Source of the DNA: Candidatus Eiseniibacteriota bacterium
Lineage (GTDB): Bacteria > Eisenbacteria > RBG-16-71-46
DNA length: 64,000 nucleotides
Reading direction: 5' to 3'
Assembly (NCBI GenBank): GCA_016215625.1
Contig: JACRIW010000081.1
Span: 62,001-126,000 of the forward strand
Shown: piece by piece, positions 1 to 64,000 of the stretch
Layout of the letters: each line of letters opens with the position of its first letter
How positions within the stretch are numbered: the first letter of the stretch is position 1
The notes under the pieces: model-generated
The model's database searches: none
What the model saw: only the letters and a program-made list of their open reading frames with translations
What the model was told of the DNA's origin: nothing
Made by a program: the position numbers and the translations under genes

Positions 1-67
1 CTGGTGCGCGTGCGCGCGAAGGCGCGCATGCGCGCGTGAACCGGATGCGACGGGAGGGAGCGTCCGG

Positions 68-217
68 CTAGTTCGTGTCGGAAGACACCGTGAGCCGCTT
101 GCGGCCACGAGCGCGGCGAGCAGCGAGCACCTTGCGGCCACCCTTGGTCTTCATGCGGGCGCGGAAGCCGTGCGTCTTCTTCTTGTGGCGGTTGTTGGGG
201 CTGAACGTGCGCTTCAT
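68..217 (-). CDS. rpmH: 50S ribosomal protein L34
   Basis: Structural protein of the large ribosomal subunit, 49 residues. The N-terminus [18 protein letters not shown] and the following R-A-R-M-x-T-x-G-G-R-x-V-L-x-x-R-R-x-x-G-R-K-R-L pattern are the L34 signature. The frame stays open upstream, but the ATG at 217 is the family start and has an AAGAGG-like ribosome site a few bases before it. It differs from the usual 44-47 residues only by a short polar C-terminal extension. In most bacteria rnpA follows rpmH; that side is cut by the window edge. Confidence 0.97.
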
Positions 218-344
218 GTCTGGGAACCTCTTGGAAACGAATGTGGATGGCGCAAAGAGCGGGGACAGTAGGCGACGGACCGCTCCGCCGTCAAGAATCC
301 GGACAGGGCGGACCCGAGCGGACCCGGCCCCCGTAATCGTGCTC

Positions 345-372
345 CTTATAATTGCCTGTCTCCGGACCTGAA
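345..372 (-). promoter_or_regulatory. AT-rich promoter-like site between rpmH and the HEAT-repeat gene
   Basis: On the minus strand TTCAGG and TATAAG are spaced 16 bases apart and would give rpmH a leader of about 125 bases. The same island reads TATAAT at 347-352 on the plus strand but has no -35 match there. It is one of few AT-rich spots in this GC-rich region. Orientation is uncertain. Confidence 0.3.
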
Positions 373-2160
373 GGCTCAACCCGAACCCCGGACCGGACGA
401 TAACGACGGCGTCGTCCGAGATTCGGGACCGTCCTCTCATCCCCTGCGCCAAGGAGCCGGCCATTCCGCAGTCCGCTTCCCGACCTCGCCGAGCGGGAGA
501 ACTCTCGCCCGCCGCGCGCCATGTCTCCGAGTGGTTCCGCCAGCTCGACCGCATGGTCCGGGCCAGCCGGATCTTCGGCAAGGACGCGCCGAGCGTGCGG
601 CCGATGCGCGAGCGCGCCATCGAGGACCTGCTCGGGCTGCTCGAATACCACGCCCCGCTCCTGCTCCGCTGTTCGGCGATCGAGATCTGGCTGCGCGACG
701 AACTCGTCGTGCGTGGCCCCGGCGCCGAGGACGGCGACGGCGCCCGCGTGGAACGGCGCATCCCGTTCCTGCTCTACCGGGACGGCGTGCGCGCGATCCA
801 CATGGAAGCGGGCACCACGCGGACCGACGCCGAAGCGCTGATCGACGCGCTCGTCGAATCCGCAAATGGGCGCAGCGAGGACGCCGACCTCGTGAGCCGG
901 CTGTGGGAAGCCGAACTGACCGGGCTGCGCATCGAGATCGCGCCGCTCGAGACCGCACTCGTCACGAACATCGAAGCCGCCACCGCTACACGGCTGTCCG
1001 AGGCCGGCGGAGCTCCGTCCGACGAAACGCAGACCGACCCGTTCGACGACTGGTCCGCTCCCGCGCCTGCGGCCACGGCGGAAGCCGAATGGGCCGCACT
1101 CGCACCGGGCGAGGACACCGCGCGAGAAGCCTGGCGGGAGCGTTGGCGCGCCGAACGGGCCCGACCGCGCTCGGAACGCACGGCGGAACTCCTGCGCGCC
1201 GTGCACGCGCTCGACGGCGGTCCCGAGATGCGCGAGGCGCTTGCCGCCATGTCCACGGGCTGGCTCGCGCAGGCGATCGAGACCGGCCGCTGGCAGGAAG
1301 CCCTCGAAGCGTACGCCACGCTGCCCGCGCCCCGGGACATGTCCGAGTCCATCGCCCAGCTGCTGCAGAACCAGCTGTCGGGACTCGACGTCGAATCCAT
1401 CGCCGAGAGGCTCGACGAAAGCGATGCGTACACACAGGGCACGTTCTTCGCCCTGACCGTGCAGATCGGCGTGCCCGCGCTCGACCTCGTGGTCGCCGTG
1501 CTCGGCCAGGCCACGCGGCCACGGCTGCGCGCCGCCGCCACGACGGCGATCTGCTACACGTGCTCGGACCATCCCGAACGCGTCGAACGCTACCTGTCGG
1601 ACTCCCGGTGGCAGGTCGTGCGCAACATCGTCTTCGCACTGGGGCAGATCGGTGGCGACGCCGTGGCCCCGATGCTCGCCCGCGCCGCGCGGCACGTGGA
1701 CGCACGCGTGCGCCGGGCGGTGGTGCAGGCGCTCGGCCAGGTCTCGCCCGCACGGCGCGTGCCCATCCTCGTCTCGCAGCTCGACACACCGGATCCGCAG
1801 TTGCTCTCGGCCACGCTCGCCATGCTGCTCCGCACGGCGGACGGCCGTGCGACGGATGCGATCCTCGCGCGCATCAATGCCGTGGACTTCGAGTCGCGGC
1901 CCGCCGAGGCGCGCGTCGCACTCCTCGGCGCACTCGCCGACGTCTCGGACGAACGCGCGATCCCTGCGCTCGAAGCCATGCTCACCCGCGGCGGCTGGTT
2001 CGCGCGACGCACGCCCGAACGCAGCGCCGCGGCCGACACGCTCGCGCGCATCGGCACTCCGGCCGCGCTCGACGCGCTGCGCGCCGGACTGTCCTCCCGC
2101 TCGGAAGCCGTCCGCGCCGCCTGCCACGAGGCGCTCCAGCGCCGGGACAACGCCGCATGA
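352..2160 (+). CDS. HEAT-repeat protein with an N-terminal module shared with the next gene
   Basis: Predicted cytoplasmic scaffold of up to 602 residues with no signal peptide or membrane segment. Residues about 55-220 form a module with a central I-E-I-W-L-R-D-E-L segment; the next gene carries a similarly built region. An acidic and Ala-rich linker follows. From about residue 380 to the end there are HEAT/PBS-lyase-like helical repeats ([30 protein letters not shown]). The start is unclear: TTG 352 lacks a ribosome site, ATG 553 would cut the module, and an in-frame ATT at 463 has AAGGAG six bases before it. The stop overlaps the next start by ATGA, so the two are probably co-translated. 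Partner and function are unknown. Confidence 0.85.
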
Positions 2161-3575
2161 CCACACCCGATCCGCACACTCCGGCACACGACGACGCGCT
2201 CGCCGAACACGCGACGCAGGTGTCCATGCGGCTCGTGGCGCTCCTGCGCACCGCGCGCTCGTACCAGCTCGGCAACCAGGCGCTGACCACGCAGATCGAC
2301 CATTTCCTCGGCGTGCTGCAGGCGGCGTTCGCCGACCACGGCGAGATCCAGCTGCTCGATCACGACGGCGACCTTCACTTCAACGGCGTGCGCATTCCGC
2401 TCCGCGCGACCAACCTGCGCTTCCTCGAACAGCTGCAGCAGGAGTTCCATGCACGCGAGATCAACGGCGTCGTGTTCGTGCCGGGGCTCGATCGCGACGA
2501 GTTCGAGTCGTTCATGCGCTTCTTCCTCGCGACCGACGCCTACAAGGGGATGGAGCTCTTCGGCGCGTGCGAGGCACAGGGCATCACGCGCGTGTTCCCG
2601 GCATTCGCCGCGGTCGAAGCCGAAGCGGTCCAGCAGGACGCCACCGCCGTGCCCGAGCTCGCGCAGTCCTACGCGACCTACCAGCAGGCGCTGCATCTCG
2701 TCGAAGCGCTGGCCCCGGCGCGCAGCCGTGCAGCGGGCATCGAACTGCGTCACCTCAAGCGCGTCGTCCAGCCGCTCGTGGACACCGCCGTCGCCGGGAC
2801 TCCCGATCCGAGCCAGTCGGCGCTCGACGGCCAGCGGCTGACGGCGTCTGAGCACGCGCTGCAGGTGTCGCTCGTCGCGATCCGTACGGGCGCACAGCTC
2901 GGACTCGACCGCGCCGCGCTCGCCGAACTCGGCGCCGTGGCGCTCCTGCACGACACGGGCAAGTCCACGGTCGCCGCCGGAGTGCCGGTGGACGCGCACG
3001 CGCGCGAAGCAGGCGCGGAAGCGCGGGCGCGCGAGCACGTTCTCGCGGGCGTGCGTGCGATCGCCGGCGGGAACGCGCTGCACGAAAGCAGCCTGCTCGC
3101 GATGCGCGTGGCGCTCGAACATCACGCGTTCGGGCCGAACGCATACCCCACGCTCCCCGAAGGACACCAGCGATCGCCGCTCTCGGAGATCGTCGCGATC
3201 GCGGACGCCTACGTCTGCCTGCGCTTCTCTCGCGACAAGACGGGAGCCTTCCGCACGCCGAGCCGGGCGCTCGCCACCGTGCTCGGACCCCTCGGGCCGG
3301 CGTTCGATCCGGCGGTGCGCGCCGCGCTCGTGCGCGCACTGGGGCTCTACCCGCCGGGGCAGATCGTCGTGCTCGACGACGGCGCGCTCGCGATCGTGCT
3401 CGCCACGTCGCCCGCGACGCCCGACCGTCCGCAGGTCGAGTGGCTGACCGGCGCGGCGGAAGCGCCGCTGCCCGCCGATCAGCCGAGACCGGCCGGCGCC
3501 CTGCCCGAGGGTCGCCACGTCGTGCGCGCACTCACGCGCGCGGAATGGCCCTTCGCGGAACCGGACGCGGCCTGA
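2157..3575 (+). CDS. HD-GYP-like domain protein
   Basis: Soluble protein of 472 residues. Residues about 20-160 resemble the N-terminal module of the preceding HEAT protein. The C-terminal half is an HD-superfamily domain: L-L-H-D-T-G-K-S with H265 and D266, E-H-H at 321-323, and an A-D-A-Y segment. The HD-GYP signature is degenerate: the E-H-H is followed by A-F-G-P-N-A-Y-P where active enzymes have a G-Y-P-type motif. Cyclic-di-GMP phosphodiesterase activity is therefore possible but uncertain; it may be a sensor or scaffold. The ATG at 2157 overlaps the upstream stop, which fixes the start and indicates coupling. The stop faces the kinase gene convergently. Confidence 0.85.
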   Translation: MTTPDPHTPAHDDALAEHATQVSMRLVALLRTARSYQLGNQALTTQIDHFLGVLQAAFADHGEIQLLDHDGDLHFNGVRIPLRATNLRFLEQLQQEFHAREINGVVFVPGLDRDEFESFMRFFLATDAYKGMELFGACEAQGITRVFPAFAAVEAEAVQQDATAVPELAQSYATYQQALHLVEALAPARSRAAGIELRHLKRVVQPLVDTAVAGTPDPSQSALDGQRLTASEHALQVSLVAIRTGAQLGLDRAALAELGAVALLHDTGKSTVAAGVPVDAHAREAGAEARAREHVLAGVRAIAGGNALHESSLLAMRVALEHHAFGPNAYPTLPEGHQRSPLSEIVAIADAYVCLRFSRDKTGAFRTPSRALATVLGPLGPAFDPAVRAALVRALGLYPPGQIVVLDDGALAIVLATSPATPDRPQVEWLTGAAEAPLPADQPRPAGALPEGRHVVRALTRAEWPFAEPDAA

Positions 3576-3591
3576 TGCGCCGCCGCACGGC

Positions 3592-5202
3592 TCAGGCCGC
3601 GCGGCGCTCCCCGGCTTCGCCACCCTCGCGCGTGTCACGCTCCGGGGCGGCCGCGAGCCCGATCGGCAACCTCACCCAGAACGTGCTGCCCTCGCCCTCG
3701 CGACTGTTCACGCCGACGTGCCCGCCGTGCAGCTCCGTCAGGCGCTTCACGAGATGCAGTCCGATGCCGAGCCCGCCGCGCGACTGCTGGTCGGCGTCGG
3801 CACCCTGACCGAAGAGCTCGAAGATGTGCGTCGCCGCGTCCGGCGCGATGCCCGGACCGTCGTCGGACACCTCGAGACGCACGAAGCGCCCCTCCTGCCG
3901 AGTGCGCACGCGCACGGTGCCACCGCGCGGGCTGAACTTGACCGCGTTCACGATCAGGTTCACCGCCACCTGGCGGAGCTTCACTTCGTCCACGAGCAGC
4001 GCGGGCACGCCGTCGGCATGATCGCTCTCGAGCGTGACTTCGTACTTCTTCGCGAGCGCGCGCGAGGTCTCCACCGCGCCGCGCACGACTTCCTCGAGCG
4101 CGACCGGGCGCTGCTTGAGCTGCATCTTGCCGCTCTCGAGCCGCGACAAGTCGAGGATGTCGTCGATCAAGCCGAGCAGCCGGTGCGCTTCGCCGCGCAG
4201 GCGGCCGACGAACTCGCGCGACTGGTCGCGCGAAAGCTTGCCCTCGTGGTCGTCGAGGAGTTCGGCGTAGGCGATCACCGAGCTGAGCGGGGTCTTCAGT
4301 TCGTGGCTCGCCGTGGACAGGAAGACGTCCTTCATCTGGTTCAGGTCCGCGAGCTTCTCGTTGTCCTGCTCGAGCTGGCGCGCGCGCAGGCCGAGACGCT
4401 CCATGGCCTCCGCGCGGTCGATGATCGCGGCGAGGTGCTCGCCGAACACCTTCAGCAGCTCGACGTGTTCGTCACGGAACGGATCCGGATGATTGATTCG
4501 GTTCACGTTGAGCACGCCGATCACGCGCTCGCCGAGCGACAGCGGCATGGACAGGGCCGAGCTGATCGTGCGGTTGTCCTTGTACCAGCGCGCGAACTCC
4601 GCGCTCGGCGCCTTGGAGCCGAGCAAGACCGGCTCGCGCCGCAGCGCGACCCAGCCGGCGATGCCCTCGCCGACGCGCGTGCGCGCGCCGCGCGAGAACT
4701 CCGACTCGAGCCCGTACGAGGCGCGCGTGATCAAGTCGCCGCTTTCCGCGTCCACGATCATGACCGACGCCTGCTGCGCCTTGAACGTGGCGACCACGCG
4801 GCGCACGAGGATCTCGAGGATGACGTCGAGGCGCAGCTGCAGCTGCAGCGACGTGGACACCTCGAACAGCGCCATGAGCTCGGACATGCGCGCGCGCGCG
4901 GCGTCGCGCTCGCGCTCCTCGGCTTCGAGCGCTCGGCGCATGACTTCGACCTCGCGCTGTTTCGTGATCGTGTAGAGGCAGAACACCACGACGAGGCCGA
5001 CGAGTCCGACGACCGCGACCCACTCGTTCCGCAGCAACGGCTGCGCCTCACCGGCGCTGCGGCCCAGTTCCTGGAGCGGATACCAGAGCGCGGGCACGGT
5101 GGCCGTGAGCGAAAGCAGGAGCGCGAACGCCGCGGACCACAGCAGCCAGCTCGCGCGATCGAGGCGGCGCCATTCGGACGACACGTGGTGGCGGGTGGAC
5201 AT
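3592..5202 (-). CDS. membrane sensor histidine kinase with GAF domain
   Basis: Inner-membrane kinase of 536 residues. Two transmembrane segments lie at about 18-42 and 62-80 with a short periplasmic loop. A coiled region follows at about 83-110, then a GAF domain (about 115-265). The HisKA dimerisation domain has phospho-acceptor H300 in S-H-E-L-K-T-P-L, and the HATPase domain shows N-x-I-V-N-A-V-K-F-S (N box), D-D-G-P-G-I (G1) and G-G-L-G-I-G-L (G2). The short loop and GAF domain suggest an intracellular or membrane signal. There is no adjacent response regulator, so it is an orphan kinase here. GGAGGT precedes the ATG. An inverted repeat (5220-5227 with 5245-5252) lies in the upstream region. 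Confidence 0.93.
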   Translation of the reverse strand: MSTRHHVSSEWRRLDRASWLLWSAAFALLLSLTATVPALWYPLQELGRSAGEAQPLLRNEWVAVVGLVGLVVVFCLYTITKQREVEVMRRALEAEERERDAARARMSELMALFEVSTSLQLQLRLDVILEILVRRVVATFKAQQASVMIVDAESGDLITRASYGLESEFSRGARTRVGEGIAGWVALRREPVLLGSKAPSAEFARWYKDNRTISSALSMPLSLGERVIGVLNVNRINHPDPFRDEHVELLKVFGEHLAAIIDRAEAMERLGLRARQLEQDNEKLADLNQMKDVFLSTASHELKTPLSSVIAYAELLDDHEGKLSRDQSREFVGRLRGEAHRLLGLIDDILDLSRLESGKMQLKQRPVALEEVVRGAVETSRALAKKYEVTLESDHADGVPALLVDEVKLRQVAVNLIVNAVKFSPRGGTVRVRTRQEGRFVRLEVSDDGPGIAPDAATHIFELFGQGADADQQSRGGLGIGLHLVKRLTELHGGHVGVNSREGEGSTFWVRLPIGLAAAPERDTREGGEAGERRAA

Positions 5203-5357
5203 CCGGGCAGACCTCCGAGGCAGGGCGGGGTGACAGGTGGTGATCGCCCTGCGGTTTTCGGCCGTTCACACCCCGCCATTGAGCGACATTCCCGGGCCGC
5301 CCAGGCCGAACGGAGGCGCTGGCGCGGCGCCGCGGGCCGGGCTTAGAGTGCCGCCCC

Positions 5358-7385
5358 GTGCCGACCCTTCCCGTCATGCCCCGATGGCTCGCCCCGGTGC
5401 TGTTCGCCGCCGGGCTGGGCGCGCTGTACGCCGGCGCCCTCGCGACCGGCTTCCTGAACGACGACTACCTCTTCCTCGAGGAGGCGCGCCGGCACGGCTG
5501 GCAGTCCCTCGGCGGCACCGGCGGGGCGCTCGCGAACTACTTCCGCCCGCTGTCGCGGCAGGCGTGGTTCGCACTCTTCACTCCGCTGGCCGGCTCGCAG
5601 GCCTGGCCGTTCCACGCCGCGAACTTCGCGCTCTTCCTCGCCGCGTGCGCGCTCCTGCACCGCTTCCTGAAGGAGCAGGCCGGCGAGGCCGGAGCGTGGC
5701 TCGGCACGCTGTACTTCGCGACGCTGCCGCTGCAGCGCGTGAACCTCACGTGGATCTCGTGCAACCAGGACCTGCTGGCGCTGGCCGCGACGCTCGCCGC
5801 CTTCGCCGCGTGGCGCGCGAACCGCGGCGCGCTCGCGGCGATCGCGTACCTCGCGGCGATGCTGAGCAAGGAGACCGCGGTGCCGCTGCCCGTGGCGCTG
5901 TTCGCGTGGAGCGTGTGGATCGCGGGCCGCGACGCGCGCGCCACGCTGCGCGCGCTCGCCCCGCTGGCGCTGCCGCTCGCGCTCTGGGCGGCGGGCGAAT
6001 GGTGGCTGCGCACGACGAGCGTCGCGGCGGCGGACTTGCGCTTCGGCCCCGGCGCCGCGCTCGCGACACTCGTGCACCTCGCGCAGTCGCTCGCCGGGCT
6101 CGAGGCGCCCGAAGCGCTCGCGCAGGGATTCGCGCTCGCACGGCCCTCGCTCGCCGCGCTCGTGCTGCTCGTGCTCGTGGCGCTGGCGTGGCCCCGCGCC
6201 GAAGCCGCACCGCCGACCGCCGCCCCGGCCGAACCCCCGGTCGCGGCGGCGGCCCCGACCGGCGCGCGCGTGCGCTTCGCCCTCGCCTGGGCCGTGCTCT
6301 TCGCGCTGCCCGCCGTCCCGCTCGCGCACACGTGGAGCGCCTACTACTACACGCTCTCCGCGGCCGGGGCGGCGCTGCTCGTGGCGCTCGCCGCGCGACG
6401 CGCCGGACGCTGGACCTGGAGCATCGCCACGCTCGCGCTGCTCTTCTGGCACGCCGTGGTCTCGGCGACGCCGTCGTTCGCGGTGACCGAGAACGCCTGG
6501 AACCCGACCAGTCACCTGACCGCGCACTACTTCGAACGCGGCGCGCAGCTGAGCACTCGCCTGCGCGAAGCGCTTCGGCGCGTCGAGCCGCGGCCAGAGC
6601 CGCACACGCGCTTCTGGTTCGCGACACTGCCGCCCTACGCCGGCTTCCAGATGGGCAACGGCGCCGGCATCCGCGACCTGTACGGCGACGCGACGCTCGA
6701 GTCGCACTTCTACTCGCAGTACGCCGAGTCCACCGCGGCCAGGCATCCCGGCGTGTTCCTGTTCTGGAACGGCGTGGACTTCGAGCGCCTCTACGAACGC
6801 TCGCGCGACCCGCTCTTCCAGGTGGGCGGCGACCTGCTGCTGCTCGACCGCCCGGGTGGCGCGATCTGGGCGTTCCGCCGCGCGCTCGACTCCGGCGAGA
6901 CGCCGCAGGAGGTGCTGCCGTGGCTGGGCTGGGCGTACCTGTGGAACGGCCAGCGCGACGACGCCGAGCGCGCGTGGCGCGCGTTCGGCGCGAAGGACGA
7001 CACGACCGCCTACGTCACGTGGCTGCGCGCCGCGCGCACGGCGCTCGACGAAGGGGACACGACCGCGACGCGGCGTGCGCTCTTCGAAGCCATGCGCGCC
7101 GGCATCGGCCGGCCCGAGGCGCACGCCGTGCTCGGCGAGCTGCTGCGCGCGCGCAGCCCCAAGTTCGCGCTGCTCGAGACCAAGGTCGCCACGCGGCTGA
7201 TGCCGAACGACTGGCTCGCCCGCCGCGACCTCGTCGCCGGCCTGCTCGCCGCGCGGCTCGACGACCAGGCGGAGGCCGAGCTCGCGGCGCTGCGCCGCAT
7301 TCACCCCGACTGGCAGGGCGACGTCACCGCCGCGCAGCTCGAACGCGAACTGCATGCGCGCCGCGGTGGACGCCCCGCACGCTGA
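5358..7385 (+). CDS. GT-C-type multi-pass membrane protein with C-terminal TPR-like region
   Basis: Polytopic protein of 675 residues with roughly ten hydrophobic segments up to about residue 385, followed by a soluble C-terminal part. The first loop has F-L-N-D-D-Y-L-F-L and then Y-F-R-P-L-S-R. An acidic pair in loop 1 is typical of GT-C glycosyltransferases, which use polyprenyl-phosphate sugars. The C-terminal third (about 500-675) has helix pairs such as L-P-W-L-G-W-A-Y-L-W-N-G-Q and A-E-R-A-W-R-A-F, resembling TPRs. The start is GTG 5358, with ATG 5376 as alternative. A -10-like TAGAGT ends nine bases before the GTG, suggesting little or no leader. The substrate is unknown. Confidence 0.8.
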   Translation: MPTLPVMPRWLAPVLFAAGLGALYAGALATGFLNDDYLFLEEARRHGWQSLGGTGGALANYFRPLSRQAWFALFTPLAGSQAWPFHAANFALFLAACALLHRFLKEQAGEAGAWLGTLYFATLPLQRVNLTWISCNQDLLALAATLAAFAAWRANRGALAAIAYLAAMLSKETAVPLPVALFAWSVWIAGRDARATLRALAPLALPLALWAAGEWWLRTTSVAAADLRFGPGAALATLVHLAQSLAGLEAPEALAQGFALARPSLAALVLLVLVALAWPRAEAAPPTAAPAEPPVAAAAPTGARVRFALAWAVLFALPAVPLAHTWSAYYYTLSAAGAALLVALAARRAGRWTWSIATLALLFWHAVVSATPSFAVTENAWNPTSHLTAHYFERGAQLSTRLREALRRVEPRPEPHTRFWFATLPPYAGFQMGNGAGIRDLYGDATLESHFYSQYAESTAARHPGVFLFWNGVDFERLYERSRDPLFQVGGDLLLLDRPGGAIWAFRRALDSGETPQEVLPWLGWAYLWNGQRDDAERAWRAFGAKDDTTAYVTWLRAARTALDEGDTTATRRALFEAMRAGIGRPEAHAVLGELLRARSPKFALLETKVATRLMPNDWLARRDLVAGLLAARLDDQAEAELAALRRIHPDWQGDVTAAQLERELHARRGGRPAR

Positions 7386-7402
7386 CACCGAACGGAGGAA
7401 GC

Positions 7403-8413
7403 ATGTCCCGCGGCCGAGTGCTCATGGTGGAGTTCGAGAGCGAAGTCCTGCGCGGCAATCCCGCGGGCGACCCGCACGTGCGGCGCATCCCGATCTACCT
7501 GCCGCCGTCGTACGACCGGGACACCGAACGGCGTTACCCGGTGCTGCACGTGCTCACGGGCTTCACCGGCCGCGGGCGCATGCTGCTCAACGACAGCACG
7601 TTCTCGCCGTCGCTCGACGACCGCCTCGACGCGCTGATCGCGAACGGGCGCTGCTCCGAGACGATCGTCGTGATGCCCGACTGCTGGACGCGCTTCGGCG
7701 GCTCGCAGTACCTCGACTCCGCGGCCACCGGGAACTACGCGACGCATCTCGTGAGCGAACTCGTGCCGTGGGTGGACGCGAACCTGCGCACGCTGCCCTC
7801 GCGCCGCCATCGCGGCGTGGTGGGCAAGTCCTCCGGCGGGTTCGGCGCGCTCACCCTCGGCATGAAGCACGCCGACGTCTTCGGCGCCGTCGCGAGCCAC
7901 AGCGGGGACGCCTACTTCGAATACTGCTACCGCCCCGACCTGCCGCTCGCCTGCACGGTGCTGCAGCGCGCCGGCGGCGTGAAAGCGTTCCTCGACGCGT
8001 TCGACGCGAAGCCGCAGAAGGGCAAGGACGACTTCACCGCCTACAACATCGTCGGGATGGCCGCGGCCTACTCGCCCGACCCCGCTGGCGAACTGGGGAT
8101 CGCGCTGCCGTTCGATCTCGCGACGGGCGAGTTCCGCGAGGACGTCTGGCAGCGCTGGCTCGCCTTCGACCCGGTCGCGCTCGCCGGCTCGCACGCCGCA
8201 GCGCTGCGCTCGCTCGAGCTGCTGTTCCTCGACTGCGGCACGCGCGACGAGTTCCACCTGCACCACGGCACCCGCATGCTCTCGCGCCGGCTTTCCGCGC
8301 TCGGGGTGAAGCACGAACACATCGAGTACGACGACGGGCACATGAACGTGAGCTACCGGTACGACCTCAGCCTGCCGAAGCTCGCCGCCGCCCTCGCGGC
8401 CCCGTCCGTATAG
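7403..8413 (+). CDS. alpha/beta-hydrolase, putative esterase (esterase D-like)
   Basis: Predicted cytoplasmic serine hydrolase of 336 residues, family PF00756-like. The visible catalytic set is the nucleophile elbow G-K-S-S-G with S143, an acidic residue in L-D-C-G-T-R-D-E-F (about 275-283), and H313 in D-D-G-H-M-N. The N-terminal R-I-P-I-Y-L-P-P-S-Y-D followed by Y-P-V-L-H-V-L-T-G matches the family's first strands and oxyanion region. There is no signal peptide. The start is ATG 7403 with GGAGGA ahead, 17 bases after the membrane protein gene, so they are probably one operon. The natural substrate is unknown. Confidence 0.9.
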   Translation: MSRGRVLMVEFESEVLRGNPAGDPHVRRIPIYLPPSYDRDTERRYPVLHVLTGFTGRGRMLLNDSTFSPSLDDRLDALIANGRCSETIVVMPDCWTRFGGSQYLDSAATGNYATHLVSELVPWVDANLRTLPSRRHRGVVGKSSGGFGALTLGMKHADVFGAVASHSGDAYFEYCYRPDLPLACTVLQRAGGVKAFLDAFDAKPQKGKDDFTAYNIVGMAAAYSPDPAGELGIALPFDLATGEFREDVWQRWLAFDPVALAGSHAAALRSLELLFLDCGTRDEFHLHHGTRMLSRRLSALGVKHEHIEYDDGHMNVSYRYDLSLPKLAAALAAPSV

Positions 8414-8447
8414 CCGGACCAAACGGAGATTCGCAGGACGAAATCCA

Positions 8448-8466
8448 GGCCGCCCACTGGGCGGCC
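8448..8466 (+). terminator. perfect GC-rich inverted repeat after the esterase gene
   Basis: Nine-base arms (GGCCGCCCA and TGGGCGGCC) flank a single central base. The repeat lies 34 bases after the esterase stop. It lacks a T-tract, so it may be a weak terminator or an RNA-stabilising hairpin. Confidence 0.45.
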
Positions 8467-8568
8467 CGAGCGGCGTCTTCCGACGGGATACGCCAAACAA
8501 GAGGACAGGCCCACCTCACAAACTCCCTTTCCACAACCAGTAACAGGCTCGGGAACGCAGTTTCATCA

Positions 8569-8596
8569 TTGCAAAATGCACGATCCCGCCTATACT
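8569..8596 (+). promoter_or_regulatory. sigma70-type promoter for the secreted-protein pair
   Basis: TTGCAA (8569-8574) and TATACT (8591-8596) are 16 bases apart, matching 4/6 and 5/6 of the housekeeping consensus. It is the best promoter-like site in the 394-base gap at 8414-8807. Transcription would start near 8603, leaving a leader of about 200 bases with a GCCCCG/CGGGGC hairpin near 8655-8680. I see no known riboswitch in the leader. Confidence 0.55.
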
Positions 8597-8807
8597 CGCG
8601 ACCGTGCTTGGTCCCCCTGCGGGCCCTCGATCGGTCGGCTCGTCCTGCACGCCCCGCCCCGTGACCTTTGTCCCGGGGCGTCACATGTTCGTCGACGCGC
8701 GTGCCTGCCGCGACAGGCGCCGCACCGGGGAGTGATGTGCAGGACATTCACCGGCACCTGGACGACATCCTTCGCTATTCGTATCCCAGTTCCTCTGGAG
8801 GTGCTCG

Positions 8808-9494
8808 ATGAAGCGCAGTGCGTGGCTACTCCTCTTGGCCGCCATGACGGTGTTCGCCGTCCCCGCGCAGGCGCAGCGCGATTTCCTCTGCGGCTACACC
8901 GGCTTCGACTACGTCGTGCCGCAGACGCCGCAGCCCACGATCCCGACCCCGTTCCTCGCCACGGGCGACGAATACCGCGCGGTCGGCTTCGTGACCTCGT
9001 TCTCGACCATGTTCACCGGCGTGGTCGGTGGCGGCGAGCACACGTTCGCACTCTCGGGCGCGACGGCCTCGAGCAGCTCGTTCGTCGGCGGCGTGCTCGA
9101 AGTGGTCTTCGATCCGCACGCGCGCTTCCGCATCTACGAGGACGCGGCGAACAACGGCAGCTACGGCACGAATCCGCCGAACGGCACCTCGCCGAGCACG
9201 TTCACGGACGGCACGCTGTTCCTCGGCGCCGACGTCAACTCGCTCGTGCTCGTGTACGACTACAACGACAACTCGGGCAACTTCGAAGGGCTCGCCACGC
9301 TGGACGAAGGCTCGGCCCTCTGGGTCGTGTCGCCGTCGCGCCGCTCGGGCTGGGTGCTCGGCGGCCAGGCCGGCCGTCCAAACGGCTCGATTCCCGCCGG
9401 CTACGTGAACCAGATCAGCGGTGAAGTGCAGATCCCGAGCGTCGTTCCCGCCGCCCACAAGACCTGGGGTCAGATCAAGACCCTGTACCGCTAG
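8808..9494 (+). CDS. secreted protein with W-G-x-I-K-T-x-Y-R C-terminus
   Basis: I do not recognise this protein. It has 228 residues. A classical Sec signal peptide covers residues 1-22 (M-K-R-S-A-W, hydrophobic core, cleavage near A-Q-A-Q). The mature part is rich in Gly, Ser, Thr and aromatic residues in alternating patterns, suggesting an all-beta domain. Two Cys at most are present. The last residues are K-T-W-G-Q-I-K-T-L-Y-R, almost identical to the end of the next gene although the bodies differ. The start is ATG 8808 preceded by GGAGGTG. It is probably exported and co-transcribed with 9540-10277. Confidence 0.8.
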   Translation: MKRSAWLLLLAAMTVFAVPAQAQRDFLCGYTGFDYVVPQTPQPTIPTPFLATGDEYRAVGFVTSFSTMFTGVVGGGEHTFALSGATASSSSFVGGVLEVVFDPHARFRIYEDAANNGSYGTNPPNGTSPSTFTDGTLFLGADVNSLVLVYDYNDNSGNFEGLATLDEGSALWVVSPSRRSGWVLGGQAGRPNGSIPAGYVNQISGEVQIPSVVPAAHKTWGQIKTLYR

Positions 9495-9539
9495 CCTCGA
9501 CCGACATCCGGCGCCCGAAGGCGCCACGGGAGGTTGCTC

Positions 9540-10277
9540 ATGAAGAGGATTCTCGGCACGGCGGTCTTGTTCGCACTGCTCGCGACGAGCGTGTTCGCTC
9601 CGCTCGCGTCCGCACAGTGCGTCACGGGCACCGGCGTGAACGTGCTCTTGAAGTGGGACGCCAACGGTTTCTCGTTCGAGAACGGTGCGCCCTACACCAA
9701 CTACGTTTCGCCCGCCGGAAACGTGCTCACCAACGTGCTCGGCGTGTCGCTGTTCTGCGCGCCGCTCTCCGGCCTCAACCCGAACGATCCCGCCAAGGAA
9801 TACACGATGGTGTGGACCGGCCTGGTCTCGGGCGGCACGGTGACCACGCCCTTCGGCGCGTCCGGCTCCAAGTACAGCACGGTCTACACGGGCGGCAGCT
9901 TCGCGCTGTACGAGGGCCCGGTGAACGCGCGTGCGTGGACGGCCGCCACGGTGCCCGTTCCGGGCTCCGCGCTCGGTGCGTACACGGACGGCGCGATCGT
10001 GCTCAGCGGCGCGATCGACTCGCTCACCACGACGATCACGCGCAGCTCGCTCGGCACCGTGAACGGCTCGTTCCGCGGCAAGTACCGCGTCACGGGCGGC
10101 ACGCTGGCCAACCTGTTCTGCCCCGGCGGCGCCGCAGGCCTGATGGACGGGCTGTGGTTCCCGGTCGCCCCTCCCGCGGGCTACACGGGACACAACAACG
10201 GCAAGTTCGACGCTCCGGACTGCACGACCCCGGCGAAGACCACCTCGTGGGGACGCATCAAGACGATGTACCGGTAG
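9540..10277 (+). CDS. secreted protein, second member with W-G-x-I-K-T-x-Y-R C-terminus
   Basis: I do not recognise this protein. It has 245 residues. The signal peptide M-K-R-I-L-G followed by a hydrophobic stretch ends near A-S-A-Q (about residue 26). The mature domain is beta-rich and has several Cys (C-V-T-G-T near the start, F-C-A-P, L-F-C-P-G-G, P-D-C-T-T) that could form disulfides in the periplasm or outside. It ends T-S-W-G-R-I-K-T-M-Y-R, matching the end of the preceding protein. ATG 9540 has GGGAGG at 9529-9534; a TTG two codons earlier overlaps this site and is less likely. A strong terminator follows. Confidence 0.8.
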   Translation: MKRILGTAVLFALLATSVFAPLASAQCVTGTGVNVLLKWDANGFSFENGAPYTNYVSPAGNVLTNVLGVSLFCAPLSGLNPNDPAKEYTMVWTGLVSGGTVTTPFGASGSKYSTVYTGGSFALYEGPVNARAWTAATVPVPGSALGAYTDGAIVLSGAIDSLTTTITRSSLGTVNGSFRGKYRVTGGTLANLFCPGGAAGLMDGLWFPVAPPAGYTGHNNGKFDAPDCTTPAKTTSWGRIKTMYR

Positions 10278-10306
10278 CCGCGGCGCACCACCCCTTGCCG
10301 CTCACG

Positions 10307-10336
10307 AGCCCGGTGTCGCCCCGCGACACCGGGCTT
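10307..10336 (+). terminator. rho-independent-like terminator
   Basis: Twelve-base arms AGCCCGGTGTCG (10307-10318) and CGACACCGGGCT (10324-10335) with a CCCCG loop. Only a short TT follows. It lies 29 bases after the second secreted-protein gene and before the receiver-like gene. Confidence 0.75.
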
Positions 10337-10374
10337 CGTGCGTCCCGAAGCCCTCTCGCAGCATCGAACCGCCC

Positions 10375-10755
10375 ATGACCACACTCGCCATCCTCGACGA
10401 CTTGTTCTTCGTGGCGCGGCTCCAGGGCACCGCGAGGTCCTGCGGCGCGACCCTCGAGATCGCTCCGTCCGCGCGGGCGCTCGAACGCTTCGCCGAGACC
10501 GCACCCGCCCGCGTGCTCGTGGACCTCCACGCGCCGCTCGACCTCGCGGCGCTCGTCGCGGGAATCCGCGCGAGCGGCAACGGCTCCCACGTCCGTATCA
10601 CCGGCTTCTACTCGCACGTGGACGGCGAAACGCGCCGCCGTGCGCTCGCCGCCGGGATCGACGAAGCGATGCCGCGCTCGGTGTTCGTGGGCAAGCTGCC
10701 CGAACTGCTCACGCGCGCGCCCGGCAGCACGAACGAAACGGAGACGCACTCATGA
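10375..10755 (+). CDS. degenerate response-regulator receiver-like protein
   Basis: Single-domain protein of 126 residues with the alternating alpha/beta pattern of a CheY-like fold. It keeps an acidic pair near the N-terminus (L-D-D) and a central Asp in V-L-V-D-L-H-A-P that could be the phospho-acceptor. The end of beta-4 reads I-T-G-F-Y-S-H and the usual K-P of beta-5 is replaced by P-R-S. A pseudo-receiver is therefore as likely as a true one. There is no output domain. Its stop overlaps the next start by ATGA. Confidence 0.65.
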   Translation: MTTLAILDDLFFVARLQGTARSCGATLEIAPSARALERFAETAPARVLVDLHAPLDLAALVAGIRASGNGSHVRITGFYSHVDGETRRRALAAGIDEAMPRSVFVGKLPELLTRAPGSTNETETHS

Positions 10756-11192
10756 GGGGCACGCTGTTCACCACCGAAGCCGAGTTCGCCGAAGTGATCC
10801 GGGGCATGCGCACCGTGGGCGTGTACGGCATCAAGGACGGCAAGCGCCCCGACGCACCGGCCTACACGATCCCCGCGATGCTCGCCGAGCAGGGCTACGA
10901 GATCGTCGGCATCAACCCCACGCTCGCCGAGGCGCTCGGCCGTCCGGTGCACCCCACGCTCGCCGCGCTCGGCCGCCGCGTGGACGTGCTCGACGTGTTC
11001 CGGCGCAGCGACGCCATTCCCGAACTGGCCGACGAACTCCTCGCGCTGCCCGAGGCGCAGCGCCCCGGCACGGTGTGGCTGCAGAGCGGCATCCGTCACG
11101 ACGATTCCGCCCGGCGCCTCGTCGAGGCGGGCATGAACGTCGTCCAGGACGCCTGTCTCGGGGTGCTCGCCCGGCGGCACGGCCCGAGGTGA
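10752..11192 (+). CDS. CoA-binding domain protein (YccU-like)
   Basis: Small cytoplasmic Rossmann-type protein of 146 residues. It matches the CoA_binding_2 pattern: M-R-T-V-G-V-Y-G-I-K near the start, then Y-E-I-V-G-I-N-P-T, a V-D-V-L-D-V-F-R-R segment, W-L-Q-S-G-I-R, and N-V-V-Q-D-A-C-L-G-V at the end. The family is small and stand-alone; its physiological ligand is poorly defined. The ATG at 10752 overlaps the preceding stop, so the two are co-translated. The promoter for the next operon overlaps the end of this gene. Confidence 0.88.
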   Translation: MRGTLFTTEAEFAEVIRGMRTVGVYGIKDGKRPDAPAYTIPAMLAEQGYEIVGINPTLAEALGRPVHPTLAALGRRVDVLDVFRRSDAIPELADELLALPEAQRPGTVWLQSGIRHDDSARRLVEAGMNVVQDACLGVLARRHGPR

Positions 11193-11218
11193 CGCTGCCC
11201 GGAGCCGCTGGCTATACT
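11189..11218 (+). promoter_or_regulatory. promoter for the zinc-ribbon/queECD operon
   Basis: GTGACG (11189-11194) and TATACT (11213-11218) are separated by 18 bases, overlapping the end of the CoA-binding gene. The predicted transcription start is near 11225, giving a leader of about 35 bases. That is too short for a preQ1 riboswitch, and I see none. Confidence 0.5.
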
Positions 11219-11259
11219 GCCGCGCGTTCCCTCGTGTCCCACCTGTACCGGAAGGTCCC

Positions 11260-11427
11260 ATGAGCCACTCCTCCACGCCGGCCAAGACCGGCGATCGCGT
11301 GCGCATTTCCTGTCCCGGCTGCGGCCGCCACGACTTCGTCGCGTGGCCCGCGAACCAGGACACCTACGCCTGGAAGTGCTTCAACTGCGAGAAGTCGTTC
11401 GAGCTGCACAAGGGTGGAAAGCACTGA
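11260..11427 (+). CDS. small zinc-ribbon protein
   Basis: A 55-residue protein. It has two C-x2-C knuckles, C-P-G-C and C-F-N-C, separated by 18 residues with D-F-V-A-W-P between, which is the geometry of a single zinc ribbon. The N-terminus is polar and has no signal. GC-rich codon use and the position directly ahead of queE (gap of four bases) support it as real. The function is unknown. It could be a nucleic-acid or protein-binding accessory, or just the first gene of the operon. GGAAGG lies a few bases before the ATG. Confidence 0.75.
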   Translation: MSHSSTPAKTGDRVRISCPGCGRHDFVAWPANQDTYAWKCFNCEKSFELHKGGKH

Positions 11428-11431
11428 TCGC

Positions 11432-12091
11432 GTGACACTGCGCTGGTCCGAACTTTTCCACTCGCTGCAGGGCGAAGGCCCGTCCGCGGGAACTCCCGCG
11501 CACTTCCTCCGCCTGCAGGGCTGCGACGTCGGCTGCCGCTGGTGCGACACGAAGTACACGTGGAGCCCCGACGGCGGCACGGCGGGCACGTACGAAGACG
11601 CCCGGGCGCGGCTGCACGCGCTCGGCGCCGCGCCGCTGATCGTGATCACGGGTGGCGAACCGCTCACGCACCCCGGCATCGCCTCGCTCGTCGAGCGCGC
11701 ACTCGCCGACTGGGAGCGCGTCGAGATCGAGACGAGTGGCGTCGTGCCCCCGCCCGTGCGGCACGAGCGGCTGTACTACAACCACTCGCCGAAACTGCCT
11801 TCGGTCACCGACCGCTCCGCGGACACGTGGCGCCACGCCGCGGCGTTCGCGGCCGACCCCAACACGACGTTCAAGATCGTCGTCGGCGACGACCCCGACA
11901 CCGGTGACATGCTGCGCCTCGTGCGCACTCACGACCTTCCCCGGAACCGCATCATGCTCATGCCCGAAGGACTCACCGACGCCGCGCTGCACGAACGCGC
12001 CGTGGCGCTCGCCGAACTCTGCAAGCGCGAAGGACTGCGCCTGTCGCCCCGGCTGCACGTCTGGCTGTGGGGCGCGCGGAGGGGCGTGTGA
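11432..12091 (+). CDS. queE: 7-carboxy-7-deazaguanine synthase (radical SAM)
   Basis: Converts 6-carboxy-5,6,7,8-tetrahydropterin to 7-carboxy-7-deazaguanine in preQ0/queuosine biosynthesis, using S-adenosylmethionine and a 4Fe-4S cluster. The product has 219 residues. The cluster motif is C31-x3-C35-x2-C38 ([10 protein letters not shown]). Other landmarks are F-H-S-L-Q-G-E-G near the start, the S-adenosylmethionine-binding I-T-G-G-E-P-L, and E-I-E-T-S-G. The chosen start is GTG 11432; GTG 11414 would overlap the zinc-ribbon gene. It overlaps queC by GTGA. Confidence 0.95.
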
Positions 12092-12795
12092 GCGCCGCGA
12101 CGAAGCGTGCCGTCGTGCTGCTCTCGGGCGGGCTCGATTCCGCGACGTGCCTCGCGTGGGCGCGCGCGCAGGGCTTCACGTGCGCGACGCTCGCCGTGGA
12201 CTACGGCCAGCGCCACCGCGTCGAACTCGAGGCCGCGGCGCGCGTCGCGAAAGCGCTCGGCTCCTCGGACCACCGCACCGTGCGCATTGACCTGTCGGCG
12301 ATCGGCGGCTCGGCGCTCACCGCCGACATCGCGGTGCCCAAGGGCCGCGACGAGGCCGCGATGGCCGGCGCGATTCCGGTCACGTACGTGCCCGCGCGCA
12401 ACGCCGTGTTCCTCGCGACCGCGTTGGGCTTCGCCGAGACGCTCGGCGCCTCCGACCTCGTGGCCGGCATGAACGCGATCGACTACTCGGGCTATCCCGA
12501 CTGCCGCCCCGAGTTCGTGCGCGCGTTCGAATCGCTCGCGAAGGTGGCCACGAAGATGGGCGTGGAGGGCGCGACCTGGCGCGTGCACACGCCTCTCATG
12601 GAACTCGACAAGGCCGGCATCATCCGGCTCGGCGTGTCGCTGGGCGTGGACTACGCCATCACCCATTCCTGCTACGATCCCGCGCCCGACGGACGCGCCT
12701 GTGGAGCCTGCGATTCCTGCCTGCTCCGCGCCCGCGGCTTCCGAGAAGCCGGCGTGACCGATCCCACCCGCTACCTGAACTCCCCCGAGGGCTGA
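12088..12795 (+). CDS. queC: 7-cyano-7-deazaguanine synthase
   Basis: ATP- and ammonia-dependent conversion of 7-carboxy-7-deazaguanine to preQ0. The protein has 235 residues. The PP-loop ATPase motif S-G-G-L-D-S is at residues 13-18. V-D-Y-G-Q-R-H, V-P-A-R-N and [14 protein letters not shown] are family hallmarks. The C-terminal zinc site is formed by S-C-Y-D plus C-G-A-C-D-S-C. GTG 12088 overlaps the queE stop by GTGA, and this start places the PP-loop at the usual distance. Confidence 0.96.
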
Positions 12796-12799
12796 AGTC

Positions 12800-13165
12800 G
12801 TGCGCGTCGAACTGGTCAAGCGTTTCCGATTCGAGTCGGCCCACCGTCTCCCGATGGTGCCTCCCGACCACAAGTGCCACCGCATCCACGGCCACTCGTT
12901 CCGCGTGGACGTCACGATCGCCGGCGAGATCGATCCCAAGATGGGCTGGCTCGTGGACTTCGGCGAGATCGCCGCGCGCGTCGAACCCATCCTCCGGACG
13001 GAGTTGGACCACCGCCTGCTGAACGACGTGCCCGGACTGGAGAATCCGACGTCCGAGCTGCTCAGCGTGTGGCTCTGGAACCGGCTCAAGGACGTGGTGC
13101 CGCATCTGGACGCGATCACCGTCCACGAGACGTGCACCGCCCGCTGTACCTACCGCGGAAACTGA
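12800..13165 (+). CDS. queD: 6-carboxy-5,6,7,8-tetrahydropterin synthase
   Basis: Converts dihydroneopterin triphosphate to 6-carboxytetrahydropterin, the step before QueE. The protein has 121 residues. Zinc ligands are H15 (S-A-H-R-L) and H30/H32 (H-G-H-S-F); C26 in K-C-H-R-I-H is the catalytic Cys. D-F-G-E-I and L-D-H-R-L-L-N complete the signature, and H-E-T-C near the end provides the C-terminal acid. GTG 12800 lies four bases after queC. Neither folE nor queF is in the window, so the pathway is completed elsewhere or uses preQ0. Confidence 0.95.
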   Translation: MRVELVKRFRFESAHRLPMVPPDHKCHRIHGHSFRVDVTIAGEIDPKMGWLVDFGEIAARVEPILRTELDHRLLNDVPGLENPTSELLSVWLWNRLKDVVPHLDAITVHETCTARCTYRGN

Positions 13166-13340
13166 CGTCGCCGGAATCCCCGCGATGATTGTCCGGAACA
13201 TGACGCGCCCATCGGAATAGGCGCGGCATCTTGAGCGTGATCGTCATGGCAGGCGCGCACGTCCCGGAAAAGCCGTCACTCAAGCCCAGCCGCGGAAGGC
13301 CGATGCTAGAAACGCCCTCCAACCGGCCAGGGAGCCCATC

Positions 13341-14258
13341 ATGAAACATCGCATCTTCGTCACCGGAGCCTCGGGATACATCGGCAGCGCCGTCGCGCAG
13401 CGACTCGTGCGCGGCGGACACGACGTCATCGGCCTCGCGCGCAACGAAGCGACCGCGCGCAAGCTCGAGACGCTCGGCGTCACCCCCGTGCAGGGCGATC
13501 TCGCCGACCTCACGGCGTGGGTCGGCGTGCTCCAGAACTGCGACACCGCGGTGCACACCGCGTTCGACGGCGCGACCGGCGCCTCGGACATGGACCACCA
13601 GGCACTCGAAGCGTTCCGCGCGGCCTCGCTCGACGGCCGGCTCCGCCGCGTGCTCTACACGAGCGGCAGCTGGGTGCACGGCGCCGGCGGCGACCGCGTG
13701 CTCGACGAGACCGCTCCGCTGAAGCCGCTCGAACTCGTGCAGTGGCGCGTCGCGCACGAGGAGATCGCGCTCGACCTGTCCGCACACGACGTCGCGACGA
13801 TCATCCTTCGCCCCGGCATGGTGTACGGCGAGCACCGCGGCATCTTCGGGACGTGGTTCGACGAAGCGAAGCAGAAGAAGACGATCACGTACCCCGGCGA
13901 CGGTGCGCAGCACTGGTCGTGCGTGCACCGCGAGGATGTGGCCGAGGCGTACGCGCTGGCGATGGAGCACGGCAAGGCCGGTGAGCGCTACCTGCTCGCC
14001 GACGAGAGCCGTGCGACCGTGAAGCAGCTCGCGGAAGCCGCGGCGGCCGCCGCCGGTGCGACCGCGCAGCCGTGGCCCGCCGAGCAGGTCGTCAAGACGC
14101 TCTCGCTGTTCGGCAAGGCGCTGCTCAACGACCTGCAGGTCACGAGCGCCAAGGCCCGCCGCGAACTGGGCTGGGTGCCTCGCCACGCGTCGTTCGTGAA
14201 CGACGCGCCGGCGCTCTGGCGCGAATGGCTCGACGCGAAGGAAGCGCCGGTCGCCTGA
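13341..14258 (+). CDS. atypical SDR, NAD-dependent epimerase-like
   Basis: Extended-type short-chain dehydrogenase fold of 305 residues. The N-terminal dinucleotide motif G-A-S-G-Y-I-G (residues 8-14) and the V-Q-G-D-L-A-D segment are clear, as are Y-T-S-G-S-W-V-H and I-L-R-P-G-M-V-Y-G further on. The place normally holding the catalytic Y-x3-K reads W-R-V-A-H, so both catalytic residues appear replaced. Classical epimerase chemistry is thus doubtful. ATG 13341 has GGGAG upstream. A terminator follows, so this is a single-gene unit. Confidence 0.85.
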   Translation: MKHRIFVTGASGYIGSAVAQRLVRGGHDVIGLARNEATARKLETLGVTPVQGDLADLTAWVGVLQNCDTAVHTAFDGATGASDMDHQALEAFRAASLDGRLRRVLYTSGSWVHGAGGDRVLDETAPLKPLELVQWRVAHEEIALDLSAHDVATIILRPGMVYGEHRGIFGTWFDEAKQKKTITYPGDGAQHWSCVHREDVAEAYALAMEHGKAGERYLLADESRATVKQLAEAAAAAAGATAQPWPAEQVVKTLSLFGKALLNDLQVTSAKARRELGWVPRHASFVNDAPALWREWLDAKEAPVA

Positions 14259-14284
14259 CCGCCACGTCACACGACGCACACGCG

Positions 14285-14314
14285 AAGGCCCGGCGGGAAC
14301 GCCGGGCCTTCTTC
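14285..14314 (+). terminator. rho-independent-like terminator
   Basis: Eleven-base arms AAGGCCCGGCG (14285-14295) and CGCCGGGCCTT (14300-14310) with a GGAA tetraloop, followed by CTTC. It lies 26 bases after the SDR stop. Confidence 0.8.
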
Positions 14315-14358
14315 CGTGATGGCGCGACGCACCCGCGGGCCGCTAACCTGCCGCTCGC

Positions 14359-16170
14359 ATGAAACTCCCGCTTCGTCCCCTCGCGCTCGCCGCCGCGGCA
14401 CTCGCCGCACTCGCGCTCGTCTTCGTGCTCGCCGGCGCCCTGTTCGCGCCGCGGATCGCCTCCTCCCGGCTGCGCGCAGCCGCTCGCGCTCGCGGACTGG
14501 ACGTCACCTGGCGCACGCTCGCGTGGCGCTGGCCCGCCGGAGTGGACGTGCGCGATCTCACGGGGCGGTCGCTCGCGAACGGCGACACGCTGCTCGTCGC
14601 GAAGACGCTCGACGTGCGGCTCGCGCCGTGGCCGCTGCTCGCCGGGCGCGCGCGCGTGAGGTCGCTGACGCTCGAGGACGCCTTCGTGCGCCGGGACGCG
14701 CGCGCGAGGGAGGACGCCGACACGCTCGCGATCGCGGCAAACGACGACGAGAAGCCCGACGCGGCCGTCGCCGAACGCGTGCGCCGGCGCGCCGACCAGT
14801 TCGTGCGCATGCTGCTCGCTCCCGCTCGCCGCCTGCCCGCGCTGCACCTCGAACGCGTGGCGCTCGAGGGCGCCGGGCAGGGCGTCACGCTCCAGGCGTT
14901 CGATCTCTCGCACGCACCCGGCGGCACGATCCTCGCCGCGCTCGGCACACTGCACGGCGAGAGCGACGTGCCGTTCGACGCGATCGCGAAGTGGGACCCC
15001 GCCGACCGCCTCACCGCGCGTGCCGAGTTCCGCATCGCCGGCTCCGAGCCGCCGTCGCCACCCTCGGTCGTGCTGCAGTTTGACGGCGTCGTGCGCCAGG
15101 ACCGGCGCGCGGGCGAGCTGCGCGTCGAGGACGGCGCGCGCGTGCGCATCGGCGAACTGGGCGCCGCGCTCTCGGCGCGGGTGAGCGAACGCGGCCCGGC
15201 GTTCGAGCTCGCGATCGCGGCCGACAGCCTCACCGCGCGCAAGGTCGTGCGCAGCCTGCCCGCGCCCGTGCTCGGTCCGCTGCGCGACCTCGAGGTGACG
15301 GGCTCGTGGGACTGGCACGCGAGCGTGAAGCTCGACCTCTCGCAGCCGGACAGCGTGCGCTTCGCGGCGGACGTGATCCCGCACGGGCTCGCGCTCGACC
15401 CGGCGATCTCGCGCCCGAGCCTGCACGCGATTCTCCGGCCGTTCACGGCGACGATCCACCTGCCGAAGCAGCGGCTCGTGACGCGCGAGCTGTCCCCGCT
15501 CAATCCGCACTTCCGCACGCTCGACGAGATCAGCCCGTACCTGCGCGACGCGCTCGTGACCAACGAGGACGGCGGCTTCTGGCGGCATCGCGGTTTCAAC
15601 ACCGAGGCGATCGGTCTCGCCATCGCCGCGAACCTCAAGGCGGGCTCCTATCGCCGCGGGGCGGGCACGATCACCATGCAGCTCGCGCGCAACCTCTGGC
15701 TCGGCCACCAGCGCACGCTCTCGCGCAAGGCGCAGGAGGTCGTGATGGCGTGGCTGCTCGAACACCAGACCGGCATCCCCAAGGAGCGCCTGCTCGAGAT
15801 CTACCTCAACATCATCGAGTGGGGCCCGGAGCTGCACGGCGCCGACGAAGCCGCGCGCTGGTACTTCGACGAGGACGCCGGAGCGCTCGACCTCGACGAG
15901 GCGCTCTTCCTCGCGATCCTCGTCCCGAGCCCGAGCAAATGGCGCTGGCGGCTGGACTCCTCGGGCGAACTGCGCCCGTTCGCGCGCGCGCAGATGCACT
16001 TCATCGCGAACAAGATGGCGTCCAAGGGCTGGCTCGATCCCGCCGCCGTGCCGCCCGCCGACTCGCTGCGCATCACGCTGCGCGGTCCGGCGCGACTGCT
16101 GTTCGCCGCGCCCGACAGCACGCGCGCGGGAGCCGCGAGCGCGGACTCGCTCGGCGCGGTCTTCGAGTAG
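14359..16170 (+). CDS. GT51 peptidoglycan transglycosylase with long N-terminal domain
   Basis: Membrane-anchored enzyme of 603 residues that would polymerise lipid II into glycan strands in the periplasm. One transmembrane helix lies at residues 8-33. Residues about 40-370 look like an AsmA/DUF3971-type beta-rich region (repeated L-D-V, L-D-L and V-x-F-D patterns). The GT51 domain begins near 390: E-D-G-G-F-W-R-H-R-G-F with catalytic E403, then R-R-G-A-G-T-I-T-M-Q-L-A-R-N-L-W-L and K-E-R-L-L-E-I-Y-L-N-I-I-E-W-G. No transpeptidase domain follows, as in monofunctional MtgA, but the N-terminal extension is unusual. A -10-like TAACCT lies 14344-14349, suggesting a leaderless message. Confidence 0.9.
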   Translation: MKLPLRPLALAAAALAALALVFVLAGALFAPRIASSRLRAAARARGLDVTWRTLAWRWPAGVDVRDLTGRSLANGDTLLVAKTLDVRLAPWPLLAGRARVRSLTLEDAFVRRDARAREDADTLAIAANDDEKPDAAVAERVRRRADQFVRMLLAPARRLPALHLERVALEGAGQGVTLQAFDLSHAPGGTILAALGTLHGESDVPFDAIAKWDPADRLTARAEFRIAGSEPPSPPSVVLQFDGVVRQDRRAGELRVEDGARVRIGELGAALSARVSERGPAFELAIAADSLTARKVVRSLPAPVLGPLRDLEVTGSWDWHASVKLDLSQPDSVRFAADVIPHGLALDPAISRPSLHAILRPFTATIHLPKQRLVTRELSPLNPHFRTLDEISPYLRDALVTNEDGGFWRHRGFNTEAIGLAIAANLKAGSYRRGAGTITMQLARNLWLGHQRTLSRKAQEVVMAWLLEHQTGIPKERLLEIYLNIIEWGPELHGADEAARWYFDEDAGALDLDEALFLAILVPSPSKWRWRLDSSGELRPFARAQMHFIANKMASKGWLDPAAVPPADSLRITLRGPARLLFAAPDSTRAGAASADSLGAVFE

Positions 16171-16177
16171 GCCGCGG

Positions 16178-16855
16178 CTACTTGCCGGGCAGGGCCATCG
16201 GGCCCTGTTCCAGAATGCGATCGCCCTGGCGCAGCGCGATCACGCGCACGTAGGCGCCGGCGCCGATCGTGCCCGGCTCCAGCGTCCACGTGAGCGACGC
16301 GCCGGCGTTCGCCGAGTGCACGACCGCGAACAGCGGATCGAGCACCTCGACGAGATAGCTCTCGGCGCCGGGCATCGGAAGCCACGTCACCGTGTACGCG
16401 CCCGCACCGGCGGCCACCACCGTGAGCAGCTCGGCCTGGCGCTCCGTCCCCGCGCCGCCACGCGCCGTGTCGCCCACCTGCGGGCCACGCATCGCGCGCG
16501 GCACGAACACCACACCGGCGACGATCGCCACGGCCGCGAAGCCGACCGCGAGCCGCCCCTGCGGCCCGGCGCACCACTGCGCGAAACGTGCGAGCCACCC
16601 GGCACGCGGCGGCTGCGCCGCGGCGCACGCGGAAGCACCCGCGGGCGCGCCCTCCGACGTGATCCGGTCCACGAACGACGACAGCCGCGCGTGTGCGCCC
16701 GCCGCTTCGTCCGCGCTCACACGCGAGTTCCCGGCGGTGAAGGCCGCGTATTCGGCCGAAAGCGCGAGGCAGCGCGCGCAGCCCTCGACGTGCGCACGCT
16801 CGGCTTCCGTCCAGGCGCCGGGCTGCGACAAGCGATCGATTTCGGGACAGTTCAC
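16178..16855 (-). CDS. zinc-finger anti-sigma factor with Fn3-like C-terminus
   Basis: Single-pass membrane regulator of 225 residues for the preceding sigma factor. The N-terminal ZAS-type zinc finger uses C3, H22, C26 and C29 (H-V-E-G-C-A-R-C). A transmembrane helix lies at about 101-118 (V-G-F-A-A-V-A-I-V-A-G-V-V-F-V). The extracytoplasmic part has a fibronectin-III-like pattern (Y-T-V-T-W-L-P-M-P-G-A-E-S-Y-L-V-E-V), which recurs in two other proteins of this window. GTG 16855 overlaps the sigma stop by GTGA, fixing start and coupling. Confidence 0.87.
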   Translation of the reverse strand: MNCPEIDRLSQPGAWTEAERAHVEGCARCLALSAEYAAFTAGNSRVSADEAAGAHARLSSFVDRITSEGAPAGASACAAAQPPRAGWLARFAQWCAGPQGRLAVGFAAVAIVAGVVFVPRAMRGPQVGDTARGGAGTERQAELLTVVAAGAGAYTVTWLPMPGAESYLVEVLDPLFAVVHSANAGASLTWTLEPGTIGAGAYVRVIALRQGDRILEQGPMALPGK

Positions 16856-17457
16856 GTGTCGTCCCCCTCGTTCCGTGCGATGCCACGTGCCTCGAGCGCC
16901 GTGCGCAGTTTGCGCCGGGCCGTCTGCAGCAGGCCGCGTGCCCCGCTCGATCCCGGCACGTCCAGCAGCTGCGTCAGTTCCTCCACCGGGACGCGCTCGA
17001 AACATCGCAGCCACAGCACCTGCTGCTCGATCGGGTCGAGAGCTTCCCGGATCACTTCCAGCACACGCTCTTCCTCGATACGCCGTTCCGCCGACTCCTC
17101 CGGACCCGCCGACGCGGCGGCCGGAAGCTCGTCGGCGTCGGCGCCCTCGTCGCGCGTCAACGCCACCGGGCGCATGGCCCGGATGCAGCGATGCCGCGCG
17201 ATCGTGAACACCCAGGCACCGAAGGGCGCGCGGAACTGGAACGAACCGAGCGAGCGGTAGACCGCGAGGAGCACGTCCTGCGACAGGTCGAGCGCGCGAT
17301 CGGGATCGCGAACGAACCTGCGGCACCACGCGTACACCGGACCCTGCCAGCGCCTGAGGAGCTCCGCGGCCGCTTCACGCGACTGCTCGGCGCCGGCGCT
17401 GGCCAGCCTCACCAGTTCTTCGTCCGTGCGGCCTTCGAAGGCCGAACGCTTCACCAT
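16852..17457 (-). CDS. ECF-type RNA polymerase sigma factor
   Basis: Sigma-70 family, group IV, 201 residues. Region 2 shows D-L-S-Q-D-V-L-L-A-V-Y-R-S-L and F-G-A-W-V-F-T-I-A-R-H-R-C; region 4 shows L-D-P-I-E-Q-Q-V-L-W-L-R-C-F, V-P-V-E-E-L-T-Q-L-L and G-A-R-G-L-L-Q-T-A-R-R-K-L. It would direct transcription when released by the coupled anti-sigma factor. It lies 93 bases downstream of the CHAT gene on the same strand, so the three may form one unit. A similar sigma gene lies at 55985-56569. Confidence 0.93.
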   Translation of the reverse strand: MVKRSAFEGRTDEELVRLASAGAEQSREAAAELLRRWQGPVYAWCRRFVRDPDRALDLSQDVLLAVYRSLGSFQFRAPFGAWVFTIARHRCIRAMRPVALTRDEGADADELPAAASAGPEESAERRIEEERVLEVIREALDPIEQQVLWLRCFERVPVEELTQLLDVPGSSGARGLLQTARRKLRTALEARGIARNEGDDT

Positions 17458-17550
17458 GGGAGAGTCCGGGTCGGGTCCGCCGTCACACGCGAAATCGTCC
17501 GGGGGGTCCGGCCGGGCGCCGACGGGCGCGCGGATGATACCGGCGAAGCC

Positions 17551-20274
17551 TCAACGAAGGCGACCCGAACCCCGCGGTTTCAGTGGTATCCCCGCGGACG
17601 CGTCCCCGCTCACGACGAAGCCCGCCCACCAGTGGGGGTGCGCGGTGGCGGGATCGCGCCGCAGCGCTTCGCGCGCGCCCTCCAGCGCCGCGGCGGCGCT
17701 CGCGCCGGCCGCGAGCCGGGCGTAGAACACCTCTGCGAGCCGGGCGGTCGCGGCGTCGTCCACCGCCCACAGCGACGACACCACGCAGCCGACGCCCGCC
17801 GACAGGAAGCCGTTCGTGAGTCCGGCGACACCCTCGCCGTCGAGCGCGCGGCCGCCCGCGGTCTCGCATCCCGAGAGGAACGCGAGCCGCGCCGGCAGCC
17901 GCATGGCGGCGATGCGCCGCGCGGTGAGCCACGCGCTTTCGCCGGCCGCCGCGCTGTCGGCGCAGAGCAGCCCCGATTCCCACGGGGACTGCTCGAGCGC
18001 CCGCCCGTGCGTCGCGAAGTGCAGGACCGACCAGGCCGAGAGCGCGCGCTCGTCCGGGGCCGCCGCGGCCCGGCGCCCGTCGCGCACGGTCACTCCGGCG
18101 TAGCGCCGCTCGAGCAGGCGCACCTCGGCCTCGGCGCCGCGCAGCTCGCCGCGCGCCGCATCGTCCGCGCCGCGCCAGGCGAGCACGCGCATCTCCGCCG
18201 GACGTGTGCGCGCGCGCAGCGACGCGAGCACGCCGGGCGAGGAAATGCGCCACACCTCGCGCATCGGCGCGCCCGGGCGCTCGCCCGCCGCCACGCGCGC
18301 CAGGTCCTCCAGCGGCACGAGCGCCAGCACGCCGTCGGGCGCGATGAGCACGCGACGCGCCGCGCGAAGTTCGGGGCCTGCCGCACCGAAGAGCAGCCGC
18401 GCGAGCGCCGCGCGCGTGTCCGCGAACGCGGACGCCGGAGCGCCCGGCGAGGGCGGCGCGGCGAGCAGGGCGTACCACGCGCGCAGCGGCACCGCGAGCG
18501 TGTCCGCACCCGCGAGCCGCACGAGGCGCGCGGACGAGCGCGTGACCACGAACAGCAGCGTGGTGCGCTCGCCCGTGTGCAGGTCGAGCAGCACGTCTCC
18601 CGGCGCGAGCAGCCGCGCCTGCACGGAGGCCAGCGACGGCGACCGTGTGTCCGGGCCGGCGGGCGCGCCGGCGCTCAGCCGGTCGAGCACCGCCCGGCTG
18701 CGGCCGGCCTGCACGACGGTCCACGCCGCGGCGAGCCGCCGCTCGTCGCGCTCGTGACCGGCGAGCATGGCGTCGGCCTGCGCGACGGGCAGGAACGAGA
18801 ACGGGAACGTCTTCAGCTCCTGCCAGCGCGACCCCTGCCGGTGCGTCCGCCACGCCTCCCACTCGCGTACGCCGCGCGCGAACGCGGCGACCGCGCTGTC
18901 GGGCTCGGCGAGGTCACGCCACGCCACGCCGCGCCGGTACCACGCGACGGCGAGCCGGCTGCGGTCGAAGCCCGGGCGCTGCAGCTCGAGCGCGGCCGCC
19001 TCGTAGCGCTTCAACGCACCGCGCACGTCGCCGGCGCCCCGCTCGACGTCGCCCAGGTGCAGCAGCAGCTCGGCGCGCTCGATCCCGTCCAGCTTCGCCG
19101 CGAGCGGCCACACTTCGCTGCGCCCGTAGGCGAGCACGTCCGCGGAAGACTCGAGCCGCGCCTTCGCGCGCAACACGCCGATGCGTGCGCGGGCCATCGG
19201 ACCGGCCTGATCGAGCGAAAGCTCACGTTCGGCGCGGCGGAACGCCTCGAGCGCCTCGCCCGGCCGCTGCCGCGCGAGCAGCTGCTCCCCTCGCCGCACC
19301 TCGAGCTGCGACACCGCGACCATGAGCCGCGCCGCGCGCGCGCGCGCGATCGTGCTGTCGAGCAGCGCGTTCGCCTCGTCCCAGCGCCCCAGATCGTTGA
19401 GCGCCAGCGCGAGATTGCCCACGGCCATCGCGCCGGCTTCACCCGAAGGCACGACGCGCTGGCGCGCCACCGCCGCCGTCCACCAGCGCACCGCGCGCTC
19501 GGCATCGCCCTGCGCGTAGGCGATCGCCCCGAGGTTCACGAGCGCGTCCACCTCGTTGCGCCCGACCTGCTCGCGCTGCGCCTGAGCGAGCACTTCGAGA
19601 TAGACGCGCTTCTCGGCCTCCAGCTCGCCGAGCGCGTCGAGCGTGCGCGCCAGCCCCACGCGCGCCGTGGCGTGCAGCACCGGGTTGCGGGCGCGCAGCA
19701 GCAGCGGCACCGCGCGCTCGTAGTGCCGGCGCGCCTCCGGCAGCGCCCCGCGTTGCAGCGTCGCGTACCCGATTCCCAGGTGCGCCGCGCCCATGTGCAG
19801 CGTGTCGCGAGCCGGCACGGCCGCCCGCAGCAGCGCGCGGTACGTGGACTCGGCCGCACTCGAACGCGACTGCGCCTCGAGCGCGAACGCCAGCCAGCGC
19901 ATGGCGCGGCGGTCGTATTCGCGCTCGCCCAGCTTGCGCGCGAGCGCCTGCACCGCGCGCGCGGAGCGCTCGGCCTGTTCGCCATGCCCCACGAGCGCTT
20001 CCGAAGCCGCGGCGATCAGGCCGGACGCCATTTCCGGCCACTCCGCGCCTTCGCGCCGCGCGCGCGCGCGCAGTTCGCTCGCAGCCCGCTGCGCGTCCGC
20101 GGCGCGGTAGGCCCACAGCAGCGAATCCGCCCGTCGCAGATCCGGCGCCCACGCCCGCCAGCGCAGCGGGGTCGGGAAGGAACGAGCAGGCTCGGCGGCA
20201 CGCGCGATCCCCACGGCGCACAGGAGCGACACGGCGGTGACGAAGACGAAGAAGACGCGAGAACGCGCGGCCAT
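17551..20274 (-). CDS. TPR-CHAT caspase-like protein
   Basis: Exported or surface protein of 907 residues. The N-terminus has a Sec signal (residues 1-26, R-V-F-F-V-F-V-T followed by a cleavage site near A-R-A-A). Residues about 45-500 are TPR-like helical repeats. The C-terminal CHAT peptidase domain carries the His-Cys dyad: H756 in L-H-F-A-T-H-G-R and C803 in F-L-S-G-C-E-T-A-G-G, with G-V-A-G-L-T-N-G-F-L-S-A-G and S-L-W-A-V-D-D. This is the usual TPR-CHAT layout, and both catalytic residues are kept. It could be the protease or sensor that acts on the neighbouring anti-sigma pathway, but that is inference. TTGACG-18-CAGTGT lies just upstream. Confidence 0.88.
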   Translation of the reverse strand: MAARSRVFFVFVTAVSLLCAVGIARAAEPARSFPTPLRWRAWAPDLRRADSLLWAYRAADAQRAASELRARARREGAEWPEMASGLIAAASEALVGHGEQAERSARAVQALARKLGEREYDRRAMRWLAFALEAQSRSSAAESTYRALLRAAVPARDTLHMGAAHLGIGYATLQRGALPEARRHYERAVPLLLRARNPVLHATARVGLARTLDALGELEAEKRVYLEVLAQAQREQVGRNEVDALVNLGAIAYAQGDAERAVRWWTAAVARQRVVPSGEAGAMAVGNLALALNDLGRWDEANALLDSTIARARAARLMVAVSQLEVRRGEQLLARQRPGEALEAFRRAERELSLDQAGPMARARIGVLRAKARLESSADVLAYGRSEVWPLAAKLDGIERAELLLHLGDVERGAGDVRGALKRYEAAALELQRPGFDRSRLAVAWYRRGVAWRDLAEPDSAVAAFARGVREWEAWRTHRQGSRWQELKTFPFSFLPVAQADAMLAGHERDERRLAAAWTVVQAGRSRAVLDRLSAGAPAGPDTRSPSLASVQARLLAPGDVLLDLHTGERTTLLFVVTRSSARLVRLAGADTLAVPLRAWYALLAAPPSPGAPASAFADTRAALARLLFGAAGPELRAARRVLIAPDGVLALVPLEDLARVAAGERPGAPMREVWRISSPGVLASLRARTRPAEMRVLAWRGADDAARGELRGAEAEVRLLERRYAGVTVRDGRRAAAAPDERALSAWSVLHFATHGRALEQSPWESGLLCADSAAAGESAWLTARRIAAMRLPARLAFLSGCETAGGRALDGEGVAGLTNGFLSAGVGCVVSSLWAVDDAATARLAEVFYARLAAGASAAAALEGAREALRRDPATAHPHWWAGFVVSGDASAGIPLKPRGSGRLR

Positions 20275-20280
20275 GCCGGC

Positions 20281-20310
20281 ACACTGCCCGCCCCGCGCGC
20301 GCACCGTCAA
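20281..20310 (-). promoter_or_regulatory. promoter for the CHAT gene, probably leaderless
   Basis: On the minus strand TTGACG (20310-20305) and CAGTGT (20286-20281) are 18 bases apart. The -10 ends six bases before the ATG at 20274, so the predicted transcript begins at or next to the start codon. Confidence 0.45.
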
Positions 20311-20376
20311 CCGGACGGCAAACACGAAAAGGGGCGCCTCGCGCGTACGGCCCCGCCCGCCTATCATGCGCGCCAC

Positions 20377-23300
20377 ATGCGCACTCTCCCCATCGGACCT
20401 TTCGAGTTTCATCTCTCGCGCGCCGCGCGCGAGCGCTGCGCGTTCGACGGAATGCTCTTCGCGACCGACGGACGCGTGGTGCTCGACCAGCCGGTCGCCG
20501 CGCGCCACCTCGCGCAGGCGCTGACCGAAGCGCGTGGCGGCGAACCCGTCGCCTCCGCGGCGGAGCTGTACGCGATGGGACTGCTCGACGAAGCGATGCA
20601 CCTCGCGGTGCGCCGCTTCCGCGACGAGTTCGATCCGCGCACGTGGCTCGACGCGCTCGACTGGTTCGCCGCGCGACTCGGCGGCCCGGCGCTCGAGCGC
20701 ACGCTGCTGCGCTTCGTCGAGGAGTTCCCGCCGCTCGCCGTGCACCTCGGCGAGACGAGCGCGATCGAGTGGCTCGCCGGCTCGACCGAGGGCCAGCCGC
20801 ACCGCGCCGTCGCGTTCGAAGAGATGCTCATGCTGTGGCTCGGCAACGCGAATCCCGCGTGCGAGCACTACCGTGAACTGTTCGACGACCGCGCCCTGAC
20901 CGCCGGCACCGCGTACGCGCGCGTGACCGCGCTGCTGCGCGAGTACTTCGAGACGCGCCCGCGCTTCGGCCCGGAACGGCGCAACCTCGTCGACTTCCTG
21001 CGCGCGCCCGTGCTCGCCTCGCCGAACTCGCTGTTCGCCCAGGTCGAATACGTACGCGAGCGCTGGAGCTGGCTGCTCGGGGATTTCCTCCTCAGGCTGC
21101 TCGTCGCGCTCGACGTGCTGCGCGAGGAGCAGCGCTGGTACGAATCGCGCCTGCACGCCCGCCGCATGGGGCGGCACGGGCACTTCGGCGGCGACTCCGG
21201 CCCCGGCGCGGTGCCGCAGTACGGCGCGGCGGGCGGCCACGACGTCGAGTACGAGGCGTTCAGCCCCGACGAGCACTGGATGCCGCGCACCGTGCTGATC
21301 GCGAAGAGCACGTACGTGTGGCTCGACCAGCTCGCGCGCGAATACCAGCGCCCGGTCACGCGGCTCGACGAAATCCCGGACGAGGAGCTCGACCGGCTCG
21401 CTTCGTTCGGCATCACCGGCCTGTGGCTGATCGGACTGTGGGAGCGCAGCCCGGCCTCGCAGCGCATCAAGCAGCTCTGCGGCAATCCCGACGCGGCCGC
21501 TTCGGCCTATTCGCTGTGGGACTACCGCATCGCGAACGATCTCGGCGGCGAGGACGCGTACCGCAACCTGCGCGACCGCGCCGCGCGGCGCGGCGTGCGC
21601 CTCGCGAGCGACATGGTGCCGAACCACATGGGCCTCGACTCGCGCTGGGTCGTCGAACACCCCGAGTGGTTCCTGTCGCTACCGCACAGCCCGTATCCCG
21701 CGTACCGCTTCGACGGGCCGGATCTCTCCGGCGACGCGCGCGTCGAGTTGAAGATCGACGACCACTACTACGACCGCACCGACGCGGCCGTCGTGTTCCG
21801 GCGCGTGGACCGCGCCACCGGCGAGGCGCGCTACCTCTACCACGGCAACGACGGCACGAGCTTCCCGTGGAACGACACGGCGCAGATCGACTACCTGAAC
21901 CCCGCCGCGCGCGAGCAGGTGATCCAGACGATTCTCGACGTCGCGCGGAAGTTCCCGATCATCCGCTTCGACGCCGCGATGACGCTCGCGAAGCGTCACG
22001 TGCAGCGCCTGTGGTTCCCCGAGCCCGGCAGCGGCGGCGCGATTCCCTCGCGCGCCGAACACGGCATGACGCGCGCCGCGTTCGACGCCGCGATGCCGAA
22101 CGAGTTCTGGCGCGAAGTCGTGGACCGCGTCGCGCGTGAAGCGCCGGGCACGCTGCTGCTCGCGGAAGCCTTCTGGCTGATGGAGGGCTACTTCGTGCGC
22201 ACGCTCGGCATGCACCGCGTGTACAACAGCGCGTTCATGAACATGCTGCGCGACGAGCAGAACGCGAACTACCGCACCGTCATCAAGAACACGCTCGAGT
22301 TCGATCCCGAGATCCTGCAGCGCTACGTCAACTTCATGAACAACCCCGACGAGCGCACCGCGGTGGACCAGTTCGGGCGCGGCGAGAAGTACTTCGGCAC
22401 GTGCGTGCTGCTCGCGACGCTGCCCGGCCTGCCCATGATCGGCCACGGCCAGATCGAGGGCTTCGAAGAGAAGTACGGCATGGAGTTCCGCCGCGCGCAG
22501 CGCGTGGAGGACACCGATCCCGGCATGGTGTCCGAGCACTGGCGCCGCATCTCCCCGCTGCTGCACCTGCGCTGGCTCTTCTCGGGCGCGAGCGACTTCC
22601 GGCTCTACGACTGCTGGAACGATCACGGCGGCGTCAACGAGGACGTGTACGCGTACTCGAACCGCGCCGGGGACACGCGTGCGCTCGTGCTGTTCCACAA
22701 CCGCTGGGCCGAGGCGCACGGCTGGATCCGCACGTCGGCGTCGTACGCCGACAAGCGCGCCGACGGCTCGCGCCCGCTCGTGCACCAGAGCCTCGCGCAG
22801 TCGTTCGGCTTCGATCCGCAGCGCGCGCCGTACGTGCGCTGCCGCGACCTCGTGAGCGGGCTCGAGTTCCTCCACCGCACGCGCGAGCTGGTCGAGCGCG
22901 GCCTGCGCGTGGAGCTCGCCGGCTTCGGCTCGCGCGTGCTGCTCGACTGGCGCGAAGTGCACGAGGACGGCCGCCCGTGGAGCGAGCTGTGCAACGCGCT
23001 GCAGGGCCAGGGCGCGCCGAGCCTCGACGAACGCATGCTCGAGCACGAACTCGCCCCGGTGCACCTCGCGATGGCGGCGATGCCCGAAGCGCTCGGGCTC
23101 GTGCACGGCCATCACGGTCATCACGGCGCGAAGCCGGAGTTCCACGGCGACGACGAGCGGCGGCTCCGCGCCGACTTCGAGGACCGCCTGCACACGCTGC
23201 TCGAGCGCGCGCGCTGGTTCGCGACCGGGCCGTCGGCCGCGCTCGCCGGGCTGTCCATGCAGGAGTGGGCGGGCGCCGAGGCCGAAGCCGTCGCCGAAGG

Positions 23301-24015
23301 CTCGCGCGCGTTCGCCGCGCTGCTCGCCCTGCCCGCGCACGCCGCGAAGCAGCCGTGGGCCGGGACGCCCGCCGCGCGCGAGGCGCTGCCGCTCGCCACG
23401 CTGCGCGAGGCCAACGACGACGCGCGCCACGCCGTGCCGTGGGTGCTCGCGGTCACGCTGATCGCCGCGCGCGCCATCGGCCGGGCCGCCGATCCCGCGC
23501 ATCCCGAGCAGGCGGCGCAGCGGCTGTTCGACGCCATGCGATCGCGCCGCGGCGTGTTCGAGGCGCTCGCCTTCCGCGAACTCGGCTGGTCGGAAGAGAA
23601 CCGCTGGCGCGACGCCGCGCTCGTGCGCGCCGCGCTCGCGCATCCCGCGTACGCGCCCGGCGGCGGCGAGAGCGATCCGTGGCGCCACGACCACGACGTG
23701 CGCTGGCTCGTCGGCACGCACGAGTCCGGCGGCACGGAATGGTTCCGCCGCGAGGACCACGCACGCCTCGTGTGGTGGCGCGCGCTCGACGGGTTGCTCG
23801 CTCCCGCGGCCGAAGCGCCGTTCGCACCGGTCGCCGCGTGGGTGGAGGGGGAGCTCGCGCGCGCCGAGGCGTCCGGCTGGAAGTTCGCGCAACTGCTGTC
23901 GCCGGCCCGGGTGGCCGAAGCCGGACAGGCGGCCGCGGTGAAGGCGCCGAAGGCGCCGAAGGCGAAGCCCGCCGCGAAGAAGAAGGCTGCGAAGAAGAAG
24001 CCCGCGGCGGACTGA
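20377..24015 (+). CDS. large GH13 alpha-amylase-family protein with Lys/Ala-rich tail
   Basis: Cytoplasmic glycoside hydrolase or transglycosylase family 13 protein of 1212 residues. Family regions: S-D-M-V-P-N-H (D412, H417), I-I-R-F-D-A-A-M with nucleophile D532, L-L-L-A-E-A-F-W with acid/base E597, and F-M-N-N-P-D-E with D658 where NHD is usual. An N-terminal helical region of about 300 residues and a C-terminal region of about 400 flank the barrel. A run H-G-H-H-G-H-H-G lies near residue 911, and the last 25 residues are Lys/Ala/Pro repeats. Exact activity (glucan hydrolysis, trehalose or maltosyl transfer) cannot be told. TATCAT at 20362-20367 lies nine bases before the ATG. Confidence 0.85.
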   Translation: MRTLPIGPFEFHLSRAARERCAFDGMLFATDGRVVLDQPVAARHLAQALTEARGGEPVASAAELYAMGLLDEAMHLAVRRFRDEFDPRTWLDALDWFAARLGGPALERTLLRFVEEFPPLAVHLGETSAIEWLAGSTEGQPHRAVAFEEMLMLWLGNANPACEHYRELFDDRALTAGTAYARVTALLREYFETRPRFGPERRNLVDFLRAPVLASPNSLFAQVEYVRERWSWLLGDFLLRLLVALDVLREEQRWYESRLHARRMGRHGHFGGDSGPGAVPQYGAAGGHDVEYEAFSPDEHWMPRTVLIAKSTYVWLDQLAREYQRPVTRLDEIPDEELDRLASFGITGLWLIGLWERSPASQRIKQLCGNPDAAASAYSLWDYRIANDLGGEDAYRNLRDRAARRGVRLASDMVPNHMGLDSRWVVEHPEWFLSLPHSPYPAYRFDGPDLSGDARVELKIDDHYYDRTDAAVVFRRVDRATGEARYLYHGNDGTSFPWNDTAQIDYLNPAAREQVIQTILDVARKFPIIRFDAAMTLAKRHVQRLWFPEPGSGGAIPSRAEHGMTRAAFDAAMPNEFWREVVDRVAREAPGTLLLAEAFWLMEGYFVRTLGMHRVYNSAFMNMLRDEQNANYRTVIKNTLEFDPEILQRYVNFMNNPDERTAVDQFGRGEKYFGTCVLLATLPGLPMIGHGQIEGFEEKYGMEFRRAQRVEDTDPGMVSEHWRRISPLLHLRWLFSGASDFRLYDCWNDHGGVNEDVYAYSNRAGDTRALVLFHNRWAEAHGWIRTSASYADKRADGSRPLVHQSLAQSFGFDPQRAPYVRCRDLVSGLEFLHRTRELVERGLRVELAGFGSRVLLDWREVHEDGRPWSELCNALQGQGAPSLDERMLEHELAPVHLAMAAMPEALGLVHGHHGHHGAKPEFHGDDERRLRADFEDRLHTLLERARWFATGPSAALAGLSMQEWAGAEAEAVAEGSRAFAALLALPAHAAKQPWAGTPAAREALPLATLREANDDARHAVPWVLAVTLIAARAIGRAADPAHPEQAAQRLFDAMRSRRGVFEALAFRELGWSEENRWRDAALVRAALAHPAYAPGGGESDPWRHDHDVRWLVGTHESGGTEWFRREDHARLVWWRALDGLLAPAAEAPFAPVAAWVEGELARAEASGWKFAQLLSPARVAEAGQAAAVKAPKAPKAKPAAKKKAAKKKPAAD

Positions 24016-24028
24016 GCGCCCGCCCTCC

Positions 24029-24484
24029 TCAGGGCAGCGTCACCGCCAGCTTCGCGGACTGCGCGATGCGTTCGCCGGCGCGCACGGCGTACACGCGGCA
24101 CCAGGTCTCGGCGCCCGGCGTCATGGCGGCGAGCGCGCCGCGCTCGAGACGCCCATGCGAGGTGCGCACCGGCGCCAGTTGCGCGAGCACGCTGTCGCCC
24201 GGGGCGAGCAGCTCGACCTGGTACTCCTCGGCGCGCGGGTCCTCGCGCCACGACAGCTCGAGCGCGGAGTCCGCGGCGGCGGCCGCGAGTTCGAACGACT
24301 CGGCCTCGGCGGCCGGCGACACGGGCAGCTCGGCCACGGGCGAGGAGATGTGGGAGCGCTCCCACTGCACGACGGCCGCCACCACCAGCACGACCACCAG
24401 CCCCACGATCACACGGCCGGCCGCACCACCGACGGTGGGCTTGGAAACTTCCGGCGCCGCATCTTCGTCGTCGTCGAGACTCAC
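24029..24484 (-). CDS. membrane-anchored Fn3-like protein
   Basis: A 151-residue single-pass protein. An acidic N-terminus (D-D-D-E-D) is followed by a transmembrane helix at about 25-41. The outer part carries L-E-L-S-W-R-E-D-P-R-A-E-E-Y-Q-V-E-L and W-C-R-V-Y-A-V-R-A-G-E-R-I, matching the Fn3-like region of the two anti-sigma factors in this window but without their zinc finger. It may sense or compete for the same ligand, or be a decayed anti-sigma factor. It converges with the GH13 gene. Confidence 0.72.
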   Translation of the reverse strand: MSLDDDEDAAPEVSKPTVGGAAGRVIVGLVVVLVVAAVVQWERSHISSPVAELPVSPAAEAESFELAAAAADSALELSWREDPRAEEYQVELLAPGDSVLAQLAPVRTSHGRLERGALAAMTPGAETWCRVYAVRAGERIAQSAKLAVTLP

Positions 24485-24633
24485 GCGACCTCCCGATCAC
24501 ACCCTGCGTCGCGCCGCCGCATTCGCTTCGCCGGCGCGGGGCGCAGCATAGACCGACACGGTCCGCGAAGCATCCGGACCGCCGGGACGCCGGGACGGCG
24601 AGGCGGCGGCCTCCGGGTGGCCGAAAGTAGCCG

Positions 24634-24662
24634 TTGCCCGCCCCGAAGGGGCTTCCTACCCT
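24634..24662 (+). promoter_or_regulatory. weak promoter-like site before the outer-membrane pair
   Basis: TTGCCC (24634-24639) and TACCCT (24657-24662) are 17 bases apart. The spacer holds an inverted repeat, GCCCC-GAA-GGGGC, that could be an operator. Nothing else was recognised in the gap 24485-24756. Confidence 0.28.
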
Positions 24663-24756
24663 CGCGCTGCGCGCGCACACCTTCCCCCCGGCGCCGAAAC
24701 CGGACGCTCGACCGTCCCCATTCCCCGGCGCGCCCGCCGGATGCAGGAGTGCTCTC

Positions 24757-25473
24757 ATGCCGCGTCGCCTCACCGCGCCCGCCTTCGTGCTGGCCGCCCT
24801 TTCGCTCGTCGCCGGTCCCGCCCTCGCCGCCGATCCGGCCACCCACGCGCTGCCCTCGCCCGCGTGGGCGGTGGAGTTCGGCATCGCCAACGCCTCGCTC
24901 ACGTCGTTCGACGGCGCGACGATCTCGCTGCGCCGGCAGAAGAGCCCGCACGCGGCGTGGCGCTACGGGCTGAGCGTCTCGGCGAGCACCTCGAAGAACG
25001 ACCAGGAGCGCACGGCGTCGCAGTCCACGCAGACCTCGAACGACGTGCTGAACACCTCGTCGAGCAACCTCGCGCTCTCGGTCACGCGCCTGACCTTCCC
25101 CGCGCCCGACGCCGTGGTGCGCCCGTGGTTCGGCGCCGGGCTCGAGCTCGGCTGGAGCGCCTCGAAGTACGAACGCAGCACCGTGTATCGCGACCAGAAC
25201 GGTGGGTTCGACGGCTCGCAGGGCTACGAGGACCGCAACCACGGCCCGAGCGCCGCGCTCATGGGATTGTTCGGGCTCGAGTGGAACGCGTCCGACCGGT
25301 TCGCGATCCACGCGCAGTACGGGCAGGCGGTGCGCTATCGCCGGCTGTTCTACGAATACGACGAACACCAGGTCTACACGGGCGGTTCCAGCGACTACCA
25401 CCGCGAAGGACCGATGAGCGAGTGGTCCACCTACGGCGTGAGCGCGCGCGCCGGCGTGAGCGTGTTCTGGTGA
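24757..25473 (+). CDS. predicted outer-membrane beta-barrel protein, copy 1
   Basis: I recognise no named family. The 238-residue protein has a signal peptide (residues 1-25, ending A-L-A-A). The mature part alternates polar and hydrophobic residues, with G-L-E-L-G-W-S-A-S, G-L-F-G-L-E-W-N-A and a final aromatic strand A-R-A-G-V-S-V-F-W. Ending in Phe-Trp fits the C-terminal signature of outer-membrane barrels. F-D-G-A-T-I-S-L-R-R-Q, I-H-A-Q-Y-G-Q and the C-terminus are shared with the next gene. AGGAGTG precedes the ATG. Confidence 0.78.
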   Translation: MPRRLTAPAFVLAALSLVAGPALAADPATHALPSPAWAVEFGIANASLTSFDGATISLRRQKSPHAAWRYGLSVSASTSKNDQERTASQSTQTSNDVLNTSSSNLALSVTRLTFPAPDAVVRPWFGAGLELGWSASKYERSTVYRDQNGGFDGSQGYEDRNHGPSAALMGLFGLEWNASDRFAIHAQYGQAVRYRRLFYEYDEHQVYTGGSSDYHREGPMSEWSTYGVSARAGVSVFW

Positions 25474-25478
25474 GCGCG

Positions 25479-26153
25479 ATGAAGCGCCACGTCCTGCTCT
25501 GGGCGTTGCTCGGCGCTTCGGCGCTGCTCGTCCTGCACGCGCGCGCGGCGCACGGCGGTGCGGAGCCGCGCTCCTGGCGTCCCGCCACGGCCAACGCGCT
25601 CGAGTTCGAGATCGTCCGCGGGGAGCTGGCCGACTTCGACGGCGCCACGATCTCCGTGCGTCGCCAGCATGGCGAGCACGCCGTGTGGCGGTTCGGGTGC
25701 GGTCTCTCCGCATCGAGGCAGCGGCTGCACTCGGACGGGAATGCGGTCTCGTTCACGAGCGTGCCGGACGAACTGCACTCGGACGACTTCTCGCTCTCCG
25801 CACAGTTGACCCGGCTCACGTTCCCGTGGCCCGAGCGAAGACTGCGCCCGTGGGCGGGGCTCGCGCTCGGTGGCGGCACCGGCAGACGGGGCACGGAAGA
25901 CGTCCGGTCAGGCCTCGCGGTCAGCAGCCAGTCCCGCACTCCTCGAGTGTACGCGGCGGCGCTCGCCGGACTCGAATACGCGCTGTCCACGAGGTGCGCG
26001 ATGCACGCGCAGTACGGACAGGGACTGCAGTATTCCGGCCGCAGGAGTGGCGGCACACTCCAATATGGCGAGACCCAGACGGTGACCGGGAAATCGACCA
26101 GCTGGCAGCTCTACTCCACCGGCGCCCGTTTCGGTCTCGCGGTCTTCTACTGA
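25479..26153 (+). CDS. predicted outer-membrane beta-barrel protein, copy 2
   Basis: Paralog of the preceding gene, 224 residues from ATG 25479; an in-frame GTG at 25470 overlaps the upstream stop by GTGA and may be the real coupled start. It has a signal-like hydrophobic N-terminus (M-K-R-H-V-L-L-W). Shared elements are F-D-G-A-T-I-S-V-R-R-Q, L-T-R-L-T-F-P-W-P, M-H-A-Q-Y-G-Q-G and the final G-A-R-F-G-L-A-V-F-Y. Both copies are short barrels, about 8 strands by size. A terminator follows. Confidence 0.78.
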   Translation: MKRHVLLWALLGASALLVLHARAAHGGAEPRSWRPATANALEFEIVRGELADFDGATISVRRQHGEHAVWRFGCGLSASRQRLHSDGNAVSFTSVPDELHSDDFSLSAQLTRLTFPWPERRLRPWAGLALGGGTGRRGTEDVRSGLAVSSQSRTPRVYAAALAGLEYALSTRCAMHAQYGQGLQYSGRRSGGTLQYGETQTVTGKSTSWQLYSTGARFGLAVFY

Positions 26154-26181
26154 CGCGCGACACACGCGAAACCACCAACAC

Positions 26182-26216
26182 TTCGGCCGGCCGGGAATCC
26201 TTCCCGACCGGCCGAA
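26182..26216 (+). terminator. long hairpin between convergent operons
   Basis: Sixteen-base arms (26182-26197 and 26201-26216) with one mismatch and a TCC loop. It lies 28 bases after the barrel pair and 100 bases beyond the convergent DUF488 genes, so it could serve both directions. Nothing else is visible up to 26316. Confidence 0.75.
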
Positions 26217-26316
26217 TGCTCGCCGCGAAGCGAACGTGAAGCGTGCCGCCGCAGGAGTCGCGAGAGCGGCAGCCCGTCATTCGAGCCGCACCCTCGCGCC
26301 CTGTGAGCAATCATCG

Positions 26317-26754
26317 TTATCGAAGGTGCACGACCTCCATCGGCCCCCAATGCCGCCCGAGGTACTCCACGACGAGCCTTCGATGACAATTCGTCGGCAG
26401 GTGCTCGCTGCAGAGCATGCAGCTGTCTGCGACGAGGTCGCGTGACACCTTGTGCTCGATCTGACGACTTTCCATCAGGGCGACAAACCCGCTCTCGTAC
26501 ACGCCCCAGTCGCCCTTCAGTTTCTTGTACCGATCGAGCAGTTCCTGTGTCGGCGCGAGCAGCGGTTCGTGCACATAGTCCATGCCGGCGAGTTCCTTCA
26601 CGAAAAAGCGCAGGTCATCGCGCTTCGCGAACCCCGCCAGTTGCGACTTGTTGTTTAGGCGGACGTCCAGCAGCCGTTTCGCCCCCGAGCCCCGAAGCAG
26701 GGTAAAGAACCGCTCGGCGGATTTCTCGGTGAATCCGATCGTGAAGACCTTCAA
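26317..26754 (-). CDS. DUF488 family protein, second copy of the cassette
   Basis: DUF488 protein of 145 residues, function unknown. It starts K-V-F-T-I-G-F-T, then has L-L-D-V-R-L-N-N-K-S and the family's second motif, M-L-C-S-E-H-L-P-T-N-C-H-R-R-L. These conserved D-x-R and C-x-E...C-H-R residues could form an active or metal site. The start is TTG 26754: it has GGAGAG a few bases before it and overlaps the upstream stop as TTGA. It is last in a three-gene coupled unit. Confidence 0.85.
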   Translation of the reverse strand: MKVFTIGFTEKSAERFFTLLRGSGAKRLLDVRLNNKSQLAGFAKRDDLRFFVKELAGMDYVHEPLLAPTQELLDRYKKLKGDWGVYESGFVALMESRQIEHKVSRDLVADSCMLCSEHLPTNCHRRLVVEYLGRHWGPMEVVHLR

Positions 26755-27377
26755 GGGCGCTCTCCTTCGGCCGCGTCCGCGGGGCCTTCGCGCACCAGCC
26801 AGGCGACTTCTCGCCCCTGCGAGGCATAGGCTCGGGCCAACGGCGCGTTGGCGTCCTCGAACAGCCCCGGTCCGTCGGGCTCTCGCCAGAGTCGAAGCAG
26901 GTCGCGCTCGAGGTCCGCGTGCGACTTCAACGAGCCGTCGGCGAGGATGTGCCGCACTTCCGCCGGAGGATCGAGCAGCGGCTGCAGGTGCCGCGAGACG
27001 AGCAGCGTGCGATGACAAGACAGCGGATCCTTCTCGGCACACATGAGCGCGATGACGAATCGCTCGGCGCCCTCTCTCACTCGCTCGAGGCCCTGTCGGA
27101 ACAACGCGGTCTCAGCGACGCGCTCGTAGCTGACACGGCCATCGACGATCAGCCGGTGATCCGAGGCGCGTCCACCGAGCGAATCGCCCATCGGCAGGTA
27201 CTTCAGTCCGCTGCCGACACAGGCAAGCCGCAACGCCTCTCCGCTGAAATGTGGCGCGCGCGCGCTGACCGGCCTCGAGCGAACATCCACGAGCACCTCC
27301 ACCGCATGCGCGGCGAGCAACTCGCGAAATCGCTCGAACGTGTGGAGCGAATGACCGATCGTGTAGACGTGGTTCAT
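26751..27377 (-). CDS. DUF488 family protein, first copy of the cassette
   Basis: DUF488 protein of 208 residues. It begins M-N-H-V-Y-T-I-G-H-S, has L-V-D-V-R-S-R-P-V-S and ends its core with L-M-C-A-E-K-D-P-L-S-C-H-R-T-L-L. A further C-terminal segment of about 60 residues is absent from the smaller copy. The two copies are diverged and so probably not redundant. ATG 27377 overlaps the upstream dual-OB gene stop (ATGA) and its own stop overlaps the next start (TTGA). Confidence 0.88.
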   Translation of the reverse strand: MNHVYTIGHSLHTFERFRELLAAHAVEVLVDVRSRPVSARAPHFSGEALRLACVGSGLKYLPMGDSLGGRASDHRLIVDGRVSYERVAETALFRQGLERVREGAERFVIALMCAEKDPLSCHRTLLVSRHLQPLLDPPAEVRHILADGSLKSHADLERDLLRLWREPDGPGLFEDANAPLARAYASQGREVAWLVREGPADAAEGERP

Positions 27378-28048
27378 CGACCCTCCTCGGGAAGCCGAAG
27401 CATACCCGCGACGAGCTTGTACATCTCGTCATGAAACGGCTCGCCGACCGAGATGCAGAGGAGATAGGAGCCTTCCAAGGTGCGCGGCTCGGCATGAGCC
27501 GGCTCCAATCGCACCGCTTCGGGATCGGTGACGCTGAGGTCGTACCGATCGCCCGCATGCGTGAAAACGAGCCGCGGTTTCGGCTTGTCGGCGAACATTC
27601 GCCAGGACCAGATCGGTTGCTCGACTCGAATCAACCGAAGCGAAGCGGGCTGTGCGTCGGCCAGGGCTTTGGGCATCCGGTCGTTCTGCGGGTGAATGCC
27701 GTTCACCCAGAGCGAATCGACGGGGTCGCACATCGCGGCGACTTCTTGAACCCCCGCTCTGCCCCGAGAAACCCAGGGAACTCCGGCAACGACGCGGTAG
27801 TCCTCGCGGTGGCAGGAATGCGGCGCCGCCGACCCGAGCTTGACCTCGATCAGATCGAGCAACTTCGGATCGCGCCCTTCGATCGATCGCTCTCGAAGAG
27901 TAAGCTCGCCGGTCGGCGCCGCGCCGACCGGCCGAACCCACTGACCACCCCACTCCCCGCCCCATATCTTGCCCGCCACACAACGCTCGTGGTGCTTCCA
28001 CGAGTTCGCGAGGCAGACCAGCGTGACCGTCTTCCCCTGCAGGCTCAT
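27374..28048 (-). CDS. dual-OB-type protein preceding two DUF488 genes
   Basis: Soluble protein of 224 residues. The N-terminal half has K-T-V-T-L-V-C-L-A-N-S followed by C-V-A-G-K and W-V-R-P-V-G, which I associate with a tandem OB-fold ('dual OB') domain found next to DUF488 genes; this match is from memory and moderate. It ends with S-Y-L-L-C-I-S-V-G-E-P and helical residues. OB folds commonly bind nucleic acid, which hints at the cassette's target but proves nothing. Start ATG 28048, 51 bases after fhs on the same strand. Confidence 0.72.
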   Translation of the reverse strand: MSLQGKTVTLVCLANSWKHHERCVAGKIWGGEWGGQWVRPVGAAPTGELTLRERSIEGRDPKLLDLIEVKLGSAAPHSCHREDYRVVAGVPWVSRGRAGVQEVAAMCDPVDSLWVNGIHPQNDRMPKALADAQPASLRLIRVEQPIWSWRMFADKPKPRLVFTHAGDRYDLSVTDPEAVRLEPAHAEPRTLEGSYLLCISVGEPFHDEMYKLVAGMLRLPEEGR

Positions 28049-28099
28049 CTTCCGACGCTTTCTCGGGGGAATGGGCGGGGGCCACAAACGTGAAGCGTG

Positions 28100-29728
28100 C
28101 TACCGCTGGAACACGATCTCGCCGTCGTCGTTCAGGTCGAACTTCTCGGCGAGCGACTCCTTGGGCAGGCCGGGCATGCGCATGATCTCGCCCGTGATCG
28201 GAACGATGAAGCCCGCGCCGGCCGCGAGCTGGATCTCGCGCACCGTGACGAGGAAGTCCTTCGGACGGCCGAGCAGCGCGGGGTTGTCCGAAAGCGACTG
28301 CTGCGTCTTCGCGATGCAGACCGGCAGCTTGCCGAAGCCGGCCTTCTCGAGCTGCAGGCGGTCACGCTTGCCGCGCGCCGTGTAGTCCACGGCGACGGCG
28401 CCGTACATCTCGCGCGCGACGGTCGCGATCTTGTTCTCGATCGAATCGTTCCAGTCGTACAGCGGCGTGAACGAGGGCTCGGTCGCCGCCACCAGGTCGC
28501 GCACGACCTCGGCCAGCTCGGTGCAGCCCTTGCCGCCTTCGGAGAACGTCTTGGCGACGACGGCCTTCAGGCCGAGCGCCTCGCAGTGCAGCTTGAGCGT
28601 CTCGATCTCTTCCTTCGTGTCGGTCGGGAAGTGGTTGATCGCGACGACGCACTTCTGCCCGAACTTCTTGATGTTCTCGAGGTGCTTCTCCATGTTCGAG
28701 AAGCCCTTCACCATCGCCGCGACGTCGGGCTGGCCGACTTCGGCGAGCGGCTTGCCGCCGTGCATCTTGAGCGCGCGGATCGTGGCCACGAGCACGGTGC
28801 AGGCGGGCGAGAAGCCGCCGTACCGGCAGTTGATGTCGAAGAACTTCTCGGCGCCCAGCTCGAACGCGAAGCCGGCTTCCGTCACCACGATGTCGGCGTA
28901 CGCGAGCGCGGCCTTGGTCGCGTTGATCGTGTTCGTGCCGTGCGCGATGTTCGCGAACGGACCGCCGTGCACGAACGCGGGGACGCCCTCGGTCGTCTGC
29001 ACGAGGTTCGGCTTCACGGCTTCCTTGAGCAGCGCGGCCATGGCGCCGACCGCGCCGAGATCCTTCGCGGTCACGGGCGTGCCGTCGGAGCGGTAGCCCA
29101 CGACGATGCGGCCGAGACGGACCTTGAGGTCCTGGATGCCGTCGGCGAGACAGAGGACGGCCATCACTTCGGAGGCGGCGGTGATGTCGAAGCCGCTCTC
29201 GCGCGGGATGCCCTCCGTGCGGCCGCCGAGGCCGATGATGATGTCGCGCAGCGCGCGGTCGTTCATGTCCACGACGCGCTTCCACGTCACGCGGCGCGAG
29301 TCGATGCCGAGCGCGTTGCCGTGGTGCAGGTGGTTGTCCACCATCGCCGCGAGCAGGTTGTGCGCGGCCGAAACGGCGTGGAAGTCGCCGTTGAAGTGCA
29401 TGTTGATGTCCATCATCGGCACGATCTCGGAGGCGCCACCGCCGGCGCCGCCGCCCTTCATGCCGAACACCGGCCCGAGCGACGGCTCGCGCAGCGCGGC
29501 CGCGGCGTTCACGCCGATCTTCGCCAGGCCCTGCACGAGGCCGACCGTGGTCGTGGTCTTGCCCTCGCCGGCGGGCGTCGGGGTGATGGCCGAGACGAGC
29601 ACGAGCTTGCCGCGGCGCGGCTTGCCGGTGAACGCCTTCAACGAAATCTTCGCCTTGTAATGTCCGTACGGCTCGAGATGAGCCGGATCGATGTCGAGCT
29701 TCTTCGCAATCTCGCCAATGGGTTTCAT
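28100..29728 (-). CDS. fhs: formate--tetrahydrofolate ligase
   Basis: ATP-dependent synthesis of 10-formyltetrahydrofolate from formate and tetrahydrofolate, feeding one-carbon metabolism. The product has 542 residues, close to the family's usual 555-560. The P-loop T-P-A-G-E-G-K-T is at 51-58. Other hallmarks are R-E-P-S-L-G-P-V-F-G-M-K-G-G-G-A-G-G-G, V-D-M-N-D-R-A-L-R, H-G-G-P-F-A-N-I-A-H-G and the C-terminal I-V-P-I-T-G-E-I-M-R-M-P-G-L-P. The start ATG 29728 follows a purine-rich GAGAGAAGAGAG stretch. The divergent gap to the giant surface gene (29729-30027) shows no convincing promoter. Confidence 0.97.
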   Translation of the reverse strand: MKPIGEIAKKLDIDPAHLEPYGHYKAKISLKAFTGKPRRGKLVLVSAITPTPAGEGKTTTTVGLVQGLAKIGVNAAAALREPSLGPVFGMKGGGAGGGASEIVPMMDINMHFNGDFHAVSAAHNLLAAMVDNHLHHGNALGIDSRRVTWKRVVDMNDRALRDIIIGLGGRTEGIPRESGFDITAASEVMAVLCLADGIQDLKVRLGRIVVGYRSDGTPVTAKDLGAVGAMAALLKEAVKPNLVQTTEGVPAFVHGGPFANIAHGTNTINATKAALAYADIVVTEAGFAFELGAEKFFDINCRYGGFSPACTVLVATIRALKMHGGKPLAEVGQPDVAAMVKGFSNMEKHLENIKKFGQKCVVAINHFPTDTKEEIETLKLHCEALGLKAVVAKTFSEGGKGCTELAEVVRDLVAATEPSFTPLYDWNDSIENKIATVAREMYGAVAVDYTARGKRDRLQLEKAGFGKLPVCIAKTQQSLSDNPALLGRPKDFLVTVREIQLAAGAGFIVPITGEIMRMPGLPKESLAEKFDLNDDGEIVFQR

Positions 29729-30027
29729 GGTCTCTCTTCTCTCTCCCTCGCCGCGCGGGTCAGGGAAGTCGCGGCACATGGACCTCCGCATCCTCGCCCC
29801 GCCGGGAAACGATGGCAACCGGGCCCTTGGTCCCGCTCCCCGGTGAAATGAACCGGAGCAATCGGTTGCGGTGGCCGGAGCCCGGCCCCTACTCTGCGAC
29901 ACGACCCTGCTCTTCCGACCGTCCCGCGCCGTCCCGCGCGAGGCGGGTCGTTCCTGTCCCCGGCGACGGACCGCTGGCGACGGGCCCCCGGGCCCTGCCA
30001 TGCGCCGTCGCGACGAGGTTTGCCGCC

Positions 30028-33000
30028 GTGACGCAATCCCCCTTCCGGCTCCCGCTGCGACGCGTCCGACTCCTTTGTAGCGCCCTGCTCGCCCTGACGT
30101 TGTCGGCCGCCCCGGAGCGGGCGCAGGCCGAGGGCAGCGCCACGCTCACCCAGAGCGGGGGCTACCGGCCGTTCCTCGAATACCGGAACGACTTCACGCA
30201 GAACTCCGCGCTCCAGCGCCGCACGATCGTGAAGGTGTACGCCGCCGCCGGCGACACCATCCTGCTCGGCTCGAGCGCCAACGGCGTCGGGGCCGGCCGC
30301 ATCCGCTGGCGGCAGCCGAGCGGCGCCGCGGGCCTCGCCTCGGCCTCGATCGGCGTCATCGCGACGCTCGCCCAGGAGCAGGCCGGGCCGCTGCCGAACG
30401 CGGGCGGCTTCCGCCCGGCCGCGATCCCCGTGACGGCCGGGCAGGCGGGCGTCTGGGAGATCTCGTTCGTGAGTCCGGACTCGACGAGCGACTTCAATCC
30501 GCCGCAGGTACCGGTCGGCAACGCGTGGACGCAGCGCGCGGACGTCGGCTACGTGTGCGCGTGGGACGTCACGGTGCGCAACAGCGCCGGGGTCACGGTG
30601 CCGGGACGGGCATTCGTGACCAACCTCGCGATGAACATGGGCGGCCCCGGGGCGTCGCTCTCGAGCCAGGTGTGGCTGCAGACGCGCGACGGCTTCCGCT
30701 ACCGCGTGGACGTGAACGGGGCGCAGCCGTTCGGCTTCCATCTGTTCGCGAACAACAAGGGCTTCAAGGACGCGCTCGGCCTGCCGCTCTACCACTCGGT
30801 CGAGCTGGCGGGGTCCCGGGTGCAAAACCCGGACTTCGCCGACACGCCGGCCGACGTGACGCACAAGATCTTCTTCAACTCCCCGGCGCTCGACCTGCCG
30901 TCCTCGGCCGCATCGGCGTCCGGCCCGACGTGGCTGCTCACGACGCCGTTCGTGGCGACGGTCAGCAACTTCCGCTTCGTCGGCAGGGACGGCACGGAGG
31001 GGCAGGCGGCCGCCGGCATCGGCGGCATCTTCTCGTTCCAGAGCACCGGCGTGGGCAACTTCGTCGTGCGCATCGACCTCGACGGCGACGGCAACTTCGC
31101 GGGCGCCGTGGACCGCGCGCTCGTCGGCGTCGCGAGCGTCGGCACGAACTCGATTCCCTGGGACGGCCTCGACGGCCTCGGCCGCCGCGCCAATCCCTCG
31201 GGCGATCCCTCGAACGTCTTCGCCCGCGTCACGCTGCTCGGCGGCGAAGTGCACTTCCCCTACATCGACGCCGAGAACAACGTCAACGGCATCGTCATCG
31301 AGCGCCAGACGGGAGCCGGCGCGCCGGACTACACCATCTACTACGACGACCGCCCGGTGGGCGGCGCCGCGAGCCTGCCGCCCACCGGCGAGAACAGCCT
31401 CTCCGGCGGCCACCGCTGGAGCAGCTTCCTCGGCGACGTGCGCGGCATGGACACGTGGACCTACGTGCCGGGCGCGACGCTCGAACTCGAGACCGAAGTG
31501 GTCGTGCGCGACGCCGACCTCGAGCTCGTGAGCAAGACGCACTCGCCCGATCCGTTCGTCGCGGGGCAGACCGTCGGCTGGACGATCGTCGCCCGCAACA
31601 ACGGCCCGGACTCGGTGTTCGCGGCCGCCGTGCTCGACACCGTGGACGCGCGCGTCTCGAACGTCACGCTCGCCGGCTCCTCGAACGTCGGCGGCACGAT
31701 CCTCGGCACGAGCGTCACGGGCCAGGTCTTCCGCGCCACGATGGACCTGCCGCCGGGCGGCACCGCCACGTTCCAGCTCGCCGGCACGCTGTCACCGTCG
31801 GCCTCGGGCGCGCTGCTCAACCGCGCGCTCGCGCTGCGCGGCGACGACCAGGGTGACGCCGACGATCCGCTGCGCATCGGCGCCGGCAACAACAGCAAGC
31901 GCGACACGGCGCAGGTCATTCCCGCCGCGCCGGACGTCGCGCTCGACAAGTCGCACACGGGCGCCACGTTCACGCTCGGCACGCGGGCCACGTGGAACTT
32001 CGCGATCACCAACCTCGGCAACCTCGCCACCACCGGCGACGTCGTCGTGCGCGACACGCTGCCGGCCGGCATCAAGGCGGCGGGTGCTTCGTCGAACGAC
32101 CGTCACTGGTCGTTCGCGATCAGCCCCGACAGCTCGATCGTGACCGCGACCTACGACGTGCCCGTCGCGATCTCCGCGTCGACGGGCTTCGCGCTCGACG
32201 TCTTCGTGCTCGAGCAGGCGGTGCCGTCGGTGACCAACTTCGCCACGGCGAGCACGCCCGGCGACGACGATCCCACGAACGACCGCGACTCGGACACCGT
32301 GCCGATCGCGGCGCGCACCGACCTCGCGATCGACAAGTCGCACGCGACGGCGCCGTTCGTGGTCGGTTCGAACGGCGTGTGGACGTTCACGGTCTCGAAC
32401 CTCGGGCCGGCCTCCTCGCTCGGCACGACGACCGTCGTGGACACGCTCCCGGCCGGCACGACGTACGTGAGCGGCTTCGGTGAAGGCTGGCTCGTCACGC
32501 ACTCGGGCGGCATCGTGAACGCGCGCTACCTGCCGGCGATCCCGCCGGGCGAGTCGCGCTCGTTCGCCGTCACGGTCGCGGTGAACGCGGTGGCCTACCC
32601 CGCCGTCACCAACGCCGCGGTCGTCGTGAACCCGACCGACCTGAACCCGGACAACAACCGCGACACGGACACCGTGCCGGTGGCCGGGCTCGTGAACCTC
32701 GCGATCGACAAGAGCCACGCGGTCACGCCGTGGCAGGCGGGCTCGACCGGCGTGTACGACATCGCCGTCTCGAACACCGGCAACATCCCCTCCTCGGGCA
32801 CGATCACCGTGCGCGACACGCTGCCCGTCGGCCTCACGTTCTCGAGCGCCGCGCCCCAGTCCCCGTGGACGATCACGCACGCGGGCGGCATCGTGACCGC
32901 GACGACGAACGCCGCGATCGCCGCCGGCGGCACGAGCAGCTTCTCGTTCACCGTGAACGTCTTCCCGGCCGCGTTCCCGAGCGTGACCAACGTCGCGACG

Positions 33001-36000
33001 GTCGAAGGCGGCGGTGACGGCGATCCGTTCGACAACCGCGACGCCGATCCGACGAACGTGCTCGGCCAGCCCGACATGGCGATCGACAAGTCGCACTCCG
33101 GCTCGTTCACCGCGGGCGCGGACGCCAACTGGCGCGTGTTCGTGCAGAACCTCGGCAACGCGAACGCCGTGCAGCCCGTGGTGCGCGACACGCTGCCCGC
33201 CGGCGTCTCGTTCATCTCCGGCACCGGCGCGTCGTGGACGTTCGTCGCGGTCGGCCAGGTCGTGACCGCGTCGTACTCCGGCACGCTCGTGCCGAACGCG
33301 ACGAGCCTGTTCACGCTCAACGTGCACCTCGACGTGAACGTCCCGACCACGCTCACCAACGTCGCGGCGGTCGAAGTGCCCGGCGACTCCGATCCGTCGA
33401 ACAACCGCGACACCGACGCCGCGAGCGTCAACCTGCTGCCCGATCTCACGCTCGACAAGTCGCACACGGGATCGTTCGCGATCGGCACGAACGGCACGTG
33501 GACGGTGACCGTGACCAACCTCGGTCCGGGCGCCACGACGTCGGCGTTCGCCGTGCTCGACACGCTGCCCGCGGGCGTCACGTTCGTGAGCGGCTCGGGC
33601 GCGGGCTGGACGTTCGCGCACAGCAACGGAATCGTGACCGCGGGTCACACCGGCGTGCTCGCCGCGAACGCGAACACGTCGTTCACGCTCACCGTGCTCG
33701 TCGGACAGGCGGCCTACCCGCAGGTCACGAACGTCGCGGCGGTCATCGACGGCGGCGACGTCACCCCGGGCAACAACCGCGACACCGACACGGTGCCGGT
33801 GCTCGGCGCCCCCAACCTGACGATCGACAAGCGCCACACGACGGCCTTCGTGGCGCCGGGTGCGGGCACGTACACGATGGTGCTCACCAACGTCGGCACG
33901 CTCCCGACGAGCGGCACGATCACGGTGCGCGACACGCTGCCCGCCGGCCTCACGTTCACGAGCGGCGCGGGCGCACTCTTCAGCGTGAACGCCGCGGGTG
34001 CGATCGTGACCGCGACCACCAACGCGGTGATCGCCGCGGGCGACAGCGCGAAGTTCGACGTCGTCGTCGCGGTCGCGCAGGAGGCCGTGCCGGGCGTGAC
34101 GAACGCCGCGGTGGTCTCCGGCGGCGGCGACATCACGCCGATCGACAACCGCGACGTGGATCCGACTCCCGTCGCCGGCTCGCCCGACCTGGTGATCGAC
34201 AAGACCCATCCCGGCACGTTCACGCCGGGGCTGCTCAGCAACTGGCGCGTCGAAGTGCGCAACCTGGGAACGGTCGCGACGACCGGCGCCACGGTGGTGC
34301 GCGACACGCTGCCCGCGGGCGTGACGTTCGCGTCCGCCAACGGCACGGGCTGGACGTTCTCCGTCACGGGCCAGGTCGTGGTCGCCACACACGGCGGGAC
34401 GATCGCGGCCAATGCGACCACGTTCTTCCTCGTCAACGTCCGTCCGACCGCGCAGGCGGTGCCCTCCGTCACCAACGTCGCCACGGTCACCACGCCCGGC
34501 GACGGCAACCCGGGCAACGACCGCGACACGGACACCGCGCCGGTCAACGCGCTGCCCGACCTCGCGCTGTTCAAGCGCCACACGGGCGCGCTTTCGGTGG
34601 ACGGCACGACGCTCTACACGCTGACCGTGCGCAACGTCGGCGCGGGTCCGACCTACGACATCTCGACGGTGCTCGACACGCTCCCGATCGGCGTGTCGTA
34701 CCTCCGCACGGAGTCGGGTGACGCGGGCTGGACCGTCGCGTCGTTCGGCCGGATCGTGAGCGGGCAGTACGCGCCCGTGATCGCGCCGGGCGACAGCGTG
34801 TCGTTCACGTTCGTGGCCTCGATCTCGGCGGCGGCGGCGCCCGAGGCGATCAACTCGGCGGTCGTCACGACGCCGGGTGACGGCAACCCCGCCAACGACC
34901 GCGCCGTGGACCGCGCCCCCGTGGACTTCCGCTCGCTCCTCACCGTGAACAAGACCGCGAGCCCCGAGCTGGTCCAGCTCGGTGACGTGGTCACCTACGC
35001 GGTGCAGGTGCGCAACGACGGCAACGTCGCCGTGGGCGACCTCGTCGTGAACGACCGCCTGCCGGCCGGCTTCGTCTACCTGCCGGGTTCGGCGACGGTG
35101 GACGGACGCACGATCGCCGACCCCACGGGCGCTCCCGGACCGCAGCTCGCGTTCCCGATCGGCTTCCTCGGCGCGGCCGACGACCTGACGCTGCGCTACC
35201 GCGTGGCGGTGGGCGCGGGCGCCAACATGGGCCGCAACGTGAATGTGGCCGTGGCGCAGAGCGTCCAGCGCGACCAGACCTCGCCGCCGTCGTCGGCCGC
35301 GGTCGAAGTGCGCGGCGGCGTCTTCGCCGACGAAGGCATCATCACCGGCAAGCTCTACGTGGACTGCGACTGCGAACACGACGGCGCGCAGGGCCACGAG
35401 GAGCTCGGCATTCCCGGCGTCCGCCTGTACCTCGAGGACGGCACGTCGGTGGTCACGGACGTCGAGGGCAAGTTCCACTTCCCGAACGTCCGCCCGCGCA
35501 CGCACGTGGTGCGCGTGGACGTGAGCACGCTCCCGAAGGGCGCGAAGCTCGCGGCGTTCGGCACGCGCCACGCGGGCGAGTCCACGTCGCAGTTCGTGGA
35601 CCTGCACAAGGGCGAGCTGTTCCGCGTGGACTTCGCCGAGGTCTCGCACGACCCGGCGGTGCTCGCGCAGGTGAAGGCGCGCCGCGAGCGCGGCGAGGTG
35701 GGCGGCACGTTCGTCACGAGCACGGTGACGGCGGGCGGCGCCACGGACCGTCTCACGGTGACGCGCGACGTGAACGGCGCGACGGCGAGCGGCGGCATGG
35801 ACATTCCCGCGGCCGTCGCGAGCGGCGAGCGCACGGTGCAGGTGATCTCGGGCGGCGGCGCGGCCAGTGAGGCGAACGCAGCAGGCGGCGCCGGAGGCGA
35901 CGAGCGTGTCATCGTCCGCATCTCGAACGAACACGGCCGCGTCGACACCATGCTCGCGGTCTTCCCGACGCCGAAGGCGAAGTTCCAGATGTCGGGCCTC

Positions 36001-38424
36001 GTCGAAGGACGCGTGGACTTCCGCAGCAAGTCCGACGGCGAACTCGGCGGCTACCCGCGCGACCGCTTCATGGACGCGCTCGGCGACGTCGCGTTCGACT
36101 CCGACAGCGGCAAGACCTCGGGCGGCGCACGCGGCGCGCTGTTCGGCACGGGCGAAGTCGGCCACCTCGGCTCGCTCACGCTGCGCTACGACACGCAGGC
36201 CGATCCCGACCGCCGCTTCATGCGCGACATCCGTCCGGACGACGGATACGACGTGTGGGGCGACGCTTCGCTGCTCGAGTTCGGCGCCCGCAGCCGCAGC
36301 CGCCTCTACGCGCGGCTCGACCGCGGCGAGTCGTTCGCGATGTTCGGCGACCTCTCGACGCCTCGCGCCGAAGCGCAGCAGCTCGGCGCCTTCGACCGCA
36401 GCGTGAACGGCGCCATGGGCCGCATGCAGGCCGGCGCGCTCGAGTTCTCGGGCTTCGCCAGCCGCGGCACGAGCCACCAGCAGATCGACGAGATCGCCGG
36501 CATGGGCGTCTCGGGTCCGTACGCGCTCTCGCGCACGGACGCCGTGATGAACAGCGAGCGCGTCGAACTCGTGACGCGCGACCGCAGCCAGAGCGCGCGC
36601 ATCCTCGCCCGCGTGCCGATGACGCGGTTCGTGGACTACACCGTCGAAGCGTTCACGGGACGGCTGCTGTTCCGCCGTCCGGTGCCGAGCCTCGATCACG
36701 ACCTGAACCCGGTGTTCGTGCGCGTGACGTACGAGACCGAGTCCACGGGTGACGAGTACTGGCTCGCGGGCGGCCGTGCGGCGCTGCACGCCGGCGGCCT
36801 CACCGTGGGCGGCTCGTTCGCGCGCGACGACGATCCCGCGCACGCGCGCGACCTCGCCAGCATCGACGCACGATTCACGCCGATCGCGGGCGTGTCGCTC
36901 GTCGCGGAGTTCGCGCGCACGGATTCCGCGCGCGGCGGACTCGAAAGCGGGAACACCGACGCGAAGCGCGCCGAGCTGACGGCGGTGCGCGGCGGCTCCA
37001 GCCTGCGCGCTTGGGGCTTGCGCGTGGACTCGGGCTTCGACAATGCGAGCGCGGGCGTGAGCCCGGGCCGCGAGGAGTTGGGCGGCACGGCGCGCTTCGC
37101 CGTGGGCGCGAAGACGGCGCTGTTCGCGACCGCGCTCCGCACCCGCGACATCGTCACCGACGGCCAGCGCCAGGGGCTCGACGCCGGCGTCTCGCAGGTG
37201 ATGGGCAAGTACCTCACGGCCGAGGCGGCGTTCCGCTCGGCGGAAGAAACGAACATCGCGGCGAGCGCGCTCACCGCGGGCGCCACGCCGAGCGAGACCC
37301 GCAGCGTGCGCGGCCGGCTCACGGCTTCGTTCCCGGGCCTGCGCAAGGCGACGGCGTTCGGCGAGTTCGAACAGGATCTCGAGGTCACGGCGCAGCGCCG
37401 CGCCGCGGTCGGGGCCGACGTGCCGCTCGTGAAGAGCGTCCGCGCGTACCTGCGCCACGAGAACATCGCCTCGTTCGCCGGGCCGTTCGCGCTCAACGAA
37501 ACCCTGCAGCAGGCGAACACGGTGGTCGGGTTGAGCGGCGACGGCAGCCGCGACCTCTACGGCGAGTACCGCGCGCGCGACGCCTTCTCGGGACGCGACG
37601 CCGTGGCGGCGATCGGCCTGCGTCATCGCTGGGAGATCGAACGCGGCCTGTTCGTCGACGGCGCGCTGGAGCGCGTCAGCCCCGTGCGCGGCGCCGGCCC
37701 CGAGGCCAATGCGATGGCGTTCGGCGTCGAGTACACGCGCGACCCGCTCTGGAAGGGCACGGCACGGGCGGAGCTGCACGCCACGCCCGGCGAGAGCCAC
37801 TGGCTGCTCAGCGGCGGAGTCGCGCGCAAGCTCACGCGGGACTTCACCGCGCTCGGCCGCGGTCAGTGGACCGAAACGGGCACCGACGACGAGATGCGCG
37901 CGCGTCTCGGCGTCGCGTACCGCCGCACCGACGACAACCGTCTCGACGCGCTCGCGCGCTACGAGTTCGGCCGACTGCACGGGCGGATGGGCGGCATGGA
38001 CTACCGCCACGAGCACATCGCCTCCGGACACGCGGCGTGGCAGGCGAACCGTGCGCTCGCCGTGGACGGGCAGCTGGCGCTGCGCTGGCTCGAACAGCGC
38101 GAGTCGCGCTTCAAGGCCATGACCGCCGTGCAGCTCGCCGCCGGACGCGCGCGGTGGCAGTTCTCACCGCCGTGGGATGCGGGCCTGACCGGCCGCGTGC
38201 TCACGTCGAATCACTTCGACGAGAAGCAGTTCGGCGCCGGCGTCGAACTCGGCCGTGCGCTGGCGAAGAACCTGCGCGCGGCGGCGGGCTGGAACGTGTT
38301 CGGGTTCCGCTCGGCCGGCCTCGCGGCCGCCGACGTGACCGACGCCGGCCCGTACGTGTCGTTCGGTTGGAAGTTCGACGAGACGCTCTTCGGCGGTCTC
38401 GCGAAGGGAGGGGATGCCCAGTGA
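30028..38424 (+). CDS. giant surface protein: DUF11 repeats, SdrD-B-like domain and outer-membrane barrel
   Basis: A 2798-residue protein. Signal peptide residues 1-33 (L-L-A-L-T-L-S-A-A, cleavage near A-Q-A). Residues about 35-495 are an uncharacterised beta-rich head. Ten DUF11-type repeats of 123-138 residues follow (about 498-1760), with key residues near 502, 640, 769, 894, 1020, 1143, 1267, 1391, 1515 and 1641. A SdrD-B-like domain (I-T-G-K-L-Y-V-D-C-D, 1771-1845) and a link lead to a barrel from about 1990 to 2798, with alternating strands and G-R-L-L-F-R-R-P-V-P-S-L-D. So stalk and membrane anchor appear in one chain. GTG 30028 is chosen because it precedes the signal peptide and has GAGG upstream. 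It overlaps the OmpA gene. Confidence 0.85.
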   Translation: MTQSPFRLPLRRVRLLCSALLALTLSAAPERAQAEGSATLTQSGGYRPFLEYRNDFTQNSALQRRTIVKVYAAAGDTILLGSSANGVGAGRIRWRQPSGAAGLASASIGVIATLAQEQAGPLPNAGGFRPAAIPVTAGQAGVWEISFVSPDSTSDFNPPQVPVGNAWTQRADVGYVCAWDVTVRNSAGVTVPGRAFVTNLAMNMGGPGASLSSQVWLQTRDGFRYRVDVNGAQPFGFHLFANNKGFKDALGLPLYHSVELAGSRVQNPDFADTPADVTHKIFFNSPALDLPSSAASASGPTWLLTTPFVATVSNFRFVGRDGTEGQAAAGIGGIFSFQSTGVGNFVVRIDLDGDGNFAGAVDRALVGVASVGTNSIPWDGLDGLGRRANPSGDPSNVFARVTLLGGEVHFPYIDAENNVNGIVIERQTGAGAPDYTIYYDDRPVGGAASLPPTGENSLSGGHRWSSFLGDVRGMDTWTYVPGATLELETEVVVRDADLELVSKTHSPDPFVAGQTVGWTIVARNNGPDSVFAAAVLDTVDARVSNVTLAGSSNVGGTILGTSVTGQVFRATMDLPPGGTATFQLAGTLSPSASGALLNRALALRGDDQGDADDPLRIGAGNNSKRDTAQVIPAAPDVALDKSHTGATFTLGTRATWNFAITNLGNLATTGDVVVRDTLPAGIKAAGASSNDRHWSFAISPDSSIVTATYDVPVAISASTGFALDVFVLEQAVPSVTNFATASTPGDDDPTNDRDSDTVPIAARTDLAIDKSHATAPFVVGSNGVWTFTVSNLGPASSLGTTTVVDTLPAGTTYVSGFGEGWLVTHSGGIVNARYLPAIPPGESRSFAVTVAVNAVAYPAVTNAAVVVNPTDLNPDNNRDTDTVPVAGLVNLAIDKSHAVTPWQAGSTGVYDIAVSNTGNIPSSGTITVRDTLPVGLTFSSAAPQSPWTITHAGGIVTATTNAAIAAGGTSSFSFTVNVFPAAFPSVTNVATVEGGGDGDPFDNRDADPTNVLGQPDMAIDKSHSGSFTAGADANWRVFVQNLGNANAVQPVVRDTLPAGVSFISGTGASWTFVAVGQVVTASYSGTLVPNATSLFTLNVHLDVNVPTTLTNVAAVEVPGDSDPSNNRDTDAASVNLLPDLTLDKSHTGSFAIGTNGTWTVTVTNLGPGATTSAFAVLDTLPAGVTFVSGSGAGWTFAHSNGIVTAGHTGVLAANANTSFTLTVLVGQAAYPQVTNVAAVIDGGDVTPGNNRDTDTVPVLGAPNLTIDKRHTTAFVAPGAGTYTMVLTNVGTLPTSGTITVRDTLPAGLTFTSGAGALFSVNAAGAIVTATTNAVIAAGDSAKFDVVVAVAQEAVPGVTNAAVVSGGGDITPIDNRDVDPTPVAGSPDLVIDKTHPGTFTPGLLSNWRVEVRNLGTVATTGATVVRDTLPAGVTFASANGTGWTFSVTGQVVVATHGGTIAANATTFFLVNVRPTAQAVPSVTNVATVTTPGDGNPGNDRDTDTAPVNALPDLALFKRHTGALSVDGTTLYTLTVRNVGAGPTYDISTVLDTLPIGVSYLRTESGDAGWTVASFGRIVSGQYAPVIAPGDSVSFTFVASISAAAAPEAINSAVVTTPGDGNPANDRAVDRAPVDFRSLLTVNKTASPELVQLGDVVTYAVQVRNDGNVAVGDLVVNDRLPAGFVYLPGSATVDGRTIADPTGAPGPQLAFPIGFLGAADDLTLRYRVAVGAGANMGRNVNVAVAQSVQRDQTSPPSSAAVEVRGGVFADEGIITGKLYVDCDCEHDGAQGHEELGIPGVRLYLEDGTSVVTDVEGKFHFPNVRPRTHVVRVDVSTLPKGAKLAAFGTRHAGESTSQFVDLHKGELFRVDFAEVSHDPAVLAQVKARRERGEVGGTFVTSTVTAGGATDRLTVTRDVNGATASGGMDIPAAVASGERTVQVISGGGAASEANAAGGAGGDERVIVRISNEHGRVDTMLAVFPTPKAKFQMSGLVEGRVDFRSKSDGELGGYPRDRFMDALGDVAFDSDSGKTSGGARGALFGTGEVGHLGSLTLRYDTQADPDRRFMRDIRPDDGYDVWGDASLLEFGARSRSRLYARLDRGESFAMFGDLSTPRAEAQQLGAFDRSVNGAMGRMQAGALEFSGFASRGTSHQQIDEIAGMGVSGPYALSRTDAVMNSERVELVTRDRSQSARILARVPMTRFVDYTVEAFTGRLLFRRPVPSLDHDLNPVFVRVTYETESTGDEYWLAGGRAALHAGGLTVGGSFARDDDPAHARDLASIDARFTPIAGVSLVAEFARTDSARGGLESGNTDAKRAELTAVRGGSSLRAWGLRVDSGFDNASAGVSPGREELGGTARFAVGAKTALFATALRTRDIVTDGQRQGLDAGVSQVMGKYLTAEAAFRSAEETNIAASALTAGATPSETRSVRGRLTASFPGLRKATAFGEFEQDLEVTAQRRAAVGADVPLVKSVRAYLRHENIASFAGPFALNETLQQANTVVGLSGDGSRDLYGEYRARDAFSGRDAVAAIGLRHRWEIERGLFVDGALERVSPVRGAGPEANAMAFGVEYTRDPLWKGTARAELHATPGESHWLLSGGVARKLTRDFTALGRGQWTETGTDDEMRARLGVAYRRTDDNRLDALARYEFGRLHGRMGGMDYRHEHIASGHAAWQANRALAVDGQLALRWLEQRESRFKAMTAVQLAAGRARWQFSPPWDAGLTGRVLTSNHFDEKQFGAGVELGRALAKNLRAAAGWNVFGFRSAGLAAADVTDAGPYVSFGWKFDETLFGGLAKGGDAQ
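31516..35310 (+). repeat. ten tandem DUF11-type coding repeats
   Basis: Each unit begins with a D-K-S-H-like tetrapeptide and ends with G-D-x-x-P-x-N-N-R-D-T-D-T-V-P-like residues. The distances between successive tetrapeptide positions are 414, 387, 375, 378, 369, 372, 372, 372 and 378 bases, all multiples of three. Inner units are most alike; the first and last are divergent. Confidence 0.85.
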
Positions 38425-39602
38425 ATCGCACGCACACGCTGATCCGCTCGCTGTTCACGCTCGGCATCCTGTTCGCACCCTTCTCGGCGGCGCCGGCCTC
38501 CGCCGCCGCGAGCGACGGGCTTCCCGCCACGCTGCACGCTCCGGCGCAGCGCATGAGCGACGAAGTGATCGCCGCGGACTTGGCGGCGATCGACGGCTGC
38601 CGCGCCGCGCTCGCCACCGCGGTGCAGGAGAAGGGCCCGCAGCCGTGGCGCCAGGCGTTCGCCGCCGCGTGGCTCGACGCCGCGCGCACGGAGTACACCG
38701 ATCACGACCGCACGGGCTTCGCCGAAGGCGCTTACCAGCGCGCGCTCGCGATCGTCCGCGAGATCGAATCGGGCGCCGCGCCGGTGGACCACCAGTCGGT
38801 GCCCGTCGCGGCCGACAGCATTCCCGGCAGCATGCGCGTGAAGCCGGAGCTGTGGACGGAACTGCAGCGCCTCAAGCGCCACGAGGGCTTCAAGTGCGCC
38901 GAGGTGCAGATCGCGCGCATGGAAGTGCAGCTCGCGTGGACGGGCAACGAGCAGGTGGACATGGGTGACTGCCACGCCTCGCCGCATCTCGCCGAGGCGC
39001 AGCGCCTCGCGTCGGAAGCGCGGGCCCTGGAAGAAGTGTGCAACGTCACGCCCGTTCCGCCGGCGCCCAAGCCCGTCGTGGTCGAGACGCCGAAGCCGGC
39101 CGTCCCGACGCGTGAAGAGCTGCGCATTCCGCGCAACGTCCACTTCGCGCTCGACAAGCACTTCATCTCGGCCGAATCGCGCAAGGTCATCGAAGGCATC
39201 GTGGCGCTCCTCCAGAAGTACCCGAGCATCCGCGTGCGCCTCGAGGGCCACACCGACTCGCGCGCGAGCGTCGCGTACAACCTGGCGCTGTCGCAGCGCC
39301 GCGTGAACGCGACGAAGGCGGTGTTCCTCGCCCTCGGCGTGGACTCCACGCGCATCAGCACGGACTTCAAGGGCAAGGGCGACCTGTACGCCGAGGAGAA
39401 GGACACCCGCGGCTTCGCGCTCAACCGCCGCGTCGAGATGGTGTTCGTGGACTCGGACGGACGCGACATCAAGGGCGAGCGCCAGGAAGGCGACCTGCAG
39501 CTCGAAGGCACGACGCCGGTGCAGCCGAAGAAGCCCGCGGTGAAGAAGCCGGCCGCGAAGCCGGCCGCGAAGCCCGCGGCGCCCGCGAAGCCGAAGCCGT
39601 AG
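38421..39602 (+). CDS. OmpA-family outer-membrane/peptidoglycan-binding protein
   Basis: Periplasmic or outer-membrane protein of 393 residues. Signal peptide about 1-33. Residues about 45-140 form an alpha-helical region. A Pro-rich linker (P-P-A-P-K-P-V-V-V-E-T-P) precedes the OmpA domain from about 234, with F-A-L-D-K-H-F, E-G-H-T-D-S-R and L-S-Q-R-R-V; D279 and R294 are the peptidoglycan-contacting residues. The last 30 residues are Lys/Ala/Pro repeats. It would tether the coupled barrel protein to the wall. GTG 38421 overlaps the upstream stop (GTGA) and has GGGAGGGG ahead. Confidence 0.9.
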   Translation: MNRTHTLIRSLFTLGILFAPFSAAPASAAASDGLPATLHAPAQRMSDEVIAADLAAIDGCRAALATAVQEKGPQPWRQAFAAAWLDAARTEYTDHDRTGFAEGAYQRALAIVREIESGAAPVDHQSVPVAADSIPGSMRVKPELWTELQRLKRHEGFKCAEVQIARMEVQLAWTGNEQVDMGDCHASPHLAEAQRLASEARALEEVCNVTPVPPAPKPVVVETPKPAVPTREELRIPRNVHFALDKHFISAESRKVIEGIVALLQKYPSIRVRLEGHTDSRASVAYNLALSQRRVNATKAVFLALGVDSTRISTDFKGKGDLYAEEKDTRGFALNRRVEMVFVDSDGRDIKGERQEGDLQLEGTTPVQPKKPAVKKPAAKPAAKPAAPAKPKP

Positions 39603-39628
39603 CTTCGGCGAAGACTCACGCGACGACG

Positions 39629-39667
39629 ACCGGCGTCCGCCACCACGGCGGGCGCCGGTTCGTTCTT
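39629..39667 (+). terminator. hairpin terminator after the OmpA gene
   Basis: Thirteen-base arms (39629-39641, 39647-39659) with one G-T pair, followed by TCGTTCTT. It separates the first barrel/OmpA unit from the following DUF11 genes. Confidence 0.65.
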
Positions 39668-39768
39668 CCGAGCCGGACGCCCCCCACCGGCAGCGACAGC
39701 ACGCATCCGGCCGGGCGCGAACCGCCGTGCATCCCGCCACTTCGGCCGGGCAAAGTGCGATTGATCGC

Positions 39769-39797
39769 TAAAGCTTTCCCGCCCTCCGGCCCGATAC
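39769..39797 (+). promoter_or_regulatory. sigma28-like promoter element
   Basis: TAAAGCTT (39769-39776) and CCCGATAC (39790-39797) resemble the FliA consensus TAAAGTTT and GCCGATAA, but the spacing is 13 rather than 11. It sits in the 383-base gap at 39603-39985; a leader of about 180 bases follows. No flagellar gene is in the window. Confidence 0.3.
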
Positions 39798-39985
39798 CGG
39801 ACGTGGCAGGCATCCGACTCCCGGCTTACGGCCCCTCAGCCAAGCGTCGGGTGATCGACACCTTGGGAATGCCCACTCTGAACCGCCGGAGCCTCGCCAT
39901 TGGTCCGTCTCGATCCATGCCTTGGGGCGTGGCGAGCGGGCTCGTGTTCGTCCGTATCCACGGACTTACCAGGGAGGTTCTGGAG

Positions 39986-40492
39986 ATGCGTGCATTCCTC
40001 ACGCGCGGCCTGTTGGCCGTGCTCACCGCCGTGGCGTCGTTCGGCCCGGCGATGGCCCAGGTCGACAACCCCGTGCACGTCGCGCTCACCGCGCAGCGCG
40101 TGACGGTGGTGAACGGCCGCGAGACGTTCGCTCCGGCGAACCAGGCGAAGCCCGGCGAAGTGCTCGTCTACCGCGCCACGTGCAGCAACGATGGGCACGA
40201 GACGGTGCACTCGGTCATGGCGACGCTGCCGATCCCGGCAGGCCTCGAGTACCTCCCGCGCACCGCGGCTCCCGCGGTCGTGCAGGCGTCGCTCGACGGC
40301 AAGACCTTCGCGCCGGTGCCGCTCGTGCGGCGCGTGCGCGGAGCCGACGGCCGCGAAGTGGTGCAGGAGGTCCCGGCCTCCGAATACCGCTTCCTGCGCT
40401 GGTCGGTCGGGACGCTCGCTCCGAAGGCCGCCCGCACGGTGACCGCTCGCGCCCGCGTGGCGCCGGTGCAGGTCGCCGCGCTCGTGCGCTGA
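39986..40492 (+). CDS. small secreted single-domain DUF11-like protein
   Basis: A 168-residue exported protein. Signal peptide 1-24, cleaved near A-M-A-Q. The mature part has the DUF11 pattern: V-L-V-Y-R-A-T-C-S-N-D-G-H, then L-P-I-P-A-G-L-E-Y-L-P, and L-R-W-S-V-G-T-L. One DUF11 domain and no barrel or anchor. It may be a subunit or cap for the longer DUF11 proteins. Start ATG 39986 has GGGAGG upstream. It is 161 bases ahead of the next DUF11 gene. Confidence 0.82.
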   Translation: MRAFLTRGLLAVLTAVASFGPAMAQVDNPVHVALTAQRVTVVNGRETFAPANQAKPGEVLVYRATCSNDGHETVHSVMATLPIPAGLEYLPRTAAPAVVQASLDGKTFAPVPLVRRVRGADGREVVQEVPASEYRFLRWSVGTLAPKAARTVTARARVAPVQVAALVR

Positions 40493-40530
40493 CCGCGCGA
40501 AGAACGCCCGCTCACTCCAAACCACCGCCG

Positions 40531-40548
40531 CCGTCACTCGCGTGACGG
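40531..40548 (+). other. hairpin in the gap between DUF11 genes
   Basis: Seven-base arms CCGTCAC (40531-40537) and GTGACGG (40542-40548) around a TCGC loop. No T-tract follows, so it may be an attenuator or processing site. Confidence 0.4.
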
Positions 40549-40653
40549 TGCGCGCACGCACGTGCTCCCGCACGCGTGCTCGCGCCGCACGGGTGTGACG
40601 CGGCATCCCGAAGCTGCGTCGTTCGGAACTCACTCCACCCTCGGAGAGTGCTC

Positions 40654-43251
40654 ATGAACATCGCGATGCTCGCCGGCGCGCTGCGCCGGCAGATCCTCGC
40701 TCTCGGTGGCGCCTCGCTCGGCCTGATGCTGGCCGCCGCGATCGCGCACGCCGCGCCGCCGGCCGGTACGCCGATCGGCAACCAGGCCACGGCCACGTAT
40801 CTCGACGCCACGTCGAACAGCTACACCGTCAACTCGAACCCGGTCGTCACGGTCGTGCAGCAGGTGGCCAGCTTCACGCTGACCGCTCCCGGCTCGCGCC
40901 TCGCCGCTCCGGGCGCGCAGGCGGTGCTGCCGCACGTGATCCAGAACACGGGCAACGGCACGGACTCGCTGTCGCTCTCGCTCGTGAACCTCGCGGGTGA
41001 CGACTTCGACCTGACGGGCCTCGCGATCTACGCCGACGCGAACGGCAACGGCGTGCCGGACAACTTCACGCCGCTCACGAACACCGGCCCGATCGCCGCG
41101 GGCGGCTTCTTCCGCTTCGTCATCGCGGGCTCGGTCCCCGGCACGCAGCTGTCGGGTGACGTCTCGCGCGTGCGCATCAGCGCGGTGAGCACGTTCGACG
41201 CCGGACAGAGCGCGTTCAACGACGACGTCGTCACGGTCACGGGCAACGCCGTGCTGAACGTGACGAAGGCGATCAGCGCCTCGAACGGCCCGAGCCCCAG
41301 CGGTCCGTACACGTACACGTTGACCTATACGAACGCCGGCAACGCGACCGCGACCAACGTCCGCTTCACGGACGTGATCCCGGCCGGCATGACGTACGTC
41401 GCCGGCAGCGCGCGCTGGAGCGGCTTCGCCGGCGCGCTGTCGGACGCCGACTCGGCCGACGTGCAGGGCGCGGGCCTCAACACCGTGCGCTTCGACCACA
41501 ACGTCGCCACCCCGGGCGCCGCGACCGCGATCCTGGGCAGCATCGCTCCGGGCGCGAGCGGAACGGTGACGTTCCAGGTCAACGTGAACCCGAACCTCGC
41601 GTCGCAGGTGATCAACAACTCGGCGCGCTTCGCCTACTTCGACGGCGCCGCGAACGCCGGCCCGTTCTACACGAACGTCGCGCCGTTCACCGTGGACCTG
41701 TCGGTGGCCTTCACGTTCACGGGCCAGACGGTCGCGAGCGCGCTGCAGGGCTCGACGGTCACGTTCGCGAACCATCTCGTGAACACGGGCAACGACTTCG
41801 ACACGTTCGACGTCACGTACGCGATGGGCTCGTTCCCGGCCGGCAGCACGCCGACGCTGTACCAGTCGAACGGCATCGCGCTGATGACCGACACGAACGG
41901 CAACGGCATCCCCGACACCGGTCCGATCGCGCCGGGCGGTTCGTACGACGTGATCCTGCGCGTGCAGCTGCCCTCGGGCGTCTCGGGCGGTCCGTACACG
42001 CTGACCAAGACGGCGACCTCGTTCGCGAATCCCGCCGTCTCGCACACCGCGACCGACGTCCTCACCACGGTCGTCGGCAACACCGTGGACCTCACGAACA
42101 ACTCCGCCCTGCCGGGCGCTCCGGGCGCCGGCGCCGGTCCCGAAGCCCTGTTCGTGATCCGCAACACGACGAACCCGAACGCGACCACGCGCTTCACGCT
42201 CGTCGTGAACAACACGAGCGCGCAGGCCGACCAGTTCGACCTCGCCGCGAGCACGAACTCGACGTTCGCCTCGCTCGTGCTGCCGGCCGGCTGGACGGTG
42301 ACGTTCCGCAACGGCGCGAACAACGTGATCACGAGCACGTCGTCCATCGCGGCGAACTCGTCCGAGACCGTGTACGCGGACGTGGACGTGCCCGCGGGCT
42401 TCGCGGCGGGCGACATCGAGCTGTACTTCCGCGCGCGTTCGGCCACCTCGGGCGCCTCGGACGCGATCCACGACCAGGTGCGCGTGAACGCGGTGCGTTC
42501 GCTCGCGCTGGTGCCGAACAACTCCGCGCAGGTGATCCCGGGCGGCTTCATCGTGTACACGCACACGCTCGCGAACACCGGCAACGTCACGGAAGGCGCC
42601 GCCGGTTCGAACGTCGCGCTGGCGCGCGCCGACGACCAGGCGGGCTGGAGCTCGGCGATCTACTGGGACACGAACAACAGCGGCGGCTTCGACCCGGCCG
42701 ACCAGCCCATCGCGGATCTCTCCTCGATCGGCGGTCTCGCGGCGGGTACGTCCGTGCGCCTGTTCGTGCAGGTGTTCGCTCCGTCGGGCGCTCCGCTCGG
42801 CCAGCTGAACACGACGACGGTCACGGCCACGACGACGAACCTCACGTACGTCTCGGCGGTCCCCGCGGTGGTCTCGGCGCTCGACGCGACCCAGATCATC
42901 AACGGCCAGGTGACCATCACGAAGTACCAGTCGCTCGACGTGGACTGCAGCGGTTCGGCGGACAGCACGTTCACCACGCTCAACCTCGCCTACGGCGCGG
43001 TGCCGGGCGCGTGCATCCGCTACCGCATCGTCGTCACGAACGTCGGCACGCAGAACGTGACCGGCGTGGTGGTGAACGACGCGACCCCGGCGAACACGGT
43101 GTCGTGGAACGCGGCCACCGCGACGACCTCGGTGGGCACGCTGTCCGTGCCGGCCGACGGTGCGTCGGGCGGCGTGACGGCCACGGTCGGCGTGCTCGGA
43201 CCGGGACAGTCCGCGGTCATCGAGTTCAGCGTCCGGATCAACTTCCCCTGA
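40654..43251 (+). CDS. secreted DUF11 protein without a barrel
   Basis: An 865-residue exported protein. Signal peptide about 1-34. The mature N-terminus A-P-P-A-G-T-P-I-G-N-Q-A-T-A-T-Y begins a module that reappears in the next gene. A DUF11 domain at about 208-315 contains Y-T-Y-T-L-T-Y-T-N-A-G-N. Middle Ig-like domains follow, with D-x-N-G-N-G-x-P-D loops likely to bind calcium. A final DUF11 domain (about 753-865) ends V-I-E-F-S-V-R-I. It is Asn/Thr-rich and has no membrane anchor, so it is probably surface-bound through a partner. ATG 40654 has GGAGAG upstream. Confidence 0.85.
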   Translation: MNIAMLAGALRRQILALGGASLGLMLAAAIAHAAPPAGTPIGNQATATYLDATSNSYTVNSNPVVTVVQQVASFTLTAPGSRLAAPGAQAVLPHVIQNTGNGTDSLSLSLVNLAGDDFDLTGLAIYADANGNGVPDNFTPLTNTGPIAAGGFFRFVIAGSVPGTQLSGDVSRVRISAVSTFDAGQSAFNDDVVTVTGNAVLNVTKAISASNGPSPSGPYTYTLTYTNAGNATATNVRFTDVIPAGMTYVAGSARWSGFAGALSDADSADVQGAGLNTVRFDHNVATPGAATAILGSIAPGASGTVTFQVNVNPNLASQVINNSARFAYFDGAANAGPFYTNVAPFTVDLSVAFTFTGQTVASALQGSTVTFANHLVNTGNDFDTFDVTYAMGSFPAGSTPTLYQSNGIALMTDTNGNGIPDTGPIAPGGSYDVILRVQLPSGVSGGPYTLTKTATSFANPAVSHTATDVLTTVVGNTVDLTNNSALPGAPGAGAGPEALFVIRNTTNPNATTRFTLVVNNTSAQADQFDLAASTNSTFASLVLPAGWTVTFRNGANNVITSTSSIAANSSETVYADVDVPAGFAAGDIELYFRARSATSGASDAIHDQVRVNAVRSLALVPNNSAQVIPGGFIVYTHTLANTGNVTEGAAGSNVALARADDQAGWSSAIYWDTNNSGGFDPADQPIADLSSIGGLAAGTSVRLFVQVFAPSGAPLGQLNTTTVTATTTNLTYVSAVPAVVSALDATQIINGQVTITKYQSLDVDCSGSADSTFTTLNLAYGAVPGACIRYRIVVTNVGTQNVTGVVVNDATPANTVSWNAATATTSVGTLSVPADGASGGVTATVGVLGPGQSAVIEFSVRINFP

Positions 43252-43254
43252 GAA

Positions 43255-43406
43255 CGCCCTCCGGAGGGCGGGGCCGCGAGGCTCCGCCCGAACCGGCGGG
43301 CACCTCGGGCCCGGAGGGCCCGAACCTCCCAGAGGAAGCGCCGAGCGTGAGGGGACGGAACCTCTCGCGAACGGTGGGGAGTCACGCCGGCAGGCCGTGA
43401 TTCCCC
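43255..43406 (+). repeat. cluster of GC-rich hairpins between DUF11 and the second barrel gene
   Basis: The stretch contains a 16-base palindrome (43255-43270), hairpin arms at 43267-43275/43280-43288, a perfect TCGGGCCC/GGGCCCGA hairpin (43305-43323), and GGGGAGTCACG/CGTGATTCCCC (43376-43406, one G-T pair). No known riboswitch was recognised. Confidence 0.6.
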
Positions 43407-43494
43407 GGCATCCGCTCCGCGGCGCCGGCCGGACCGGGAACCCTGGCCCGGACACCGGTCCGGCGCCCGCGGGGCAACGGAAGGCATCATCCGC

Positions 43495-46400
43495 ATGACC
43501 GCACGATCCCCACATCGCGAAGCAGCACGCGACGCCCACGCGCGAATCCGCGCGTGGGCGCTGGGGCTTGTCGCGCTCGCGCCGCTGCTTGCGCTCGCGC
43601 CACTCCGGGCACACGCGGCCATGCCGCCGGCGGGCACGCCGGTGGACAACACGGCCACCGCGACCGCGCACGTGGTCGCGAACGGCGTGTGGGTGAATCC
43701 CGCGAGCAACACCGTGCGCACCGTCGTGCAGGCGCTCGACGCCGTCACGCTGCGGTACGCGCGCTCGCTCCTCGCCTCGCCCGGCGAGACGATCGCCTTC
43801 GCGCACGTGCTCGCGCACGCGGGCAACACGAACGCGACCTACACGCTCACGCTCGCGCAGGACGGCGCGGACGGCTTCGACCTGTCGGCACCCGCGCTGC
43901 TGCGCGACGTCGACGGCGACGGCGTGCCGAGCGGTCCGGACACGCCGATCGCGAACGGCGCCACGGTCACGCTCGCGAGGGGCGATTCGCTCGCGCTGCT
44001 CGTCACCGGCACCGTGCCCGCGAACGCGCCGGCGTTCGCGCACGCGCGCGTCACGCTCGCGGCCGCGACGCCGGGCGGCACGCGCGACGCGGTCACCGAC
44101 ACCGTGCGCACCGGCGCGGCGGGCGCTCCGCCGGCGCTGGCCTTCTGGTCCGCGGGCTTCGGCACGGTCGTGCGCTCGAGCGCGCTCGGCGCGCCGCTCC
44201 ACGTGCAGGCGGAAGCGGCCGCGTGCAACACGAACCCGGCGCTCCGCGACACGGTGGCGCTCACGCTGAGCAGCCGCCTGACCGGCGACTCGGACGTGTT
44301 TCTCGCGATCGAGACGGGACCGAACACCGGCGTGTTCCGCACGCCGCCCACGCCCGTCACGCAGTCCCCGCCCGTGAGCGCCCCGGCGAACGACGGCGTG
44401 CTCATGCAGTCCGTGGGCGACGAGGTCGAGGCGCTGCTCACCGGCTGCGGCGGCGCCGAGACGCGCGCGCACGTGTGGATCCAGCCCGGCGGCGTCGTGT
44501 TCGACGCACGGTCCGACGCGCCGGTCGCGTTCGCGCGCGTCGCGCTCGTGGACCTGACGGGCGCGGGCAACGGCGGCGCACCCGGCGGCCCGGCGCGCGT
44601 GCTCGACTGGGACGGCGTGAGCGCCGCGCCCTCGGAGGTCGTGACCGACGCGAGCGGGCGGTTCGAGTTCCCGTCCGTCGCGGCGAGCACGTACGCCATC
44701 CGAGTGACGCCGCCGGCCACGCACACGTTCCCCTCGACCGTGCCGCTCCCGGCGCTGAGCGCGAACCGCACGCTCGACGCGGCCGGCTCGTACGGCGGGG
44801 CGTTCGCGATTTCTCGGGACGGTGATCCCGTGCGGCTCGACGTGCCGGTGGACGGTGTCGTCACCTGGGCGCTGTTCGCCGAGAAGACGGCGTCCAAACT
44901 CGAAGCCGAGTGGGGCGACCTGCTCGAGTACCGCGTGAACGTCGCGAACCGCTCGGACAGCGCGCTCGCCGCGGTCACGCTGCGCGACCGGCTGCCGCAC
45001 GGCTTCGCGTACGTGCGCGGCACGGCGCGCGTGAACGGCGCCGCGGCCGAGCCCGCGACGGACACGAACGGCGCGCTCACCTTCGCGCTCGGCGCGATGG
45101 CCACGGGCGATCGCACCGAGATCCGCTACGGCGTGCGCGTGGGTGCGGGCGCACCGGAGGGCGACGCGATCAACCGCGCGATCGCCGCCGCCGGCACGCT
45201 CGAGTCCAACGAGGCCACGGCGCGCGTGCGCGTGCGCGGCGACGCGTTCGGAGGCGAGGCGCTGCTCACCGGCACGGTGTGGTACGACGCCGACCGCGAC
45301 GGCGTGCGCGGCCCGGGCGAGGGCGGCCTGCCGGGCGTGCGGCTCTACCTCGACGACGGCTCGTTCGCGGTGACCGACGAGCACGGACGCTGGAGCATGG
45401 CCGGTCTTTCGCCGCGCACGCACGCGCTCAAGCTCGACGGCACGACGCTGCCCCCGACGGCGCGCGCGGCCGCGACACACCGCCACGAGCGCGACACGCC
45501 CGGCCTGCGCTTCGTCACGCTCACGCGCGGCGAGCTCGCGCGCGCGGACTTCGCGGTGACCGGCGACACGACGGCGTCGCGCCAGGTGCGCGAGCGCCAG
45601 CTCGCGTCGGCCACGGCGAACGAGGCCGCGCGCGTGCTCCAGCGCGGGCTCTCCCCGCTCGCGCCGCGCGCTCCGGTGGGCGACACGCGCGCGCTGCCCG
45701 CGGCGCGCGTGACGAGCGGCGAGAGCGCCCCGGCGCCCGAGCGCACGGCGTCGGGCGACGTGGCGTCCCCCGCGACGGGCGGTGTGGAAGCGCTTCCCGC
45801 GGCCACGTCTCCCGCGCTGGCGCTCGAGCAGCTGCTGCCCGCGCTCGAGCCCGCGCTCGGCTTCGTCGGCATCGGCGCGCACGACACGATCGGCGTGACG
45901 CAGCTGTCCGTGGTCGCCAAGGCGCCCTTCGGCTCGCGCGTGGCGCTGCGCGTGAACGGCATGCCGCTGCCCGACTCGCGCGTCGGGCGGCACTTCACCG
46001 CGCCGCGCACGGGCGTCGAGGCCTGGGAGTACATCGGCGTCGCGCTGCAGAGCGGCGACAACACGCTCGAACTGTCGGTGCCACGCACGGGCGAGCGCGT
46101 GATCGCGCACGTCGTGGCGCCCGGACCGTTCGCGCGCCTCGAACTGCACGCGCCGCGCCGCGCGCACGCGGACGGCCGCGCCGTCGTGCCGGTCGAGGTG
46201 CGCGTCACCGACCGCGACGGCGTGCCGATCGCGGCGCGCACGATCGTCACGCTCGAAGCGGGCGCCGCGCGCTTCGCCGCGCCCGACCTCGACCCGGTCA
46301 CGCCCGGCTGGCAGACCGCGATCGAGGGCGGGCGCGCGCGGGTCGCGCTGCTCGCGCCGGCCTCGCCCGGCGAGTCGCGCGTCGTGGCGACGAGCGGCGA

Positions 46401-48936
46401 CGTGCGCGCCGCGGCGACGATCGCGTTCGTCCCCGAACTGCGGCCGATGCTCGCCGTGGGCGCACTCGAAGGGGTGCTGCGGCTGCGCCGCTACGAAGGC
46501 GCAGCCGGCGCAGCCGGCGCCTCCGGCGCCCGCGTCGCGGGGGGCGCCGCGCGGCTCGCGTCGTTCGAAGCGCCCGTCACGCAGTTCACGACCGAGAGCC
46601 GCGACGGCCGCACGGCCGCCGACGCACACGGCGCGCTCTTCATGAAGGGCCGCGTGCAGGGCGACCTGCTGCTCACGCTCGGCTGGGACTCCGACCGCGA
46701 GCGCGAGCAGCGCCAGTTCCGCGACCTCACGCCCGACCGCGGCTTCCCGGTCGCGGGCGACGCGGCCACGCGCGGCTACGAAGCGCAGTCCACCGGCCAG
46801 CTGTACGCGAAGCTCGAACGGCGCGACGCCTCGCTGCTCTACGGCGACTATGTGACGGGTTCCGGCGGCGGCGGACCCGCCTCGTCGTTCCGCTCGCTCG
46901 GGCGCTACGGCCGCTCGCTCACCGGCGCGCTCGCATCGTGGGAACGCGGCGCGCTCGCGGTGCACACGTTCACGAGCCGCGACCGCGCTCACCGCGCCGT
47001 GGAGGAACTCCGCGGCATGGGCACGAGCGGGCCTTACGTGCTCGCGCACGCACCGCTGGTCGAGAACTCCGAGCGCGTCGAGCTCATCGTGCGCGACCGC
47101 GCGCAGCCCTCGATCGTGCGGAGCAGCACGTCGCTGCAGCGCTTCACCGACTACACGCTGGAGCCGCTCACCGGGCGGCTGCTGCTGCGTGCCCCCGCGC
47201 CGAGCCTGGACGCGGACCTGAACACGGTGTGGCTGCGCGTGAGCTACGAGCGCGACGGCGACGGTGCGCCCGCGTGGGTGCACGGCGCCGACGCCCGCGT
47301 GCGCGTGCATCCGCGGCTCGAACTGGGCGGCGTGGCGGTCGACGACCACGACCCCGCGGCGCCGTACGAGCTGCGCAGCGCGTCCGCCGAATGGCGCGCC
47401 GGCGCGCACACCGCCCTCGCCGCGGAGTGGGCCGCGACGCGTCACGTGGGCGAGGCAGCGGCCGACGCCGGCCGCGTCGAACTCACGCACGAGTCCCCGC
47501 GCGGCACCGCGCGCGCCTGGGGTGTCTCGACCGCGCCGCGCTTCGACAACCCGTCGGCCGGCGCCGGCGCGGGCCGCAACGAAGCGGGCGCCACGCTCGC
47601 GCTGCGCCTGCCCGACCGCTCGCGGCTCGCGATGGAAGCGCTCTTCAGCGGCGACGCGGAAGGCCGCGAACGCCGCGCGGGCGGGCTGCTGTCGCTCGAC
47701 CGCGCCCTGAGCACGGCGGTGCGTGGCGAGTTCGGCGTGCGCGTCGCGGGCGTCACGCGCCGCGACGCCGCATCGGATCCCACGACGGCCTCGGTGCGTG
47801 CGCGGCTGTCCGCGCAGTGGCCGAAGCACCCGGAATGGAGCGGCTACTCTGAGCTCGAACAGGACACGCGCGCGTGGGAGCGCCGCATGGCCGCGGTGGG
47901 CGGCGAATACCGCTTCACCGCACGCGGCCGGCTCTACGCGCGGCACGAGCTGCTCTCGAGCCTCTCGAGCGCGTGGGCGATGTCGAACACGCAGAGCCGG
48001 GCGGCGACCGTGGTCGGCGTGGACGCCGACGTCGCGCACGACGCCCACGTCTTCAGCGAGTACCGCATGAGCGACGTGATCGCGGGGCGCGAAGGCCAGG
48101 CCGCGGTGGGTTTGCGCAACGGCTGGAAGATCGCCGACGGCATGCGGCTCTCGACCACGTTCGAGCGCGTCACCCCGCTCGCGGGCAGCGACGCCGGCCC
48201 GACGACCGCGCTCACGGGCGCGGTGGACTTCACGGGCGACGACGTGTGGAAGGGCTCGTCGCGCTTCGAGGTGCGCACGAGCCGCGCGAGCGACCAGTTC
48301 CTGCAGGGCATGGCGGCCGCCGTGCGGCTCGATTCGGCGTGGACCGCGCTCGGCCGCCAGCTGCTCACGCTCACGCGCACGCACGGCGCGGGCGCCGAAG
48401 CGCGCGAGCGGCTGCAGCTCGGCTTCGCCTGGCGCCCGAACGGCCCGTACGAGGCGCTCGGCCGCTGGGAGTTCCGCTACGACCGCGAAGCCCCGAACGC
48501 CGCGGCGGGCATCGGCCGTGTGCGCCACGTCGCGAACATCGCGGCGCTCTCGGGCTCCGCGACGAAGCGCGCCTGGGAAGGCACGCTCGGCTGGGCGGGC
48601 AAGCTCACGCGCGAGCAGGAAAGCGCGCGCGTCACCGCGGGTGGCGCGCAGTGGGTGCACGGACGGATCGCGCGCGCACTCGGCGCGCACTGGGACGCGG
48701 GCGTCACCGGGAGCGTGCGCGCCGGCCGCACGCTCGCCGAGCGCGAGTACGGGCTCGGCGCCGAGGTCGGCCGCGAGCTCGCGCGCGGCGCGTGGCTTTC
48801 GCTCGGCTTCAACCGCTTCGGCTTCGACGACGACGAACTCGCGGGCGAGTCGTGGACGCGCGCGGGCGCGTACCTGCGCGTGCGCATGCGCTTCGACGAA
48901 CGCACGTTCGCGAACGAACCGGAGGTGCGCCCGTGA
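43495..48936 (+). CDS. second giant surface protein: DUF11, SdrD-B-like, Ig-like and outer-membrane barrel
   Basis: A 1813-residue protein. Signal peptide about 1-42 (L-G-L-V-A-L-A-P-L-L). M-P-P-A-G-T-P-V-D-N-T-A-T-A-T starts the module shared with the preceding gene (43-250). A carboxypeptidase-regulatory-like domain (340-420), one DUF11 domain (about 465-580), an SdrD-B-like domain (T-G-T-V-W-Y-D-A-D-R-D-G-V, 587-650), a low-complexity linker and Ig-like domains (796-980) follow. The C-terminal barrel (about 980-1813) shares S-G-P-Y-V-L, N-S-E-R-V-E-L, G-R-L-L-L-R-A-P-A-P-S-L-D-A-D-L-N with the first giant. It overlaps the next gene by GTGA. Confidence 0.85.
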   Translation: MTARSPHREAARDAHARIRAWALGLVALAPLLALAPLRAHAAMPPAGTPVDNTATATAHVVANGVWVNPASNTVRTVVQALDAVTLRYARSLLASPGETIAFAHVLAHAGNTNATYTLTLAQDGADGFDLSAPALLRDVDGDGVPSGPDTPIANGATVTLARGDSLALLVTGTVPANAPAFAHARVTLAAATPGGTRDAVTDTVRTGAAGAPPALAFWSAGFGTVVRSSALGAPLHVQAEAAACNTNPALRDTVALTLSSRLTGDSDVFLAIETGPNTGVFRTPPTPVTQSPPVSAPANDGVLMQSVGDEVEALLTGCGGAETRAHVWIQPGGVVFDARSDAPVAFARVALVDLTGAGNGGAPGGPARVLDWDGVSAAPSEVVTDASGRFEFPSVAASTYAIRVTPPATHTFPSTVPLPALSANRTLDAAGSYGGAFAISRDGDPVRLDVPVDGVVTWALFAEKTASKLEAEWGDLLEYRVNVANRSDSALAAVTLRDRLPHGFAYVRGTARVNGAAAEPATDTNGALTFALGAMATGDRTEIRYGVRVGAGAPEGDAINRAIAAAGTLESNEATARVRVRGDAFGGEALLTGTVWYDADRDGVRGPGEGGLPGVRLYLDDGSFAVTDEHGRWSMAGLSPRTHALKLDGTTLPPTARAAATHRHERDTPGLRFVTLTRGELARADFAVTGDTTASRQVRERQLASATANEAARVLQRGLSPLAPRAPVGDTRALPAARVTSGESAPAPERTASGDVASPATGGVEALPAATSPALALEQLLPALEPALGFVGIGAHDTIGVTQLSVVAKAPFGSRVALRVNGMPLPDSRVGRHFTAPRTGVEAWEYIGVALQSGDNTLELSVPRTGERVIAHVVAPGPFARLELHAPRRAHADGRAVVPVEVRVTDRDGVPIAARTIVTLEAGAARFAAPDLDPVTPGWQTAIEGGRARVALLAPASPGESRVVATSGDVRAAATIAFVPELRPMLAVGALEGVLRLRRYEGAAGAAGASGARVAGGAARLASFEAPVTQFTTESRDGRTAADAHGALFMKGRVQGDLLLTLGWDSDREREQRQFRDLTPDRGFPVAGDAATRGYEAQSTGQLYAKLERRDASLLYGDYVTGSGGGGPASSFRSLGRYGRSLTGALASWERGALAVHTFTSRDRAHRAVEELRGMGTSGPYVLAHAPLVENSERVELIVRDRAQPSIVRSSTSLQRFTDYTLEPLTGRLLLRAPAPSLDADLNTVWLRVSYERDGDGAPAWVHGADARVRVHPRLELGGVAVDDHDPAAPYELRSASAEWRAGAHTALAAEWAATRHVGEAAADAGRVELTHESPRGTARAWGVSTAPRFDNPSAGAGAGRNEAGATLALRLPDRSRLAMEALFSGDAEGRERRAGGLLSLDRALSTAVRGEFGVRVAGVTRRDAASDPTTASVRARLSAQWPKHPEWSGYSELEQDTRAWERRMAAVGGEYRFTARGRLYARHELLSSLSSAWAMSNTQSRAATVVGVDADVAHDAHVFSEYRMSDVIAGREGQAAVGLRNGWKIADGMRLSTTFERVTPLAGSDAGPTTALTGAVDFTGDDVWKGSSRFEVRTSRASDQFLQGMAAAVRLDSAWTALGRQLLTLTRTHGAGAEARERLQLGFAWRPNGPYEALGRWEFRYDREAPNAAAGIGRVRHVANIAALSGSATKRAWEGTLGWAGKLTREQESARVTAGGAQWVHGRIARALGAHWDAGVTGSVRAGRTLAEREYGLGAEVGRELARGAWLSLGFNRFGFDDDELAGESWTRAGAYLRVRMRFDERTFANEPEVRP

Positions 48937-51900
48937 GCGGGACGTTCCGCCGCGCCCGGCACGCGATCGCCGCGGCGCTCGCGTGCGCCGCACTCTTCGC
49001 CGCGCCCGCGGCCGCGCAGGTCGTGCGCGCGTTCACGCCGCGCTTCAGCGTGAACCAGCCCGGCGACATCACGCTCATCGGCAACACGGTCATGTCGTGC
49101 AACGGCGGCGGCAACTGCAACAACTCGCGCGCCGGAACGGGCAACGCGATCAACAACAACGACAACACCATGGCCTACGTGGACATCGACGGCGTCTCGA
49201 CCACGGTCAGCTCGAGCACCGCCACGCTCACGCTGCCCACGGGCGCGACCGTGACCTGGGCCGGGCTCTACTGGGGCGGCTACACCACGAACGCGCTGCG
49301 CAACACGGTGAAGATCGCGACCCCGGCCTCGAGCGCGTACTCGACGTACACCGCCACGCGCCTCGACGCGAGCGGCAGCGCCTACCAGGGATTCGCCGAG
49401 GTCACCTCGCTCGTGCGCGCCGCGGGCGCGGGCGTGTACCGCGTGGCCGACGTGCGCTCGACCCCCGGCACGACGAACGTGCACGGCGGCTGGTCGCTCG
49501 TGGTCGTGGACTCGGACGCCACCCAGCCGGCGCGCAACCTCGTCGTGTTCGACGGCTTCGCGCTCGTCTCGGGCACGACCACCGTGAACATGACCGTGAG
49601 CGGCTTCGTCACGCCGCCCGCCGGCACGGTCAACTCGAAGCTCGGCGTGGTCGCGTTCGAAGGCGACCTCGGGTTCACCGGCGACAGCTTCCGGCTCAAC
49701 GGCACCGCGCTCACCGACGGCGCCAATCCCGCGGACAACTTCTTCAACAGCTCGATCAGCCAGCTCGGCGCGCCGTTCACCGCGAAGAACCCGAACTACC
49801 TGAACCAGCTCGGCTTCGACTGCGACCTCGTGCAGGCGAACGGCCTGCTCGCCAACGGCGCCACGAGCGCGAACGTCTCGCTGACGACGAACGGCGACAC
49901 GTACTACCCCGGCGCGGTGACTTTCGCGACCGACCTGTACGCGCCGGTGTTCGACGCCGCCAACTTCTCGAAGAGCGTGGCCGACCTGAACGGCGGGCTC
50001 GTGCGCCCCGGCGACGTGCTCGAATACACGGTCACGATGCGCAACAACGGTCTCGACCACGCGATCGACTGCGCGATGGCGGACACGCTGCCCTCCAACG
50101 TCACGTACGTCGCGGGCTCGCTGCGCGTGAGCGCGGGACCGAACGCGGGCGCGAAGACCGACGCTGCGGGCGACGACGCGGCGGAGTACGTGGGGGCCTC
50201 GCGCAGCGTGGTCGCGCGTCTCGGCACGGGCGCGACCGCGGCCGCCGGCGGCCGGATCGACGTCGCGACGACCACGAGCGTCGTGTTCCGGGTGACCGTG
50301 AACGCGCCCCAGCCCACGGGGACCGCGGTGAGCAACCAGGCGGCGCTCGCCTTCACCGGCCAGCAGTCGGGCGTGGACTTCGCCGCCCGCTCCGACGGCG
50401 ACCCCGCCACCGGCGGCACGCAGTCCACGATCGTCACGGTGACCGCGGCACGCATCGCGGGCACGGTGTTCGAGGACGCGAACTACGGCGGCGGCGCGGG
50501 CCGCTCGCTCGCCGCGTCGTCCGGCGCGCCGCGCCCCGGCGCGCGCGTCGAGCTGTACGACGGCACGAGCGGCGCGTTCCTGCAGCTCGCGCGCACGGAC
50601 GGCTCCGGCGCGTACGTGTTCGACGGCTGGCCGGCGGGCGCGTACACCGTGCGCGTCGCGAACGCGAGCGTGCGCTCGTCGCGGCCCGGCGCGATCGCCG
50701 GACTGCTGCCGGTGCAGACGTGGCGCACGGACGCCTCGAGCGGCGCGCCCGTCGCGGTCACCGACCGCGTGGGCGGCGAGAACCCCGCGATCGCCGACGC
50801 CGACTCGAACACGACCGCCGCCGCACTCGCGAGCCTGGCCGCGCCCGCGGCGACACCGCAGTCGGTGACGAACGTGACGCTCGGCGCGGCCGACGTGACC
50901 GGCGTGGATTTCGGCTTCAACTTCGACACGATCGTGAGCACGCGCGACGCCGGCGCGGGCACGCTGCGGCAGTTCCTGCTCAACGCCAACGCCCTCGCGA
51001 ACACCGGCCTCGCGCAGGCGGGGCTCCCCGCGGGCGGCGAGACGAGCGTGTTCATGATTCCCGACGGCCTCGCCCATCCGGGCCTGCGCGCGGGGCTCGC
51101 GAACGCGCTCGTGAACGGCGTCGCGCGCATCGTGCCGCTCACGCCGCTGCCCGCGATCACCGACGCGGCGACGCGCGTGGACGGCGGCACGCAGACCGCG
51201 AACGTCGGCAACACGAACGGCGGCGTCCTCGGCGCCGCGCCCACGGTGGGCACCGACGAGATCGCGCTCGCCGCGGTGTCCGCGCCCGAGGTCGAACTGC
51301 GCGACGCGAACGGCCTCGCGCTCGGGCTCGACGTGCAGGGCGCGAGCGTCACGGTGCGCGCGCTCGCGGTGCTCGGCTTCGGCAACGCCACGGGGAGCAA
51401 CAACGACGCGTGCGTGCGCGTGGGTGCGGCCGCGAACGCGTTCACGCTCGAGGACGCGGTGCTCGGCGCCACGGCGCGCGCGTTCGCGGACTCGGGCGCC
51501 GCGCTGCGCGCGAGCGGCGACCTGCTGCGCGCCGTGGGCGGCGACGCCGGCCTCGTGCAGCGCTCGCTGCTCGGCTTCGCCGCAGGCAGCGCCGTGACGC
51601 TTTCGGGCGCGAGCAACGGCTGGACGATCCAGACGAGCGAGATCCGCGGCGTCGCGATCGGCAACGGCGCGCGCGGCGCGGTGTCGCTCGAGGCGAGCGG
51701 CACGCTCGCGATCACGTCGTGCTGGATCGGCGAGTCCGAAGGCAACGGCGTGGACGCGCGCACGAGCACGGGCGGCGTCACGCTCACGAACCTCACCGTG
51801 CGCCGCAACGGCCTCGGCACGGCCGCGGCGACCGCGACCGCCGGCGTGCGCTTGGGCGGCGCGGGCGGCACGGTGCAGCGCTGCGAGATCGCGCTCAACG

Positions 51901-53885
51901 TGGGCGCGGGCGTGCAGGTCACGAGCGGCGCGAGCAACCACGTGCTGTCGCGGAACTCGATCTGGGGCAACGGCACGGTGGCCGGCAACGGCGGCGGCAC
52001 GGCGAGCGGACAGATCGGCATCGACCTGCAGGCGGCGGCCGACGACGCGGCGCGCGGCACGGCGCCCTACGTGACGCGCAACGACAACGGCGACGGCGAC
52101 GCGGGCGGCAACGCGCTGCTCAACCATCCCGTGATGGACTACGCCGTGCTCTCGAACGGCAGCTTCACCGTGAGCGGCTGGGCGCGACCGGGCAGCGTCA
52201 TCGAACTCTTCGTCGCCGACGGCGACCCGAGCGGCTTCGGCGAGGGACGCACGTACGTGACGACCGTGACCGAAGGCTCGGCCGCCGACCTCGACGGCAC
52301 GTCGAGCACGTACTCCGGGCTCTACAACGGCGTGAACCAGGGCACGGACAACACGCGGCGCTTCCGCTTCACGATGCCCGCGCCGCCCAACGTGAGCGCG
52401 TCGGTCGTGCTGACTGCAACCGCGACCGTGACCGGCACCGGCACGTCCGAGTTCTCGGGCGGCGTGCCCGTGACGACGGGCGTGAGCGTGAGCGGCTGGG
52501 CGTACTCCGACGCCGACCACGACGCGCAGCGCGACGCGGGCGAAGCGGGCACGGGCGTGGCGCTGTGGGCGAAGCTGTTCGCCGCCGGTTCGCCGTCGGC
52601 GTCGCAGGTCGCGGCGGTGGACGGCGCGAGCGGCGCGTTCGCGTTCACGTTCGTCGCCTCGGGCTCGTACGTGGTGAAGCTCGACACGTCGGCCGACGGC
52701 GCGGACTCGACCGCCGACGTGCCCGCGGGCTGGGTGCGGACCGAAGCGCCCACCGGCGAGCGCGGCCCGCTCGACGTGGCCGCGACCGACGTGAGCGGCG
52801 CGACGTGCGGGCTGTGGCACGGCAGCGTCGTGCGAGGCGTGCGCTTCCGCGACGACGGCGCGGGAGGCGGTGTCGCGAACGACGGCGCGCGCTCGGGCGC
52901 CGAGGGCGCGATCGCCGGTGCACGCGTGCGGCTGACGAGCGCCGCCTGCGGCGCGGCGCCGTGCGACAGCGCGCTCACCGACGGCGCGGGCGCGTTCGCG
53001 CTGTGGCTGCCGCACACGCTCGCCGGCGCGAACGTGAGCGTCGTCGCGCCAGTCGGCGTGGGCGCGATCGCGACGGGCGGGCGCGTGGGCGACAGTTTTG
53101 GCACCTACGATCGCGCGGCGCCGGCCGTGACGTTCACCGCGGCCAGCGGCCGCGAATATCGCAACCTCGCCTTCGGCGAAGTGCCGCGCAACGCCTGGAT
53201 CGCGAATGGCGCGCGCACCGTGTCGAGCGGCGCGGCCACGAGCTACGCGCACACGTTCACCGCGGCGAGCGGCGGTTCGGTGAGCTTCTCGTCGGCGGGC
53301 GTCGCGACGCCCGCGCTCGCGGGCTGGAGCATGACGCTGTATCGCGACCTCGACTGCGACGGCGTGCTCGACGCCGGCGAGAGCGCGATCGCGCCCGCGA
53401 GCGCCATCGCGCTGGCCGCGGGCCAGAGCGTGTGCGTGATCGCGACGCACGCGACGCCCGCCGGCGCGCCCACGGGCGCGCGCGAGCAGGCGACGCTCAC
53501 CGCGAGCTTCACCTACGCGAACGCCGCACCCGCGCTCGCGTCGAGCGAGCAGCTGCAGGACGTCACCACCGTGACGCTGGCGAGCGGGCTCGTGCTCACG
53601 AAGACCGTGGACGTGGCGAGCGCCCGTCCCGGCGACTACCTCGTGTACACGATTTCCTACGAGAACCCGGGCACGGGCGCGCTCTCGAACCTCGTGATCC
53701 GCGACGCGACGCCCGCGTGGACGGTGTTCGACTCCGCGACGTGCGCCGCTGCCGCCGACGGCATCACCGGCTGCGCGCTCACGCAACCCGCGCCCGGCGC
53801 GAATGGCACCGTGACCTGGACGCTCGCCGGCGCACTCGCGCCCGGCGGCCGCGGCAGCGTGAGCTATCGCGTGCGGGTGCAGTGA
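48933..53885 (+). CDS. large secreted protein with DUF11, SdrD-B-like and beta-helix domains
   Basis: A 1650-residue exported protein. Signal peptide about 1-29 (A-A-A-Q). Residues 30-340 are a conserved-looking head (A-G-L-Y-W-G-G-Y, G-G-W-S-L-V-V-V, N-L-V-V-F-D-G-F). A DUF11 domain lies at about 350-500, an SdrD-B-like domain at about 507-600, then a region with parallel beta-helix character (G-L-D-V-Q-G-A-S-V-T-V-R, V-L-S-R-N-S-I-W-G-N). Further SdrD-B-like domains (V-S-G-W-A-Y-S-D-A-D-H-D) and a C-terminal DUF11 domain (about 1550-1650) follow. No barrel or sorting motif: it probably docks on the coupled barrel protein. GTG 48933 is fixed by the GTGA overlap. Confidence 0.82.
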   Translation: MSGTFRRARHAIAAALACAALFAAPAAAQVVRAFTPRFSVNQPGDITLIGNTVMSCNGGGNCNNSRAGTGNAINNNDNTMAYVDIDGVSTTVSSSTATLTLPTGATVTWAGLYWGGYTTNALRNTVKIATPASSAYSTYTATRLDASGSAYQGFAEVTSLVRAAGAGVYRVADVRSTPGTTNVHGGWSLVVVDSDATQPARNLVVFDGFALVSGTTTVNMTVSGFVTPPAGTVNSKLGVVAFEGDLGFTGDSFRLNGTALTDGANPADNFFNSSISQLGAPFTAKNPNYLNQLGFDCDLVQANGLLANGATSANVSLTTNGDTYYPGAVTFATDLYAPVFDAANFSKSVADLNGGLVRPGDVLEYTVTMRNNGLDHAIDCAMADTLPSNVTYVAGSLRVSAGPNAGAKTDAAGDDAAEYVGASRSVVARLGTGATAAAGGRIDVATTTSVVFRVTVNAPQPTGTAVSNQAALAFTGQQSGVDFAARSDGDPATGGTQSTIVTVTAARIAGTVFEDANYGGGAGRSLAASSGAPRPGARVELYDGTSGAFLQLARTDGSGAYVFDGWPAGAYTVRVANASVRSSRPGAIAGLLPVQTWRTDASSGAPVAVTDRVGGENPAIADADSNTTAAALASLAAPAATPQSVTNVTLGAADVTGVDFGFNFDTIVSTRDAGAGTLRQFLLNANALANTGLAQAGLPAGGETSVFMIPDGLAHPGLRAGLANALVNGVARIVPLTPLPAITDAATRVDGGTQTANVGNTNGGVLGAAPTVGTDEIALAAVSAPEVELRDANGLALGLDVQGASVTVRALAVLGFGNATGSNNDACVRVGAAANAFTLEDAVLGATARAFADSGAALRASGDLLRAVGGDAGLVQRSLLGFAAGSAVTLSGASNGWTIQTSEIRGVAIGNGARGAVSLEASGTLAITSCWIGESEGNGVDARTSTGGVTLTNLTVRRNGLGTAAATATAGVRLGGAGGTVQRCEIALNVGAGVQVTSGASNHVLSRNSIWGNGTVAGNGGGTASGQIGIDLQAAADDAARGTAPYVTRNDNGDGDAGGNALLNHPVMDYAVLSNGSFTVSGWARPGSVIELFVADGDPSGFGEGRTYVTTVTEGSAADLDGTSSTYSGLYNGVNQGTDNTRRFRFTMPAPPNVSASVVLTATATVTGTGTSEFSGGVPVTTGVSVSGWAYSDADHDAQRDAGEAGTGVALWAKLFAAGSPSASQVAAVDGASGAFAFTFVASGSYVVKLDTSADGADSTADVPAGWVRTEAPTGERGPLDVAATDVSGATCGLWHGSVVRGVRFRDDGAGGGVANDGARSGAEGAIAGARVRLTSAACGAAPCDSALTDGAGAFALWLPHTLAGANVSVVAPVGVGAIATGGRVGDSFGTYDRAAPAVTFTAASGREYRNLAFGEVPRNAWIANGARTVSSGAATSYAHTFTAASGGSVSFSSAGVATPALAGWSMTLYRDLDCDGVLDAGESAIAPASAIALAAGQSVCVIATHATPAGAPTGAREQATLTASFTYANAAPALASSEQLQDVTTVTLASGLVLTKTVDVASARPGDYLVYTISYENPGTGALSNLVIRDATPAWTVFDSATCAAAADGITGCALTQPAPGANGTVTWTLAGALAPGGRGSVSYRVRVQ

Positions 53886-53997
53886 TCCCCGCCTGAGGCG
53901 TCCAAGGCGCGAGGCCAATCCTTACATCGCGACAACACTTCCGACGCGACGCTCTGCTACCACTCGGCTCTCACTCGCCCCCGCAGCGAGCCGTGAC

Positions 53998-55251
53998 ATG
54001 CGAGCCACGCGCATCTGGTCGTTGAAGTCGTTGTCGGACGAACTCCTCGATCGCGAATACGCCGTGAGAGTGCGGAGCGATCGAGCTTCCACCGCCGAGC
54101 TCCTGCTCTACCTGGGCGAGATGGAAGCGCGGAAGCGATACGTACCCGCAGGCTACTCTTCCATGTTCCGCTTCTGCGTCGAGTGCGGGCGCATGTCCGA
54201 AGATGTCGCCTACAAGCGCATTCGCTCCGCACGCCTCGCCCGCCGATTCCCCGCGATCTACGACCGGATCGCCGACGGTCGCATCACGCTCTCCGCGCTC
54301 GTGCTCCTCGCTCCGCAACTCACCGCGCACACGGTCGAGCACCTGCTCGCCGGCGCCGAGCACAAGACGAACGAACAGGTGAAGCTCCTGCTCGCCGAAA
54401 TCGCTCCTCGCCCCGACGTTCCGACGACGGAACGACCGAACGCACCGGCCTCGTCGAGCGCGAGCACCAACGTCAGCACTTCGTCAGCAGAACTGGCCGT
54501 ACGGCCAGTTGCCCCATCGGAATGCACCACACCCACGGAGTCGAAGGTGCCACTTGCCGAGGAGCGAGATCGCGCGAGCGCTACGCAGCAAGCCGAACCA
54601 GACGCCGCAGGGCCCGCAGGGCCCGCGGCGGCCGCGGAGCGCCGCATCGCTCCGCGCAGCCATCAGACACCGCTGTCCCCAACGAGCATGTACATCGGCA
54701 CGACGCTGCCCATGGTGGTCTACGAGCAGCTCCAGGAGGCGCGCGAACTCCTGAGCCATCGGCTCGAGTCGCGCGAGCTGTCCGAAGTCCTCGAAGCCAT
54801 GCTCGCGATCACGCTGCCCGTCCTTCGAAAGCAGAAGTTCGCGGAAAGCGCCAGCCCGCGATCGACGCGAGACCTTCGCCACGGCTCACGGAATGCCCGC
54901 CAGATACCCGCTCATGTGAAGCGAGCGGTCTGGGAGCGCGACGGCGGACGCTGCACCTTCGTCGGGACCGGCGGCCATCGATGCACTTCGCGAGAGCGGA
55001 TCGAGTTCGATCACCGGGTGCCCGTCACGAAGAGCGGCGAGGCCACGGTCGAGAACGTCCGGCTCCTCTGCCATGCGCACAATCAGTTCGAGGCGGATCG
55101 CGTACTCGGCGAGGGCTTCATGAAGGCGAAGCGCGCCTGGTCGGCCGCGGCGCAACGAAGCCGGGCCGCGATCGGCACGGGAAACGCGATACCGGAAGAT
55201 CCCGCGAGCGAGAACGCGGGACGGACGTCGCCGCTCGAACTCGAGACCTGA
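53998..55251 (+). CDS. HNH endonuclease-domain protein
   Basis: A 417-residue protein. The N-terminal part (1-130) resembles the DUF222-type helical region found before HNH domains. A Ser/Thr/Pro/Ala-rich linker follows (about 140-225), then helices, and a C-terminal HNH nuclease near 300-360: W-E-R-D-G-G-R-C-T-F, F-D-H-R-V-P-V, N-V-R-L-L-C-H-A-H-N-Q-F. The conserved His and Asn residues are present, so it may cut DNA. Such genes spread as mobile or phage-linked elements; codon use here looks less GC-biased than in the surface genes. No partner nuclease or methylase is nearby. Confidence 0.85.
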   Translation: MRATRIWSLKSLSDELLDREYAVRVRSDRASTAELLLYLGEMEARKRYVPAGYSSMFRFCVECGRMSEDVAYKRIRSARLARRFPAIYDRIADGRITLSALVLLAPQLTAHTVEHLLAGAEHKTNEQVKLLLAEIAPRPDVPTTERPNAPASSSASTNVSTSSAELAVRPVAPSECTTPTESKVPLAEERDRASATQQAEPDAAGPAGPAAAAERRIAPRSHQTPLSPTSMYIGTTLPMVVYEQLQEARELLSHRLESRELSEVLEAMLAITLPVLRKQKFAESASPRSTRDLRHGSRNARQIPAHVKRAVWERDGGRCTFVGTGGHRCTSRERIEFDHRVPVTKSGEATVENVRLLCHAHNQFEADRVLGEGFMKAKRAWSAAAQRSRAAIGTGNAIPEDPASENAGRTSPLELET

Positions 55252-55268
55252 CTTCCGGCCTCAGCGCA

Positions 55269-55988
55269 TCAGGGCGCCACGCACTCCGCGGCGACCGAGT
55301 GCGACAGTTCGCGCTCGCCGATGCGGGCGGTGACCTGCCAGAGCACCTTCGAGCCGCTCGTCACTCCGGCGGGCAGCGCGTCGCGACGCAGCTCGAGCCG
55401 CGGCTCGGTCACGTGCACGGGGGCGCCCAGTTCGGACAGGTCGGTCGCGAGCAGCACCACGTCGTAGCCGTCCGCGCCCGCGACGGGCTCCCACGCGAGC
55501 GTCACCACGCCGTCGCCGGCGACCGGGACGAGCGTGGTCACGGCCGCGGCCTGCGGCGAATCGCCGCGCACCTCGGCGCGCTCCACGCCGGGACGCACGC
55601 CCAGGTAGACCCCTCCCGCGACGATCAGCACGGCGGCGAAGCCCCACGTGGGACGCAGCGCGGGCGCGAACAGCGCCTGCCACCACGACGCGCGCGGCTC
55701 GGCGGCGGCCACGCGCGGTGCGGAACCCGGCGCCGCCTGCGGCGCGCGGCCGCCCGACATCTCGCGCTCCAGCGCCGCGGCGAGCGTGGCGTCGGCCTCG
55801 GCCAGCTGCGACGCCGTCGGCGCCGCGGCCGGCGCCACGCCGGCCTCGCCCTCGAGAAACGCCCGGTGCTGCGCGAGCAGCGCGCGGCAGCGCGGACAGT
55901 CCTGCACGTGCGCGAGCACCTCCGGCTCGCCCGCCTCGTGGCGCGCGGGCAGGACGGTTTCGGCGGGACATTTCTGGGATCTGGTCAC
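55269..55988 (-). CDS. zinc-finger anti-sigma factor with Fn3-like C-terminus, second locus
   Basis: Single-pass membrane anti-sigma factor of 239 residues. The zinc finger uses C7, H27, C31 and C34 (H-V-Q-D-C-P-R-C). A transmembrane helix lies at about 113-130 (W-G-F-A-A-V-L-I-V-A-G-G-V-Y-L-G). The extracytoplasmic half has V-V-T-L-A-W-E-P-V-A-G-A-D-G-Y-D-V-V-L, the same Fn3-like pattern as the factor at 16178-16855. GTG 55988 overlaps the sigma stop (GTGA). Confidence 0.87.
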   Translation of the reverse strand: MTRSQKCPAETVLPARHEAGEPEVLAHVQDCPRCRALLAQHRAFLEGEAGVAPAAAPTASQLAEADATLAAALEREMSGGRAPQAAPGSAPRVAAAEPRASWWQALFAPALRPTWGFAAVLIVAGGVYLGVRPGVERAEVRGDSPQAAAVTTLVPVAGDGVVTLAWEPVAGADGYDVVLLATDLSELGAPVHVTEPRLELRRDALPAGVTSGSKVLWQVTARIGERELSHSVAAECVAP

Positions 55989-56569
55989 ATGCCCTCCATG
56001 CGCGACCCGAATCGCGCCTTCAGCTTGCGTCGCGCGCTCTGCAGCACTCCCCGCGCTCCCGAAGCCGAACGTATGCGCAGCACCCGCGTGATCTCGTCGA
56101 CCGGCATGCGCTCCACGGCGCGCAGCCACAACGCTTCCTGCTCGATCGGCTCGAGGTCGTCGCGGATGGCCTCCAGCACCGCGCCTTCCTCCTGCCGGTC
56201 GGCGAGCACGTCGAGCGGGTCGCGCCCGTCGGCGAGCAGGTCGTCCGGTTCCACCGACTCGTCGCGGACGTTCACGCGCTTGCGCACCGCCGTCAGGCAG
56301 CGGTTGCGCACGATCGCGAACAGCCACGACGAGAACTGCGAGCGCTCGTCGAATCCGGCGAGTCCCCGCCACGCCGACAGCAGCGCGTCCTGAGCCAGGT
56401 CGAGCGCGGTGTCGTGGTCGCGCACCACCCGGAAGCACCACTGATAGGTCTTGAGCCGGTACCGTCCGAACAGCTCGCTCCCCGCGGCGAGGGCTCCGGG
56501 GGTACCGGGCTCACGGCGGATTTCGCGCAGCAGTTCGGTGTCGGTGCGGCTGTCGGAACCAGTGCTCAT
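55985..56569 (-). CDS. ECF-type RNA polymerase sigma factor, second locus
   Basis: Group IV sigma factor of 194 residues. Region 2: Y-Q-W-C-F-R-V-V-R-D, D-L-A-Q-D-A-L-L-S-A-W-R-G-L, F-S-S-W-L-F-A-I-V-R-N-R-C. Region 4: L-E-P-I-E-Q-E-A-L-W-L-R-A, V-D-E-I-T-R-V-L-R-I, G-A-R-G-V-L-Q-S-A-R-R-K-L. The region-4 sequence is close to that of the sigma factor at 16852-17457. It is coupled to its own anti-sigma gene. ATG 56569 chosen; upstream frame is open but has no sigma features. The divergent gap to 56818 contains TAGACT at 56752-56757 pointing right. Confidence 0.93.
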   Translation of the reverse strand: MSTGSDSRTDTELLREIRREPGTPGALAAGSELFGRYRLKTYQWCFRVVRDHDTALDLAQDALLSAWRGLAGFDERSQFSSWLFAIVRNRCLTAVRKRVNVRDESVEPDDLLADGRDPLDVLADRQEEGAVLEAIRDDLEPIEQEALWLRAVERMPVDEITRVLRIRSASGARGVLQSARRKLKARFGSRMEGM

Positions 56570-56818
56570 GAGATGGGACGCGGGATCTCGCGGGTCGTCA
56601 CAGGAGCCGGGAGCAATCCCGGCGGGTCGGGTGTAGAAGCGGAAAGTACTTTCCGGGGAACGAGGGTGCCAATGCACGCCCCGGGGCCGTCGCGTGCCCT
56701 GCAGCCAGCCGCGCGCCGGTCCCACGCTGGCCCTCGCCGGGCGGGCCCGGCTAGACTCCGCCCGCGCCGCAGCGCTTCGAAGCCCCCTCGCTTCCCGGAA
56801 CATCAGGAGACGCAACCC

Positions 56819-57295
56819 GTGCCACTGCCCATCGTGGAGTATCTCCACGTGCTGTTCGGATTCACCTACGTCGCCGCACTCATGGCCGCACACTGGAACG
56901 CCCTCGCCGCGCGCCGCACCACGAACTGGAACGAACGCGCCGCGCTCTTCGAGCTGAACCGCCGCCTCGGGATCACGTTCGCGCTGGGCGCGCTGATCGG
57001 CGCCGGGGTGCTCGGGCAGATGCTCGGCATGTCGCTGGGCTACAAGATGGCGGACACGCGCTCGTTCCAGATCGCGAACGCGCTGTGGCTCGTGAACCTG
57101 CTCGCGCTGCTCGCGGTGGACCTGCCGCAGGGCTCCCGGCTCGCCGCGCAGGCGCGTGCGGCCGCGAACAGCGGCGCCACGAACGAGCCCGTCGGCTACA
57201 CCGGGGCGCTCGACCGCTGGCGCATCGGCAACGCCGTCCAGCTGCTCGTGTTCCTCGTGCTGCTCTGGTTCATGGTCGCGCCGTGGCATAAGTAG
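56819..57295 (+). CDS. small four-helix membrane protein
   Basis: I recognise no function. The 158-residue inner-membrane protein has about four transmembrane helices (roughly 5-27, 50-72, 83-103 and 131-153). It begins P-I-V-E-Y-L-H-V-L-F-G-F, a start pattern seen in DUF2269-like small membrane proteins. Conserved-looking His (E-Y-L-H, A-A-H-W) could bind metal or heme. GTG 56819 is preceded by CAGGAGA. Confidence 0.72.
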   Translation: MPLPIVEYLHVLFGFTYVAALMAAHWNALAARRTTNWNERAALFELNRRLGITFALGALIGAGVLGQMLGMSLGYKMADTRSFQIANALWLVNLLALLAVDLPQGSRLAAQARAAANSGATNEPVGYTGALDRWRIGNAVQLLVFLVLLWFMVAPWHK

Positions 57296-57344
57296 GGCCC
57301 CGGCGTGCCAGCGCCGGAAGGCAGTGCTTACCGAAAGGACTCCC

Positions 57345-59999
57345 ATGCCGGGCATCCGGAAAGCCTCACGCGTCGCGCTCGCCGCGGCACTCGCGTTCAC
57401 GCTCGGCTCGGGGGCCTTCGCATCCCCGGCCGGGGCCGCGCCCGGCCGAACGTTCGAGCACCTCGCGCCGATCAAGCGCCTGCAGGCGCTGCAGCTCTCG
57501 CGCGAACCGATGGAGCGGCGGCAGGAGCGCAGGGAGTTCGCCGAGCGCCAGCGCGAACTGCGCCGTCTCGCGCGCGAGATGAGGCGCACGGGCAGGACGA
57601 GCGTGCGCGCGGGCGGCCAGAAGTCGCGGCCGGAGGTGCGCGCCGAAGCGTTCCCGGCCGCGCCGCGACCGGGCGCGTTCGGCGACGCCGGCCCCGACGC
57701 GGCGCTCGCGGTCGCGCCCACGAACGTGCGCTGCAACAACCCCGCCGGCGACACGGCCGGCGACGGCCAGTGCGAGACGTCCATCGTCGCCTGGAACCAG
57801 TACCTGGTCGCGGCGTGGAACGACGGCAAGGGATTCCACGACGGCTCGAACCAGTACCAGGGCTACGCCACCTCGACCGACGGCGGGCAGACGTGGACCG
57901 ACCGCGGCACGTTCCCGATTCCCACGGGATCGCCCAACTGGTCGTGGACGAGCGACCCCGTGCTCGCGGTGAACCCGCGCACGGGCGCATTCTACTTCTC
58001 GGCGCTGATCGATCCCGACGGCCCGTCGGGCAGCACGAACGGCATCGGCGTGGTGAAGGGCCGCTTCACGGGCTCGAACATCGTCTGGCAGGCGCCCTCG
58101 CTCGTGCGCAGCGTGAACTACTCCACCGAGTTCCTCGACAAGCAGTGGCTCGCCGTGGACCCGGGGACCGGGCGCGTCTACCTCAGCTACACGCGCTTCG
58201 TCTCGAACGTGAGCGAAATCAACTTCCAGGCGGCCGACAGCGCGCTCGCCTCGTGGAGCACCCCGGTGCTCGTGTCAGTGAACTCGAACAACATCGCGCT
58301 CGACGAGCGCGGTCTCGTGCAGGGCTCGCGCCCGGTCGTCGGTTCGGACGGCACGGTCTACGTGATGTACTACAAGATCGGGCTCGTGGACGTGGACTCC
58401 TACCGGCTCGCCAAGTCGACGAACCTCGGCGCCTCGTTCGCGGCGCCCACGACGATCGTCACGTTCTATCCCAACTTCGCCACGGGCGGCCCCGGCTTCA
58501 ACCGTGCGATGGGCATCCAGTTCGCCTCGATCGCGCCCGACCACAGCGGTGGCGCGCACGACGGCCGGCTGCACCTGACGTGGGCCGAGAGCCTGAACTG
58601 GTTCGACGACCTCACGGGCATCGGGCTCTCGGGCAACCGCAGCGAGGTCGAGCCCAACGGCGCCCCCGCGGGCGCGAACACGTTCGTCAGCGGCCAGACG
58701 CTGCGCGGCGATCTCGCCACGAGCGGCGTCGAGGAGGACTGGTACAAGGTCGCGATGAACGCGGGCGAGTCGATCGTGTTCATGGCGGACTCGATCGCGC
58801 CGGGCATGCAGTTCTCGATGCGCGTGTTCGGCCCCGACGGCTCGTCGCGCCTCACGTACGCGCTCGCCTCGGCCACCGACATCACGTCGGGCTTCGGGCC
58901 CGCGTATCCGTTCACCGCGCCCAACGCCGGCACGTACTACTTCCGCGTCTTCCCGGCTTCGGGCTTCGGCGGCTATCGCATCCGCACCGGCCCCGCGACT
59001 CGCACGATCGAACGCGGCCGCGACCAGCGCGACGTGTTCTCGACCTGGTCGGACGACAAGGGCGCCTCCTGGAGCGCTCCGGTGCGCGTGAGCGACAGTC
59101 CGAGCGGTTACGACGACTGGCTCCCGGAGATCGCCGTGAGCCCCGACGGCCACGTGTTCGCGCAGTGGTTCGACTACCGAAACGCCGCGAGCAGCACCGG
59201 CGGCGCGGTCTCGCACACGTACTTCACCGGTTCGGCCGACGGCGGCGCCACCTGGCAGGCGGCTTCCGCGCTGTCGAGCGCGCAGACCGCGTGGACGATC
59301 GTGAACACGAACATCCAGCCCAACCAGGGGGACTACAACGCCCTGTTCGCGTGGGACCGCGGCCTCGCCGGCTGCTGGGCCGACGGCCGCGACGGAGACC
59401 CGAACACCTACATGGCGTTCGTCGCCGCGGCGCTGCGCGCCGACGTCACCACGGCGCTCGCGACCTCGGACAGCACGGTGCTCGTCAACTGGCAGCTCAC
59501 TCCGTCCACCTCGGTGACGCCCACGGTCTACCGGCGCAACCTGCCGGGGGGCGCGTGGAGCGCCCGCGAGACCCTGCCGCCGGCCGCCGGGGCGGCGAGC
59601 TTCACGGACACCTCGGTCGTCACGGGCGCGACCTACGAGTACCGCCTCGGCGTGGTCGTGGACGGCGAAGAGCGTTTCTACGGAAGGGCTTCCGTCGCCA
59701 TGCCGGCCGGGCCGGCGCCCCTGTCGCTCGCCATCACCGGGGTGTTCCCGAACCCGGTGGACCGCTCCGCCGCGGCACCGGTGCGAGTGGCCTATCGCCT
59801 TCGGGGCACGGACCGTGCGAGAATTGAGCTTCTGGATATCACGGGGCGGCTCGTCCGCACCTATGAACTGGGCACGCCCGGGTCGGGCGCCCACGAGTTC
59901 GTTCTCCCCGCCGGGGGCGGCATTCGTCCCGGTGTCTACCTGCTGCGTCTGGTCCAGGGTTCCGACGAAACGTCCCGGAGGATCAGCATCCTGAGGTGA
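57345..59999 (+). CDS. secreted Asp-box (sialidase-like fold) protein with FlgD/type-A-like C-terminus
   Basis: An 884-residue exported protein. Signal peptide about 1-30. Residues 40-90 are Arg/Glu-rich helical. Asp-box repeats (S-T-D-G-G-Q-T-W, S-A-D-G-G-A-T-W, D-D-K-G-A-S-W) indicate a beta-propeller. A PPC-like domain (E-P-N-G-A-P-A-G-A, D-W-Y-K-V-A) lies at about 430-560. The last 90 residues form an Ig-like module: F-P-N-P-V-D, I-E-L-L-D-I-T-G-R-L-V-R, R-P-G-V-Y-L-L-R-L, as in FlgD-Ig/type-A sorting domains. No sialidase catalytic residues were identified. It is followed after four bases by the metalloprotease. Confidence 0.85.
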   Translation: MPGIRKASRVALAAALAFTLGSGAFASPAGAAPGRTFEHLAPIKRLQALQLSREPMERRQERREFAERQRELRRLAREMRRTGRTSVRAGGQKSRPEVRAEAFPAAPRPGAFGDAGPDAALAVAPTNVRCNNPAGDTAGDGQCETSIVAWNQYLVAAWNDGKGFHDGSNQYQGYATSTDGGQTWTDRGTFPIPTGSPNWSWTSDPVLAVNPRTGAFYFSALIDPDGPSGSTNGIGVVKGRFTGSNIVWQAPSLVRSVNYSTEFLDKQWLAVDPGTGRVYLSYTRFVSNVSEINFQAADSALASWSTPVLVSVNSNNIALDERGLVQGSRPVVGSDGTVYVMYYKIGLVDVDSYRLAKSTNLGASFAAPTTIVTFYPNFATGGPGFNRAMGIQFASIAPDHSGGAHDGRLHLTWAESLNWFDDLTGIGLSGNRSEVEPNGAPAGANTFVSGQTLRGDLATSGVEEDWYKVAMNAGESIVFMADSIAPGMQFSMRVFGPDGSSRLTYALASATDITSGFGPAYPFTAPNAGTYYFRVFPASGFGGYRIRTGPATRTIERGRDQRDVFSTWSDDKGASWSAPVRVSDSPSGYDDWLPEIAVSPDGHVFAQWFDYRNAASSTGGAVSHTYFTGSADGGATWQAASALSSAQTAWTIVNTNIQPNQGDYNALFAWDRGLAGCWADGRDGDPNTYMAFVAAALRADVTTALATSDSTVLVNWQLTPSTSVTPTVYRRNLPGGAWSARETLPPAAGAASFTDTSVVTGATYEYRLGVVVDGEERFYGRASVAMPAGPAPLSLAITGVFPNPVDRSAAAPVRVAYRLRGTDRARIELLDITGRLVRTYELGTPGSGAHEFVLPAGGGIRPGVYLLRLVQGSDETSRRISILR

Positions 60000-60003
60000 T
60001 CGC

Positions 60004-63000
60004 ATGAAGTCGCGCCGGTTGCTCGTCTCGCTCCCGCTCCTCGCTCTCGCCCTCTCGAGCCTCACCGCCGCGGCACATGCGGCCTCGCCGTTCGTCCGCG
60101 CCGCGAGCCCCGTCCGGACCGTGGACGCGGCGCTCGCGACGGGCCTCGTGCCCCAGCGCGAGACGGTCGCGTACCTGGGCGTGGACGAAGCCGCGCTCGC
60201 CGAGTTCCGCTCCGGCGACGGCGGCACGCTCGAGCTGCCCGCGCCCGACGGCTCGACGCTCTCGCTCGAGCTCGCGCGCGTGGACGTGCTCGCGCCTGGC
60301 GCCACGATCACGTTCACCGACGACGCGGGATCGCACGCGTACACGCCCGACGTGGTGTGCTTCCGCGGCACGATCGCGGGCGAGAGCGGCAGCTGGGCGG
60401 CGCTCACGCTGACCGCCGACGGCGCGCTCGGAGTGATCGAAACGCACGGCGAGCAGCTGCAGCTCGCACCGGTCGCGGCGTCGATCGCCGGGGGACGGGC
60501 GCTGCACGCGCTGTCGCCGGCCACGAACCTCGCGTCCGCGGCCAGCACGTTCACCTGCGGCGTGAACGAGAGCACCGAGGCCGAGCTCGACCCGGCCGGG
60601 CCGCAGCCGCGCCTGCCGCGCGCGGCGACGCCGAACGGCGTGCAGATCGACGCCCCGCGCAAGGTCTTCGCCATCGCGGTGGACTGCGACTACGAGTTGT
60701 ACACGACGTTCTCGTCGAATCTCGCCAACGCGACGGCCTACGTCGTGTCGCTCATGAACGTGGTGTCGCTCATCTACGAGCGCGACCTCGAAGCGACGCT
60801 CAACGTGTCGTACCTGAACTTCTGGTCCACGGTCTCGGATCCGTACACCCAGTCCACGACCGGCACGCAGCTGCCAGAGTTCCGCAACTGGTGGAACTCG
60901 AACCGCAGCTTCGTGCCGCGCTCGCTCGCGACGCTGCTCTCGGCGCGTCCGCTCGGCGGCGGCATCGCCTACATCAACCAGCTCTGCAGCGGCTCGCTCG
61001 GCTACAGCGTCAGCGCGATCGACGCGGCCTACAGCTATCCGACCAACACGAGCACGTGGGACGCGACGGTCGTCGCGCACGAACTCGGACACAACTTCGG
61101 TTCGTACCACACGCACAGCTGCAACTGGCAGTCGCTCGGCTACCTGCCCACGAACGCGCTGATCGACTCCTGCCAGGCGGGCGAAGAAGGCTGCATCGCG
61201 CCGACGCTGCACGTGCCGCCGGACAAGGGCACGATCATGAGCTACTGCCACCTCCTCGCGGGCGGGCAGACGAACATCCGGCTCGACTTCCACCCCATCT
61301 GCATCGACTACATGCGCGCCCGCATCAACGCCGCCGGGTGCGCGACGACTCCGGCGCCGCTGCCGCCGCGGACGCCCTCCATCGCCGCGATCGCCACGGG
61401 CGCGCGCGTGTCGTGGGTGGCCGGCGGCTCGACCGGCGTGACGGGCTACTCGGTCTGGCGCAGCCGCACGATGCTCGACGCCGCGCCGCAGTACCGCGGC
61501 TTCACGACCGGGCTGACGTTCGACGACACCGAGATGGGCACCTTCTACTACAAGGTGCGCACGGTGCGCGCCGCGGACTCCTCGAGCTTCTCGGCCGAAG
61601 TGAAGCTCAACCTGTGCCCGCTCGCCTCGTCGCCCAACGTGAGCACGGGCTCGGCGCCGATCGCGACCGCGACGGCGGATCTCGATCACGACGGCGACGC
61701 CGACCTCGTGGTCGCGAACAGCGGCTCGACCACGGTGAGCGTGCTGCGCGGCAACGGCAACGGCACGTTCGCGGCGGGCGTCGCGTACGCCGCGGCGGGC
61801 ACGCCCGCGTGCGTCGCGATCTCCGACGTGGACCTCGACGGCGATCCCGACCTGCTCGTCGGCACGCAGGCGGACAGCGCGCTGTGGGTGCTGCGTGGCA
61901 ACGGCGACGGCACGTTCGCCGCGGGCGTGCGCACTCCGCTGAACGCGCAGCCGAGCGGCATCGCGATCGCCGACTTCGACGAAGACGGCGCCGACGACCT
62001 CGCGATCGCGGGCTCCCTCGGAGGGCTGCTCACGCTGCGCGGGCACACGACCGCCGGCGTGCCCGACGGCACGTTCGAAGCTCCCGTCGTCGTGCCCGTC
62101 TCCGCGCAGACACGCCAGGTGATCGTGGGCGACTTCAACGAGGACGGCATCTGGGACCTCGCCACCACGGCGAGCGGTCTCAAGGTGCTGCTCGGCCAGG
62201 GCTCGGGTGGCGTCGGCGACGGCACGTTCGGCGCCGCGGCGAGCTACAACGCCGGCGGCACGCCGTGGGATCTCGCGAGCGCCGACTTCAACCTCGACGG
62301 CATCGCGGACCTCGCGGTCGCGAACTCGGGCGCGAGCAGCGTGAGCATGTTCCTCGGCGCGGGCTCGGGCGGCGTCGGCAACGGCACGTTCCCGGTGAGC
62401 GGCACGTCGGTGAGCGTGAACTCGAACCCGCGCGGCCTCGTGGTCACCGACTGGAACGGCGACGGCGTGCCCGACCTCGCGGTCGCGAACAGCTCGACCA
62501 CCGCGAAGACCATGAGCATGCTCACGGGCAAGGGCGACGGCACGTTCAACGCCGCCGTCACGTCCGCGGCGAACACGAAGGCGTGGGCGATCGCGCTCGG
62601 CGACTTCAATGGCGACGGCGGCGCCGACCTCGCCGTGGTCAACAACGGCACGAACACGGCGACGATCTGGCGCGCGGGCTGCGGCTCGGCCGCGGCGCTC
62701 GGTGTGACCACGCCGGCCGGCGGCGACACGTGGATCGCGACGCAGCAGCGCACCATCGTGTGGACGCGCACGGCGAACGTGACGCACGCGCACGTCGAGC
62801 TCTCGCGCGACGGCGGCACGACGTGGCAGCGCCTCGCCTCGCACGTGCCGGGCACGGCGTGGACGTGGACGGTGACCGGCGCGGGCACGAGCACCGCGCG
62901 CGTGCGCGTGATCGACGCGGCGCGCCAGCAGGTGATCGCGCAGAGCGCGGCCGACTTCACGATCGTGCCGGCCTCCGCGCTCGCGGTGGAGGACGACGCG

Positions 63001-63285
63001 GCGGCGCGCTTCGGCGTGCGCGGCGTGTGGCCGAACCCCGCGCGCGGCGCGATCTCGGTGACCTTCGCGCTGCCGCAGGGCGGCGCGCACGCGACGCTCG
63101 AACTGATCGATCTCGCCGGGCGGCGCGTGGTCTCGCGCGACCTCTCGGCGCTCGGCGCGGGCGTGCACACGCTGCCGCTCGCCGGGCCCGGCGCCGCGAG
63201 CGGGGCGTTGCGTCCCGGCATGTACGTCGTGCGTCTTGCACGGCCGGGGCAGGTGAGTTCGGCCAAGGTCGCAGTGCTGCGCTAG
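60004..63285 (+). CDS. secreted reprolysin-like metalloprotease with FG-GAP repeats
   Basis: Exported zinc protease of 1093 residues. Signal peptide about 1-26. The catalytic site H-E-L-G-H-N-F-G-S-Y-H has H359, E360, H363 and H369 (H-E-x2-H-x2-G-x2-H), with I-M-S-Y-C as the Met-turn, typical of M12B reprolysin-like enzymes. A Fn3-like domain follows, then FG-GAP/VCBS-type repeats (D-L-D-H-D-G-D-A-D, D-F-N-E-D-G-I-W-D, N-G-D-G-V-P-D-L) from about 555 to 890, with Asp-rich loops suited to calcium. The last 90 residues are a FlgD/type-A-like domain ending in A-V-L-R. It probably degrades extracellular protein. ATG 60004 lies close after the preceding gene. Confidence 0.92.
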   Translation: MKSRRLLVSLPLLALALSSLTAAAHAASPFVRAASPVRTVDAALATGLVPQRETVAYLGVDEAALAEFRSGDGGTLELPAPDGSTLSLELARVDVLAPGATITFTDDAGSHAYTPDVVCFRGTIAGESGSWAALTLTADGALGVIETHGEQLQLAPVAASIAGGRALHALSPATNLASAASTFTCGVNESTEAELDPAGPQPRLPRAATPNGVQIDAPRKVFAIAVDCDYELYTTFSSNLANATAYVVSLMNVVSLIYERDLEATLNVSYLNFWSTVSDPYTQSTTGTQLPEFRNWWNSNRSFVPRSLATLLSARPLGGGIAYINQLCSGSLGYSVSAIDAAYSYPTNTSTWDATVVAHELGHNFGSYHTHSCNWQSLGYLPTNALIDSCQAGEEGCIAPTLHVPPDKGTIMSYCHLLAGGQTNIRLDFHPICIDYMRARINAAGCATTPAPLPPRTPSIAAIATGARVSWVAGGSTGVTGYSVWRSRTMLDAAPQYRGFTTGLTFDDTEMGTFYYKVRTVRAADSSSFSAEVKLNLCPLASSPNVSTGSAPIATATADLDHDGDADLVVANSGSTTVSVLRGNGNGTFAAGVAYAAAGTPACVAISDVDLDGDPDLLVGTQADSALWVLRGNGDGTFAAGVRTPLNAQPSGIAIADFDEDGADDLAIAGSLGGLLTLRGHTTAGVPDGTFEAPVVVPVSAQTRQVIVGDFNEDGIWDLATTASGLKVLLGQGSGGVGDGTFGAAASYNAGGTPWDLASADFNLDGIADLAVANSGASSVSMFLGAGSGGVGNGTFPVSGTSVSVNSNPRGLVVTDWNGDGVPDLAVANSSTTAKTMSMLTGKGDGTFNAAVTSAANTKAWAIALGDFNGDGGADLAVVNNGTNTATIWRAGCGSAAALGVTTPAGGDTWIATQQRTIVWTRTANVTHAHVELSRDGGTTWQRLASHVPGTAWTWTVTGAGTSTARVRVIDAARQQVIAQSAADFTIVPASALAVEDDAAARFGVRGVWPNPARGAISVTFALPQGGAHATLELIDLAGRRVVSRDLSALGAGVHTLPLAGPGAASGALRPGMYVVRLARPGQVSSAKVAVLR

Positions 63286-63366
63286 GCAAATGGTTGTCAC
63301 GAGGCGGCGCCGGGACCCGCCCTCCCGGCGCCGCTTCTGGCTCCGGCCTTGCAGTCGCGAGAAGGC

Positions 63367-64000
63367 ATGAACTCTCGCCCGATCGCCACGAGCCTCCGGC
63401 TCGTGTTCGCGGCGCTGCTCTGCGCGGCGCTCCCGCTCGCCCCGGCCCGTGCCGGCACGTCCCCCGATCCCGAATCCCAGGCCCGCCGCGCCGAGTACCG
63501 CCGCATGCAGGTCGAGATGCTGCGGCTGGGGCCGCTGCACAAGCTGCGCGCCGCGCAGGAACGCGAGCGCGCGAGCGCGCGCCGTCACGGCAAGCCGCTG
63601 CCGGCCGCGAAGCCCTCGCGCGGCGCGCGCTCCGTGCCCGTGAACCCGGACGACCTGCCGGTCGCGACCGCGCCCGGTCCGTTCGGCCTCGCGAATCCGC
63701 CGATGTCCGCCGAGGCCGCGGCGGCGATCCCCGCGAACGTGCGGTGCAACGACCCCGCGGGCGACGGCGCGAGCGCCGCGCAGTCCGAGACCGCGGTCGC
63801 GGCGCTCGGCGCGTTCGTGGTCACCGCGTGGAACGACGGCCAGGGCTTCAACTCGGTGCCGTACGGTGAAGGCCAGGGCTTCGGCTGGTCGGCCAACGGC
63901 GGCGCCTCGTTCACCGACGGCGGCGCCGTGCCGCACCCGTCCGCGTACCCGTCGTGGATCTGGACGAGCGATCCCGTGCTCGCCGTGAACGAGACGACCG
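63367..64000 (+). CDS. secreted Asp-box-type protein, partial (runs off the window)
   Basis: Open through the window end, at least 211 codons. Signal peptide about 1-29 (A-R-A-G). It resembles the protein at 57345-59999 in the Arg/Glu-rich N-terminal segment, in the R-C-N-D-P-A-G-D-G segment and in W-S-A-N-G-G-A-S-F. So it is a paralog flanking the metalloprotease. GAAGGC precedes the ATG. Confidence 0.85.
   Translation, partial: MNSRPIATSLRLVFAALLCAALPLAPARAGTSPDPESQARRAEYRRMQVEMLRLGPLHKLRAAQERERASARRHGKPLPAAKPSRGARSVPVNPDDLPVATAPGPFGLANPPMSAEAAAAIPANVRCNDPAGDGASAAQSETAVAALGAFVVTAWNDGQGFNSVPYGEGQGFGWSANGGASFTDGGAVPHPSAYPSWIWTSDPVLAVNETT

Follow-up and report, generated by a model that had tools for sequence, protein, structure and literature searches.

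What is the function of a cassette of three overlapping genes that encodes one predicted nucleic-acid binder and two unlike members of a protein family without an assigned role? The question is raised by a locus within the stretch of 64,000 nucleotides analysed here (the window), where a tandem OB-fold protein, DuOB (gene A), is encoded together with two DUF488 proteins, named B and C. Comparison of the trio with PADLOC-DB 2.0.0 gave one-to-one best matches with PDC-M45A (PDLC04653, 2.5e-52), PDC-M45B (PDLC04657, 2e-59) and PDC-M45C (PDLC04658, 3.4e-67), and in the window these components are adjacent in one operon with 4-base overlaps. Since the three models match one to one, the window trio is, by sequence comparison, a further instance of PDC-M45, an already catalogued and uncharacterised candidate system, and the kind itself is not new. 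PDC stands for phage defence candidate.

The literature searched (DUF488, rhodanese, DUF4326, PDC) yielded no functional study of the trio; the name PDC-M45 was not found there, and DuOB occurred only as chance strings. NCBIfam gave no match for the trio, and a search of solved structures by sequence gave no useful relative of its proteins. The features of the relatives described below, namely a partner swap, gene fusions, embedding in BREX and Hma operons and a form in Escherichia coli, were likewise not found in the literature searched, and may perhaps be new to specialists; the work of Burroughs and Aravind (2023) may hold some of them.

Organisation of the cassette

The three genes lie on the minus strand, a point absent from an earlier note on this DNA, which had correctly read the ATGA and TTGA overlaps that join them. 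Gene A (27374..28048, 224 amino acids, ATG start) is the first of the cassette and matches Pfam PF22557 at 4.8e-48. Gene B (26751..27377, 208 amino acids) begins at an ATG within the ATGA overlap with A (27374-27377), and gene C (26317..26754, 145 amino acids) at a TTG within the TTGA overlap with B (26751-26754). Both B and C match Pfam PF04343 (1.3e-21 and 1.9e-19, respectively), and C also matches DUF488-N3a at 1.8e-7. The TTG proposed previously as the start of C is supported by the overlap, by a GGAGAG ribosome-binding-type site read from the sequence 5 nt before it (26760..26765, minus strand), and by its alignment with the first residue in most C proteins from other loci.

Upstream, a gap of 51 bases (28049..28099) separates the cassette from the housekeeping gene for formate-tetrahydrofolate ligase (FTHFS; 28100..29740, minus strand; Pfam FTHFS, 1e-245). 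The other flank holds two convergent open frames on the plus strand (24751..26153), the first weakly like an outer-membrane beta-barrel, under the Pfam cut-off, and the second with no Pfam match. Pattern scans of 26100-28300 found no sigma-70-like promoter and no terminator. With no promoter found and a gap of 51 bases, the cassette may be transcribed from upstream, possibly sharing its transcription with the FTHFS gene.

Conservation and coupling of the three genes

Relatives were collected with a C-protein profile as the query, taking the best 80 of at least 562 genome-contig relatives plus 37 IMG/VR contigs; hence, the survey is biased towards C-bearing loci and the closest relatives of C. 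Among those best 80 of at least 562 genome loci, DuOB, B and C occurred together in 69, from 15 named phyla and counting DuOB as canonical or divergent, whole or split, B and C without detectable DuOB in five, and C without partners in six. The trio is therefore conserved well beyond close relatives. Three of the five loci lacking DuOB begin at a contig edge and one (L073) is unexplained; in the fifth (L035) the position of DuOB, immediately ahead of B and C, is occupied by a gene encoding a Macro domain and a helix-hairpin-helix (8402-9238), which hints at a connection with ADP-ribose. In L086 a lone C lies beside genes read by eye as adenosylhomocysteinase, sugar/nucleoside kinase and permease, and the solo protein may therefore have a role related to nucleosides. 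On viral contigs DuOB and C were accompanied by B in 11 cases and by a DUF4326 protein in 24, that is, in 35 of the 37 IMG/VR contigs; of the remaining two, one is cut by the contig end (L106) and the other has no DuOB (L127).

The 4-base overlaps recur among relatives, at 35 of 62 DuOB-B junctions and 51 of 81 B-C junctions, and for this reason the coupling of the trio exceeds chance; a fortuitous overlap of three unrelated frames is ruled out by the same recurrence of overlaps and trio. Sequence distances of the partners are correlated as well (Mantel r of 0.57 for DuOB-B, 0.51 for DuOB-C and 0.70 for B-C; none of 999 permutations reached these values, and host phylogeny was uncontrolled). 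Moreover, the proteins occur as natural fusions, DuOB-B in L051 (421 amino acids) and B-C in L124 (377 amino acids), and in L063 a RecQ helicase with Helicase_C, RecQ zinc-binding, RQC and HRDC domains is fused to DuOB. In L074 the DuOB frame continues into that of DapB, possibly through an artefact of assembly or of a stop codon. A toxin-antitoxin pair is improbable, as most loci combine a binder with two conserved proteins that are seemingly catalytic. An origin of the trio as phage genes was also discarded: the proteins P0001 and P0003 and an E. coli C protein had no match in 50,697 phage records at 1e-5, PHROGs returned weak matches only for C proteins and no match for DuOB or B, and the DUF4326 protein matched a PHROGs family of unknown function at 2.3e-30.

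The DuOB protein

The window DuOB scores 164.4 bits against PF22557 (cut-off 27) with the whole domain covered, and E. coli relatives in this family are named 'dual OB domain-containing protein' by NCBI. Its AlphaFold2 model is all-beta and confident (pLDDT 95.6, pTM 0.92). The best Foldseek matches of the model were HIN-200 domains (IFI16 at E 9.4e-4, p202 and MNDA), followed by LEF-3, SSB and RPA70, and VIA-align gave a Z of 6.0 for LEF-3 (7.6 A over 172) and of 5.5 for RPA70 (4.3 A over 174 residues). These matches are modest to weak, with a best Foldseek E of 9.4e-4 and VIA Z values of at most 6.0, under the level at which a score would be meaningful alone. The prediction nevertheless stands because the list consists almost wholly of OB-fold nucleic-acid binders; in the model, DuOB is predicted with high confidence to be composed of two OB domains. 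The OB folds attributed to the first protein before any model was built thus agree with the structure prediction, whose tandem-OB matches extend over the whole length. Both outcomes that the earlier note had named in advance as fatal, a trio confined to close relatives and a first protein without an OB fold, failed to appear.

Residues S16, C23, G26 and R39 of DuOB are invariant in 92 of 92 sequences; when four members of a divergent DuOB branch are added, the invariant residues are M1, C23 and R39 only (86 rows). This branch replaces DuOB in nine loci, upstream in seven and downstream in two (L044 and L124), and scores under or little above the PF22557 cut-off.

The two DUF488 proteins

B and C score 77.9 and 70.9 bits against PF04343 (cut-off 22.2), and they are told apart by DUF488-N3a (PF22751, cut-off 27), which C exceeds with 31.9 and B falls far below with 12.8. 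They also differ in length, as previously described. The D-x-R and C-x-E...C-H-R motifs noted then are present in both, as D31-V-R33 and C113-A-E115...C121-H122-R123 in B and as D30-V-R32 and C115-S-E117...C123-H124-R125 in C. Seven motif positions in each protein (D31, R33, C113, E115, C121, H122 and R123 in B; D30, R32, C115, E117, C123, H124 and R125 in C) are invariant across all 84 sequences of B and all 118 of C that were counted. Left out of the residue counts, here and for DuOB, were frames that covered under 85% of the profile, frames that were too long, identical copies and members of the divergent DuOB branch. Because the motif residues are invariant in both, the two DUF488 proteins look active, rather than one being active and the other a decoy.

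The clade RapZ-C-DUF488-DUF4326 was reportedly placed by Burroughs and Aravind in the rhodanese/protein-tyrosine-phosphatase superfamily. The model of C is confident (pLDDT 92.6) and its matches are weak, with a maximum Z of 7.6 for CobF, then 7.3 for SsoPTP and about 6.3-7.1 for diphthine synthases, and a Foldseek E of 0.02 at best; the superposition on SsoPTP extends over 109 residues at 3.3 A with 17% identity, and these Z values are within the range of chance matches. The fold of the C model agrees with the rhodanese-phosphatase placement of DUF488 and does not prove it. In archaea, a fusion of DUF488 with an HTH ParB domain binds CTP, according to PMC12704722.

Exchange of the second enzyme

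In a second form of the cassette B is replaced by a DUF4326 protein. This form was found on plasmids from Acinetobacter, Klebsiella, Citrobacter and Moraxella, on a plasmid as small as 4,167 bases, on IMG/VR contigs and in E. coli; the window copy has B. The DUF4326 domain (PF14216) was recognised in the two proteins scanned, at 1.5e-21 and 3.3e-19, and an mSLOG domain was clear in one of the two (1.8e-34). The C-x-C, P and C-H-G-D residues of the DUF4326 proteins are invariant (27 of 27). The two partners are mutually exclusive: among 121 loci, 81 carry B and C, 26 carry C and a DUF4326 protein, and none carries both. On the tree of C proteins the second form needs at least three changes, at least two of them forced by well-supported branches, where the tree has few columns and many open forks and the count of label changes is a minimum. 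Hence, the second enzyme was probably exchanged more than once. The exchange suggests a parallel chemistry of the two enzymes on a nucleotide- or NAD-like group.

Two distant DNA searches of E. coli matched the same 12 of 5,426 genomes, all in the chromosome and with part of the query covered. In the three places read (L133, L134 and L135) the genes of the trio are side by side in recombinase/integrase islands. The trio of strain LR-29-1 (L133) spans 8311-10042. A frameshift is annotated in the DuOB gene of L134, which indicates that not every copy is intact, and an island form with all three genes annotated as intact also exists in E. coli.

Arrival in the host genome

DuOB was found in one of 47 genomes of the phylum of the window and in none of four other genomes of the same genus, one of which is 79% complete. 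The cassette had been described as less GC-rich than its neighbours, which holds in part: its coding GC of 0.60-0.67 is under that of most of the window, but the FTHFS gene next door also has 0.67. The difference is clearer at third codon positions, where GC3 is 0.76-0.80 in the trio versus 0.95 in FTHFS and 0.86-0.96 in all but two (0.77 and 0.79) of the 24 further frames called in the window, the frame caller having taken only frames with GC3 above 0.75, some of them over-long. The GC3 of the trio looks foreign and fits horizontal transfer. The nearest C protein in the tree belongs to Polaromonas, of the Pseudomonadota (66% identity, support 99/93); the transfer suspected earlier is thus in keeping with GC3, with the patchy presence and with the C tree.

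The FTHFS flank is conserved in two genomes of the same genus, with 84% and 77% identity. In a sister genome (G022) the amylase-like and FTHFS genes flank another stretch of about 3.4 kb, which holds an M1-type peptidase (read by eye) and a c-type-cytochrome-like gene, and the trio is absent. As the two barrel-like frames of the window are missing from it too, the site in G022 is a slot of variable content and cannot be taken as a cleanly empty one. In another genome (G020) the FTHFS gene lies at the contig edge. Elsewhere in the window, a 417-amino-acid frame (53998-55251, plus strand) with GC3 0.79 and no Pfam match is possibly another acquired gene, and a run of radical-SAM, QueC and PTPS/QueD-type genes (11414-13162, plus strand) represents the usual preQ0 pathway, with no link to the trio.

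Genomic context and probable function

Context was assigned in 125 loci (8 plasmid, 80 genome and 37 viral), with seeds named by PADLOC, domains taken from Pfam neighbour counts and other genes identified by phmmer to 13 seeds. PglX and PglZ of BREX immediately flank the cassette, one on each side, in three of the 125 loci (L033, L093 and L097), and HmaB and HmaC do so in four (L013, L017, L031 and L040). In seven further cases among the 125 it follows a SLFN_AlbA_2/HATPase_c_4-type gene. This gene, whose HATPase_c_4 part is recG C-terminal-like, is a recurrent fourth gene just upstream of DuOB and weakly resembles PADLOC pAgo models. Plasmid copies are found near CBASS with a HORMA gene (L005), near Csm6/Csx16/Cas1 (L004) and near viperin (L009).

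The proteins surrounding the relatives were compared with a control. The neighbour set comprised 125 of 340 neighbour proteins, the first batch of three, after removal of those above 900 amino acids or containing X and of three divergent DuOB, and the control 87 proteins from 18 stretches of five genomes of the phylum of the window. At 1e-20, 82 PADLOC models were matched in the neighbour set versus 35 in the control, where matches were mostly generic and most rows shown were PD-T4-6 models, each with a single member that may be one and the same protein. Because many PADLOC models are near-duplicates, the named systems and not the ratio of 82 to 35 are used as evidence. Many Pfam matches among the 125 neighbour proteins are transporters and metabolic enzymes. 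The window copy itself has ordinary flanks, the FTHFS gene on one side and the barrel-like frames on the other, and no defence gene was found among the direct neighbours scanned. The proximity to defence genes that the earlier note had proposed to survey is seen for some copies, among them those inside BREX and Hma operons, while the ordinary neighbours speak against a simple defence island.

The trio is best explained as a defence cassette of the PDC-M45 kind that acts on nucleic acid and has moved horizontally, a reading to which we give a probability of roughly one half. DuOB would bind the nucleic acid of an invader at single strands or ends, and B and C, perhaps as a heteromer on DuOB, would perform two related phosphate- or sugar-transfer steps on the bound molecule. 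The resulting end processing, or modification of base or sugar, would block replication or recombination of the invading nucleic acid. Genomic context suggests that the target would be the DNA of phages or plasmids and not host DNA that has suffered damage. The defence reading is proposed because the trio corresponds to PDC-M45A, B and C and some copies reside inside BREX or Hma operons; it is also supported by the plasmid and island cargo, the 37 IMG/VR contigs, the patchy presence, the fusions and the invariant motifs. A role in defence has in this way moved beyond pure speculation on the strength of the PDC-M45 match and the BREX and Hma copies, while the ordinary flanks of the window copy and the DNA-damage context of a relative of C weigh against it.

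That relative makes DNA repair the main rival. A lone C-type DUF488 protein, 57.6% identical to the window C, is encoded directly behind uvrA (6158-9432 in both L131 and L132) in formaldehyde-detoxification islands with the order frmR-adhC-VOC-DUF3422-fghA-oxidoreductase-uvrA, on conjugative plasmids of Klebsiella and E. coli. A C match is present in 122 plasmids, 80 of them predicted to be conjugative, and the linkage to uvrA was read in two records. In that case DuOB would hold strands in the manner of RPA while the DUF488 enzymes would clean blocked or adducted DNA ends, so that the mobile DNA or its host would survive genotoxic stress, and immunity to phage would not be the purpose. The RecQ-RQC-HRDC fusion and the presence of RPA70 among the best folds for DuOB point in the same direction. 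However, the C protein linked to uvrA comes without DuOB and B, no repair gene was seen among the neighbours scanned, which are part of the window genes, and the insertion of the cassette in BREX and Hma operons, its patchy spread and its carriage by islands and plasmids speak against repair. We consider repair a possible explanation with clearly lower odds than defence.

It is rather unlikely that the enzymes make or destroy a small nucleotide- or NAD-derived signal while DuOB reports bound nucleic acid. The fusion of mSLOG to DUF4326 in the alternative partner and the Macro-domain gene directly ahead of B-C in L035, a locus lacking DuOB, would suit such a signalling system, and PMC9503650 is cited in its support; against it, Pfam detects no SLOG domain in the window proteins, DuOB has a predicted nucleic-acid-type fold, and none of the recurrent partners recognised was a constant, signal-gated effector. 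Least probable, and improbable in itself, is that the trio serves exclusively as an accessory of BREX or Hma, as its insertion directly between PglX and PglZ or HmaB and HmaC might suggest, since this arrangement occurs in only seven of 125 loci, a plasmid of just 4,167 bases carries the second form, and neither BREX nor Hma genes adjoin the window copy.

Returning to the defence reading, a more specific version can be put forward tentatively, with a good deal less confidence. The trio would be a two-enzyme, tandem-OB immune module that modifies ends or strands of the invader by a chemistry new to defence. Its second enzyme would be interchangeable (DUF488-B or mSLOG-DUF4326), and the module would both plug into BREX and Hma and act alone. 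If the trio is a defence system, the families DUF488 and DUF4326, neither of which has an assigned function, would gain one, and immunity a new chemistry. The enzyme swap, the fusions and the BREX/Hma embedding indicate which parts should touch each other, and the intact E. coli island form and the plasmid form of about 4 kb make the defence reading testable.

Comparison with known systems

By its component-model matches the window trio shows no distinguishing difference from PDC-M45. The DUF4326 form departs from the catalogued one, in that only A and C are matched by PDC-M45 models and the E. coli DUF4326 protein is not recognised by PADLOC.

A resemblance of the DUF488 proteins to the rhodanese/phosphatase superfamily is suggested by the weak alignments of the C model to SsoPTP and diphthine synthases and by a Cys-Arg loop placed after a strand. 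The signature of cysteine phosphatases is C-x5-R, whereas the invariant loop of B and C is C-x9-R and C-x5-R is absent; for that reason neither protein was assigned as a cysteine phosphatase.

DuOB displays over its whole model the same tandem OB arrangement as the HIN-200 proteins IFI16, MNDA and p202 and as RPA70; with identities of about 4-10% and Z values under 6, the arrangement is alike and the scores do not establish kinship. If the tentative immune-module reading is true, DuOB would be a bacterial tandem-OB DNA sensor, comparable in function to the HIN-200 sensors of animals.

Follow-up and report, generated by a model that had tools for sequence, protein, structure and literature searches.

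A two-module DUF11 locus in Candidatus Eiseniibacteriota, with giant barrel proteins and a candidate split-domain fibre cassette

The window analysed in this work is a 64,000-nt stretch of contig JACRIW010000081.1, in which an earlier note had described a six-gene DUF11/SdrD-B surface system at 30028–53885. All six reading frames were found on the plus strand, to which all window coordinates below refer. Gene 1 encodes giant 1 (30028–38424; 2798 aa; Sec signal peptide by eye) and gene 2 an OmpA-family protein (38421–39602; 393 aa; OmpA domain at residues 242–331 by Pfam). Gene 3 (39986–40492; 168 aa) encodes a single DUF11-like domain, gene 4 (40654–43251; 865 aa) the proposed repeating subunit, gene 5 giant 2 (43495–48936; 1813 aa), and gene 6 (48933–53885; 1650 aa) the proposed tip. 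Starts with a signal peptide, judged by eye, lie at 30028, 38421, 39986, 40654, 43495, and 48933; the ATG of gene 3 sits within a longer frame starting at 39755, and the start of gene 4 within a frame opening at 40576. GTGA starts had been noted for both genes that follow a barrel gene, and they are present where the giant 1 stop meets the OmpA gene start (38421–38424) and where the giant 2 stop meets the gene 6 start (48933–48936). Because such an overlap is common at the barrel stops of relatives (NTGA in 39 of 76 related loci), we read both as ordinary translational coupling.

Pfam and a structure model agreed with the domain layout given in the earlier note, namely head, stalk, and barrel in one chain, with OmpA, DUF11, and beta-helix/DUF11 proteins as neighbors. 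Giant 1 runs from an N-terminal head through 10 DUF11 repeats and an SdrD_B-like domain to a C-terminal barrel (Pfam: ten DUF11 stretches and one sub-threshold SdrD_B). Giant 2 starts with a short element that we call a tag, followed by CarboxypepD_reg-like, DUF11, SdrD_B, and Ig-like domains and a barrel (Pfam: DUF11 and SdrD_B). Gene 6 has an N-terminal head, SdrD_B, a beta-helix, and a C-terminal truncated DUF11 domain, or catcher, with no tag (Pfam: SdrD_B, DUF11, and Beta_helix). The remaining Pfam matches were OmpA in gene 2 (2e-12), one DUF11 barely above its cut-off in gene 3, and DUF11 plus NPCBM_assoc in gene 4. Every one of the 15 DUF11 matches in the 4.2-Mb assembly fell within this locus. 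Elsewhere in the window lie an M12-type metallopeptidase carrying FG-GAP repeats (60004–63285, past the end of the locus) and a protein of 2274 residues whose sole assignment is a weak alpha-amylase catalytic match (17191–24015).

A barrel within the last 800 residues of both giants, as previously predicted, was corroborated in two ways. Over their last ∼790 residues the two proteins are homologous (35% identical, 378 bits), with the barrel domain spanning 36097–38391 in giant 1 and 46612–48894 in giant 2, and an AF2 model of giant 2 was barrel-like. The model, computed for residues 860–1813 with an alignment of 63 sequences (mean pLDDT 81.5, pTM 0.74), contained an Ig-like domain followed by over 30 long antiparallel strands. 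A Foldseek search with it returned mainly outer-membrane barrels at low TM-scores, none of them close, with matches to a Deinococcus S-layer complex, MtrB-type proteins, SusC, BtuB, LptD, and FimD. No Pfam family covered the barrel domain in the six proteins or in 11 barrels, a PDB sequence search with the barrel gave nothing meaningful, and whole giant 1 had no PDB match at 0.001. We take the C-terminal domain of the giants to be an outer-membrane barrel of its own family, with a predicted 30 or more strands.

DUF11 is a stalk domain of fibrillar adhesins (PMC9210967, PMC12617251), and proteins of this locus belong to the DUF11/CLIPPER family by Pfam matches above the cut-off. The profile of the ten tandem repeats of giant 1 (31516–35310) matches the crystal structure 9IFR (E 1.2e-8), and equivalents of its reference positions Lys715, Asp748, and Asn806 are present in this locus. 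Lys and Asp are invariant in the repeats (10/10), and Asn is aligned in nine of the 10. When genes 4–6 were aligned to 9IFR, the reactive Lys and catalytic Asp fell in the catcher and the Asn in the tag.

We scanned genome contigs with the barrel alignment and recovered 79 loci, some from metagenome bins, in Eisenbacteria, Gemmatimonadota, Verrucomicrobiota, Pseudomonadota, Nitrospirota, Acidobacteriota, Armatimonadota, and Balneolota. Named isolates among them include Massilia aurea, Variovorax boronicumulans, Roseateles aquatilis, and Perlucidibaca aquatica. Stalk and barrel share one chain at 63 of the 79 loci and are encoded by neighboring genes at 12 others; an OmpA domain follows the barrel, adjacent or fused, at 26 of 79. 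The barrel tree has two deep clades with 100% support. One (clade A, OmpA-type) holds giant 1, whose nearest relatives are OmpA-type, with OmpA as a neighbor or fusion partner; the other (clade B) holds giant 2 and is accompanied by genes 3 and 4 upstream and by gene 6. Two changes of module label suffice on this tree. Because the tree and the neighborhoods split the locus, the region is best described as two modules, A (giant 1 and OmpA) and B (genes 3–6), and the single six-gene unit of the earlier note is rejected. A conserved neighborhood was found in relatives; its absence, which the note had named as a refuting outcome, did not occur. The gene order 3-4-5-6 of module B is kept in 31 of 37 loci, and all partners are present in 28 of the 32 fused loci with sufficient flank. 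The module B design is found in at least eight bacterial phyla.

Relatives also showed how the parts can be rearranged. One locus carries modules A and B in reverse order (L035), and another has the giant 1 and OmpA counterparts fused (L036). In several Betaproteobacteria (L098, L112, L114, and L118–L124), separate genes lying side by side encode the stalk and the barrel, and the next gene is an OmpA gene, whose product in L098 and L114 is a lipoprotein by eye; judging from these loci, a covalent link between stalk and barrel is not obligatory. In three class-level relatives (L039–L041), the giant chains have Calx-beta-like repeats and place an OmpA domain after the SdrD_B stalk and ahead of the barrel, an order that makes an extracellular stalk hard to explain there and weighs against the reading proposed below. 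Acinetobacter haemolyticus p4 (L127:7546–20714) has a barrel chain with a tag, followed by OmpA, and a gene 4 counterpart apparently split into several frames.

The ends of the module B proteins proved to be the most informative part of the locus, and the complementary split that they show is absent from the earlier note. Gene 4 carries an N-terminal tag (APPAGTPIGNQATATY...; 40753–40887) equivalent to the missing last DUF11 strands and a C-terminal catcher (42904–43248), a DUF11 domain cut short ahead of the Asn strand, with Lys and Asp conserved. Giant 2 carries only a tag (MPPAGTPVDNTATATAHV...; 43621–43752; 26 bits), and gene 6 only a catcher (53589–53882), which ends at DUF11 model position 98, at the stop codon. 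All 37 gene 4 relatives have C-termini that stop at model position 97–99 and mature N-termini that match the model from ∼100–106 to 132–140; the detected C-terminal DUF11 domains of gene 6 relatives stop at 95–98 (38/38). As a control, internal DUF11 domains reached position 125 or beyond in 214 of 300 cases, and terminal domains in the same control stopped by 100 in 36/36 gene 4 and 34/34 gene 6 proteins. Joining the gene 4 catcher and tag raised the score by a mean of 15.8 bits (minimum 9.6), compared with a maximum of 9.3 in 740 shuffles. The split-domain hypothesis was framed after the data had been seen, and the model behind this score had as its training set internal domains of these same proteins, with tags and catchers left out. 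When a narrower model was built from just the repeats of giant 1, joining gave almost no signal (mean −0.2 bits vs. −1.8 for shuffles), which is why the model of complete internal domains was used instead.

Tags were similarly selective in where they occurred. A model of the gene 4 tags detected the giant 2 tag in 35 of 37 clade B barrel chains (1/370 shuffles) and had no match in OmpA-type chains (0/22), gene 6 (0/40), gene 3 (0/39), or unrelated frames (0/400). The count of 35 depends on that model; with the model of complete internal domains, tags were detected in just seven of 39 clade B barrel chains. The isopeptide residues are distributed over the two parts: Lys and Asp are each conserved in 37/38 and 38/38 catchers of the two sets, and Asn in the tags of gene 4 (37/37) and of giant 2 relatives (32/36, with Asn absent from the other four). 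At the level of sequence, the catchers of genes 4 and 6 and the tags of gene 4 and giant 2 are complementary halves of one DUF11 domain. The DUF11-like domain of gene 3 lacks both the catalytic Asp and the last strand. Gene 3 relatives (e.g., window:39986–40492) share a conserved insert in this domain, ..LDG..F..PL.R....VP..EYR.LRW.

A structure prediction was made for a construct in which the natural linker, read through with TGA as Trp, connects the gene 4 catcher to the tag and first domain of giant 2. Both parts were modeled with high confidence (tag pLDDT 91–96), and the linker was disordered. The pTM of 0.67 was about equal to the ordered fraction (independently floating parts would give ∼0.44 by our own estimate), suggesting that catcher and tag are placed relative to each other. 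The giant 2 tag was modeled as strands outside the first domain. Foldseek hits to this model were tandem Ig-like proteins, including the CfaE–CfaB pilin fusion and RbmA.

Thermus thermophilus HB8 has the module B cassette in one row on plasmid pTT27 (L125:13421–27777; NC_006462.1). It consists of a gene 3-like gene (TTH_RS10905), a gene 4 counterpart (TTH_RS10910; tag 70 bits, catcher ending at 97), a stalk with tag and SdrD_B (RS11750), a probable barrel judged by a weak match (9.4 bits) and its position (RS10920), and a gene 6-like gene with a catcher ending at 97 (RS10925). The stalk and barrel are on separate genes, and the tag and catcher logic is the same as in module B. Existing annotation calls the products hypothetical or DUF11 proteins. 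With the cassette in HB8, the proposed assembly is testable in a standard laboratory strain.

We consider it probable that module B is a split-DUF11 fibre cassette of chaperone-usher-like design and that module A is an OmpA-tied stalk-barrel. In module A, a long isopeptide-type DUF11 stalk would be joined to a large outer-membrane barrel, and the OmpA protein would tie the giant 1 barrel to peptidoglycan. In module B, the distribution of parts (gene 6 with a catcher only, gene 4 with both, giant 2 with a tag only) suggests that donor-strand complementation links the subunits head to tail, perhaps with a covalent bond. The catcher of gene 4 or gene 6 would accept a tag, either from the next gene 4 or from giant 2, giving a fibre with gene 6 at the tip, gene 4 subunits along its length, and giant 2 at the base, which Lys–Asn bonds between subunits might lock. 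Gene 3, catcher-like and Asp-less, may guard free tags in the periplasm as a cap or chaperone, and the giant 2 barrel could be an exit pore, an anchor, or both. The pairing in trans, the covalent bond, the number of subunit copies, the export route, and the roles of genes 3 and 6 are parts of this proposal that we infer. The surface fibre or adhesin assembly suggested previously is supported in this two-module form, with a putative surface location, and does not hold for the six genes as one unit.

Barrel-anchored adhesins could also account for such genes without any polymerization. The giants would then be single-chain stalks, and genes 3, 4, and 6 would encode separate secreted adhesins or matrix proteins; the DUF11 truncations would be harmless, and the tag would be part of the first domain. 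DUF11 is known as a fibrillar adhesin stalk domain (PMC9210967, PMC12617251), and giant 1 and its relatives, without tags and with complete repeats, fit this description well. However, it leaves unexplained the exact complementarity of tags and catchers, their selective carriage, and the way the partners travel together across phyla, and the tag was modeled as strands outside the first domain. We regard this account as unlikely.

Nothing in the sequence forbids a gene 4 chain, which bears both halves, from closing the split domain on itself to give a clamped or ring-like protein and no fibre. Giant 2 has a tag without a catcher, however, and gene 6 a catcher without a tag, so that both need a partner; moreover, gene 4 ranges from ∼436 to 977 aa among relatives, yet both ends are retained. 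Closure within one chain therefore seems distinctly improbable. The position of the barrel, C-terminal to a passenger-like stalk, recalls autotransporters, and separate stalk and barrel genes in several Betaproteobacteria and Thermus would suit two-partner secretion, in which the barrel only exports the stalk or a downstream protein and the DUF11 ends play no part in assembly. Yet no autotransporter or two-partner barrel family was matched, and the tag and catcher pattern would go unexplained, which makes secretion alone very improbable.

The split-DUF11 cassette that we favor can be set against several known systems. By analogy, the parts list of module B is that of a chaperone-usher pilus, assembled from unrelated proteins. 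Type 1 and P pili share the proposed logic of a tip with a groove only and subunits with an N-terminal donor strand and a groove, as well as a small periplasmic partner, a large outer-membrane barrel, and a single gene cluster; the incomplete Ig-like domain of those pili, completed by a neighbor's N-terminal strand, may have its counterpart in the complementary halves seen in the sequences here. No Pfam match to chaperone, usher, or pilin families was found in the six proteins or 11 barrels. Here, unlike in those pili, the last donor strand sits on the barrel protein itself, the domain in question is a DUF11 bearing isopeptide residues, and gene 3 would cover a tag rather than lend a strand. 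SpyTag/SpyCatcher is an engineered split isopeptide domain with halves from two chains; module B would be a natural and conserved version, with the bond proposed. Inverse and classical autotransporters (type V) likewise combine an Ig-like stalk and a barrel in one chain, whereas the C-terminal barrel here is much larger, belongs to its own unnamed family, and in module B comes with a four-gene cassette and separate subunits; Pfam matched no type V barrel family at the C-terminus in the six proteins or 11 barrels. Pfam also found no sortase sorting signal or anchor family in the six proteins, whose catcher-bearing members end at a DUF11 strand, and no adhesive domain above the cut-off of the kind expected at a fibrillar adhesin tip (gene 6 had AgI_II_C2 at E 0.08 only).

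Two published systems come close in other respects. The archaeal thread filament Saci_0406 is a head-to-tail donor-strand fibre with a proposed covalent intersubunit bond, linking Asn57 with the N-terminal amino group of the subunit two positions along (PMC9715654); it differs in being a single pilin without a Pfam domain, from an archaeon with no outer-membrane barrel. DUF11/CLIPPER adhesins (9IFR, PMC12617251) are of the same family, have the same Lys-Asp-Asn set, and also use OmpA anchors, but their bond lies inside one intact domain, and an inter-chain split is not described in the parts of PMC12617251 consulted here. Within open-licence papers, DUF11 with donor strands or split-domain logic was not found described. 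T11SS was considered and set aside, as the matches concerned DUF1194 and mentioned DUF11 just once, in passing. It is quite possible, if short of probable, that module B represents a previously unrecognised class of diderm fibre, with a natural split isopeptide domain, sortase-free covalent joining, its own giant barrel family, and a dedicated cap, spread over at least eight phyla.

DUF11 proteins are common, and for most of them no assembly route is known. Should the proposed split-domain mechanism hold, many "DUF11 domain-containing proteins" would become parts of a chaperone-usher-like fibre system, in which tip, subunit, cap, and base could be identified and a covalent lock between subunits may exist. 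Such a system would also be nature's counterpart to engineered tag and catcher pairs, would supply further pairs of this kind, and would assign a function to the very large outer-membrane barrels, whose family is unnamed.
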